IMG/VR virus record: IMGVR_UViG_3300045996_000441
Span: 1-36,355 of that record
Length of the DNA stretch: 36,355 nucleotides
Reading direction: 5' to 3' (one strand)
Source: a virus
Shown piece by piece: positions 1 to 36,355 of the stretch; positions within the stretch are counted from its first letter, which is position 1; each line of letters starts with the position of its first letter. A program made the translations under genes and the position numbers. Below the pieces are notes generated by a model that had not been told where the DNA came from, did no database searches, and worked only from the letters and a program-made list of their open reading frames with translations.

Positions 1-46
1 TGAGGGTGCTGCGGTAGTCGTACCGCGCTTTGCGTTTTGTGGTCAT
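1..46 (-). CDS. Partial hypothetical protein, N-terminus only
   Basis: This reading frame starts with ATG at 46 and runs off the left edge of the window after 15 codons (MTTKRKARYDYRSTL). Its ATG overlaps the TGA of the upstream gene in an ATGA arrangement, the same coupling used through this minus-strand operon, so it is probably the next real gene. The visible part is very basic. Function cannot be judged from so few residues. Confidence 0.5.
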   Translation of the reverse strand, partial: MTTKRKARYDYRSTL

Positions 47-507
47 TTGAAAGGCCCCCATGCTTTTACGACCGCTTCGTATAGCAAGTGGTTAGCAGTC
101 AGGTCGAGAAATCCGGACGCGCGCAGCGCGCCGGACAGGTTGTGCAGCGCCTCGCCCATCGCTTCAATCTGTGCGTCGCGGCGCTTTTGCTTCGCTTCCA
201 GTTCGTCCACTCGGCTAACCAGCCGACCGAAATAGGTTGCACGATCGCGCCAGTTCGGCACGAACCCGTCAAGCTCGCCGACGTGAAATCCGCCACGGCA
301 ACCACGACCGGTCAAATCGATCAGCGCGGTTTGCGGGCCGTAGCGTTTACAATACGCTTCGTACGCCTCCAGATGGATAGGCCACGGAATATCCATGCGT
401 GCGCCACGTTCCATTTGCACAGGTGCGCGCCATGTTGCGGCGGCTTCCTCGCTGTACGCTTCGGCGATTATCTCGCGGTCGGTCCGCTTGTCGTCTGCCA
501 TGGTCAT
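43..507 (-). CDS. Hypothetical protein with a predicted coiled coil
   Basis: A 154-residue protein of unknown function. I chose ATG 507 because it forms an ATGA overlap with the stop of the preceding gene; the open frame extends further upstream only as read-through of that gene. The N-terminal half is acidic and contains a Trp/Pro-rich stretch (residues about 38-50). Residues about 85-125 (GRLVSRVDELEAKQKRRDAQ and onward) are heptad-like and probably form a coiled coil, suggesting an oligomer. It is the fifth gene of a minus-strand operon that starts at 1640. I recognise no family. Confidence 0.75.
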   Translation of the reverse strand: MTMADDKRTDREIIAEAYSEEAAATWRAPVQMERGARMDIPWPIHLEAYEAYCKRYGPQTALIDLTGRGCRGGFHVGELDGFVPNWRDRATYFGRLVSRVDELEAKQKRRDAQIEAMGEALHNLSGALRASGFLDLTANHLLYEAVVKAWGPFK

Positions 508-986
508 TCCCCATACCTGAACGTGTAGCCCTTGACGCTCTTGTAGCCCGCTACGCCGCGCAAGTGCTTGCTGAGTTGTGATTGATTGATGCCTAGTTCG
601 TCCGCTGCGTCTTGCTGCGATCGGTAGGTTTTGCCGTTGCTGCATGTCAGCATACGCGCCATTGTCGTAACGTCGCGGCCGATGCGGTTGCATATCGGCG
701 ACATGTCGCGGACCATAACGGCTTTCTTGTTCAGCATTTCGGACATGTCACCCGTTGCCATGACGGACAGCATTAGCACGGTGCTATCCGGCTGAACGGT
801 TTTAAGCCATTCGCTGTTGCGTCTTGCGTCCGGTGCGGTAAACACGTCGCGTAGCAAGCATGCGCCGACGTACACCGTTACGGGCGGTTCGCCCGGTGCG
901 CCTGCTACGCTGTGCGTGTACATGCACCACAGCTTGCGGTGCTGTTCGATCGTGCCGCTTAGGGTGAGTGGGCTGTACAGGGTCAC
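504..986 (-). CDS. NUMOD-type helix-turn-helix protein, possible degenerate GIY-YIG
   Basis: A 160-residue protein read from a GTG start that overlaps the upstream TGA (GTGA). The C-terminal ~48 residues (about 112-160) show a NUMOD-like DNA-binding module: a short beta strand with C-S-N-G-K-x-Y, then a helix-turn-helix (SQQDAADELGINQSQLSKHL) and a closing strand ending G-Y-x-F. NUMOD modules commonly accompany GIY-YIG or HNH homing nucleases. The N-terminal half has a spaced Tyr (MYTHS) and VYVG that loosely recall GIY-YIG, and a late Asn (CNR), but I see no convincing catalytic Glu. It may therefore be a DNA-binding regulator rather than an active nuclease; that reading is inference. Confidence 0.75.
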   Translation of the reverse strand: MTLYSPLTLSGTIEQHRKLWCMYTHSVAGAPGEPPVTVYVGACLLRDVFTAPDARRNSEWLKTVQPDSTVLMLSVMATGDMSEMLNKKAVMVRDMSPICNRIGRDVTTMARMLTCSNGKTYRSQQDAADELGINQSQLSKHLRGVAGYKSVKGYTFRYGE

Positions 987-1252
987 GCGTCCAATTCCTC
1001 GATGATGTCGCGGGCTTCATTCTGCGCGCTCTGCCACTCCGACCCGAATTTAGGCGGGAGCGTCGCCAAGCGTCGGACCAGCGCGATGCACTTAGTGTCT
1101 GCGTTCAAAGCCCTAGCGATCCGCTCGGCCATTGCTTGCGCGTCCTGTGCGGGCGTGTCGATCGTGCAGATTGATCCGTCCGGGCCGTCAACGCACCAAA
1201 CGTCGCGGGTCGGGTCGTTCATGTCGTCGGTCGTTACGGCTAGGTACGTCAT
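983..1252 (-). CDS. Hypothetical protein
   Basis: An 89-residue protein of unknown function. ATG 1252 is preferred over upstream in-frame starts because it lies 2 bases after the stop of the preceding small gene and follows a GGGAG ribosome-binding sequence embedded in that gene's end. Its own stop overlaps the GTG of the next gene. The sequence has a compact N-terminal beta-like segment with W-C-V-D-G-P-D-G and an acidic helical C-terminus (ARDIIEELDA). No domain is recognised. Confidence 0.75.
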   Translation of the reverse strand: MTYLAVTTDDMNDPTRDVWCVDGPDGSICTIDTPAQDAQAMAERIARALNADTKCIALVRRLATLPPKFGSEWQSAQNEARDIIEELDA

Positions 1253-1254
1253 GG

Positions 1255-1431
1255 TCAATACTCCCAAGGCTGTAGCGGCTTGCGCGGCTCGGTGTGCAGC
1301 GCGGGCGGTGGCGGGCTCTGAGGGCCTGTCAGGGCGCACAGGACGCAATACGGCTCGCTATGGGCAAAGCAGGGCGTCGCGTCGCTCGCTAGCAGGCGGG
1401 CGGTCTGGCGCGTGTCGGCGGGGCGGTTCAT
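1255..1431 (-). CDS. Small hypothetical protein with cysteine pair
   Basis: A 58-residue frame whose ATG (1431) forms an ATGA overlap with the previous gene and whose TGA lies two bases before the next ATG, so it fits exactly between two genes. The sequence contains three cysteines (C at about 21, then C-V-L-C in residues 29-32) and a Pro-rich C-terminal third. The CxxC could bind a metal, but a second matching pair is absent. No family recognised. Position and coupling, rather than similarity, support it. Confidence 0.65.
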   Translation of the reverse strand: MNRPADTRQTARLLASDATPCFAHSEPYCVLCALTGPQSPPPPALHTEPRKPLQPWEY

Positions 1432-1640
1432 GCTTGCCTCGCGTAAGCTGCGGCGATCTTGGCGCGCATTTCCGTTCCGCCGCGGTTGTCGAGCGTGAAC
1501 GGACCGAAGCCGCGTTGCTTATCGCCCGGCTTGCGCGCCATTACGTTACCGCTCGGTGCGATCCCTGCAAACTCGACCTCGCCGTATCCGCGGATCGACG
1601 TGCGGAATTCCATCGCCAAAGCCCGGTCAACCTGTTTCAT
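1428..1640 (-). CDS. Hypothetical protein, first gene of the left operon
   Basis: A 70-residue protein beginning at ATG 1640, preceded by GGAAAGGA, a good ribosome-binding site. The frame is open further upstream, but that part is read-through of an AT-rich control region and overlaps the predicted promoter at 1662-1690. The protein is basic and Gly-rich, with R-G-Y-G-E-V-E-F and a phenylalanine/glycine stretch (KQRGFGPFTLDNRGG). It is promoter-proximal in a minus-strand operon of at least six genes. Function unknown. Confidence 0.75.
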   Translation of the reverse strand: MKQVDRALAMEFRTSIRGYGEVEFAGIAPSGNVMARKPGDKQRGFGPFTLDNRGGTEMRAKIAAAYARQA

Positions 1641-1661
1641 TGTGCGTTCCTTTCCGAGCGG

Positions 1662-1690
1662 TTCGTACGTTACGCAATACGTGTTGTCAA
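1662..1690 (-). promoter_or_regulatory. Promoter P0, sigma-70-like, for the operon starting at 1640
   Basis: On the minus strand TTGACA (1690-1685), a 17-base spacer and TACGAA (1667-1662) precede the first gene. The predicted +1 is near 1655, giving a leader of about 15 bases with a GGAAAGGA site. Spacing and -10 form match the other seven minus-strand promoters, but the internal TTTGAC seen in most of them is missing. Confidence 0.6.
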
Positions 1691-1714
1691 GGGGTGTTTT
1701 AGTATGTGGTGAGA

Positions 1715-1930
1715 ATGTATTAGCGGTACGTATTATATCGTTGCGGTCCGTTCGGTTCGTATAATACATTTTTGTCGTTACGTGATGTTAAGTAGTTTTT
1801 TCTATTAGGGACATTAAAAAGTATATAAAAGTATAGTATATATATAATATATTAAGTAGTAATAGTATAAGATGGAATATATTTCCCCCTAGGTTAGAAA
1901 AAAACTGCAATACATCGGCATGTATTAGCG
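1715..1930. other. AT-rich control region with repeated ATGTATT heptamers, candidate origin
   Basis: This stretch between two co-directional minus-strand genes is far more AT-rich than the rest of the window, with long TA runs around 1817-1860. The 11-mer ATGTATTAGCG occurs as a direct repeat at both ends (1715-1725 and 1920-1930). The heptamer ATGTATT or its complement occurs four times (1715, 1763, 1909, 1920). The last two form an inverted repeat around CGGC. Iteron-like repeats plus an AT-rich segment fit a replication origin or a regulator-binding region. I see no gene in it. Confidence 0.45.
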
Positions 1931-2167
1931 TTGAGGGTCGTCCAAAGCGGCTCGCAACGGCTCGCCAGTCCGCGTTACGCGCTTAATGGCGAATTCCGCG
2001 CCGTCCTCCGGGACCGCAACGGTAACGTCACCGTCGCACCAATCGGCATGCGCAACCAACGTATCCGCCAGCCGGGCGAGAACCCGAGCGGCCGAACGCA
2101 ACGCGCCGTCCTGCGCATAGGTGCGCGCAAGCTCGGTCTGTTCGGTGAATGTGTCGTGCATGTTCAT
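1925..2167 (-). CDS. Hypothetical protein
   Basis: An 80-residue acidic protein of unknown function, last gene of the operon that starts at 2809. ATG 2167 overlaps the stop of the Rmf-like gene (ATGA); a second ATG lies two codons later. The N-terminal half is an Ala-rich amphipathic helix (ARTYAQDGALRSAARVLARL), the C-terminal half mixed beta (GDVTVAVPEDGAEFAIKRV). The stop codon abuts the repeat that bounds the AT-rich region. Confidence 0.7.
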   Translation of the reverse strand: MNMHDTFTEQTELARTYAQDGALRSAARVLARLADTLVAHADWCDGDVTVAVPEDGAEFAIKRVTRTGEPLRAALDDPQR

Positions 2168-2301
2168 GAGTAAAACTCGCTTTCTTCGTGGTCATCCCGT
2201 TCCGCATCGTTCCAGCCGTTACGCCAGTCTTGCGACGCGTTCGGATCGTGCGGCAGATTTGCGCGCCGTGCGTTCCATCCTGCTTCGTATTCTTTGGTCA
2301 T
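2164..2301 (-). CDS. Rmf-like small protein (ribosome modulation factor family)
   Basis: A 45-residue protein coupled by ATGA overlaps on both sides. The pattern E-Y-E-A-G-W-N-A-R-R, then P-N, then D-W-R-N-G-W-N-D-A-E (residues 5-34) matches the layout of ribosome modulation factor and related phage/plasmid proteins: a first helix with G-x-x-A, a Pro/Asn turn and a second helix W-x-x-G-W-x-x-A. Rmf dimerises and inactivates ribosomes in stationary phase. A phage copy could modulate host translation, but this is inferred from a short pattern. The C-terminus is acidic, unlike basic bacterial Rmf. Confidence 0.6.
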   Translation of the reverse strand: MTKEYEAGWNARRANLPHDPNASQDWRNGWNDAERDDHEESEFYS

Positions 2302-2603
2302 TGCGATAGCTCCCTAGGCAGGCCCCATTGTTCGCGCAGAGCGCGCGAGCCGGGGTGTTGAAGTCGATCGCGCATTTGATCCTTTAGGAGATCGATGTAG
2401 CGCTGTGCGCAGTTGATGGCGTCGGCGCGCTCTGCATATGCGCGACCCTGTAGCTGTTTGGTCTGCGCCCGTCCCGGACCGTTGTAGCGGTAAATCGGTA
2501 CGTGTGGGTACGCAGGGTTGCGCCCGCGCTTGACCGCATCGGCGCGATAATGGCCGTACGCTGCGTTTACTGCGGTGTCGAGTTGTTCAGGTGTGAGGGG
2601 CAT
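2298..2603 (-). CDS. Hypothetical protein
   Basis: A 101-residue basic protein starting at ATG 2603 after a GGAG site that sits directly behind the preceding stop. It begins with a helical segment (PLTPEQLDTAVNAAYGHYRA), followed by a Tyr/Pro-rich middle and a helical region rich in Arg, Gln and Ala (residues 50-85). It is co-transcribed and coupled to the Rmf-like gene. No known domain is seen. Confidence 0.75.
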   Translation of the reverse strand: MPLTPEQLDTAVNAAYGHYRADAVKRGRNPAYPHVPIYRYNGPGRAQTKQLQGRAYAERADAINCAQRYIDLLKDQMRDRLQHPGSRALREQWGLPRELSQ

Positions 2604-2614
2604 GTGCGTTGCTC

Positions 2615-2809
2615 CTATAGGTAAGAAATCTGCGAGGCTTCGGCGCCGTTATCGATCAGTTCGGCTTTACCTTCCTTGATCGAATTGACACCGTACACCG
2701 TGAAAATCTCACCGTCGTACAGACCGATCACGGTAAATGGTGCGGTTTCGTCGCGCGAACCGTACTCGGCTTCCATGGCGTCACTGTCTGCGATGATGAA
2801 CGTTTCCAT
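2615..2809 (-). CDS. Small acidic hypothetical protein, probably leaderless mRNA
   Basis: A 64-residue acidic protein with a compact alpha/beta look (FTVIGLYDGEIFTVYGVNS). ATG 2809 lies exactly at the predicted transcription start of promoter P1 (6 bases after the -10), so its mRNA should have no 5' leader; no Shine-Dalgarno is visible because the promoter itself occupies that space. It heads a four-gene operon (2809 to 1925). Function unknown. Confidence 0.75.
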   Translation of the reverse strand: METFIIADSDAMEAEYGSRDETAPFTVIGLYDGEIFTVYGVNSIKEGKAELIDNGAEASQISYL

Positions 2810-2815
2810 ACGTTT

Positions 2816-2844
2816 GGTCTAGACGCGTCAAACCAGTCTGTCAA
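2816..2844 (-). promoter_or_regulatory. Promoter P1 with internal TTTGAC
   Basis: Minus strand: TTGACA (2844-2839), 17 bases, TAGACC (2821-2816). The spacer contains a second TTTGAC starting 12 bases after the first T of the -35 box. The predicted +1 is 2809, the A of the downstream ATG. The stop codon of the upstream gene (2828-2830) lies inside the internal TTTGAC. Confidence 0.75.
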
Positions 2845-3010
2845 GCGCTTCGTCAAATGAATTGCACACACCGAAGCGAAAATCCGGCATGCGAGTTGTC
2901 CAGCGCCAGCCGAGTTTGTCAAACCATATCATGCCGCGCATGTGGTTCCCTTGCCATACGTACACGCCTGTCAGGTGGCGCAGCGGGGCTAGGACGACGT
3001 TGGGGCGCAT
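2828..3010 (-). CDS. Hypothetical protein
   Basis: A 60-residue protein, last of the operon that starts at 4561. ATG 3010 overlaps the end of the preceding 43-residue gene by 22 bases; ATG codons at residues 24 and 27 are alternatives, so the start is uncertain. It is rich in Trp and Phe (YVWQGNHMRGMIWFDKLGWR) and ends in a small helix (NSFDEALDRLV). Its stop codon falls within promoter P1. No family recognised. Confidence 0.6.
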   Translation of the reverse strand: MRPNVVLAPLRHLTGVYVWQGNHMRGMIWFDKLGWRWTTRMPDFRFGVCNSFDEALDRLV

Positions 3011-3120
3011 GTTTTGTACTCTACGCGGTTCAGGTGCGGAAAATACATAGCGCTTATGACACCGCGTTTGATCATCGGCAGCATAATCACGTTATGGATG
3101 CGGAGGGTGTATCGGGTCAT
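2989..3120 (-). CDS. Small hypothetical protein
   Basis: A 43-residue frame supported mainly by translation signals: GGAGG lies 8 bases before ATG 3120, and the start is one base after the TAA of the previous gene, a spacing typical of this operon. The peptide is basic and moderately hydrophobic (IHNVIMLPMIKRGVISAMYF), possibly one amphipathic helix. It overlaps the next gene in another frame. Function unknown. Confidence 0.55.
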   Translation of the reverse strand: MTRYTLRIHNVIMLPMIKRGVISAMYFPHLNRVEYKTCAPTSS

Positions 3121-3121
3121 G

Positions 3122-3451
3122 TTAAATCCTCCGCAATTTAGGCAATCGCCATGCTGGTGACGTTGACGGCATGTCCGCGCCGTTAAACTCGCTGGATAAA
3201 AGCTTGCCGAACTCCGCAGCGTGCATGCGCGTGCGAGGGTCTAACGCGGCTTCCCAACGGATTGCCCACGGCATCGGGTCGCACGGATCGTTGTCGAGTG
3301 CGATAGGGCGCCCAAGCGATCCGTACTGACCGCGCATGGCGTGTTTGATGACGGCGCGTTGAATCGGTCCGTCCGCGCGCTCTAGCAGGGTTGAGCCCCA
3401 TAGATAGCGGCTGATCGGCTCGGGTACGTCGTCGCATGGATCGTCAGTCAT
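3122..3451 (-). CDS. Hypothetical protein
   Basis: A 109-residue protein starting at ATG 3451, overlapping the previous stop in ATGA. It contains two D-P-C-D motifs (residues about 4-7 and 55-58) and a Trp-rich C-terminal part ending in a basic tail (LPKLRRI). The paired cysteines in acidic D-P-C-D contexts are unusual and might bind a metal or form a disulfide, but no family is recognised. It sits mid-operon between unknown genes. Confidence 0.75.
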   Translation of the reverse strand: MTDDPCDDVPEPISRYLWGSTLLERADGPIQRAVIKHAMRGQYGSLGRPIALDNDPCDPMPWAIRWEAALDPRTRMHAAEFGKLLSSEFNGADMPSTSPAWRLPKLRRI

Positions 3452-3822
3452 TTAAAATACTCCGCGATCTTGGCGGCAATCGACGCGCTAAGCGGATCGT
3501 TCGCGCCGTCGAACAGGTCGGAAAGGTGGCGTAATTCTTCGTCGGTGAATGTGATTGGGCTCCGTCCGCGTAATGCGTGCTGTTGGGCTGCGAACGCGGC
3601 GCTACGCTCTTTGAAGGTCGGTTTGTATTTATGAATACGCGCTTGTATCGCGTTGATCCGCTGTTGCAGCATGAAGCTGCCGAAAGTGTGACCGACGTAC
3701 GTTTGCGCTCGCTTGCCGCGCATTAGATGGTTGTGGATAGCGTCACGTTCCCGATGCCACGTCCAACCGAACGGTTTGCCCGGTACGTTGTCGTAACCGC
3801 GACCTAACCAATTCTCAGTCAT
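3448..3822 (-). CDS. Hypothetical basic protein
   Basis: A 124-residue protein. I chose ATG 3822 (MTENWLGRGY) because it overlaps the preceding gene's end by 8 bases; the open frame upstream is inside that gene. It is rich in His, Arg and Gln, with a predicted helix at residues about 50-85 and a C-terminal helical segment (DEELRHLSDLFDGAND) followed by SASIAAKIAEYF. The basic middle might contact nucleic acid, but no known fold is recognised. Confidence 0.75.
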   Translation of the reverse strand: MTENWLGRGYDNVPGKPFGWTWHRERDAIHNHLMRGKRAQTYVGHTFGSFMLQQRINAIQARIHKYKPTFKERSAAFAAQQHALRGRSPITFTDEELRHLSDLFDGANDPLSASIAAKIAEYFK

Positions 3823-4141
3823 CGCGGTTTCTCCAATCGGTACGGGGCGCGACAATCCGCGCAACAACATCGTCGTTTGACAGGATATGCAACGACATGC
3901 GTCCGGGCGGCAACTCCTGATCGGCCGGGACGGTTAGCTTTGCATGGCTGTAGTACGCGAACTGATAGCGCATATCGTCCATATAGCGACGGCACGCCCA
4001 TTGCACCGGTTCGACCATCGCCAGCGCGGCACGCTCCGTATCGAACGGACCACATAGCCAAGCGGTGCGCTGGTTCGCCGTGCCGGGGTCGATACGTGCT
4101 GTGACGTACCATGCGGTCAGTTTGCTAGGGCGCCGGGGCAT
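3815..4141 (-). CDS. Hypothetical protein
   Basis: A 108-residue protein with a basic start (MPRRPSKL) followed by beta-like segments (WYVTARIDPG, TAWLCGPFDTERAALAMV) and a C-terminal strand region. It begins one base after the TAA of the upstream gene, and its stop overlaps the next start. The layout resembles the small single-domain alpha/beta proteins common in phage early regions. Function unknown. Confidence 0.75.
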   Translation of the reverse strand: MPRRPSKLTAWYVTARIDPGTANQRTAWLCGPFDTERAALAMVEPVQWACRRYMDDMRYQFAYYSHAKLTVPADQELPPGRMSLHILSNDDVVARIVAPRTDWRNRDD

Positions 4142-4142
4142 G

Positions 4143-4358
4143 TTAGACGACTCGCGTTACGCTGTACGGCGTGGTCGGATGCTTTTCGTTCATGTAGCAC
4201 TTGACGAATTCCGCTTCGTCGCGGTTGAACACGTCGAGCCGTGTTGCATCGCCTTTGCCGTCCGCGACAAGTTGCGCGCCATAGTCGCACATTTCGATTA
4301 GACCGCGCTCGCCGTCGTCTGACCAGCGTATGTTGTCGTAGAACCGGTTGACGGTCAT
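4143..4358 (-). CDS. Hypothetical protein
   Basis: A 71-residue acidic protein, second gene of the 4561 operon, coupled by ATGA to the first. Residues 1-30 are rich in Asp, Trp and Tyr, then a helix (NRDEAEFVKCYMNEKH) precedes a short C-terminal strand (YSVTRVV). No domain is recognised. Confidence 0.75.
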   Translation of the reverse strand: MTVNRFYDNIRWSDDGERGLIEMCDYGAQLVADGKGDATRLDVFNRDEAEFVKCYMNEKHPTTPYSVTRVV

Positions 4359-4561
4359 AACTCAATCCTCTTGATGATGCGTTCTGCGGCTTCGAACCCC
4401 TCACGCAAGGTCGTTGTGATTTCCCCGTTATCCGCAAACGATCCGTCGTTGCGCCGTACTTCGACTTCCCAACCGGGGCGGCGGTTGCGCTTCGATATCG
4501 TGGCGTAATGGTCCGCGCTGTTCAGTCGGTGATAACCGGCTATGACCTTTTCGCGTTGCAT
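4355..4561 (-). CDS. Hypothetical protein, first gene of the operon
   Basis: A 68-residue protein. ATG 4561 follows GGAG at a good distance and lies about 20 bases downstream of the predicted +1 of promoter P2; a GTG further upstream would be inside the promoter and is rejected. The sequence looks like a small beta-rich domain (YATISKRNRRPGWEVEVRRN) with a C-terminal helix (LREGFEAAERIIKRIEL). It may be distantly related to the 35318-35524 protein, which has the same promoter, leader and size, but I cannot show homology by eye. Confidence 0.75.
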   Translation of the reverse strand: MQREKVIAGYHRLNSADHYATISKRNRRPGWEVEVRRNDGSFADNGEITTTLREGFEAAERIIKRIEL

Positions 4562-4588
4562 GGTCAGGTACTCCGTGTTGATGATCAA

Positions 4589-4617
4589 TCGGTACACCGG
4601 TCAAACTGGTCTGTCAA
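4589..4617 (-). promoter_or_regulatory. Promoter P2 with internal TTTGAC
   Basis: Minus strand: TTGACA (4617-4612), 17 bases, TACCGA (4594-4589), with a second TTTGAC inside the spacer (4605-4600). Six bases later the predicted transcript starts at 4582 with ATCAACACGG, followed by GGAG and ATG 4561. The same start sequence occurs at P3, P4 and P7. Confidence 0.8.
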
Positions 4618-4632
4618 ACGAAAACGTGACGA

Positions 4633-4662
4633 TTGACCGCCCGCACCGCCTCGGGGTATATC
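4633..4662 (+). promoter_or_regulatory. Possible promoter for the packaging and virion operon
   Basis: TTGACC (4633-4638), 18 bases, TATATC (4657-4662) just before the small terminase gene. The predicted start of transcription is about 4 bases before ATG 4673, and no ribosome-binding site is seen, so translation may be nearly leaderless. It lies back to back with P2. Confidence 0.5.
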
Positions 4663-4672
4663 TCCGCACGTT

Positions 4673-5266
4673 ATGAACGCCGTAACCTTCATTTCTGCGT
4701 ACCGCTCGCTCCGCCCGGCCGAAAAGGCGTTCGTTGACGATTACGTACAGCGGTGCGAGCAAGAGGCGCTTGCACGTAACGAACGGATCGCGCTCGCGCT
4801 GCATCGGCCTGTCGAGCCCGACCCACGCGGCTATCTGCAAATGCCGATGGTCTGTGCCGCCATCGCCGAACGGATCACGCAGATTGCGGCCGATAGCGAG
4901 TTGAGCGTCAACCGCGTGATCCGGGAGATTGCGGCGATAGCGTTCAGCAGCATGGACGATTTTTGCGTCACGGATGAAGCGAGCGGACAAAAATACTTGT
5001 CGCTGTCCCAATGCACGCCCGAGCAAATGCGCGCCGTCGCCGGGGTCGAAATGACCGAAGGGCTGCGCGGTCGGCAACTCAAGATCAAGCTGCACAGCAA
5101 GCTTGACGCGCTCAAGATGCTGGCAACGTACGTCGGCGCGCTTGAGACGGACAATCCGCACTGGCGAGCCGAACAGGCAAAGCAGATAGGCGATAGCGCC
5201 GCGCTCCCGGCCGATATCAGCACGGAGGGCGCGGCGGATCGTTATGCGCGTTTGATCAATGGTTAG
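4673..5266 (+). CDS. terS: Terminase small subunit
   Basis: A 197-residue protein that should recognise phage DNA and hand it to the large terminase for packaging. The N-terminus (residues 8-27, SAYRSLRPAEKAFVDDYVQR) and the following helix are typical of small-terminase DNA-binding domains, with a partner-like helix MVCAAIAERITQIAADSELS. The C-terminal section L-K-I-K-L-H-S-K-L-D-A-L-K-M-L-A-T-Y-V-G (around residue 140) is the conserved oligomerisation region of this family. Position just before the large terminase agrees. It heads the virion operon; its end overlaps the convergent gene at 5256 by 11 bases. Confidence 0.85.
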   Translation: MNAVTFISAYRSLRPAEKAFVDDYVQRCEQEALARNERIALALHRPVEPDPRGYLQMPMVCAAIAERITQIAADSELSVNRVIREIAAIAFSSMDDFCVTDEASGQKYLSLSQCTPEQMRAVAGVEMTEGLRGRQLKIKLHSKLDALKMLATYVGALETDNPHWRAEQAKQIGDSAALPADISTEGAADRYARLING

Positions 5267-5507
5267 GGGTCAAGCGACCTTCGGCTTCGCGAATGATAGC
5301 CATCGCGTATTCTGCGTCTTCGTCCGATATTTCACCTTCGCTGATCGCAGACGGAAAAAGCCCGGCATATCGACCGTTAAAAAGTTCGGTTTGTATTTCT
5401 TGCCAGTCCATGCCGTTAGCTGTTTGTGCTTCGGCGAACTCAATCGCTTGTTCGCGCATCGTATGACGCGGGATCATGTTGCCAAATTGTGTAGGTACGT
5501 ATTCCAT
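5256..5507 (-). CDS. Hypothetical acidic protein, single-gene minus-strand cassette
   Basis: An 83-residue acidic protein inserted against the direction of the packaging genes. ATG 5507 is chosen because it follows GGAG and the ATCAACACGG leader of promoter P3; the longer open frame upstream runs through the promoter. The sequence is helical, with two Glu/Asp-rich stretches (SEGEISDEDAEYAMAIIREA). Its opposite orientation and own promoter mark it as a moron-like gene between the two terminase genes. Function unknown; acidic proteins of this size can be DNA mimics, but nothing specific supports that. Confidence 0.75.
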   Translation of the reverse strand: MEYVPTQFGNMIPRHTMREQAIEFAEAQTANGMDWQEIQTELFNGRYAGLFPSAISEGEISDEDAEYAMAIIREAEGRLTPNH

Positions 5508-5538
5508 TCTCGTAACTCCGTTCCGTGTTGATCGTTCG

Positions 5539-5567
5539 TCCGTACAGCAATCAAATAGGTGTGTCAA
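5539..5567 (-). promoter_or_regulatory. Promoter P3 with internal TTTGA
   Basis: Minus strand: TTGACA (5567-5562), 17 bases with internal TTTGA, TACGGA (5544-5539), then 6 bases to a predicted start at 5532 with ATCAACACGG. The -35 box directly abuts the ATG (5568) of the plus-strand gene on the other side. Confidence 0.75.
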
Positions 5568-5834
5568 ATGGTAAGTGAATTCGAACGACGCGCATGGGAC
5601 ACCCGGACCGATGCGGATAAAAACCCGCCTGCGTTGGCGCTCAAAATTGCGCTTGATGATATCGAGCGCGGCGAAATCGATCCGGTGCATATCATCGTTG
5701 TGCACGTGCAGCGAGACGACAAAGGCGAGTGGGTCGGATATTTGCAAGCGGGCGATCTATCGACCTTCGCCGTTGAAGGCGTCCTAGCGCGTGCTGCGCG
5801 GATCACCGCCGAGTCCGCGCGCTGTAGTGATTGA
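5568..5834 (+). CDS. Hypothetical protein upstream of the large terminase
   Basis: An 88-residue protein starting at ATG 5568; an earlier in-frame ATG three codons upstream is inside promoter P3 and less likely. The core has a beta hairpin (PVHIIVVHVQRDDKGEWVGY) followed by a helical C-terminus (VEGVLARAARITAESAR). Its stop overlaps the likely terminase start by 8 bases. Small proteins of this kind often lie between the terminase genes of siphoviruses, but I do not recognise a named family. Confidence 0.75.
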   Translation: MVSEFERRAWDTRTDADKNPPALALKIALDDIERGEIDPVHIIVVHVQRDDKGEWVGYLQAGDLSTFAVEGVLARAARITAESARCSD

Positions 5835-7545
5835 CCTTTTCGCCCCGCCTGTCGAAATCGTCCCGACTGTCGAGCCGTGGAAGCCGCGGGCGCTTGCCCA
5901 CGAAGAATGGCCCCCGAACTACAAGGGTGTCTATGCGTGGCGTATCAAGACGCTCGCTGCGCTACGTGCCGATGCGTCCTTGGTTGTCGAAGCGAAGCGC
6001 TATTACAAGACGCGCAAGGGCGAGTTTATCCAACATTGGATGGACACGTACAATCCGCGCTTGCGGGGCGTCAAATGGGTGCCGTTCGTCTTCTTTGAAC
6101 GGCAGGACGAATTTATCCGGTTCGTTGAGGAACTGGACCGCGACGAAGAAAACGGATTGGTCGAGAAATGCCGCGACATCGGCGCAACATGGCTCGCCTG
6201 TGCCTATAGCGTCGCGTGTTGGTTGCTCGACAATGACGACGCGACCGGATGGGGCTCGCGCAAGCAAGAGCTAGTCGATAAGCTAGGCGATCCGGATAGC
6301 ATATTCGAGAAAATGCGGCTGTTGGTCCGTCGTTTGCCCGACGTGTTCTTGCCCGATGGGTTCCGGACGCGCGAACACGCAACGTTTATGAAGCTGGTAA
6401 ATCCGGCGAACGGATCGACCGTAACGGGTGAATCGGGTGACAACATCGGCCGCGGTGGTCGTAAAAAGCGCTATTGGAAGGACGAAAGCGCGCACTACGA
6501 ACGCCCGGAAAAGATTGAAGCGGCGCTAGGCGACAACACGAACGTTCAGATTGATATATCGTCGGTCAATGGGCTCGGGAACGTGTTCCACCGTCGCGCG
6601 GACAGTGCGGTTGAATGGCGCCCCGGTGTGGTCGTTGAGCCCGGACAGGTGCGCAAATTTATATTCGATTGGCGGCATCACCCGGAGAAAACGCAAGAGT
6701 GGTACGACCAGCGCAAGGCGAAGGCCGAGCGCGAGGGTATGCAGCATATCTTTGCGCAAGAGGTTGACCGCAATTACAGCGCCGCGGTTCAAAACACGAT
6801 CATTGCGTATGAGTGGTTGCAAGCGTGTATCGACGCGCACCTAACCGTACCGTACCTAGCGCGCGTCCAGCCGCCGAACGTTTGGAGCGCCGGGCTCGAC
6901 GTTGCGGACAATGACGGCGTAGGTGATCGGAACGCGCTGACGTTGCGCCAATGGATCATTCTGCGCAGCAATGAGGAATGGGGCGAACGCGATCCGGGCG
7001 TAACGGCGCGGCGTGCGATTACGTCGTTGCGCCGGTACAAAGGCATTAAGGTCCAGTACGATCCGATCGGCGTTGGATCGGGTGTCAAGACCGAATACAA
7101 CCGGCTAATCGAAGACGACAAGATTATAACGCGTCAAGACGTTCAGTTTATTCCGTGGCATGCCGGCGCTTCGGTGGTCAATCCGTTCGATCGCGTCATA
7201 CCTGACGATGACGACAGTATCAAGAATGGTGAAATGTTCGGGAACATGAAAGCGCAAGCTTGGTGGTCATTCCGAACGCGCGTCTATAAGACGTGGCGAG
7301 CCGTAACGTTCGGCGACGTGTACCCGGCTGATCAACTGATTAGTTTTGACAGTAGCAACCCGCATTTGCTGGCGTTGCTGAAAGAGCTTGCACAGGTGGT
7401 CAAGAAAGCCGGTCCGGGGCTGACCATGATCATTGACAAGTCACCGCCCGGAACCCGCTCGCCAAACCTCGCTGACAGTGCTATTCAGGCGTTCTTTCCG
7501 GCTCCGGAGCATCAAGGGCCGCTTGTGGGGAGCTATTCCGGGTGA
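5827..7545 (+). CDS. terL: Terminase large subunit (ATPase and nuclease)
   Basis: A 572-residue DNA-packaging motor. Motifs in order: an adenine/Walker-A-like C-R-D-I-G-A-T-W at about 115-122 (the R-x-x-G-x-T/S-W form of terminases), a Walker B-like Y-W-K-D-E-S at about 216-221, then the RNase-H-fold nuclease with first Asp in A-G-L-D-V-A-D (about 358), V-Q-Y-D-P-I-G (about 412) and a late Asp in N-L-A-D-S-A near the C-terminus. The start is uncertain: GTG 5827 overlaps the preceding gene, and GTG 5791 is an alternative. It is coupled to the portal gene by GTGA. Confidence 0.9.
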   Translation: MIDLFAPPVEIVPTVEPWKPRALAHEEWPPNYKGVYAWRIKTLAALRADASLVVEAKRYYKTRKGEFIQHWMDTYNPRLRGVKWVPFVFFERQDEFIRFVEELDRDEENGLVEKCRDIGATWLACAYSVACWLLDNDDATGWGSRKQELVDKLGDPDSIFEKMRLLVRRLPDVFLPDGFRTREHATFMKLVNPANGSTVTGESGDNIGRGGRKKRYWKDESAHYERPEKIEAALGDNTNVQIDISSVNGLGNVFHRRADSAVEWRPGVVVEPGQVRKFIFDWRHHPEKTQEWYDQRKAKAEREGMQHIFAQEVDRNYSAAVQNTIIAYEWLQACIDAHLTVPYLARVQPPNVWSAGLDVADNDGVGDRNALTLRQWIILRSNEEWGERDPGVTARRAITSLRRYKGIKVQYDPIGVGSGVKTEYNRLIEDDKIITRQDVQFIPWHAGASVVNPFDRVIPDDDDSIKNGEMFGNMKAQAWWSFRTRVYKTWRAVTFGDVYPADQLISFDSSNPHLLALLKELAQVVKKAGPGLTMIIDKSPPGTRSPNLADSAIQAFFPAPEHQGPLVGSYSG

Positions 7546-9110
7546 CGCAACCGACGTACGATCCTATCACGCCCGCCATCGTGGCACAGACCCGCGACGC
7601 CCGGCCGCACGGCAATGGCGTCGTACAGGAAGACGTGATGCTACGTCGATCGCCCGATATGGTCGCGATGCTCGACTATTGGGACCAGACCGACGACATC
7701 GTTACAGGCTACAAAGCGGTCCGTGATGCGGGCCAAAAGTATTTGCCCAAGTTCCCCGGTGAGGAAGACGAAGAATACAAAGGTCGTTTGCGTCTCACAA
7801 AGATGACGAACGTGTACCGCGATATCGTGGAAGGGTTGGCCGCAAAGCCGTTCGAAACGGAAGTTACCCTAGCGGACGGTGCGCCCGCTGAAATCGTCGC
7901 GTTCACCGAAGACGTTGACGGCTCGGGCAACAACATATCGGTTTTTCTGTACGGTGTGTTTTTCAACGGCATCAACAGCGCGATCGACTGGATTTACGTT
8001 GACCATCCGGTAGCGGACGAAACGATACGCACCGTTGCAGACGCGAAGGCGCGCGGTATTCGGCCGTATTGGTCGCGCGTGCTTGGTCGTAACGTGCTGC
8101 AACCCAAGTCGTCCATGATCGACGGCAAAGAGACGCTGACTTACATGCGTATTCTTGAGCCGGGCTCGCCTGACGTGGTGCGCGTGTTCAAACGTGACGA
8201 AGTGTCCGGCGTGGTGCGTTGGGCGACCTTCAACAAGCTGGACAACTGGATTGATCCGGACGCGGAATGGTTGCTTGATACACCGCCCGCTGGCGCAAAG
8301 ACGCAGTTTGCGTTTCAGAAAGAGGGTACGATTTCGATCGGCGTCATTCCGCTTGTTCCGTTCATTACGGGTCGGCGCGACGGCAAGTCGTTCAAGCTGT
8401 TCCCGGCAATGCGCGACGCTGCGGATTTGCAGATTGAGCTATACCAGCAGGAAAGCGGGCTCAAGTTCGCAAAGACGCTGACCGCTTATCCAATGCTTGC
8501 GTGCAACGTCGTCGTCCCGGCGAAGGGACCGGACGGACAGCCGCTTAAAATGCGCGTCGGTCCGTCGCGTGTCATCTATGGCGGTCGTGACGGTAACGGA
8601 CAGGCCGGTTCGTGGGAATATCTTGAGCCGTCCGCTACGTCTCTGACGTTCCTTGCAAATGACATCAAAGATACAAAGCAGGATTTGCGCGAGCTAGGGC
8701 GGCAACCGCTGACCGCTACGTCAGGCAATCTGACGGTTATTACGACGGCTGTTGCGGCCGGTAAGGCGCGTAGTGCGGTCGGTGCGTGGGCGTACGGTTT
8801 GAAGGATGCGGCGGAAAACGCAATGCGCTATACGTGCATGTTCCGCGGCATTGCGTACGAACCCGAAGTCAACGTTAACACTGAATTTGATGACGGTATG
8901 GACGATGCAGCCGATATTACTGCGCTGATCAGCATGCGCCAGCCGTCCGGCGATAACGGCCCCGATATCAGTCAAGAAACGCTGTGGGAAGAAATGCGCC
9001 GCCGCAAAAAGCTGTCGCCGGAATTCACCGCAGAGCGCGAACGCGAACGGCTGTTGCAGGAAGTTCCCGCCGACACAGGCGAAGACACCGATCCGGAGAA
9101 TGTGGAATGA
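7542..9110 (+). CDS. Portal protein (DUF4055-like)
   Basis: A 522-residue protein starting with GTG in a GTGA overlap with the terminase. It should form the dodecameric portal at the capsid vertex through which DNA passes. The N-terminal region (Y-W-D-Q-T-D-D-I-V-T-G-Y then Y-L-P-K-F-P-G-E) and the middle (FLYGVFFNGINSAIDWIYVD, then I-P-L-V-P-F) match the DUF4055 portal group found with P22-like capsid proteins. Residues near 395-420 (S-G-N-L-T-V-I-T-T-A-V-A-A-G-K) and the long C-terminal helical, charged end also fit. Position between terminase and scaffold agrees. Confidence 0.85.
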   Translation: MTQPTYDPITPAIVAQTRDARPHGNGVVQEDVMLRRSPDMVAMLDYWDQTDDIVTGYKAVRDAGQKYLPKFPGEEDEEYKGRLRLTKMTNVYRDIVEGLAAKPFETEVTLADGAPAEIVAFTEDVDGSGNNISVFLYGVFFNGINSAIDWIYVDHPVADETIRTVADAKARGIRPYWSRVLGRNVLQPKSSMIDGKETLTYMRILEPGSPDVVRVFKRDEVSGVVRWATFNKLDNWIDPDAEWLLDTPPAGAKTQFAFQKEGTISIGVIPLVPFITGRRDGKSFKLFPAMRDAADLQIELYQQESGLKFAKTLTAYPMLACNVVVPAKGPDGQPLKMRVGPSRVIYGGRDGNGQAGSWEYLEPSATSLTFLANDIKDTKQDLRELGRQPLTATSGNLTVITTAVAAGKARSAVGAWAYGLKDAAENAMRYTCMFRGIAYEPEVNVNTEFDDGMDDAADITALISMRQPSGDNGPDISQETLWEEMRRRKKLSPEFTAERERERLLQEVPADTGEDTDPENVE

Positions 9111-11350
9111 CCGTTCTTAGCGCTGGTCAAAAGACGACGCTTGTTGTTCCGGTCGGATCGACCGTCACGCTTGCCGCGGGCGTCGGTACGGGCAGCGTTA
9201 CGCGGTTGGCGAACCCGCAAGGCGGCGAGCCGTACCCGCCCGTAGCGTTCACCGGGAGCGCCGCGACGTTCGGTCCGTACGATGCCGTCGCGCTGTTGCG
9301 GATCGAAGTCGCGACGGGCTCGACGGATTACGCGCTGGTTCCGTTCAGCGGCAGCGACGAAGAACGCGCGGCTATTCAGAGCGCAGCGCGCTTGACTTTA
9401 CAGACCGGTCGGCAAGCCGGTGTAAACGTTCAGCGCGGTCAGGTGTTGACGGTGGCGGCTGCGTCGGGTGCATCCGGGTCGATCGTGCCGCTACCTACGT
9501 CGAACGGTGGCGAGCCGGGTTCGCCTGTCGCCTATACCGGATCGGCGCTGACGTTCGGTCCGTTCACGTCACTGCGTCGCTATCTCGCGTCTTGTTCGGT
9601 CGGTCCGATGGCGTTGAGCGTCGGGTATGTTGCTGGTGGCGCTCCTATCGTAGTACCGGGTACAAATGTGCCGGATTTTGCCGCCGCAGGGTTCCCGTTG
9701 CCGACATTTGGATTCGTCCCGCATGTTTCGGGCGTCACGGAGAGCGGCGGAAAAGTCACCGCTATTCCCGACTTGTTCGGTACATACGGGTTGGAAAGTG
9801 TTGGCGGCAACGGTCCAATTGTTCGAACCGATGAAATGGGACGTAAAGCAATACGTCATGCTGCGGGTGCTTTTTTGCGTAACGCAAATTTGACCGGACA
9901 AGACACATATAACTATGTTGTCTTAGCTGTTTCTCGTAATTTTTTCAATCAAACCGCCACGTTGTTTAGCGTTGGGAACAACGGTGCGAGTCCGGCCGGT
10001 GGTAGCTTGGGTCAACTCGCTTGGGCAGGCGGTACAAACACGCGCCCAAGTGGAGCGGTCTTGCGTCCGTTAGCTAACGCTACGACCAGCCCCGGCACGA
10101 CGAATTTTAACAAAATGTTTGTCGGCTCGGCTCCCGCTGTGGTCGGTTCAGCCATTGCGACGGCTGACGGGATAGGCGGTGCGGCGACTACTGCGACGGC
10201 CCGTAGTTATCTCAATGCAGACGCGTGCAGCGGTTCGGCCGCGAGTGCGCGCTTTACTGCTCGCGTCGGGTTTGAAGTCGGACGCCTTGCCGCAAATGCA
10301 GGCAATCCGCTTTATGGGGATTGGTACGCGTTGTTTGGTTGGTCCACCGGACAGTTCAACAGCGGCAATTACGCCGCTCAAGTTGATGCGTTGGCGGCGT
10401 TCCTTATGAATTGGTTTGGGATTGCTGAACGGCAAAAACGTATTTCGTTGATCGGCGATAGTCGCAGTGAAATGCAAATTTCGTCAGGCAATACGCTGTC
10501 CATGATAATGACCGAACCGGGAAGCGCTAATTCTTTGCCCACTGGTTACGATGTTGTTCCGTTGGGGAATTCGGGTAAAGGTTGGCACCAAGCATATACC
10601 GCCACGCAAATGCCCAGCGGCGTTGTTCAGAACGGGCTAGGTGAAGGTAAAGATTTAGCGATTGTGATGATGGATACGAACGACGTTGCTGCTACGTCCG
10701 GATGGCCTGCGCTGAACACGCAAGCTAACACGGCGCAACGCGCTCAAGAGGTTTATAACGGCGGCGCGTCTCTTGATGCGAGCTTTACGGGTTCGATTTC
10801 TGGCGCAACTCTTACGGTCAGCGGTGTAACAGGTGTTATACGTGACGGTATGCGTTTGATGTACGCTGGCGCTCCGAGCAATGGTGTTTACATCAATAGC
10901 GGCGCGGGTACTACGTGGACTCTTAATACGTCACCCGGAAACGTAACAGGTCTTTCAATGACTGCGGGTCATGGCGACTGCGTTCGGACTGTTAATGCGC
11001 TGTTGGCGAATAATCATAAGGTTCTGGTGGCGTTTTCGCCTGTCACGGACGGCGATAATTCAGCGGCGTTCCGTTCAATTCAGATCGCTAATATCGTTGC
11101 GGATACGCAGTCGGGTTCAGGTCAAATCAATATCGGGAAAGTTCGTACGGTTGATTCGCGAGAGATTGCGGTCGGCGGGCAAAAGGTGTTCGGTGTTAAC
11201 GCACAGTTCCCGCCCGCTGTACCTACCGCCTTTCAGGACGGCACGCACCCGTCTGATATCGCCCGGCATTATCTTAATGACGGCGGCGACACCTCGCAAT
11301 TCGGGTATCGGCAGAACATAATTGAACTTGCGTCCGGTGCGGCGCTGTGA
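9107..11350 (+). CDS. Virion-operon protein with duplicated N-terminal module and SGNH hydrolase domain
   Basis: A 747-residue protein coupled to the portal gene by ATGA. Residues 1-79 and 98-172 are two copies of one module, both with G-G-E-P-x-x-P-V-A-F/Y-T-G-S-A and T-F-G-P. Residues about 195-435 resemble a concanavalin-like jelly roll (I-P-D-L-F-G-T-Y-G, N-G-P). Residues about 445-735 are an SGNH/GDSL hydrolase: block I G-D-S (Ser452), block III D-T-N-D (Asn525), block V D-G-T-H (Asp711, His714). Such enzymes remove acyl groups from surface sugars. It could be a decoration or receptor-active virion protein. The second half is visibly more AT-rich than its neighbours, suggesting exchange. 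The SGNH call is strong; the role is inferred. Confidence 0.8.
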   Translation: MTVLSAGQKTTLVVPVGSTVTLAAGVGTGSVTRLANPQGGEPYPPVAFTGSAATFGPYDAVALLRIEVATGSTDYALVPFSGSDEERAAIQSAARLTLQTGRQAGVNVQRGQVLTVAAASGASGSIVPLPTSNGGEPGSPVAYTGSALTFGPFTSLRRYLASCSVGPMALSVGYVAGGAPIVVPGTNVPDFAAAGFPLPTFGFVPHVSGVTESGGKVTAIPDLFGTYGLESVGGNGPIVRTDEMGRKAIRHAAGAFLRNANLTGQDTYNYVVLAVSRNFFNQTATLFSVGNNGASPAGGSLGQLAWAGGTNTRPSGAVLRPLANATTSPGTTNFNKMFVGSAPAVVGSAIATADGIGGAATTATARSYLNADACSGSAASARFTARVGFEVGRLAANAGNPLYGDWYALFGWSTGQFNSGNYAAQVDALAAFLMNWFGIAERQKRISLIGDSRSEMQISSGNTLSMIMTEPGSANSLPTGYDVVPLGNSGKGWHQAYTATQMPSGVVQNGLGEGKDLAIVMMDTNDVAATSGWPALNTQANTAQRAQEVYNGGASLDASFTGSISGATLTVSGVTGVIRDGMRLMYAGAPSNGVYINSGAGTTWTLNTSPGNVTGLSMTAGHGDCVRTVNALLANNHKVLVAFSPVTDGDNSAAFRSIQIANIVADTQSGSGQINIGKVRTVDSREIAVGGQKVFGVNAQFPPAVPTAFQDGTHPSDIARHYLNDGGDTSQFGYRQNIIELASGAAL

Positions 11351-11368
11351 GACGACAATAAACCGCCG

Positions 11369-11385
11369 CCCGGTCGGATACCGGG
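11369..11385 (+). terminator. Weak stem-loop with T-rich tail before the scaffold gene
   Basis: CCCGGT and ACCGGG pair around a 5-base loop and are followed by TATTTT. It lies in the 100-base gap between the SGNH gene and the scaffold gene, where it could partly stop transcription or cut translation coupling. A 6-base stem is modest. Confidence 0.4.
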
Positions 11386-11450
11386 TATTTTGCCGTTGGT
11401 CCGGATGGGCCGCGGTGCCTAGGCCGGATGGCCGGAAAGTGACTGGCAAA

Positions 11451-12296
11451 ATGATCAAGACACGCAACCGCTTCGTACTGCTCGCCGCATCGTCCGTCGT
11501 GACGATCGCCGCAGCGTTCGACAATAACGCGGGCTGGAAGAAAGACGCGGACGGCAAGCTTGCGCTCGACGGCGACGGCAACCCGATCTACGTCAACAGC
11601 GCCGGTCAGGAGTCGAGCGTCAAGGGCGATACCATCGCGACGTTGAACGCCGAAGCGAAGTCGCACCGCACCGCCAAAGAGCGCGCGGAAGCCGATCTTG
11701 CCAAGTATCGCGTGGACGGCAAGTTGCTCGACCCGGAAACCGCCATCAAAGCGGTCGATACGGTCAGCAAGATCGACGCAAAAACCCTGATCGACGCGGG
11801 TAAGGTCGATGAGGTCAAAGCGCAGATCGAAGGTCAGTATAAGACGCAGTTGACCGAAAAGGATCAGGCGTTGGCCGAGCGCGATACCCGTATCAATAAC
11901 ATGCTAATCGACGGCGTATTCCGCGGCAATCCGTTTGTGTCCGAGCGCGTTGCCATTCCGGCCGATTTCTTCGAAGCGCAGATGCGCAACAATTTCAAGG
12001 TCGAAGATGGCAAGGTGGTCGCGTACGATCGTTCGGGCAATCGTTTGATGTCCAAAAAGAACATCGGCGACTATGCGGACGCAAACGAAGCGCTCGAATT
12101 GCTTGTCGAGACGCACCCGCAACGGGACGCGATCCTCAAGGCACCAGCCGCGGGCGGCTCGGGCAACAATGGCGGCGGCGGCGGTCGCGGCGGCGGGAAC
12201 ACGATGAAGCGTGGCGATTTCGACGCGCTCAATCCCGGTCAGCAAGCGCAGATCGCGGCGAAGCTCGGGACGGGCGAACTTAAAATCGTGGATTGA
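11451..12296 (+). CDS. Probable capsid scaffolding protein (DUF6651-like) with signal-like leader
   Basis: A 281-residue protein between portal-side genes and the capsid gene, where the scaffold normally lies. The body is charged and helical (residues about 65-150, rich in Ala, Lys, Glu and Asp), followed by a region with F-R-G-N-P-F-V-S-E-R, a Gly-rich linker (near 245-258) and a C-terminal basic helix (FDALNPGQQAQIAAKLGTG), the part of scaffolds that binds coat protein. It resembles DUF6651 proteins. The first ~23 residues (MIKTRNRFVLLAASSVVTIA and on) are hydrophobic like a signal peptide, unusual for a cytoplasmic scaffold and shared with other virion proteins here. Confidence 0.75.
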   Translation: MIKTRNRFVLLAASSVVTIAAAFDNNAGWKKDADGKLALDGDGNPIYVNSAGQESSVKGDTIATLNAEAKSHRTAKERAEADLAKYRVDGKLLDPETAIKAVDTVSKIDAKTLIDAGKVDEVKAQIEGQYKTQLTEKDQALAERDTRINNMLIDGVFRGNPFVSERVAIPADFFEAQMRNNFKVEDGKVVAYDRSGNRLMSKKNIGDYADANEALELLVETHPQRDAILKAPAAGGSGNNGGGGGRGGGNTMKRGDFDALNPGQQAQIAAKLGTGELKIVD

Positions 12297-12325
12297 TCCG
12301 GAGCGCCGTCAGCCGGGTCGATCGT

Positions 12326-12360
12326 CAGGCCGTCGCGTTGTCCCGCTCCGCGACGGCCTG
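12326..12360. terminator. Strong stem-loop between convergent genes, bidirectional terminator
   Basis: A perfect 12-base-pair stem (CAGGCCGTCGCG with CGCGACGGCCTG) around an 11-base loop. It lies between the scaffold gene (plus) and the end of the minus-strand cassette at 12367. A mixed AT stretch (ATTGTATTAT) follows on the plus side. It probably ends transcription from both sides, more through stem strength than a U-tract. Confidence 0.6.
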
Positions 12361-12366
12361 ATTGTA

Positions 12367-12591
12367 TTATGAGCCGTTATAAAAGAAAGCAGGCACTTCG
12401 CCAGCGAGTCCGAGCAAGCGGTTAGTCTTGCCCTTCGATGCGGCCGGAAAGCCTGCGTTGAACAGTTCGGTTGCGGATAGCTTGCGTTGCGGCGGGGTCG
12501 ATCCGCCGCAGAAATGGTCCGGTCCGTACGTCGGCGGTCCGTTGTGGATCAAACCAGCTTTGATCATGTGTGCGCGTACTTCGTTCGTCAT
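12367..12591 (-). CDS. Hypothetical protein
   Basis: A 74-residue protein, second gene of the two-gene minus-strand cassette between scaffold and capsid genes. The start ATG 12591 lies 57 bases after the upstream stop. It has a basic helical N-terminus (EVRAHMIKAGLIHNG) and a Gly/Pro-rich middle with C-G-G-S-T-P-P and ends with aromatic residues (VPAFFYNGS). I recognise no family. The cassette runs from P4 to the stem-loop at 12326. Confidence 0.7.
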   Translation of the reverse strand: MTNEVRAHMIKAGLIHNGPPTYGPDHFCGGSTPPQRKLSATELFNAGFPAASKGKTNRLLGLAGEVPAFFYNGS

Positions 12592-12613
12592 GGTCGTTAC
12601 TCGCGTGCGAGTT

Positions 12614-12633
12614 GCCGGGGAATGCGCCCCGGC
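12614..12633 (-). other. Stem-loop in cassette intergenic space
   Basis: GCCGGGG and CCCCGGC pair around a 6-base loop (AATGCG on the plus strand) in the short gap between the two minus-strand genes. No U-run follows, so it is more likely an mRNA processing or stability element, or an attenuator, than a full terminator. Confidence 0.4.
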
Positions 12634-12648
12634 TCGCTTGTTGGTCGG

Positions 12649-12819
12649 TCATTCAGCGGCGACGTAAACGTGTCCGTCCTTGTGAATGAACGTCGCGCCG
12701 GTCGGCAATTCTGCATTGATTTCTTCCGCGATGCCTTCCGCCGTTTCGAGCGCTTCGGTTGCGCTATCCGCTTCAACCTTGATCAGGACCACTGCGCGAA
12801 ACTCGTATGTGCGTGTCAT
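12649..12819 (-). CDS. Small hypothetical alpha/beta protein
   Basis: A 56-residue protein with the pattern beta-helix-beta: TYEFRAVVLIKVEADS, then SATEALETAEGIAEEINAEL, then ATFIHKDGHVYV. This resembles small phage proteins with a ferredoxin-like half-fold, but no function is known to me. ATG 12819 is preferred over the longer frame because it follows a GGGG-type site and the transcript start of promoter P4. It is the first gene of the cassette. Confidence 0.75.
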   Translation of the reverse strand: MTRTYEFRAVVLIKVEADSATEALETAEGIAEEINAELPTGATFIHKDGHVYVAAE

Positions 12820-12846
12820 GTGTCGTACCCCGTTGTTGATGACAGA

Positions 12847-12875
12847 CATATAAACCCGTCAAACTGGTCTGTCAA
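12847..12875 (-). promoter_or_regulatory. Promoter P4 with internal TTTGAC
   Basis: Minus strand: TTGACA (12875-12870), 17 bases with internal TTTGAC, TATATG (12852-12847), 6 bases, then a predicted start at 12840 reading ATCAACAACGG. Its -10 is the closest of the set to the TATAAT consensus. Drives the 12819-12367 cassette. Confidence 0.8.
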
Positions 12876-12902
12876 ATGAAAAACGAACCGCACCCAAGGC
12901 GC

Positions 12903-12932
12903 TTGACGACCGGCCGCTAAATAAGGTACGCG
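12903..12932 (+). promoter_or_regulatory. Possible plus-strand promoter for the capsid gene
   Basis: TTGACG (12903-12908), 18 bases, TACGCG (12927-12932), about 90 bases before the capsid start. A promoter here would restart transcription after the stem-loop at 12326 and the opposing cassette. The -10 is poor, so the call is tentative. Confidence 0.3.
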
Positions 12933-13021
12933 TGGCGTTGCATGGCCGAAGGTTGGATGACCGGACGGCGCTTGAGCCGGATAGCTCGCCAAATTCCAAC
13001 CGCTCCCAAAAGGGTCATGTT

Positions 13022-14278
13022 ATGAACAACTATATTCGCATGCAGCGTGCGTCCGGTCTGATCGGCGTACAGGGCATCCTTGCGGCTCGGGCCGCTCCCG
13101 TCATCGTCCATATGGACGCCTATGCCGCCAATACGCTGACCGGCGTTATCGGTTCGCTGTTCAACGGCCTGAACGTCGTCAGCCGCGAGCTTGTCGGCTT
13201 CATTCCTTCCGTTCGTCGCAATACGGGCGTCGAGCGCGCCGCGGTCGGTCAGACCGTTACGTTCCCGATCGCGCCCGCACAGGTGGCGACCGACGTTGTT
13301 CCGGCCATGCAGGTTCCCACGCCGCCCGATAACACGATCGGGACCGGCACCATGGCAATCACCAAGTCGCGCAAAGTCGCGTTCGGCTGGACCGGCGAGG
13401 AACAGCGCGCGGTGAATACCGGCGTCGGCTATCAGGACATTCAGGCGGATTTGTTCGCCGAAGCGCTCCGTACGCTGGTCAACGAAATGGAAGCGGACAT
13501 TGCGCTTGAAGGCGCGCTGAACGCGTCGCGTGCGACCGGCACCGCAGGCACCACGCCGTTTGCGTCGGACCTCGGTGCGTCGGCACAGGTGCGCAAGATT
13601 CTCGATGACAACGGCGCCCCGGCGTCCGGTCGATCGCTGATCATCAACACCGCGGCCGGTGCGGCTCTGCGCACGCTGAACAATCTTGTTCGCGTCAACG
13701 AGTCCGGTACGACCATGACGTTGCGCGATGGCGTCTTGCTGGATCAGCACGGTTTCGCGATCAAGGAAAGCGCACAGGCGGTCAATTTCATCGCCGGTAC
13801 GGGTGCGGGTTCGACCACGAACGCCGCAGGCTATGCGGTCGGCGCGACCGTCATCACGCTTGCATCGGCCGGAACCGGCACGATCAAGCAGGGCGACGTG
13901 ATCGTGTTCGCTGGCGACACGAACCAGTACGTCGTTGCGTCGGGTGACGCGGACGTTTCGAACGGCGGCACGATCACGCTCGCCGGTCCGGGTCTGCGCG
14001 TTGCGATCCCGGCCGTTGCGACTGCGATCACCGTTCGCGCGTCGCATGCGGTCAATCTCGGGTTCTCGCAGGACGCCCTTGCGCTCGCCACGCGTCAGCC
14101 TGCTTTGCCGCAGGAAGGCGACCTTGCGCTCGACCGCATGCAGATCACCGACCCGCGGTCGGGCATGACGTTCGAAGTTGCAATCTATCCCGGTTATCGC
14201 ATGATCGAAGCCGAGGTTGCGATTGCGTGGGGCGTCAAAGCGATCAAGCGCAACCATATCGCGCTGTTGATGGGCTAA
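13022..14278 (+). CDS. Major capsid protein, P22 coat-like
   Basis: A 418-residue coat protein. Starting with A-N-T-L-T-G-V-I-G-S-L-F near residue 36, then V-S-R-E-L-V-G-F-I-P-S-V, V-G-Q-T-V-T-F-P and I-T-K-S-R-K-V, it matches the P22-type major capsid family (HK97 fold). N-E-M-E-A-D-I then R-K-I-L-D-D-N-G-A-P-A-S and H-G-F-A-I-K-E-S are further family motifs. A beta-rich stretch (about 265-340) could correspond to the P22 inserted domain. Homologues start near A-N-T-L-T-G; here about 35 extra residues precede it (SGLIGVQGILAARAAPVIV), moderately hydrophobic. ATG 13022 follows an AAAAGGG stretch. Preceded by a 200-base non-coding space. Confidence 0.85.
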   Translation: MNNYIRMQRASGLIGVQGILAARAAPVIVHMDAYAANTLTGVIGSLFNGLNVVSRELVGFIPSVRRNTGVERAAVGQTVTFPIAPAQVATDVVPAMQVPTPPDNTIGTGTMAITKSRKVAFGWTGEEQRAVNTGVGYQDIQADLFAEALRTLVNEMEADIALEGALNASRATGTAGTTPFASDLGASAQVRKILDDNGAPASGRSLIINTAAGAALRTLNNLVRVNESGTTMTLRDGVLLDQHGFAIKESAQAVNFIAGTGAGSTTNAAGYAVGATVITLASAGTGTIKQGDVIVFAGDTNQYVVASGDADVSNGGTITLAGPGLRVAIPAVATAITVRASHAVNLGFSQDALALATRQPALPQEGDLALDRMQITDPRSGMTFEVAIYPGYRMIEAEVAIAWGVKAIKRNHIALLMG

Positions 14279-14287
14279 TTCGTCGGT

Positions 14288-14311
14288 CGGGCCGGTTTAA
14301 CGACCGGCCCG
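14288..14311 (+). other. Stem-loop downstream of the capsid gene
   Basis: CGGGCCGGT and ACCGGCCCG form a perfect 9-base-pair stem with loop TTAACG, ten bases after the capsid stop. No T-run follows, so it may protect the 3' end of capsid mRNA or reduce read-through rather than fully terminate. Confidence 0.5.
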
Positions 14312-14366
14312 CATCCGTATGCGATGCGGTTCGTTGTACTAGTCTAAACAATCGGGAGTACGTCAA

Positions 14367-14933
14367 ATGCGTGCAATTCTTCTCGCTTCGGCTGCGGTGG
14401 CGGTTCTGCCGCGTGCGTTCATGTCGGAAATCTGCGAAACCGTCGTCGTAAAGGTGAAGGGTTCGACCGATCCGGTACGCGTCAACAAGTCGGATTTCGA
14501 TGCCGATCAGGCCAAAGGCGGCAAGGGTATTTACACCCTGAACGAAAAGGCGACCGACGAACAGACCGACCCGGTTGCCGGTGGCGTCTTCGTCCCGGTT
14601 GCGGAAGGGCTGAAAATCCCGCCCGCTCCGTCCGCGCCTGCGTTCGTCAATCCGGTTTCGCCGACGACCGCGACGGCCGATACGCTGTTCGTCACCAAGG
14701 GCAAGGGCGCCAAGGGCAAGTTCTTCGTGGTCGGTCCGGACGCAATGCCGATCGCCAATATGAAGGACATCGACCCGGCCGGGTACGAAACCGAAGAACT
14801 GGCATGGGCCGCGGTCAACGCCGTCAAAAAGCAGCCGCACGAACAGGGCGCCCCGGACACCGGCCACACGTCGTTGCAGCCCGGCGTTGCGCCTCTGTCG
14901 GAGGTTCCGCCCGCCGAGGCGCCCAAGAGCTAG
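14367..14933 (+). CDS. Putative head protein with signal-like leader
   Basis: A 188-residue protein directly after the capsid gene, starting at ATG 14367 behind GGGAG. The first ~18 residues (MRAILLASAAVAVLPRAF) are hydrophobic and look like a signal peptide ending near R-A-F-M. The body has a beta-like part (ETVVVKVKGSTDPVRVNKSD), a Pro/Ala-rich middle, a K-G-K-G-A-K-G-K stretch (about 112-119) and a Pro-rich C-terminus. It could be a capsid decoration or head-completion protein by position. I know no named family. Confidence 0.65.
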   Translation: MRAILLASAAVAVLPRAFMSEICETVVVKVKGSTDPVRVNKSDFDADQAKGGKGIYTLNEKATDEQTDPVAGGVFVPVAEGLKIPPAPSAPAFVNPVSPTTATADTLFVTKGKGAKGKFFVVGPDAMPIANMKDIDPAGYETEELAWAAVNAVKKQPHEQGAPDTGHTSLQPGVAPLSEVPPAEAPKS

Positions 14934-14960
14934 GCGCACGGCTCGATATCGGCTAGATTG

Positions 14961-14988
14961 GGGCGGCGGGGCAACTCGCCGCCCTTTT
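14961..14988 (+). terminator. Rho-independent terminator within the head operon
   Basis: GGGCGGCG and CGCCGCCC pair around an 8-base loop and are followed by TTTTCCTTT. It ends the capsid/head-protein unit, just upstream of the connector gene. Read-through or a further promoter would be needed for the genes downstream, which would lower their expression relative to the capsid. Confidence 0.7.
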
Positions 14989-15005
14989 CCTTTGGAGTGC
15001 TACCC

Positions 15006-15509
15006 ATGCCCGACTATTACGGCACCGCGGCGGGTTTCCGTCTGTACCATGCGGCGCGAGACAACGCGGTTCCGATCGAAGCTGCGGACGATGATTACGT
15101 TGTGTCGCGGTTGCTCAAGGCGTCCGAGTGGATCGACGGGCGATACCGGACGGGGTTTGGCGGGCTCAAGGTCGGTCAGCGTTTGCAAGTGCGTGATTGG
15201 CCACGCTCCGGTGCGTACGATACGTTCGGGTATTCGATCGCGTCCGAGACGGTGCCGACCGAAGTTGAAAACGCGACGTACGAAGCGACGCTTAAGGAAA
15301 TGAGTAATCCGGGCGTGCTGTCGGTCGATTATACGCCGCCGCGTTACAAGAGCGTCAGCGTTACGGGCGCTGTGTCGGTCACGTACGCCAGCTTTGCGGG
15401 CGTGTCGGACCTACAGACGCATTTTGCGATCGTGGATCAAATCTTGTCGCCGATCCTGACCGGCTGCGGGATGGTATCGCCGCTGTCGGGCTCTGCGCAG
15501 CGCGTATGA
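15006..15509 (+). CDS. Head-tail connector, DnaT-like family (gp4-type adaptor)
   Basis: A 167-residue protein. The pattern A-A-G-F-R-L-Y-H-A-A-R, then V-S-R-L-L-K-A-S-E-W-I-D-G-R-Y, then Q-x-L-Q-V-R-D-W-P-R-S-G-A-Y-D-x-F-G, then V-P-T-E-V-E-N-A-T-Y-E-A matches the phage family labelled 'DnaT-like ssDNA-binding', whose members sit at this place in head-tail gene clusters and act as adaptor proteins; the DnaT label is probably misleading. ATG 15006 follows TTTGGAG. Its stop overlaps the A-run of the terminator for the opposing gene. Confidence 0.75.
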   Translation: MPDYYGTAAGFRLYHAARDNAVPIEAADDDYVVSRLLKASEWIDGRYRTGFGGLKVGQRLQVRDWPRSGAYDTFGYSIASETVPTEVENATYEATLKEMSNPGVLSVDYTPPRYKSVSVTGAVSVTYASFAGVSDLQTHFAIVDQILSPILTGCGMVSPLSGSAQRV

Positions 15510-15512
15510 AAA

Positions 15513-15540
15513 AGCCCGGCACGCCGAAGCGTACCGGGCT
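15513..15540 (-). terminator. Rho-independent terminator of the 16123-15563 cassette
   Basis: On the minus strand AGCCCGG, inner stem ACGC, loop TTCG, GCGT and CCGGGCT form an 11-pair hairpin with one mismatch, followed directly by TTTTT. It sits 20 bases after the minus-strand gene stop. A clean intrinsic terminator. Confidence 0.8.
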
Positions 15541-15562
15541 CCTGCGACCCGAAGGTACGGCG

Positions 15563-16123
15563 TTAGCCGTTCGGGTTATCCGTGCGGAACACGCGGGCGC
15601 TCGCGCCGTCCGGGTCGGTCGAAGGATCGACATCATAGACGCGGAAATACTTGGCGTGTTCCTGCTCGCGCTCCTGCGTCGGGACGGCGATCGGGTTGCC
15701 AGCCGCATCCTTGAGCGTCTGCATCTTGAACTTCGGCGAGCCGTCCGGGTTGGACGCGGGCTGCAACTGCTTCTTGTTCGCCGCGCTGACGACGCTGCGA
15801 AGCTGCTTGGCCGTCTTGTTCATGACAGCGAAATTTGCGTAGAGCGTGTTGCCGGCGTCGTCGGTCTTCGGCGCTTCGAGCGATTCGAAGTTATAGACCG
15901 ACTTGCTGCCGCGGTTGGTCTTCGGCTTGACCGGGAGAGCAAGGAAGGTTGGCGCAGTGATGATCGGCGTTGCGCGGTCCTGCGTGCTGGCGGTCGTTGC
16001 GGCGGGTTCGGGCTGCGGTGCGTCGGCGGGAGCTTCGGCGCCCTTGGCGCCCTTGCCGGAAGCGAAAGCCTGCGGCATGATCGCGAGCGACGACGCAGCA
16101 AGCAAGAGATTCAGATTACGCAT
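15563..16123 (-). CDS. Hypothetical cassette protein with signal-like leader
   Basis: A 186-residue protein coded against the virion operon, with its own promoter (P5), a GGAG site before ATG 16123 and its own terminator: a complete moron. The first ~22 residues (MRNLNLLLAASSLAIMPQAF) form a hydrophobic leader ending A-S-G. An Ala/Pro-rich linker follows (about 27-50), then a charged region with Y-N-F-E-S-L-E-A-P-K-T-D and M-N-K-T-A-K-Q-L-R-S-V-V, and P-D-G-S-P-K-F-K. I do not recognise the family. It could be exported, or belong with the other leader-bearing phage proteins. The overlapping plus-strand frame is rejected. Confidence 0.75.
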   Translation of the reverse strand: MRNLNLLLAASSLAIMPQAFASGKGAKGAEAPADAPQPEPAATTASTQDRATPIITAPTFLALPVKPKTNRGSKSVYNFESLEAPKTDDAGNTLYANFAVMNKTAKQLRSVVSAANKKQLQPASNPDGSPKFKMQTLKDAAGNPIAVPTQEREQEHAKYFRVYDVDPSTDPDGASARVFRTDNPNG

Positions 16124-16156
16124 AAGTTCAGTCTCCGTCTTAGGTTGGCGGCATGA

Positions 16157-16185
16157 TCGTTACGCCCCGTCAAATGAAAGGTCAA
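16157..16185 (-). promoter_or_regulatory. Promoter P5 with internal TTTGAC
   Basis: Minus strand: TTGACC (16185-16180), 17 bases with internal TTTGAC one base closer than in the others, TAACGA (16162-16157), predicted start near 16150 and a 26-base leader with GGAG before ATG 16123. One base off consensus in the -35 box. Confidence 0.7.
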
Positions 16186-16190
16186 CCCCT

Positions 16191-16577
16191 GTGAGCGACA
16201 TTTACACAGAAATGCGTGCCGTCACTCAAGACGTGTTGCGCGAGTTCGATCAACGCAAGCCCGGTGTCGATACGCAAGCGGACGGGTTGTGGTATATCGG
16301 CATGACGCCGGGCGCCGGTCCGGCCGATGAACCGGGCGAACCCACGCCGGTTCCGTTCAGGCTTGAAGGTGCGGCGCGTGGCGTGGCGTTCCAGTTCATC
16401 GACGGTACGACGATCGTGGCGAGTGACTTGCAATGCACGGTTGCGGCAAAGGACGGGTTCGCCCCGGCGATGACGGGATTCATTGACGTTGACGGCTCGC
16501 GACATAAAATCATACGCATTGTCAATCTGCCGCCTGTCGGTGTAACGGTGGCACACACGATCATATTCCGGAAGTGA
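16191..16577 (+). CDS. Putative head-tail joining protein
   Basis: A 128-residue protein read from GTG 16191, the first start after promoter P5; AAAGG lies upstream. It starts with a helix (DIYTEMRAVTQDVLREFDQR) and continues as a beta-rich domain (residues 60-128) ending VTVAHTIIFRK, the make-up of small head-closure or stopper proteins. Position between the connector and the Mu F-like protein fits such a role, but I cannot assign it to a named family by eye. Confidence 0.65.
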   Translation: MSDIYTEMRAVTQDVLREFDQRKPGVDTQADGLWYIGMTPGAGPADEPGEPTPVPFRLEGAARGVAFQFIDGTTIVASDLQCTVAAKDGFAPAMTGFIDVDGSRHKIIRIVNLPPVGVTVAHTIIFRK

Positions 16578-16581
16578 GCCG

Positions 16582-17613
16582 ATGCCGTCCGCACGTCAGA
16601 CCCTAGACCGGCTTATAAACCTGTTCACCAAGGATATCCGCAGCGCGTTCCTTGCGGCTATTCAGGACGTTGCGGACACTGTGATATTGCGCCAAGTGAT
16701 CGCCGCTATCGAGGCTGGCGACGTTGAGGCGGCATTCCGGGCGCTCGGGTTCTCGGAAGCCGCCCTACGCCCCATTACAGCGGCCCTAGAGCGCTCTTTC
16801 GAGACAGGCGGCGTTATGACTGGCCGCACGTTCCCCAAGTATCTGCGCACTAGCAGCGGCAAGGCTGTGTTTCGGTTCGACGTGCGCAATAGCCGGGCGG
16901 AAGCGTGGTTGCGCGATCGGTCAAGCTCGTTGGTCACTCGTCTGTCCGAAGATGCGCGGGTAAACGTCCGTAACGTGCTGCGCGACGGCATGGAACGGGG
17001 AGTCAATCCCCGCAACGTTGCGCTCGATATGGTCGGACGGATCAGTCCGAACGGTAAACGTGTCGGCGGTATCATCGGGTTAAACCAGCAACAAGAACGT
17101 TGGGTGCGGAGCGCGCGTGCAAAGCTGCAAACGCTCGACGCTGATTATTTCAACATGGAATTGCGCGACAAGCGGTTCGACAACACGGTTACGCGTGCGA
17201 TCCGTGACGGTAAGCCGCTCGACGCAGAGACGATTGACCGACTTGTTACGCGCTACAAGGATAATGCGCTTCGGCATCGTGGCGAAATGATCGCGCGTAC
17301 CGAAGCGATCCAATCGCTAAACCGTAGCGAGTGGGAAGCGACAAAGCAGGCGGTTGACTTGGGCGCGGTCGGTGACGACGCCGTAACGCGTCATTGGGAC
17401 AGCGCGGGCGACAAGCGCGTTCGGTTCTCACATAGCGCCATGGATCACAAGTACGACAAGAACGGCGTGGGGCTGGACGAACCGTTTATCAGCCCGTCCG
17501 GAGCGCGCATGATGTTCCCCGGCGACGTGTCGCTAGGCGCACCGGCCGACGAAGTTGTTGCGTGCCGGTGTCGCGTGCGGACGCGTATCGATTGGTTGGC
17601 TAATCTCGATTAG
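16582..17613 (+). CDS. Minor head protein, Mu gpF-like
   Basis: A 343-residue protein. The C-terminal ~120 residues carry the Phage_Mu_F pattern: I-A-R-T-E-A-I-Q-S-L-N-R (about 235-246), W-D-S-A-G-D-K-R-V-R-F-S-H (about 265-277), a loop with F-I-S-P-S-G-A-R-M-M-F-P-G-D and a final C-R-C-R. Proteins of this group are minor head components, thought to act in head morphogenesis or be ejected. The N-terminal ~200 residues are helical and charged. It ends convergently with the minus-strand cassette, the two stop codons overlapping. Confidence 0.85.
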   Translation: MPSARQTLDRLINLFTKDIRSAFLAAIQDVADTVILRQVIAAIEAGDVEAAFRALGFSEAALRPITAALERSFETGGVMTGRTFPKYLRTSSGKAVFRFDVRNSRAEAWLRDRSSSLVTRLSEDARVNVRNVLRDGMERGVNPRNVALDMVGRISPNGKRVGGIIGLNQQQERWVRSARAKLQTLDADYFNMELRDKRFDNTVTRAIRDGKPLDAETIDRLVTRYKDNALRHRGEMIARTEAIQSLNRSEWEATKQAVDLGAVGDDAVTRHWDSAGDKRVRFSHSAMDHKYDKNGVGLDEPFISPSGARMMFPGDVSLGAPADEVVACRCRVRTRIDWLANLD

Positions 17614-17837
17614 TCAGTGTCGAAACTGTAATTAATCGCAACATCGACTATCCACATTTGATCGCCGTTTTCAAATTGAACGCCTTTTGATCCGTTTTCG
17701 CTAAGAAAGCCGATGTTCAATTCAGTAAACGCAACGACCGTCAAGCGTTGTAAATTGCGACGGACGCGGGTTGATTTACCGGTGTATTTGATTTTTACCG
17801 GCAACGGCGTGTTTATAAGCTGTTCGATGTCAATCAT
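17610..17837 (-). CDS. Hypothetical protein, last gene of the large cassette
   Basis: A 75-residue beta-rich protein (PVKIKYTGKSTRVRRNLQRL, then VVAFTELNIGFLSENGSKG, then DQMWIVDVAINYSFDTD). The alternating hydrophobic pattern suggests a small barrel. It follows the phosphoribosyltransferase-like gene by 11 bases and its stop overlaps the stop of the Mu F-like gene. Function unknown. Confidence 0.75.
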   Translation of the reverse strand: MIDIEQLINTPLPVKIKYTGKSTRVRRNLQRLTVVAFTELNIGFLSENGSKGVQFENGDQMWIVDVAINYSFDTD

Positions 17838-17848
17838 GGCCTAACCTT

Positions 17849-18304
17849 TCAGCGGTGCAAATACTCGCCGCACCCGGTGTTAAAACATCGTGCGTGCCGC
17901 TCGCCTTGTTCGAACGTGACGGTCCAACCGCACGCGCATTTGCGGGTTTCTTCGGGTAGTTCATGCTTATACCGCTGCGGTTTCTGTGCTTCGTACCAGA
18001 ACGCGACGCGCGGTGGTTCTTCGAACCCGACCCAGACGAAGGGGTCGCAATAGTCGTACCGGCGTTCCGCTTTGCGCAGCGTTCGGCCGCTTTCCCGAGC
18101 GGTGTCAACGATCAACACACGTCCCAAGCTGACCGGCGCTTGTGATCCGTACGGAATGAACGGGACATGCAAGATATGCGAAGCGTACACCGCAGCAATC
18201 GCGCCAGATCGGCCGGGGCCGGTCACGCTGCCGATGTTCGCCGGAACTTCGTTGACGACTTGTGCGATGCGTTCGGCGAATTCCGGTTCGGTTATGATCC
18301 GCAT
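17849..18304 (-). CDS. Phosphoribosyltransferase-like protein with C-terminal zinc-ribbon-like tail
   Basis: A 151-residue protein starting at ATG 18304 (TGATG overlap); a TTG one codon earlier is less likely. Residues about 28-90 look like a type I phosphoribosyltransferase: V-T-G-P-G-R-S-G-A-I-A-A (substrate loop), then R-V-L-I-V-D-T-A-R-E-S-G-R-T-L-R-K-A, in place of the usual V-D-D-x-x-x-T-G-x-T PRPP loop, with D-T for D-D. Residues about 120-150 have C-A-C then C and C (CACGW, RCFNTGC), a probable metal site. The natural substrate is unknown; nucleobase salvage or base modification are possibilities. Part of the operon led by the AAA+ gene. Confidence 0.75.
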   Translation of the reverse strand: MRIITEPEFAERIAQVVNEVPANIGSVTGPGRSGAIAAVYASHILHVPFIPYGSQAPVSLGRVLIVDTARESGRTLRKAERRYDYCDPFVWVGFEEPPRVAFWYEAQKPQRYKHELPEETRKCACGWTVTFEQGERHARCFNTGCGEYLHR

Positions 18305-18573
18305 CAACGTAGCCTCTTGATAACGTCGGCGATATGCTCAATGTGTAACGCACCGTCGCGTTTTGCTCTTTCAAACGCTGCGTCAATTTTCGACATATCG
18401 CGAAACGTGGAGCAACGTACGCGTCCGTCGCCGGTGGTCGGTCGATTGGTCAGGTACGCGATTTCATAATTCTTGTGTTGCGTATCGAAGGCGATTGCAA
18501 CCTTGTCGTCCGAGTGAAGCACTTCGCCGACCCATGAGAATGCGAGATATGCATCGATCGTGTTGCACGACAT
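18304..18573 (-). CDS. Hypothetical protein
   Basis: An 89-residue protein starting at ATG 18573 in a TAATG overlap with the small membrane protein gene. It has beta strands (DAYLAFSWVGEVLHSDDKVA, NYEIAYLTNRPTT) and a basic helical C-terminus (DAAFERAKRDGALHIEHIAD). The open frame upstream is a shadow. No family recognised. Confidence 0.75.
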   Translation of the reverse strand: MSCNTIDAYLAFSWVGEVLHSDDKVAIAFDTQHKNYEIAYLTNRPTTGDGRVRCSTFRDMSKIDAAFERAKRDGALHIEHIADVIKRLR

Positions 18574-18710
18574 TAGAATTCTCCGTCGTATGTGTTCGTC
18601 CCACGAAACGACGCGATGATATGGCCGATCGCCAACGCGGTGACGACGATCAGAACCAGCAATGAGATAAAGCGCGGTGCGCTTGCGAACCAGTTGAGAA
18701 TTTCGATCAT
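18573..18710 (-). CDS. Small single-span membrane protein
   Basis: A 45-residue protein with ATG 18710 behind GGAG and a TAATG overlap with the next gene. Residues about 12-34 (RFISLLVLIVVTALAIGHII) form one clear transmembrane helix; the C-terminus is polar and charged. It sits between the AAA+ partner gene and unknown genes in the cassette. It could anchor a complex or alter the host envelope, for example in superinfection exclusion; this is only a guess from size and topology. Confidence 0.7.
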   Translation of the reverse strand: MIEILNWFASAPRFISLLVLIVVTALAIGHIIASFRGTNTYDGEF

Positions 18711-18712
18711 CG

Positions 18713-19789
18713 TTACCGCTCCAATAATTTGACGGGCAATCCGTCCGGTTGAATGAAACGCAACATATCAAATGGGTTGGTATCGTCAAGCGACTTTTGT
18801 TGGTGTGGCAGCAGACCCGGTATATAAAATTCGTTGCGTCCCGGTGTGTGGAATTCGTCAAACGCTGATGCGAGCGCGCCCATACCGCGCCATTCTGCGG
18901 AACACGCTTCGGACGCGCCGACCGTCGCGAAGCATAGGCGGCGGTTGAACGATGGGTGCCCAAGCGCAAACGATACGTCGGACAGGTTCAGACGGTCGCG
19001 CGCGTCTTTCAGCTTGATTGCGTGTTGCGCTCCGGTGTCGCCGTTTTCATCAATGACCGTCCGTACGGCGATCAGTTCGCAACGGTAGCCGGTCTGTTCA
19101 AGAACGTCGATCATCGCCATAACCAACCAACCGCGTAATAGTGCGTTCCAAAGCGTGATGCCGTGCCACATGCTCGCCTGTACGAATAGCGTAACGGTTC
19201 GATGACCGGGCAAGCGAGCCCGCCGCGTCATGTGAGCCGGGTTGCCCGCCAGCATGCGTCCGACGTTCACCGTACCGCCCGCAACGCTCCGTAGGCGCTG
19301 CTTATGGTGCGCCTTGGGGAATTCCAGTTTGTCTATGATCCCGAGCCCGTCCGACCATCCCCGGCGCGCTATGGCGATAGCTTCCGGCAAGCTGGACGTG
19401 CCGCGTTTTTCGTGTTCCTTGTCGCTGAGTTTCCAGCCTGCGGCGCGGTTCTTGTCGGCGGGTGGTTCGGTCAACCCCTCGACGTAATCAAGGAACGCAC
19501 CGAACGATCCGAAGCCGAAGAATGCGGGCGGGTTCTTGTCGGCGAAGTGATTTAGATAGGTCGGATCGTCGCCATAGATGACAGTCGGTCCGCGCTCGCG
19601 TGCCCACGGTGGCGCCCATGCGGCGCGCTCGTTGACCATGACGCCGACCAGTTTACGCAACCGTGCAATTCGATCGTCGGACAGCGTGTCAAACGTCCAT
19701 AGCTTTGCGCGCATGTCGAACGATCCTCCCCACGCTTTCAGTATTTCGCGGTGCGCAAAGGTGTTGCCCGAGACGGTGCAAGCGGTCAT
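18713..19789 (-). CDS. AAA+ ATPase partner protein, DUF7192-like
   Basis: A 358-residue protein coupled by ATGA to the Rmf-like gene and two genes after the AAA+ ATPase. Residues 1-50 match the small module G-N-T-F-x-H-R-E-I-L-K-A-W-G-G-S-F-D-x-x-x-K-x-W found in many phage proteins. The central and C-terminal part (R-R-A-R-L-P-G-H-R-T-V-T-L-F-V-Q-A-S, then NALLRGWLVMAMIDVLEQTG) looks like a Rossmann/VWA-type fold without the normal D-x-S-x-S metal site. Proteins of this kind accompany MoxR/CobS-like ATPases in phages. By analogy the ATPase may remodel a target that this protein binds. Family call from memory, moderate confidence. Confidence 0.65.
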   Translation of the reverse strand: MTACTVSGNTFAHREILKAWGGSFDMRAKLWTFDTLSDDRIARLRKLVGVMVNERAAWAPPWARERGPTVIYGDDPTYLNHFADKNPPAFFGFGSFGAFLDYVEGLTEPPADKNRAAGWKLSDKEHEKRGTSSLPEAIAIARRGWSDGLGIIDKLEFPKAHHKQRLRSVAGGTVNVGRMLAGNPAHMTRRARLPGHRTVTLFVQASMWHGITLWNALLRGWLVMAMIDVLEQTGYRCELIAVRTVIDENGDTGAQHAIKLKDARDRLNLSDVSFALGHPSFNRRLCFATVGASEACSAEWRGMGALASAFDEFHTPGRNEFYIPGLLPHQQKSLDDTNPFDMLRFIQPDGLPVKLLER

Positions 19790-19986
19790 TTGACTATATA
19801 TCCGCCTTCGCGGTTAATCCAGTCTTCAACGCCTGCGATCCATGCCGCCCACAAATGCGGTTGGCTGTCTTCGTTATACGGGTTGTCCATGGCGTAAAAC
19901 TCAACGTTCTTTTCAGCATAAGAAACGCCACGATGAAAAGCCGTGATGATCCCGCTATCGCGCGCAACGATTTCTTCGTCAGTCAT
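19786..19986 (-). CDS. Rmf-like small protein
   Basis: A 66-residue protein. ATG 19986 overlaps the AAA+ gene end by 8 bases, and its stop overlaps the next start (ATGA). The pattern A-F-H-R-G-V-S-Y-A-E-K, then D-N-P-Y-N-E-D, then L-W-A-A-W-I-A-G-V-E-D-W has the order of Rmf-type proteins: helix with R-G-x-x-A, an N/C-P-Y turn, and helix with W-x-x-W/G. It is a second candidate of this kind in the window, along with the 2164-2301 protein. A role in ribosome binding is only suggested by the pattern. Confidence 0.55.
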   Translation of the reverse strand: MTDEEIVARDSGIITAFHRGVSYAEKNVEFYAMDNPYNEDSQPHLWAAWIAGVEDWINREGGYIVK

Positions 19987-21070
19987 CAATCTTGCTCCTA
20001 TCCGCGCTTGACATACCTTTGAACAAATAGCAGTTTTCAACGTCGTCCCATTCGTCGCCATCGGCGAGCGCTTCGGCGCCCATGCGAATAGCGCGGGACG
20101 ATACGACGTGACGTATTTTCTTTTCCTGTACGATGCGCCGCACGTCCCAAACGCGTTCTAGCCATCGGTCTTGTGATCCAGCGAACATGCGTTCAAGCGA
20201 CAAATCGTAATCGACGTTTACGACGGCAAATCGGTCAAGCGAAGCCGCGTCCAGTTCGGTTCGTCCGACGTACACGCGATCGGCGCCCATTCCGTACGTA
20301 TTCGCAGTTGCGCAAACGCGGAAATCGGCATGTCGTCTAATAGGTTCTTGACAGTCTGGAAATTGAGCGAACCCGTTTGCAAGCGCACTATTAGCGACAA
20401 GCAACGCCGCCGCGTCCCATGCGTCGATTTCGTCGGCGATCCAGACGCCGCCAAACTGGAAGGCGATGCGGAATGCGGTGGTTTGATATCCGTACCCATT
20501 GATGAACCCCATTAGTTCGTGTGGTTCGTTGCAAACGCTTGTGATGTACACCGGCAGTTGCAGTGCGGTTGCGGCGGTTTCGCCGATCATCGTTTTACCG
20601 CATCCGGCTGGACCGACTTGCATGACGTTATGACCACGCGCGAGCTTGCGGATAATACCGGGCGCTGCGTAGTGAACCGTACCGGGTACGACGACCGATC
20701 CGCGCGGGCTGGTCACGATCAGTTGGCGCGGCGCAACGGCGTCCAGTTCCTCGCGCACGATCCGGCGCGCGTCACCTTCGCTCAAGCGGGCGTTGATCAG
20801 CGGCAGCATAGCCGCAACAGCCTCCGCAGCGGCCCGTTGAGCGGCATTCGGGCCGCTATCGTCTGTCGCAACGCTCCCGCTCGCTACGTACAGGTTAGCG
20901 AGGGCAACAGCGCCCATGCCGCGCACTTGCGCCTCCGGAAAGCCGCAGCGTATGGCCCATTCGGTCAGCGCTTCCCCGTCGCCGGGCGATAGGATATAGT
21001 CACCGGGCGGGCCTAGAAGCTGCTCTAGTTCTTCGCGGGTCTGGAAGCTGATCGGAACGTGTGCGGGCAT
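19979..21070 (-). CDS. MoxR/CobS-like AAA+ ATPase
   Basis: A 363-residue ATPase. Walker A G-P-A-G-C-G-K-T at 153-160, Walker B W-I-A-D-E-I-D at 210-216, sensor 1 A-T-A-N at 254-257 and a possible arginine finger at R280 (AASLDRF) identify the MoxR/CobS/dynein-related group. N-terminal ~110 residues are phage-specific and helical. I place the start at ATG 21070, 7 bases after the -10 of P6; the longer frame would begin inside the promoter. Such ATPases remodel metallochelatases or partner proteins with VWA domains. It leads a seven-gene minus-strand cassette inside the head-tail region. Confidence 0.8.
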   Translation of the reverse strand: MPAHVPISFQTREELEQLLGPPGDYILSPGDGEALTEWAIRCGFPEAQVRGMGAVALANLYVASGSVATDDSGPNAAQRAAAEAVAAMLPLINARLSEGDARRIVREELDAVAPRQLIVTSPRGSVVVPGTVHYAAPGIIRKLARGHNVMQVGPAGCGKTMIGETAATALQLPVYITSVCNEPHELMGFINGYGYQTTAFRIAFQFGGVWIADEIDAWDAAALLVANSALANGFAQFPDCQEPIRRHADFRVCATANTYGMGADRVYVGRTELDAASLDRFAVVNVDYDLSLERMFAGSQDRWLERVWDVRRIVQEKKIRHVVSSRAIRMGAEALADGDEWDDVENCYLFKGMSSADRSKIDD

Positions 21071-21077
21071 GCGGCAA

Positions 21078-21105
21078 GCCTTAGCAAATCTGACATAGGT
21101 GTCAA
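21078..21105 (-). promoter_or_regulatory. Promoter P6 for the AAA+ cassette
   Basis: Minus strand: TTGACA (21105-21100), 16-17 bases, TAAGGC (21083-21078), with a start predicted near 21071, one base before ATG 21070, so the mRNA would be leaderless. The internal element is degenerate (ATTTG). The ATG of the plus-strand gene lies only 7 bases from the -35 box. Confidence 0.6.
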
Positions 21106-21111
21106 ATTCAA

Positions 21112-21534
21112 ATGGCGAAGACGTTCGAAGCACAGGTTGACGACATCGTAAAGGCGACTGACAAGCGTATGACTGCGCTTATGCGTGAAAGTATACAGGA
21201 CGTTATCGAAATCGCGCAGACGCCGACCGCAAAGGGTGGTAAAATGCGTGTCGATACCGGTTTTCTGCGTGCGTCCGGTCAACCGTCGCTCAACGGTATG
21301 CCGTCCGGTCCGTCGCGCGGCGAGCCCGACAAGAATTACGACTACGACGAAGGTTCGTCGGTGCAGTTGACACTTGCGCAAATGAAACTAGGTGCGGTGT
21401 TCCATTTCGGCTGGACCGCTGCGTATGCGCGCTATCGCGAAGCGTACGACGGGTTTCTAGAGTCGGCGGCAATGCAATGGCAGTCGATCGTTACGAAGAA
21501 TTGCGAGAAAATCAGAGAGCGGATTAAATCATGA
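21112..21534 (+). CDS. HK97 gp10-like head-tail protein
   Basis: A 140-residue protein. The order helix (VDDIVKATDKRMTALMRESI), V-I-E-I-A-Q-T-P, V-D-T-G-F-L-R-A-S, then Y-A-R-Y-R-E and a last amphipathic helix is that of the HK97 gp10 / minor tail family which lies just before the tail terminator. It likely takes part in the neck or tail completion. ATG 21112 has AGGTG 12 bases upstream, inside P6, a rather weak site. Confidence 0.75.
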   Translation: MAKTFEAQVDDIVKATDKRMTALMRESIQDVIEIAQTPTAKGGKMRVDTGFLRASGQPSLNGMPSGPSRGEPDKNYDYDEGSSVQLTLAQMKLGAVFHFGWTAAYARYREAYDGFLESAAMQWQSIVTKNCEKIRERIKS

Positions 21535-21941
21535 TCGAAGACGAAATAGCGAAGGCGTTGCAAGATGCGGTTACGGCTGCGGTCGGATCGTCCGATACGC
21601 CGACGTTGCCGATTGCGTACATGGGTCGTGTGTTCGAGTCGCCAAACGATCATAAGTACGTCGAGATTGTGCAGATACCGAACAACCCGGACGGTCAGTT
21701 CTGGAACGATGAACGCAATTATATGGGTGTGTTGCGCGTCATCCTACATTGGCCGATCGACAACAAAGGCGTGTATCCGCCTGTGCGTGCGCTCGGGTCG
21801 ATCGCGGACTATTTCAGCAAGGATCAGCGGCTAGGCAACGGGGTCAAGTTGACCAGCGTTCCGAACTTCACCGGAGCCCTTGAGGGCAAGGGCGATATGC
21901 TGTACCCCTTTTCCGTCCGTTACCAGCGGTTCGCCGCATAA
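21531..21941 (+). CDS. Tail terminator protein, gpU-like
   Basis: A 136-residue protein coupled by ATGA. The pattern E-I-A-K-A-L-Q-D-A-V at the start, P-I-A-Y-M-G-R-V-F, Y-V-E-I-V-Q-I-P-N, then V-I-L-H-W-P-I-D-N-K-G and a C-terminal strand P-F-S-V-R-Y is typical of the tail-terminator family (lambda gpU-like) which caps the tail tube and sets its end. Position just before the tail tube gene agrees. Confidence 0.8.
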   Translation: MIEDEIAKALQDAVTAAVGSSDTPTLPIAYMGRVFESPNDHKYVEIVQIPNNPDGQFWNDERNYMGVLRVILHWPIDNKGVYPPVRALGSIADYFSKDQRLGNGVKLTSVPNFTGALEGKGDMLYPFSVRYQRFAA

Positions 21942-21955
21942 GGGAGAATATCGCC

Positions 21956-22489
21956 ATGCGTTCCATTCTGCTTTCCGCCGCGTCCGCTGCGGTTATCGCC
22001 GCGCCGGGGTTCAATACCAACGCCGGATCGAAGCTTTTCATCTGCACCACGCCGCAGCAAAGCAACCTCATCGAATCCGCTTTCGCCGGTCTGACGTGGG
22101 TTCAGATCAAGGGCGTCGGCTCGCTTGGCGAAACCGGCACGACGACCAACATTCTGACCTACGATACGTGGGACGATGACGTTGTGCAGAAAGCCAAGGG
22201 TATGTCCAATGCGGGCGATCCGGAAATCGAGCTTGCCCGCAATCCGACCGATCCCGGACAAGTCGCCTTGCGCGCCGCCGCGCTGACCAATCTGAACTAT
22301 GCGTTCAAGGTCGAGCGCAACGACGAACCCGACGCCGATCCGGACAGCACGCCGACTGTCATCTATCACCGCGGGCTTGTTACCGGGCCGCGCCGTCCGA
22401 ACGGTCGCAACGAAGACTTCGATCTTGAAGTTTTCTCGCTCGGGATGAACCAAAAGGAAATCGTGGTCAATCCGACTTCCGGTCTGTAA
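21956..22489 (+). CDS. Major tail tube protein with signal-like leader
   Basis: A 177-residue tail tube subunit. From about residue 25 the sequence follows the lambda/HK97-type tube family: S-K-L-F-I-C, F-A-G-L-T-W-V-Q-I-K-G-V-G-S-L-G-E-T-G, N-I-L-T-Y-D-T-W-D, K-G-M-S-N-A-G-D-P-E-I-E-L-A. Ahead of it is a hydrophobic leader of ~18 residues (MRSILLSAASAAVIAAP) not expected for this family. The leader must be translated: no ATG, GTG or TTG is found between ATG 21956 and the conserved core, and GGGAG lies at the right distance. It is followed by a strong terminator, as is usual for tube genes. Confidence 0.85.
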   Translation: MRSILLSAASAAVIAAPGFNTNAGSKLFICTTPQQSNLIESAFAGLTWVQIKGVGSLGETGTTTNILTYDTWDDDVVQKAKGMSNAGDPEIELARNPTDPGQVALRAAALTNLNYAFKVERNDEPDADPDSTPTVIYHRGLVTGPRRPNGRNEDFDLEVFSLGMNQKEIVVNPTSGL

Positions 22490-22520
22490 TTGACACGGCG
22501 GTCAGATTTGGGCAACGTGA

Positions 22521-22548
22521 GGGGAGCGGCTTAGGCGGCTCCCCTTTT
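22521..22548 (+). terminator. Terminator after the tail tube gene
   Basis: GGGGAGC and GCTCCCC pair around a 10-base loop and are followed by TTTTC. It sits in the 76-base space between tube and chaperone genes, which lowers expression of the downstream tail genes relative to the abundant tube protein. Confidence 0.75.
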
Positions 22549-22565
22549 CATTTGAAGGACGTAAG

Positions 22566-23006
22566 ATGGCGGATATTTCGACAATCAAACCGATCGATCG
22601 AAAGATCGAAATCAAGCATCCCGGTACAAAACAGCCGGTCGGTATTCGATTGACCGTCATGTCCATGGATGACGAACGGTTGAAGCGGTTGAAGCGCCGT
22701 ATCATCGATGAGGGTTTGCATCGCAATGCGCGCGGCAAGCACTTCAAAGCCGAAGAAATCGAAGACAATCGGTACGCCTTGTTGTGGGGCGCGCAGTCGG
22801 CGGATTGGGAATGGTATAACCCGACCGGCAAGCCGGGTGACAAAGACTACGATGCCGATGCGATGCCTGATTTTCACGGTAGCGTACCGGAATTCAATCG
22901 GAGGAACTTCAACGCCGTATGTGATGAACTGTCATGGTTCGCCGATCAGGTTGACGAAGCGGTCGGCGATGACGACGCTTTTTTCAAAGAATCCAAGCCG
23001 AATTAA
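22566..23006 (+). CDS. Tail assembly chaperone, gpG-like
   Basis: A 146-residue protein between tail tube and tape measure. Acidic C-terminus (DEAVGDDDAFFKESKPN) and basic middle (DDERLKRLKRRIIDEG) fit the G-type chaperone that coats the tape measure protein during tail assembly. Near its end the message has the slippery sequence TTTTTTC (22979-22985), where a fraction of ribosomes should shift to -1 and make the longer GT product. TAA at 23004 ends the unshifted form. Confidence 0.8.
   Translation: MADISTIKPIDRKIEIKHPGTKQPVGIRLTVMSMDDERLKRLKRRIIDEGLHRNARGKHFKAEEIEDNRYALLWGAQSADWEWYNPTGKPGDKDYDADAMPDFHGSVPEFNRRNFNAVCDELSWFADQVDEAVGDDDAFFKESKPN
22979..22985 (+). promoter_or_regulatory. -1 ribosomal frameshift site (TTTTTTC)
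   Basis: The zero-frame codons are GCT-TTT-TTC-AAA, giving heptamer T-TTT-TTC of the X-XXY-YYZ type. Slipping back by one base leads into an open frame with no stop until 23402. This is the arrangement of lambda G/GT and most siphovirus tail chaperones. Confidence 0.85.
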
Positions 23007-23404
23007 TCGAGGCGATCCGCGTTCGCGTCCGGTATGATACGCCCGATGAAAAGGGCGAAACCCGGCGCGAACGCAACGACCGGTTTGGGGAAGCCTCGCC
23101 TACTCTGATCGTCCCGGAGGAAGCGCCGCACCTGTGGGAGTGGTATCTAGATATCTCGGAGAGCTTGCGCCGGGTGCGTGGCGGCGTCTGTGAACCCTTG
23201 CCGCCGTCCGAATTCGAGGCGTGGGCAACCATGTCCGGCAACATTGTCTATCCCCGCGAATATGCTATCCTGCGGGCTGTTGACCGGGCGTTCTGCGCCG
23301 AGACGAACGCCGAGCTTGCCGATTATCAGGCTCGCCAGCGGGAAGCGTCGGAGGCAGAGAGCAAAAAGCCGCGCAAGGGCGGGTGGTTTCGTGGGAAGGG
23401 CTAG
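22985..23404 (+). CDS. T part of the G-GT frameshift tail chaperone
   Basis: This frame is entered by -1 frameshift at 22979-22985 and continues for 139 codons (QRIQAELIEAIRVRVRYDTP and onward), giving a fused chaperone of about 279 residues from the start at 22566. The open frame has no good start of its own near its beginning; an in-frame TTG at 23165 lacks a ribosome site. The T domain is acidic to mixed (YLDISESLRRVRGGVCEPLP) with a basic C-terminus (ESKKPRKGGWFRGKG), and should contact the tail tube protein during assembly. Ends four bases before the tape measure start. Confidence 0.75.
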   Translation, partial: QRIQAELIEAIRVRVRYDTPDEKGETRRERNDRFGEASPTLIVPEEAPHLWEWYLDISESLRRVRGGVCEPLPPSEFEAWATMSGNIVYPREYAILRAVDRAFCAETNAELADYQARQREASEAESKKPRKGGWFRGKG

Positions 23405-23407
23405 ACC

Positions 23408-25678
23408 TTGGCTGACATTGCGCAAATCGGCTTCCGGGCTGACACGTCCGACCTAGCGGACGCCAAGGTCAAGCTAGAGGCTCTGACGCCCGCCGCGGGC
23501 CGGGCCGAGAAAGCGAGCGAAAAGCTTGCCGCCGCGATGAACGGCACCGGTTCTGCGGCCGAGAAAGCCGCGGCGGGTATCAAATCGGTCGATAGCGCGG
23601 CGGATCAAGCTGCGGCTGGGATGACGAATTTTAGTACCAAAATGAACGGCGCGGTTGTTGGTACGCAAAACTATAACTCGCATATTCTGGCGTATCGCGA
23701 CAATCTCGCGAAGGTCGGAACGCAAATGAAATTCACTGCGCGCGAAGGGTTGAATTTCTCGCGCCAGTTGTCGGATATCGGCGTAACTGCCGCAATGGGT
23801 ATGAACCCGTTTATGATCTTGTTGCAACAGGGTCCGCAGTTGTTCGATATCATCCAAGAAAAAGCAATCGTTACCGGAACCACGATCGGCGCGGTTTTCC
23901 GTGCGGCGGGTGTCGCTATCTGGACCGCGCTCGCGCCGCTGTTGCCGATCCTTGCCGGTGTGGCGTTGGCGATCGGTGCGGTTGCGGCCGGGTTCGCACT
24001 CGGGGCTCGCGAAATCAATAAAGGCAACAAGAGCGTAATAGACGGCCTGAACTTGACGGAAAAGCAGTTGGAGCGCGTCAAGAAATCCGGTGTCGATACC
24101 GCCGTGACGATGGGTGACACGTTCTTTGCGTTCTTTGATGTCATCGGCGATCGTTTGACCGCAGCGTTTGAAGGTCCGTTGAAGTGGTTGTCCGATGCGT
24201 GGACGACTACGCTTGACTATATAACCAAGTACGGCGCTAAAGCGATCGAATTTATCATCGGCGCAAACAACGGTGCGGTGTATGCGATCCGCAATAGCTG
24301 GCGCACGCTTCCGGCTGCGCTTGGCGATATCATGATCAGCATCGCTAACAGTCAGGTCCAGACAATTGAATGGATGATAAACAAAGTGATCGCTGGTATC
24401 AACGCCACGGTTGCTTTTGCCAACGATATGGCCGCTAAGGTCGGTTGGACTACAGGACTAGGACCGCTTGGTAACGTGTCGCTCGGGCGTGTAGCTAATC
24501 CGTTCGAAGGTAGCGCCAAGCAAATGGCTGGCGAGGTTGCCAGCGGTATTGCGCAAGGGATGAATGAAGCCAAAGGCGTTGTTGGCCGGTTCTTCGAAGA
24601 CGTAGGCAAAGCGGCTCGCAAGCGCGCAGCGAGCCGCATCCTTGCTGCGGCCGGGAAAGCTGAAAAGGGCGCGGGCGGCGCCGCCGACAAGCCGGACAAA
24701 GTAAACGATACGTTCGATATGATCAAGAACGCCGGTAAACTCGTCGGCGCTAGCGGTCGTGACATGGGTACGGATATGAAAAAGATCATGGACCGCGCCA
24801 AGGCGTTTCAGGATATTGTGACCGGAGGTCAGGAAGCGGTCAAGCAACTCGAAATGGAACAAGCCGCGCTAGGGATGACAGCGCAGCAAGCCGACCGGGC
24901 GCGCATCATGTACGACTTGCTTGCGCAGGCTCGTCAGGCAAACTTGACGCTTGGTCCGGTCGAAGTCGCCGCGCTTGGTCAGCTTGCCGACAAGCAAGCC
25001 GCGTTGAACGAAGAAATCGCTAACATGCGTGATGCGATGGATTTCGCGAAAGGATCGTTCCGCGGGTTCATCGGCGATTTGATCAGCGGCGCGCAGCAAG
25101 GGCAAAGCGTGTTCAAGACGTTCGGCGATGCGATCCTTAACGTCTTGAACCGCGTTCTTGATAAAATGCTGGATTTTGCGACCCAAGCGGCATTTGGTGG
25201 CGGTAACGGTGCAGGCGGGTTCTTCGGCAATCTGCTTAAGATCGTCGGTGGTAGTGTGGGCGCCAGCGCTGGCGGCTCCGGGATGGCGTCCAGTGCGTCA
25301 AGCCTGCTTGGATCAATAGGCGCCGGGCTCGTACCGCACGCCAAGGGCGGCGTGATCGGATCGCCGATGATGTTCGATATGGCGGGCGGTAGGACCGGTG
25401 TTGCAGGCGAAGCGGGGCAAGAGGGTATCTTGCCGTTGCAGCGCGGCCCGGACGGTTCGCTAGGCGTACAAATGTACGGCGATGGTCAGGCTGGTGCGTC
25501 AGTCAACAACGTGGAGGTACACAATCACTACCACCTGTCCGGCGCCATTAGCTCGGACGACGTTCAAAAGATGGTGCGTAGCGGGTCGGAAGCGGCTGCT
25601 ACACAAACGCGCGATGCGGTGCGCCGGGCGCTTCCGTCATGGCTTAACGACTATCAGCAAAACGGGGCGCTCGTATGA
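23408..25678 (+). CDS. Tail tape measure protein
   Basis: A 756-residue protein setting tail length and later forming a channel for DNA. It starts with TTG 23408 just after the chaperone stop. N-terminus (IAQIGFRADTSDLADAKVKL) is the standard tape-measure beginning; long Ala-rich helices follow. A hydrophobic region at residues about 160-200 (LAPLLPILAGVALAIGAVAA) could insert into the host membrane. The C-terminal part (F-G-D-A-I-L-N-V-L-N-R-V-L-D-K-M, then H-A-K-G-G-V-I-G-S-P, then G-E-A-G-Q-E-G-I-L-P-L-Q-R) is the lambda-type tape measure end. At 756 residues it predicts a tail near 110 nm by the usual proportion. Confidence 0.9.
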   Translation: MADIAQIGFRADTSDLADAKVKLEALTPAAGRAEKASEKLAAAMNGTGSAAEKAAAGIKSVDSAADQAAAGMTNFSTKMNGAVVGTQNYNSHILAYRDNLAKVGTQMKFTAREGLNFSRQLSDIGVTAAMGMNPFMILLQQGPQLFDIIQEKAIVTGTTIGAVFRAAGVAIWTALAPLLPILAGVALAIGAVAAGFALGAREINKGNKSVIDGLNLTEKQLERVKKSGVDTAVTMGDTFFAFFDVIGDRLTAAFEGPLKWLSDAWTTTLDYITKYGAKAIEFIIGANNGAVYAIRNSWRTLPAALGDIMISIANSQVQTIEWMINKVIAGINATVAFANDMAAKVGWTTGLGPLGNVSLGRVANPFEGSAKQMAGEVASGIAQGMNEAKGVVGRFFEDVGKAARKRAASRILAAAGKAEKGAGGAADKPDKVNDTFDMIKNAGKLVGASGRDMGTDMKKIMDRAKAFQDIVTGGQEAVKQLEMEQAALGMTAQQADRARIMYDLLAQARQANLTLGPVEVAALGQLADKQAALNEEIANMRDAMDFAKGSFRGFIGDLISGAQQGQSVFKTFGDAILNVLNRVLDKMLDFATQAAFGGGNGAGGFFGNLLKIVGGSVGASAGGSGMASSASSLLGSIGAGLVPHAKGGVIGSPMMFDMAGGRTGVAGEAGQEGILPLQRGPDGSLGVQMYGDGQAGASVNNVEVHNHYHLSGAISSDDVQKMVRSGSEAAATQTRDAVRRALPSWLNDYQQNGALV

Positions 25679-26349
25679 TCGATCATCGAATTTGGGATTT
25701 TCCCGAGCTACCGATTGCTGAACAGCTTTTTCATGTTCCCGGCGCTGCTGTTGACGGCGGTTTTACCGCGGGCGGCATGCAGATAATTTCGCCTGAACCG
25801 GGCGGGCGTAGTGTTCTTGAAATCCGTTTGTCGCTGCAAGCAAATGAATGGGTTGCGCCGTGGTCAAGCTGGATCATGTCCAAAATCAACGGCGATATAT
25901 TCAAAGTGCGCTTGGGGTTTACACCGCAATTGATATCCACACAGACAGGTAAGCAGATATCGCAATTGCCGACGTATTTGAACCCGGTCTTTGCGTCCGA
26001 CGAAACACGCCGCGAGATTGTCGGTACGTTTGGTACGAGTGCGCTAGAAGGTACGACGACGGTTCAGATTAATATGACGCAGTTTGGGGCAATATTACGT
26101 CACGGTCATGTGTTAGGACACGATAATAACTGTTATCTTGTTGACGACATAACGTACAACGGGATGGTTGCGACCGTCACGGTTACACCACCGTTTCGTA
26201 AAAATGTATTGGCAGGTGACGAATGCTTGTTTCGTCCTTACTTTGTTGGGACCATCGCTAATGGCGGCGAGATACGAACCGCATATGAAGCGTCTAACGT
26301 CGGTCTAATTCAGTTGAATCGGATTGTATTCAATGAAGCGCTGCTATGA
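25675..26349 (+). CDS. Minor tail protein (distal tail, first after tape measure)
   Basis: A 224-residue protein coupled to the tape measure by ATGA. The first gene after a tape measure usually codes for a distal tail protein, and the strand-rich sequence (V-L-E-I-R-L-S-L-Q-A-N-E, F-K-V-R-L-G-F-T-P, T-T-T-V-Q-I-N-M-T-Q-F) with a W-x-x-x-x-S-W-I-M segment fits a beta-barrel tail-tip subunit. No named family identified by eye. Confidence 0.65.
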   Translation: MIDHRIWDFPELPIAEQLFHVPGAAVDGGFTAGGMQIISPEPGGRSVLEIRLSLQANEWVAPWSSWIMSKINGDIFKVRLGFTPQLISTQTGKQISQLPTYLNPVFASDETRREIVGTFGTSALEGTTTVQINMTQFGAILRHGHVLGHDNNCYLVDDITYNGMVATVTVTPPFRKNVLAGDECLFRPYFVGTIANGGEIRTAYEASNVGLIQLNRIVFNEALL

Positions 26350-27005
26350 GTGCGTTTGATGACGTTCTAGAGGAATATCTGGGCGACGCCGATGCGCTGT
26401 CCGATATTCGCGTCGTGGTGCGTCGTTTGTGGTTTTACGACTTCCTCGGATACCCTACGCGCCTTTGGGACGGTCAAGGGCGTCTGTTTACGTCCGACGA
26501 TAACGAATGGCTCGGGACGATCGACGCAGGCGGCACCAATCATCACAGCACGCCCCGATTGCAGGACGGTCGGGACGGGTCGAGCCCGGCGTATGAATTC
26601 GGCGTGACGCTGATCGACGTGCCGGGGCAATCCGCTTATGAGTTATACGAGACGCTAAAATCGGATCAGGCGCTTGCGGTCAATCGCAAGCTTGTGTGCT
26701 ATCATGCGGTGTTCAAGATCGGCGAGGCGTTGCGCCCAAGTACGCCGATCGCGTTCTTTAAAGAATTGACAATGCTTGCGCCGAAGTTCTCGGAAACAAT
26801 CGCGCGGCGCGATGACGGCGTGTTGGCGCGCAAATATACGGTATCGGTCATCGCAAAGGATGGTAACACCGGCCGGTCCAGCGTCCCGAACGGCACGTAC
26901 GCAGATTCGATCCAGAAGCAACGGGCGAAGGAACGGGGCGTCTCTGTCGATCGTGGTTCGGAATATCTCGCCGCGCTGGCAAATCGTACGTACCAAATCC
27001 CATGA
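26346..27005 (+). CDS. Minor tail protein
   Basis: A 219-residue protein coupled on both sides by ATGA. The sequence is mixed beta with Trp/Tyr-rich start (VVVRRLWFYDFLGYPTRLWD), R-L-F-T-S-D-D-N-E-W-L-G and a middle Y-E-F-G-V-T-L-I-D-V-P, and a basic C-terminus. It corresponds to the second tail-tip gene that in many alphaproteobacterial phages and gene transfer agents lies just before a peptidase-like gene. Likely a hub or tip component. Confidence 0.65.
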   Translation: MSAFDDVLEEYLGDADALSDIRVVVRRLWFYDFLGYPTRLWDGQGRLFTSDDNEWLGTIDAGGTNHHSTPRLQDGRDGSSPAYEFGVTLIDVPGQSAYELYETLKSDQALAVNRKLVCYHAVFKIGEALRPSTPIAFFKELTMLAPKFSETIARRDDGVLARKYTVSVIAKDGNTGRSSVPNGTYADSIQKQRAKERGVSVDRGSEYLAALANRTYQIP

Positions 27006-27388
27006 CGGATCGCGTTGACACTGCCTTAGCGGCATGGCGAGCTACAGCGCACGTATGGGGGCAATCGGACTGCTTGCTTACGATCGGCGACTATATCGCC
27101 GCACAAGGCGGCAGGGACGTATCTAGCCGCTTCCGGGGCCTTTACGACACCGAAGCCGGGGCGCTCGCCATGAAGGACGCCTACGGCGGCGCGGTCGGGC
27201 TTGTCGATATGACCGGCCTGCCCCATACCGACGACATGCAGCGGGGCGACGTGTGCGTTGTAGACACAGGCGAAATCCATGTCGGAGCGCTATGCACCGG
27301 TCCGGGCGTCGTGATGCGTATCGAGCGCGGCGTTATCGAAGTTGAACGACGGTTCGTCCGGATCGTCCAAGCATGGAAGGTGCCGTAA
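27002..27388 (+). CDS. NlpC/P60-like tail-tip protein (DUF6950-like)
   Basis: A 128-residue protein. V-W-G-Q-S-D-C-L-L places a Cys at residue 24 at the head of a helix, and G-D-V-C-V-V-D-T-G-E-I-H-V-G-A gives a His at 93, the two main residues of NlpC/P60-like cysteine peptidases that cut peptidoglycan peptides. The family is common just before the J-like tip gene. It may help the tail cross the cell wall. Starts in ATGA overlap, ends in TAATG with the next gene. Confidence 0.75.
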   Translation: MTDRVDTALAAWRATAHVWGQSDCLLTIGDYIAAQGGRDVSSRFRGLYDTEAGALAMKDAYGGAVGLVDMTGLPHTDDMQRGDVCVVDTGEIHVGALCTGPGVVMRIERGVIEVERRFVRIVQAWKVP

Positions 27389-29973
27389 TGGGTACGGTTG
27401 GTAAAATCTTTTTGGTCGTGGCGGCTATCGCCGCGTCGATCGCCATGCCGTATCTAGCGCCAGCCTTTGCGCAATTCCTCGGAACCAGCTTGTTTGTCGC
27501 AACGCTGATTGGCGGGCTCGTCCTGACCCTTGGTCTTACGCTGCTTAGTTCCGTGCTGGCACCAAAACAAAAAGGCGCGTCGGTTGAAGCTGGTAAAGTT
27601 AACGTGCGTCTATCCGAACCGCCACGTTGGTTAAACGGTGGTATCGCAATGCAAGGTGGCGGCGCGCTCTTTGGTGAATTCGATAGCGCCGGAAACTTTT
27701 GGTACATCGTCGTCCATAGTGACAGCATACTCACCGATACGATACAGTATTATCTAGACGGTATCCCGGTTACGCTGGATGGCGCCGGAAATGTAATCAC
27801 GAACGATTTTTGTCTGAATTCGAAGAAAGAACCTTATAACGGCAGCGGAACGCGCGTGTCGTATATTCAGATATGGACGACGACCTATACCGAAGATGAC
27901 CCGACCCCCGCCAGAATTGCTGCAATCGACGCGGCTTTGCCTTCGTTGTGGACCGCTGACCATCGGTTGGTAGGGACGACGTTCAGTGTTGTCAAAATGA
28001 AGGCACTGAAAGCCGAAGACCGATATAAGCTGTATAAATGGCGCGGTCCGTTTGGTATCGGCGAGCCGTCTGTTGCTATTGCCGGTCAATGGTCGAACAT
28101 GTACGATCCGCGCGACCCGGATCAGGTGTTGGGCGATCGATCGACCTACAAGCCTTCGCGTAACTCTGCGATCGTTTGGGCTTGGTTTCGAACGCATCCG
28201 TACGGACGACGCAAAGCGGAAACGGCTATCAATTGGGCGCGTGTCGCAGAGCAAGCCGACATTTGCGATCAGATCGTTAGCGGTATAGCTGGTACGCACG
28301 TTCGATACGAATGCGGAACGTCGATCGCTGACAATAAAGAGCGTTTCACCGCCGAACAAGAAATCATCATGTCTTGTGACGGTCAGTTGGTTTTCGATGA
28401 TGACGGCAAAACATGGATGCGTGTGGGATATTACTATACACCGACCATCACGCTAAGTCGTAATCGTGATATTATCGCCATGGAAAGCGTTGAGGCGCAA
28501 AACGGTGAAAGCGAGACGCAAGGCGTTATCGTGCGGTATATCGATCCGTCGATGGACTATACGGCGCAACCCTGTGCGCCTTGGTATAATCCGCTATACT
28601 ATAAGCCGGGCGAAGCTAATACGTTCTTAACCGTGGATATTTTGACCATTCAGGATCACAATCAGGCAATGCGAGTCGCCAAAGCGATCGGTCAACGATC
28701 GCAGCCCGCGCACAAGATCGCACCGACCACCGGTTTGCGCGGCTTGCGTTGCCGGTCCGAACGTATCGTCAATCTCAATTACGACAACACGTTTGCGGGC
28801 GACTATGAGATTGCGACGCCTATAGAAATAGACGAAACGGGCGTTTACTGCGGTCTAGGGCTCGTCCCGATTGATCCCGATCGTTTTAATCTGCTCCCCG
28901 GCGAAGAACGCGGAGCGCCCGGCTCGTACTCAACAGAAACGGTTGTCGTACCGGACGCACCGGCCGGCGTCGCTGTGATGTTCAATAACGGACGCATTGA
29001 GGCTACGTTCACCGACGCGTCGCGTGCTGATGTCAGTTATCAATTTCAATACATCAAAGCGGCTGACTTGGCGTCCGATCAATGGAGCGACATGGCAGTA
29101 AACATGGATTTACTGTTTGCATACAGCGGGCCAATCGATATGCACGCGGATCAATTGGTGCGTTGGCGCTCTGTTTCCACGTCCGGTCGCGTGGGCGAGT
29201 GGAACGACCCAGTTTATACGCTGGTCGGCACGGTTGATGGTTCGTTGCAATGGGCGATACTCAATAGCTGGATAACGGAAGTTTCCGAAGGCGAAATCGT
29301 CCTTTCGATCGCCGCGGACGGTACGTTGACTGTTGAAAACCACACGCGGCGCTATCCGGATGGACACCCGGACGTAAGCGTAACAGGGGCCGTCATCGCA
29401 ACCGGTCTGACGACGGGCGACGCCCGAGCCGTAGCGTACGATGATCCCGGTCGGACGGGCGGTGCAGTGACGTACGGTCTATATGCGAACGACAACACCG
29501 CTCGCGCCTCAAGCACCAACCCCGGACGGCATTACGTGGGGTACTTCGCCGTACCCTCGACCGGCTCGTCAGGCGGCGGTGGCGGCGGTTATCCGGGCGG
29601 TCCGTGCGTGACGGCTGATACGCCCGTCCTGCTCGCCAGCGGCGATCGTAGCGGGCCGGGCGCACAACGCGTAGCCGCGGACCTTCGGGCCGGTCTGTGG
29701 GTGTGGACGCAGCACGAAACGACTATGCGGTTCGGTGCTTTTCAGATAGAAGCGATCAGCTTTGTAACTGAACCGGTCTATAAGGCGCCGGGACTTCCCC
29801 GCGCTACCGCCCAACACCGGTTCTGGATCAACGGGGAGTGGCGCACAATGGAAACTCTCGGTGTCCCGGACGGAACGGCTTTGGTGGCAAAAATCACGGT
29901 GCGCGACGCTCATACGTATGTTTCGGCGGGCGTCCTGTCGCATAACATCAAAGAATTGGAGCCGGTCGAATGA
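27388..29973 (+). CDS. J-like tail-tip protein with C-terminal Hint (intein/hedgehog) domain
   Basis: An 861-residue tail-tip protein; ATG 27388 overlaps the previous TAA, ATG 27373 is an alternative. N-terminus is hydrophobic (residues about 5-60), as in J-type central tip proteins, followed by the tip core (Y-Y-L-D-G, G-Q-W-S-N-M-Y-D-P, R-T-H-P-Y-G-R-R) and fibronectin-like strands (520-640). After a Gly-rich linker (about 727-735) a Hint domain starts at Cys740 (C-V-T-A-D-T-P-V-L-L), with block B T-x-x-H at 807-810 (A-T-A-Q-H-R-F-W) and block G S-H-N at 851-853. The residue after Asn853 is Ile, so normal splicing is unlikely; N-terminal cleavage at Cys740 is plausible. Coupled to the next gene. 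Confidence 0.85.
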   Translation: MGTVGKIFLVVAAIAASIAMPYLAPAFAQFLGTSLFVATLIGGLVLTLGLTLLSSVLAPKQKGASVEAGKVNVRLSEPPRWLNGGIAMQGGGALFGEFDSAGNFWYIVVHSDSILTDTIQYYLDGIPVTLDGAGNVITNDFCLNSKKEPYNGSGTRVSYIQIWTTTYTEDDPTPARIAAIDAALPSLWTADHRLVGTTFSVVKMKALKAEDRYKLYKWRGPFGIGEPSVAIAGQWSNMYDPRDPDQVLGDRSTYKPSRNSAIVWAWFRTHPYGRRKAETAINWARVAEQADICDQIVSGIAGTHVRYECGTSIADNKERFTAEQEIIMSCDGQLVFDDDGKTWMRVGYYYTPTITLSRNRDIIAMESVEAQNGESETQGVIVRYIDPSMDYTAQPCAPWYNPLYYKPGEANTFLTVDILTIQDHNQAMRVAKAIGQRSQPAHKIAPTTGLRGLRCRSERIVNLNYDNTFAGDYEIATPIEIDETGVYCGLGLVPIDPDRFNLLPGEERGAPGSYSTETVVVPDAPAGVAVMFNNGRIEATFTDASRADVSYQFQYIKAADLASDQWSDMAVNMDLLFAYSGPIDMHADQLVRWRSVSTSGRVGEWNDPVYTLVGTVDGSLQWAILNSWITEVSEGEIVLSIAADGTLTVENHTRRYPDGHPDVSVTGAVIATGLTTGDARAVAYDDPGRTGGAVTYGLYANDNTARASSTNPGRHYVGYFAVPSTGSSGGGGGGYPGGPCVTADTPVLLASGDRSGPGAQRVAADLRAGLWVWTQHETTMRFGAFQIEAISFVTEPVYKAPGLPRATAQHRFWINGEWRTMETLGVPDGTALVAKITVRDAHTYVSAGVLSHNIKELEPVE

Positions 29974-30320
29974 TACCGATCAGAGTGGATTTCGACCTTC
30001 GGACCAACGCCGATTACGGCGAATCTTTCGAAGTCAAAGACGGTACAACCGTTCAGGATTTGACCGGTCGAAAGTTTAGACTGCAAGCGCGCAATGCGAG
30101 CGGCCTCACACTGCTTAACTTTGCGCCATCAGTCGATAACGGATCGATTGATATCTTGTTTTCGCGCGGAACGATCAAGACCGCATACGAAACGCTAGAA
30201 GACGAACAACCGTCGCCAATCCGTAGCGTTTCGTATGACATGCGGGCAACGCTGCCAGACGGAAAAACGGAAGTTTGGCTCGAAGGTACGATAAACATTC
30301 GTGAAGGGATTACACAATGA
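29970..30320 (+). CDS. Putative tail fibre-associated protein
   Basis: A 116-residue beta-rich protein coupled by ATGA on both ends. The pattern D-F-D-L-R-T-N-A-D-Y-G-E-S-F-E-V-K-D, then L-T-G-R-K-F-R-L-Q-A-R, S-G-S-I-like strands (N-G-S-I-D-I-L-F) and S-Y-D-M-R-A-T-L-P-D-G-K resembles small immunoglobulin-like proteins (BppU N-terminal type) that attach fibres to tail tips. Lies between J-like and tailspike genes. Role by position. Confidence 0.6.
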   Translation: MIPIRVDFDLRTNADYGESFEVKDGTTVQDLTGRKFRLQARNASGLTLLNFAPSVDNGSIDILFSRGTIKTAYETLEDEQPSPIRSVSYDMRATLPDGKTEVWLEGTINIREGITQ

Positions 30321-32287
30321 TCGGTCGTCAATTGCAATTGCAAGGTCGCGGGATGACCGGAGCGTCCTTTGCGGCGATTGCGCGTATGACCGGCGCGTTT
30401 GGTGTTGTGCCGTCCGACAATGATACCGCAGTGATGAATAAATTTGCGGATTATGCGATAGAAGAAAACCCCGGATTTCAAAGCACCATTCCCGGTCCAC
30501 CGACTTTTACCACGTTGGCGACTTTTCGTGCTGCGCCCGTATCAAATCGTAAACAGGCTTTGCTTGATCCGTCTTATTCGTCGGGCGACTATTATTTCGA
30601 AACGGTAAACGCACCTTATACGGAAGCGCTGCCGAACGTAATCAAGGCGGATTCGACTGCACTTTCTGTCGGCGCGTGGGTGCGTCAGTCGGCGAAATCA
30701 ATCGTAATTCAGGCGCCCGGTGAAGGAGGTATCATTGAACCTCTTGAGAGTACGGTTAACCGGACGGGGGTTGACGTACAGCGTTATGGTGCGAGCGGAA
30801 ACGGGTTGGTCGTTGATACTTACCCGTTGCGGTTGGCAATAGCGCAAGCTCGCCTGTCATTGTCTGACGGATCGCGCACGTTCGCCACAAAGGTAAAAAT
30901 CCCTGCCGGTCGTTATCTTTTTGACGACGAGTTGGATTTGGCCGAAAACGGGTCTGTCACGGGTTTGACGATTTGCGGCGACGGTGCCGGATCGACCGAA
31001 TTTGTAAGACTGAACGGAGCGGCGCGCATCATTGCGCCCGGTTCGCGCGATCTGACTTTTCGCGATTTAACAATTCGTACACTCGATAAAGCTGTGGACA
31101 CGGACATTTGGTCCGAAGGTGATCCGTACGGGCTGGCGTTGGGTGGCGAAGCGTTCGGCGTATGGTATGACTTCGGGCCGGGTCTATCAACTCTGCGTTC
31201 TTGGCGCTTCGAACGTGTTACCATGTCGGGACACTATAAGTGTTTCGACGTGGAAGGCACGGCAATGTGTAGCGAATTTTATTTCGACACTTGCCAATTC
31301 TATCAGAATTTTATTCTGAAGCATAATAAAAACGATCAAGCGGTCAATTGGGCTTACGTCAACTGCAATTGGGAAAACGAAGCGCTAGACACGACTGGTA
31401 CGGACTTGCTCAAAAAAGACGCAAAAGCGTTCTGGTTCGAAGAAGGCGATTTCGTTAGCTGGAAAAACGGGTCAATCATTGGCTACGGTCAGTTTTTCCA
31501 TTTTGATGCGACTTCGGACAATGTGTTTACCAACGCATCGCACAAGTTCATCTTGGATAGCGTTCGAATTGAACGCAGCGACGACGCCGGGACAAGCGCG
31601 CCGTTGTTTGGTCGTCGCGAAGACGGATACGAAGTCGCAGGTAATTCCGTCTCAATTTCGATGGTGCGAAGCACAGTCCTTTTGCTCGGTGCGATATCCG
31701 ATTATGTTTATTCCGATCTGTGGGACGGCTCGAATATTACAATTGACGATTGCCGTTGCGAAGACGGAAAGATCATCGGTGTCTATGGTCCTGCGTCAAG
31801 TGCTAATCTCGCTACATTAAGTGTGACCAATACCACCGGCTTAAGCTACGTCGATGATAAAACCGGGAAGATAAGTTCTCATATCAAACACAACGTAGAT
31901 ATACCCGGTTTCCATCAGCGATCGGACTCGTTGAGCAAGCCTTATCTATTGAACCCGATTATCATGTATTTCCGCGGTCCGACCGGAAGTTTGCCGCTAG
32001 GCGGTACAACGGTTAACATCGACATTCTAAACGATTACACGGTTCTGCGTAAATTCATGATCCGACGTTTTACGACGGGCGACTTCCCGTTGACCGTGCA
32101 GTTGTGTGATCAGGCTGACACGTTGGTTTTCGCGCAAGCGGTATTAGCGTCCGGAACGTCACTTACTGCCGACGCGGAAATCAATCTTGAAATGGGCTTT
32201 CAGTTGCCGACCGGCACGCCTTTGATGTTTAAATTCATCGGCTCGCCCGAGCAAATAAAGGGTTTTGTGGGATTGGAGTTGATCTAA
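30317..32287 (+). CDS. Tailspike with pectate-lyase-like beta helix
   Basis: A 656-residue protein. Residues about 155-200 have the tailspike entry motif V-D-V-Q-R-Y-G-A-S-G-N-G, D-T-Y-P-L-R-L-A-I-A-Q-A, and I-P-A-G-R-Y-L-F, as in pectate-lyase-superfamily (Pectate_lyase_3) depolymerases. About 350 residues of irregular repeats (L-T-I-R-T-L, W-R-F-E-R-V-T-M, I-I-G-Y-G-Q-F) fit a right-handed beta helix; the C-terminal ~110 residues are likely a receptor or trimerisation domain. The first ~60 residues should attach it to the tail. The gene is more AT-rich than its neighbours, as is common for host-range genes. Its TAA overlaps the next ATG. Confidence 0.8.
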   Translation: MIGRQLQLQGRGMTGASFAAIARMTGAFGVVPSDNDTAVMNKFADYAIEENPGFQSTIPGPPTFTTLATFRAAPVSNRKQALLDPSYSSGDYYFETVNAPYTEALPNVIKADSTALSVGAWVRQSAKSIVIQAPGEGGIIEPLESTVNRTGVDVQRYGASGNGLVVDTYPLRLAIAQARLSLSDGSRTFATKVKIPAGRYLFDDELDLAENGSVTGLTICGDGAGSTEFVRLNGAARIIAPGSRDLTFRDLTIRTLDKAVDTDIWSEGDPYGLALGGEAFGVWYDFGPGLSTLRSWRFERVTMSGHYKCFDVEGTAMCSEFYFDTCQFYQNFILKHNKNDQAVNWAYVNCNWENEALDTTGTDLLKKDAKAFWFEEGDFVSWKNGSIIGYGQFFHFDATSDNVFTNASHKFILDSVRIERSDDAGTSAPLFGRREDGYEVAGNSVSISMVRSTVLLLGAISDYVYSDLWDGSNITIDDCRCEDGKIIGVYGPASSANLATLSVTNTTGLSYVDDKTGKISSHIKHNVDIPGFHQRSDSLSKPYLLNPIIMYFRGPTGSLPLGGTTVNIDILNDYTVLRKFMIRRFTTGDFPLTVQLCDQADTLVFAQAVLASGTSLTADAEINLEMGFQLPTGTPLMFKFIGSPEQIKGFVGLELI

Positions 32288-32439
32288 TGGGAAAACGTAC
32301 AATCAAACAAATCGAAAACGAAATGCGCGAGGAAAGCCTTATCGAGCCGTGTATAGAAAACGGTTGGCGCGGGCCGGACGATGCAAAGATACTGCGCCTT
32401 CAAACCGAGCGTAACGAATTGACGAAGGAGAAAAAATAA
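32287..32439 (+). CDS. Small hypothetical coiled-coil protein
   Basis: A 50-residue charged protein (Lys/Glu-rich, IKQIENEMREESLIEPCIEN and a C-terminal helix RLQTERNELTKEKK). It is coupled by TAATG both to the tailspike and to the next gene, a tight arrangement that supports it as real. It may be a chaperone or connector for the spike, but this is guessed from position only. Confidence 0.65.
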   Translation: MGKRTIKQIENEMREESLIEPCIENGWRGPDDAKILRLQTERNELTKEKK

Positions 32440-32672
32440 TGTCGATCAAATCGGATATTCTCGCAGCGCAGAACGCGCTGAACGAAGCACACGAAGACGG
32501 CCCGTCCCAAGCGCTCGATAACGCGCACCGGATGGCGTGGGATTTGCTCTTGCGGCACTACGTCAAGCTAGGGCTAACCCGCGCCGACTTGCGCGAGATT
32601 CATAGCCGTGGCAATATACAGGCGTTCGGTGGCGGGACCGGCAAGACGCCACCGCCCGAGCCTGACGGCTAA
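32439..32672 (+). CDS. Hypothetical helical protein
   Basis: A 77-residue protein starting in a TAATG overlap with AAGGAG 8 bases before. It is mainly helical (ILAAQNALNEAHEDGPSQAL, LLLRHYVKLGLTRADLREIH) and ends with a Gly/Pro-rich tail (GGGTGKTPPPEPDG). The G-G-T-G-K-T motif is at the very end and is not part of a P-loop fold. Possible spike chaperone or regulator; unknown. Confidence 0.7.
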   Translation: MSIKSDILAAQNALNEAHEDGPSQALDNAHRMAWDLLLRHYVKLGLTRADLREIHSRGNIQAFGGGTGKTPPPEPDG

Positions 32673-32686
32673 GAGGTATCGAAGGC

Positions 32687-33223
32687 ATGCGGTTGGTACT
32701 GATCATCTTTACCGCATGCCTCGCTATAGCGGGCTCTTTCGCGTTCTATGGTCCTTTAGGGACGGCTTACGGCGCCTTGTGCGCCGTTTGCTTTTGGGCC
32801 GTGTGGCGTGATGCTGACTGGCGAGCCGCGGGCGCCGCACTCGGCCTTAGCTGGGTAATCTCCAACCTGATTTGTGTTATTGGCAACCCGCCCGAAAGAC
32901 CGGCAGTCTTTTCGGGTGCGGAAATGCTCGTCCTGATGTCTGCTTTCGTGTGTTGGTTCAGCGGTCGATATACGATCGCGGCTCGCATGCTGGCGGTCGT
33001 ATCGTTCGTTTCGATCGCGTGTAACGTGTTGCTTGCCGGGTCTGCTTTCGAGTGGGCGGATATTCACGCACATGAGGTCCGGACGAACATCGCGTTTGCG
33101 GTTGAATGTCTGATTGTCGGATTTACCGGGATGCGCGAACGTGGTTATTTCGATCGTTTGTTTAGTCGTCGCGGCCATAGTGCTGCAAATCATGTTCATG
33201 CGCAAAAGGCCAGCGAGCAATGA
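32687..33223 (+). CDS. Multi-span membrane protein
   Basis: A 178-residue protein with about five hydrophobic segments: residues 3-22 (LVLIIFTACLAIAGSFAFYG), 24-42, 50-67, 75-93, 98-117, perhaps 130-147. It precedes the lysis genes, so it might be a holin or anti-holin, but it is longer than most holins and ends in a basic, His-rich cytoplasmic tail. Coupled by ATGA to the next gene. Family not recognised. Confidence 0.65.
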   Translation: MRLVLIIFTACLAIAGSFAFYGPLGTAYGALCAVCFWAVWRDADWRAAGAALGLSWVISNLICVIGNPPERPAVFSGAEMLVLMSAFVCWFSGRYTIAARMLAVVSFVSIACNVLLAGSAFEWADIHAHEVRTNIAFAVECLIVGFTGMRERGYFDRLFSRRGHSAANHVHAQKASEQ

Positions 33224-33669
33224 CCGATCTTAATGCGTTGGACATCGAAACGATTCGCGGTTGGGCTTCGACGGGGTTCCTAGGTTTTATCGCTTTTACG
33301 TTGGCGCGCTTCGCGTCTCCGATCGGCGCGTATATGGTCAAACGTCTGGAAGTCAACGCACAAGAGCGCAAGGACGAACGTGACGGATACGGGCCGTTGA
33401 TCAAAACGCTAACGGACGGGCTCGCGGCGGTGCGTGAACAACTCGCACAGTGCGAGCAACGACACGTCACGGACGTTGCGCGGATCGATCAGCTTGAGGC
33501 AACGGTACGCGGCTTGAACGCGGTTGTTGTGGGGAAGGCGTCACAGGAAGCCGTCATGCTCCCGGCGACGACGGGCGATCAGCGCGAGCATATGTTACAG
33601 ATAGCCGAGCGGTCGGCGAGCGCCGCGCTCGACATGATCAGCAAAGAACGGAGCGGCGGAAATGGATAA
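33220..33669 (+). CDS. Single-span membrane protein with coiled coil
   Basis: A 149-residue protein with one hydrophobic segment near the N-terminus (ASTGFLGFIAFTLARFASPI, residues about 16-40) and a charged helical remainder (residues 45-100, with a likely coiled coil including VREQLAQCEQRHVTDVARID). This layout is found for some phage lysis-region proteins. It overlaps the endolysin gene by 8 bases. Function is not certain; possible holin-associated protein. Confidence 0.65.
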   Translation: MTDLNALDIETIRGWASTGFLGFIAFTLARFASPIGAYMVKRLEVNAQERKDERDGYGPLIKTLTDGLAAVREQLAQCEQRHVTDVARIDQLEATVRGLNAVVVGKASQEAVMLPATTGDQREHMLQIAERSASAALDMISKERSGGNG

Positions 33670-34261
33670 AGCGGTATTCTTCGAAGCTCTGCGCGCCCGG
33701 TCCGTTCCGCTCGGGCAAGGCGCTACGCTCCGTCTCGCTGACAGTCAGGTCGGCGGGTTCGAAACGGTGTTGCACGCCTGCAAAGGCTCGCCGCTCGCGC
33801 ACGCTACGTATATGCTCGCCACGGCGTGGCACGAGACAAACGCAACGATGTTGCCAGTTCGGGAAGCCTATTGGCTGTCCGAAGCGTGGCGCAAGAACAA
33901 TCTGCGCTATTGGCCGTGGTATGGTCGCGGATACGTGCAATTGACGTGGATCGACAATTACCGCCGCGCCGACAAGGAATGCGCTGCGGCCGGGTTGATC
34001 AAGCTCGGCCAGTTGCTCGCCGATCCGGACCTAGCCATGCGTCCCGATATCTCTGCGTTCATCATGCGCAAGGGTATGGACGAAGGTTGGTTTACCGGCG
34101 TCAAGCTCGCATCGGTCTTGCCGCCTGTCGGCGTCGCAACGCGCGTCCAGTACATGAACGCACGAACGATCATCAACGGTCGCGATAAATCGGACCTGAT
34201 CGAAGATTACGCACAAGTGTTCGAACGCGCGTTGCGCAATGCTGGATGGCTGGACAAATGA
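33662..34261 (+). CDS. Endolysin, glycoside hydrolase family 19-like
   Basis: A 199-residue peptidoglycan hydrolase. A-T-A-W-H-E-T (Glu58 in residues 54-60) is the catalytic segment of GH19-like lysozymes, followed by W-Y-G-R-G-Y-V-Q-L-T-W-I-D-N-Y (86-100), the family signature. No signal peptide is seen, so release probably depends on a holin. Gene overlaps its neighbours on both sides. This enzyme cuts the glycan strands between sugars. Confidence 0.85.
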   Translation: MDKAVFFEALRARSVPLGQGATLRLADSQVGGFETVLHACKGSPLAHATYMLATAWHETNATMLPVREAYWLSEAWRKNNLRYWPWYGRGYVQLTWIDNYRRADKECAAAGLIKLGQLLADPDLAMRPDISAFIMRKGMDEGWFTGVKLASVLPPVGVATRVQYMNARTIINGRDKSDLIEDYAQVFERALRNAGWLDK

Positions 34262-34599
34262 AAGTATTGCGCGACATGACGTTTCGCGATTGGCTCGCGT
34301 TGTTCTTATTGAACGCGTTTGTCGCCGTGATGTTCTATCTGTTGCGCAATGTCATCCCCAAGGAAAACGAACAGCTAATCGTTTATATGCTCGGACAGTT
34401 GTCCGGGTTCACCGGCACAGCGTTGGCTATCTATTTCACACTCAGCAAGCACGACGAACAGCGCGAACAAGTCCGATCGGAAAATACGACCAAGCTGACC
34501 GACACTGTTGCGGCGCTCGCTCAAAACGCGACGACAACGCAGCCGGGGCCGTCAGGCAATCCCGGCGATCCGGTCCATACGGTGGAGGAAAACCGATGA
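34258..34599 (+). CDS. Putative holin, two transmembrane segments
   Basis: A 113-residue protein. I take ATG 34258 (ATGA overlap with the endolysin) rather than the ATG four codons earlier. Two hydrophobic segments, residues about 11-28 (WLALFLLNAFVAVMFYLL) and 42-63 (YMLGQLSGFTGTALAIYFTL), with a charged, Pro/Gly-rich tail. Size, topology and position between endolysin and spanins fit a class II-like holin. No sequence family identified. Confidence 0.65.
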   Translation: MKVLRDMTFRDWLALFLLNAFVAVMFYLLRNVIPKENEQLIVYMLGQLSGFTGTALAIYFTLSKHDEQREQVRSENTTKLTDTVAALAQNATTTQPGPSGNPGDPVHTVEENR

Positions 34600-34994
34600 A
34601 TCTAAGCGCTCTGTTTGACGGTCCGGTCGGCGCGCTCGTTACGGGCGCTGCGGTGGCCGCTCTGTGCCTTCCGCTCGGCTATTGCGCCGGACAGGACGCC
34701 GCGCGTTCGCGTGCCGCTGCGGAGCGATCCGCGGCGAACGTCGAGGCGCTGAACACAGCCCGCAGCGCGGACGAAGCGGCCGGGGTTGCTCGGGTCAACG
34801 ACGCGCTCAAGGGCGCCGCACAGCAAGAGGAATTGCTAGATGCTATCCAGACCGTACCGGACGTTGCGCCCGATGACGTGCGTGTTGCTCTTGGCTGTAA
34901 GCGCCTGCGCGCGGCCGGAACGCCTGCAACCGCTATTCCCGCCGTCTGCGGACCTACAGGCGGTGACGGAGCCCAAGCCGCTCCCGCCCGCTGA
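34596..34994 (+). CDS. Rz: Inner-membrane spanin (Rz-like)
   Basis: A 132-residue protein with an N-terminal transmembrane segment (residues about 10-30, PVGALVTGAAVAALCLPLGY), a helical, Ala/Arg-rich periplasmic part predicted as coiled coil (33-85) and an L-G-C-K-R-L-R-A-A-G motif (about 108-117) like the C-terminal region of i-spanins. It should bridge to the outer-membrane lipoprotein to fuse the membranes at lysis. The o-spanin gene lies partly within it in another frame. Confidence 0.75.
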   Translation: MNLSALFDGPVGALVTGAAVAALCLPLGYCAGQDAARSRAAAERSAANVEALNTARSADEAAGVARVNDALKGAAQQEELLDAIQTVPDVAPDDVRVALGCKRLRAAGTPATAIPAVCGPTGGDGAQAAPAR

Positions 34995-35130
34995 TATCGT
35001 CACGTCGGCGCGTGCTGCGGCCGAGTACGACATAGCTATCGAGGCTTGGGGCGATCGGCTCCGGGCCGCGGGCGTCAGACTGTGCGTGTGGACCGTGGCG
35101 AACGGCAACCCGGTCAGGTGCGAGCCCTAG
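34873..35130 (+). CDS. Rz1: Outer-membrane spanin lipoprotein (Rz1-like), overlapping Rz
   Basis: An 85-residue lipoprotein read in a different frame that overlaps the Rz-like gene for 122 bases and continues past it. ATG 34873 gives M-T-C-V-L-L-L-A-V-S-A-C, with lipobox V-S-A-C and acylated Cys12, followed by Pro-rich sequence (PERLQPLFPPSADL). Upstream in-frame starts exist but give a longer N-region. Overlapping i-/o-spanin frames are usual for phages of Gram-negative bacteria. Confidence 0.75.
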   Translation: MTCVLLLAVSACARPERLQPLFPPSADLQAVTEPKPLPPADIVTSARAAAEYDIAIEAWGDRLRAAGVRLCVWTVANGNPVRCEP

Positions 35131-35321
35131 AGCTTCGGCGCGGCGAGCATGACTAGGCACGCGTCCCAATGCGTTTCAACGGTCAGGATAACGCCCGCGG
35201 TCCGCTCGACAACATCGCAACTCGACGCGTAATAGTCGCCCGGCGCGAGCTTCGCGGCCCGATCGTTGGCGCGTTCGTACTGTGCGATCCGATCGCCGCG
35301 GATTTGGTCTAGGGTGGTCAT
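35127..35321 (-). CDS. Hypothetical protein
   Basis: A 64-residue protein. ATG 35321 overlaps the stop of the preceding gene (ATGA); a start six codons earlier is less likely. Helical first part (LDQIRGDRIAQYERANDRAA) and a beta-rich end with two Cys. Its TAG shares the CTAG with the TAG of the o-spanin gene on the other strand. Second gene of the small operon from P7. Confidence 0.7.
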   Translation of the reverse strand: MTTLDQIRGDRIAQYERANDRAAKLAPGDYYASSCDVVERTAGVILTVETHWDACLVMLAAPKL

Positions 35322-35524
35322 GCTACGTCCCCCAACCATGCGCCGGTCAGCTTGAAGTAATAACGCTGGTCGGCGCGCAGACCGTAAAGGTTGCTGTCCG
35401 GGTGAATTTCATAGTCTGGACCTTCGTAAGCGCAAAACCGATCGCCCAACATCGCCTTGCAAGCGTTCCGTGCTGCGCGAACTGCGGCGCTGCGGGTGCT
35501 GTAGGTTTTGCGAGCTTCGGTCAT
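35318..35524 (-). CDS. Hypothetical protein, first gene after promoter P7
   Basis: A 68-residue protein with a basic N-terminal helix (RSAAVRAARNACKAMLGDRF) and a strand-rich end with Y-E-I-H-P-D, Y-Y-F-K-L. ATG 35524 follows GGAGT and the ATCAACACG leader of P7. It resembles in size and context the other first genes behind these promoters. Function unknown. Confidence 0.75.
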   Translation of the reverse strand: MTEARKTYSTRSAAVRAARNACKAMLGDRFCAYEGPDYEIHPDSNLYGLRADQRYYFKLTGAWLGDVA

Positions 35525-35555
35525 GGTGGGTAACTCCGTTCGTGTTGATATACGA

Positions 35556-35584
35556 CCGGTACACCCGTCAAATCAGTCTGTCAA
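35556..35584 (-). promoter_or_regulatory. Promoter P7 with internal TTTGAC
   Basis: Minus strand: TTGACA (35584-35579), 17 bases with internal TTTGAC, TACCGG (35561-35556), 6 bases, and a start at 35549 reading ATCAACACG. The -35 box includes the stop codon of the polymerase gene (35581-35583). Confidence 0.8.
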
Positions 35585-36355
35585 ATGATTAGTTTGGATG
35601 CCTCGGCGATATACCACGCGTAGTCAACGCGCGACCAATCGAACGCGCTTGCATCGCAGCAATCCGCCACCTTCCAACCGGCTTGTACGAACGTCTCGCG
35701 ATCGGCGTAAACGCTTTTGTTTTTCGTACAGACCAACTCGGACCATTGCCCGCCCGTCTCGCGCATCACACGATCGTACTCGGCCTGTGAGACGTTGTTA
35801 CGCCGCTTGAACGCACCGGGCGTTGCGCCGGGCGGCGGCGGCGAGATTTTGACCAGCGGTGCGCCGTCCCGAGCGATATAATAGCGGAACGTCTTTTGCA
35901 CCGGCACGCCGCCTAGCTGTAGCTCCGAGTCACCGCCGACTTTGACGCGCAGCATAAAATCAAACGGATCAGTATGCGTCCGGATATAAACGGCCGGGTC
36001 GATTTCATGCACCATTGCCATAACTGCGGCGCGCTGGACGACCAAGGCGCCTAGGTCTTTATACCAGCACGGCGGCGACGCCTTGCTTATGCTGTTTTCA
36101 TAGTCGTACGGATCGGGGTGCCAATATGCACCTTTCTGCTTTAGCTTGCCCTTCGTATCTTCGGCGATGTAGTTATTAACGTCCCGAATCCACATGCGCG
36201 AATAATCGGCGTATTCGAGCTTAAGGAGCGTGAAATCTTGCCAAGCCTGTTCAATCGCTTCGGCTTGCGGTACGTACTCGTCGTCAATCAAATAGGTGAT
36301 ACCGTCCGTGTTCGCTTGGATCAGTTGAAGTGACGGGACGTGAACAAGGTTTTCC
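35581..36355 (-). CDS. Probable DNA polymerase (family B-like), C-terminal part
   Basis: An open frame entering from the right edge of the window and ending at 35581; 257 codons are visible. The first residues read L-I-Q-A-N-T-D-G-I-T-Y, which matches motif C (normally Y-G-D-T-D-S) in the N-T-D-G form found in some phage family B polymerases, with the metal-binding Asp. Then V-N-N-Y-I-A-E-D-T-K-G-K-L-K-Q-K-G-A-Y, a thumb-start pattern of that group. The rest is thumb domain. The N-terminal exonuclease and palm must lie outside the window. The apparent start inside (36291) is not real, since the frame is open to the edge. Confidence 0.6.
   Translation of the reverse strand, partial: ENLVHVPSLQLIQANTDGITYLIDDEYVPQAEAIEQAWQDFTLLKLEYADYSRMWIRDVNNYIAEDTKGKLKQKGAYWHPDPYDYENSISKASPPCWYKDLGALVVQRAAVMAMVHEIDPAVYIRTHTDPFDFMLRVKVGGDSELQLGGVPVQKTFRYYIARDGAPLVKISPPPPGATPGAFKRRNNVSQAEYDRVMRETGGQWSELVCTKNKSVYADRETFVQAGWKVADCCDASAFDWSRVDYAWYIAEASKLII

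Follow-up and report, generated by a model that had tools for sequence, protein, structure and literature searches.

Predicted promoters of small minus-strand genes with a direct repeat in the spacer, in a Rigallicvirus-like siphophage and some of its relatives

Several promoter-like sites on the minus strand of a virus record carry a second TTTGAC box between the -35 and the -10, and the question is what this extra box does. The window (handle G000) is the whole record of 36,355 bases. In it we find a promoter family with fixed spacing, position and strand, which has counterparts in related phages.

The record comes from a siphophage with its virion genes (terminase, portal, head morphogenesis, tape measure, tail fibre) on the plus strand. 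At 35581-36291 the minus strand has the last part of a DNA polymerase gene, and it also has ORFs for an AAA ATPase and a DUF7192 protein, along with many small ones that are unknown. The closest named relatives are Rhizobium phages RHph_X2_24 (portal 57% identity) and vB_RglS_P106B (portal 55%), whose hosts are Sinorhizobium americanum and Rhizobium gallicum, respectively; the window phage is a Rigallicvirus-like siphophage. Primase, helicase and two HTH genes known in relatives, the homologues of P106B gp60 and gp70, were not found in the window record, so it is probably a fragment; many relatives measure 44-58 kb. No RNA family or tRNA was detected in the window.

The family has five members, named by the position of the -10, and one of them has an additional box upstream:

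2816..2845, minus strand: predicted promoter/operator, CTTGACAGACTGGTTTGAC-GCGTC-TAGACC, for ORF 2615-2809 (64 aa); full minus-strand reading CTTGACAGACTGGTTTGACGCGTCTAGACC
2852..2857, minus strand: third, upstream TTTGAC copy, 12 bp ahead of the -35 of the 2816 promoter
4589..4618, minus strand: predicted promoter/operator, TTTGACAGACCAGTTTGAC-CGGTG-TACCGA, for ORF 4355-4561 (68 aa); full minus-strand reading TTTGACAGACCAGTTTGACCGGTGTACCGA
5539..5568, minus strand: predicted promoter/operator, TTTGACACACCTATTTGAT-TGCTG-TACGGA, for ORF 5256-5507 (83 aa); full minus-strand reading TTTGACACACCTATTTGATTGCTGTACGGA
12847..12876, minus strand: predicted promoter/operator, TTTGACAGACCAGTTTGAC-GGGTT-TATATG, for ORF 12649-12819 (56 aa), which is flanked by virion genes; full minus-strand reading TTTGACAGACCAGTTTGACGGGTTTATATG
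35556..35585, minus strand: predicted promoter/operator, TTTGACAGACTGATTTGAC-GGGTG-TACCGG, for ORF 35318-35524 (68 aa); full minus-strand reading TTTGACAGACTGATTTGACGGGTGTACCGG

All five sites read TTGACA-N17-TANNNN, with a second TTTGA(C/T) placed exactly 13 bp beyond the first, and share the consensus TTTGACAGACyrgTTTGACgGGTgTA. The first T of the -35 TTG is at 2844, 4617, 5567, 12875 and 35584; counted from it, the second TTGAC starts after 13 bp, the -10 after 23 bp and the ATG after 35-60 bp, which means that the leaders are short. The 2816 promoter is near-leaderless, with a predicted start at about the ATG of its ORF, and its site has three tandem TTGAC units (2856, 2844 and 2831, in steps of 12 and 13), giving pairs at 12 and 25 bp. 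As in sigma-70 promoters, whose two boxes stand 16-18 bp apart, every member has a -35 TTGACA and a -10, here at a spacing of 17 bp, the -10 being weak against TATAAT (TAGACC, TACCGA, TACGGA, TATATG and TACCGG, in the order listed). A generic consensus promoter scan of the window did not list the five sites. Four of the five leaders carry ATCAAC and a purine-rich ribosome site, and the target ORFs (56-83 aa) had no Pfam match among those tested.

The genes upstream are tightly packed, and in several cases a TGA stop lies within the TTTGAC box; the first box of the 35556 site contains the stop of the DNA polymerase gene (35581-35583). Stops of upstream ORFs fall within a box at 35581, 5564, 4601, 2828 and 16182. 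Since the stop is in the first box at some sites and in the second at others, it reflects gene packing and is not the cause of TTTGAC, and we rejected the idea that the box merely holds a stop codon. A spacer palindrome, ACCNGT-TTG-ACNGGT, was also rejected; it fits well at two sites and not at the others.

The five sites are well separated from chance. When a model was built from four of them, the left-out fifth ranked 3-5 of 72,710 positions every time, and in an unseeded self-comparison of the window pairs of family sites headed all repeats (29/32, 27/32, 26/32, 25/32). Pairs of TTGAC at 12 or 13 bp number six on the minus strand and none on the plus strand, against a mean of 0.1 and a maximum of 2 in 60 randomised sequences. 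When up to 3 mismatches were allowed, TTTGACANANNNNTTTGAC gave 10 matches where 1.85 were expected, and none of 100 shuffles reached 10. A PWM scan found no family copy on the plus strand, which bears out the preliminary description in that no copy serves the plus-strand virion genes. The same scan gave two extra minus-strand matches without TTGAC (3525 and 7727), which entered by iteration and are not trusted.

That description had listed eight copies of one promoter. Five are the family above, and the other three are as follows:

16157..16186, minus strand: probable variant with a 12-bp repeat, GTTGACCTTTCATTTGACGGGGCG-TAACGA, for ORF 15563-16123 (186 aa)
1662..1690, minus strand: promoter-like, not a member, TTGACA-N17-TACGAA without a second box; model rank 191
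21077..21106, minus strand: promoter-like, not a member, TTTGACACCTATGTCAGATTTG, close to where the AAA ATPase ORF begins

The 16157 site reads TTGAC-N7-TTGAC, with a spacing of 12 and not 13 bp, and ranks 53 in the family model; it is probably a spacing variant of the family. Its ORF has a weak DUF7303 match and is conserved in relatives. The 21078 site has no second box at 12-13 bp and ranks 61, so that neither it nor 1662 could be kept. The earlier count of six copies with a second box is right if 16157, at 12 bp, is included, although the labels attached to it (P1-P5 and P7) do not match position order, in which the box belongs to copies 2 to 5 and 8 and, with a spacing of 12 bp, to copy 6.

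Relatives were dozens of IMG/VR contigs from portal and terminase searches, of which about twenty were read nearly whole, plus P106B and X2_24. Families were made by grouping TTG-seeded sites within each genome; seeds were hand-checked and some loose PWM matches were excluded by judgement, so the site numbers are approximate. We obtained multi-copy promoter families with 71 sites in 14 phages, that is the window and 13 relatives. The layout is shared: a -35 of TTGAC type, a spacer of 17 bp that is conserved inside a given phage, a -10 and a short leader, the ATG lying mostly 54-66 bp downstream of the -35. Among 64 placeable sites, 61 lie opposite virion genes. The families are:

G002 (8 sites), G012 (5) and G034 (4): close to TTGACCATCGCaacAACCATCGCTATAAC
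G006 (5 sites): TTGACGACCATCGCAATGACCATTATA
G022 (5 sites): TTTGACACATTATTTGACATATGTTATA
G021 (7 sites): AAAATAACTCTTGCACCAACCGTTGCGCCGTG
G028 (4 sites), G026 (5), G004 (8), G031 (3), P106B (6), X2_24 (4) and G015 (2): other spacers

The element differs even between the window and G021, the closest terminase relative found. Pattern scans of IMG/VR and of 84,980 prokaryote genomes for the window's exact element gave none, or single scattered matches at about the chance number, and blastn of one window site against phage records gave only matches at E=0.08. In these scans no other phage turned up with exactly the window's element. No convincing TTG-seeded family was seen in G003, G017, G018, G023, G024, G025, G027, G029 and G030; G023 may have an X2_24-like family with a different start.

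The sequence that overlaps the -35 recurs in the spacer, 12-13 bp further on, in the window, G021, G022, G006 and the G002/G012/G034 group. We permuted the spacer columns with the -35 columns fixed, and the resulting p values are nominal per family, with 14 families examined: p<0.0005 for the window (lag 13), 0.0005 for G022 (lag 12, TTTGACACATTATTTGACA), 0.0025 for G021 (CTTGCA...TTGCR, lag 12 or 13), 0.0035 for G034, 0.004 for G012 and 0.0125 for G006, the repeat being weaker in G002 and G028. It is carried by all family sites of the window (5/5, at lag 13, as two half-sites of the same orientation and fixed spacing, like a direct-repeat operator), G022 (5/5) and G034 (4/4), and by most in G021 (5/7), G012 (4/5), G006 (4/5) and G002 (7/8); 2-6% of other TTG-seeded sites in the same genomes have a repeat at lags 12-13. 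As G002, G012 and G034 share a nearly identical element, they count as one case, which leaves about five distinct sequences with equal spacing. Within the window, G021 and G022 the half-sites are constant and the bases next to them differ; in G021 it is the stretch between the half-sites that varies. Six of the 14 families (P106B, X2_24, G004, G026, G031, G015) have a conserved spacer and no significant 12-13 bp repeat. At the sequence level, then, the repeat is common and not universal, and what all families share is a conserved spacer specific to the phage.

Sigma-70 requires the -35 and the -10 and no particular spacer sequence. Since the spacer is conserved all the same, another protein is indicated. 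We give roughly an even chance to a reading in which these are early promoters for the host's sigma-70 and each phage has its own operator, made of two head-to-tail half-sites and bound by a repressor common to the set. The five, probably six, sites would be sigma-70-type early promoters of small minus-strand genes, and the -35 with the 17-bp spacer would be the operator, its two TTTGAC half-sites 13 or 12 bp apart and the first doubling as the -35 box. A putative DNA-binding protein would occupy both half-sites and cover the -35 and the spacer, and the gene set may be silenced together, most simply by exclusion of RNA polymerase. Because protein on both half-sites would block the polymerase, repression is the simplest reading, and a repressor is more likely than an activator. 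The arrangement is retained in the relatives and the operator sequence is particular to the phage, which would follow from a joint change of operator and regulator; since the sequence varies between phages and the geometry is constant, a phage-encoded protein is likelier than a host-encoded one. The earlier proposal, in which the second box serves a regulator and unites small minus-strand genes, fits these comparative data, without the eight equal copies. It is partly supported, in that conservation inside each phage goes beyond the -35 and -10 and takes in the spacer, relatives show this architecture with sequences of their own, and the third copy at 2856 has no sigma-70 role.

The strongest competitor of a shared regulator, which we still consider rather unlikely, needs none: a promoter cassette could have spread with the small genes by duplication or recombination, the spacer being kept by recent ancestry or promoter strength. 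The targets are small ORFs, many of them set among the virion genes as mobile cassettes would be; leaders and ribosome sites, too, resemble each other within one phage, and some families lack the repeat. Such a spread does not account for half-sites that are kept while their neighbours differ, for one 12-13 bp repeat in families of distinct sequence, or for a TTTGAC at 2856 without promoter role. It is also unlikely, in our judgement, that the phage protein on both half-sites is an activator aiding sigma-70 polymerase in the manner of lambda CII. The weak -10 boxes of the window make this possible, and the half-sites of G021 are TTGCR, which we take to resemble the CII half-site; yet the first half-site is itself a near-consensus -35, the second would lie under RNA polymerase in the spacer, an unusual place for an activator, and in G002, G012 and G034 the layout seen in the window comes with a good -10, TATAAC. 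CII is among the few proteins known for direct-repeat binding (PMC4752584).

A host transcription factor (CtrA, LexA or another alphaproteobacterial direct-repeat binder) might tie the early genes to the state of the host, and alphaproteobacterial phages do carry functional CtrA sites, TTAA-N7-TTAA (PMC9437464). This is very unlikely here: TTAA-N7-TTAA was not found in the window, and the repeat is not constant among the phages, with a difference already between the window and G021. That the motif is chance or a reading artefact has next to no probability; three of the eight listed sites misfit the family model, but leave-one-out ranking, shuffling and the matching families in relatives refute this for the five family sites.

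Multi-site phage operator sets, direct-repeat phage operators and direct-repeat host sites in alphaproteobacterial phages are already known. Mycobacteriophage L5 and cluster A have multi-site repressor operators and stoperators, in many asymmetric copies per phage genome, oriented with transcription and some in promoters (PMC9283540), and five sites of single orientation in 36 kb resemble such a set. The L5 sites are 13 bp, lie also inside transcription units and are bound by the immunity repressor of a temperate phage (PMC9283540), whereas those of the window are at promoters only and consist of half-sites in tandem, and neither a repressor gene nor a lysogeny module was identified. The P2 C repressor likewise uses direct, not inverted, repeats in the early promoter Pe, but these are 8 bp, 22 bp centre to centre, flank the -10 and belong to one promoter (PMC4752584); the window has a 12-13 bp repeat running from the -35 into the spacer, at no fewer than five promoters. 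Excisionase-regulators of the Apl/Cox/Xis type and BldC are small winged-helix proteins that repress promoters through head-to-tail direct repeats, often more numerous and spaced about 9-11 bp (PMC7498355, PMC5859096), 10-11 bp for Apl (PMC7498355), and the 12-13 bp of the window is outside this range. CtrA sites are alike in the half-site repeat with a 7-bp gap in phage regulatory DNA, and differ in the half-site, the host regulator and the clustering in gap regions (PMC9437464). P106B and RHph_X2_24 (Rigallicvirus), relatives by terminase and portal, have their own multi-copy promoter families, nearly all opposite virion genes, with a spacer element (TTGACGCACAATTAGAAACG) unlike that of the window and no significant 12-13 bp repeat. 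A limited literature search did not find the combination of a 12-13 bp repeat beginning on the -35, at many promoters, with a sequence differing per related phage.

The comparison suggests that each phage may have its own switch protein for its small-gene set. We propose, tentatively and as less probable than not, that in most lineages of this clade of alphaproteobacterial siphophages the small early genes stand under one multi-copy promoter whose -35 is the first of two half-sites 12-13 bp apart, and that the half-site has been replaced repeatedly along with a fast-evolving phage regulator. If so, the clade would offer a natural series of regulator-operator pairs, one architecture with many sequences, in which to study changes of DNA-binding specificity and the switching of small genes in batches by phages. 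The promoter would also mark co-expressed small ORFs, a practical handle on genes of unknown function. To count as a mechanism, the finding would need the sign of the effect and the protein's identity; here we infer that the promoters are active and early, that there is a regulator and that it represses.

As candidate regulators, three HTH families are conserved in most relatives: that of P106B gp70 (HTH_17, adjoining the primase, a point of likeness with the Apl/Cox/Xis/BldC proteins), that of P106B gp60 (a weak TetR_N-like HTH), and a third that shows an HTH/NUMOD-like match at the C terminus and is represented in the window by 504-986, minus strand. Across the relatives, similarity of these candidates tracked operator similarity no better than other genes did, and by this covariation none of the three, the HTH_17 protein included, was linked to the operator. 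The leader of gp70 itself carries other repeats.

The protein encoded on the minus strand at 504-986 belongs to a conserved family, which is kept in 14 of the compared genomes and frequently occurs as two adjacent copies, with two each in several relatives. These proteins have an HTH/NUMOD-like match at the C-terminal end, and their N-terminal part looks GIY-YIG-like when judged by eye. Relatives of ORF 15563-16123 were identified in 15 of the compared genomes, and the one in Rhizobium phage P106B likewise lies opposite to the virion genes.

Features of the window and of its nearest named relatives
504-986, minus strand: member of the conserved family, C-terminal HTH/NUMOD-like match
15563-16123, minus strand: ORF, weak DUF7303 match
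21105, minus strand: TTGACAC-N4-GTCAGATTTG, upstream of the AAA ATPase gene
22490, plus strand: TTGACAC-N4-GTCAGATTTG, directly past the stop of ORF 21956-22489, then a GGGGAGC...GCTCCCC hairpin
P106B 51059-51472 and 51469-51945: two 504-986-type copies
P106B, immediately upstream of 44859: leader of the HTH_17-primase operon with GTGTAAAA/GTGCAAAA repeats
Rhizobium phage X2_24, minus strand, upstream of about 2900: same leader with these repeats

TTGACAC-N4-GTCAGATTTG is common to two window sites, and the copy at 21105 also has TGACA...TGTCA symmetry. No occurrence in the same form was found in the compared relatives.

The leader repeats GTGTAAAA/GTGCAAAA are direct repeats of about 10 bp, and similar ones are present in the related contigs G003 and G012. 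They may form an autoregulatory or origin-like site.

Many multi-copy predicted promoters of relatives (noted in contigs G021, G012, G034, G006, G026 and G015, and in X2_24) have a AAAATAAC-like tract immediately upstream of the -35, which is perhaps a UP-like element.
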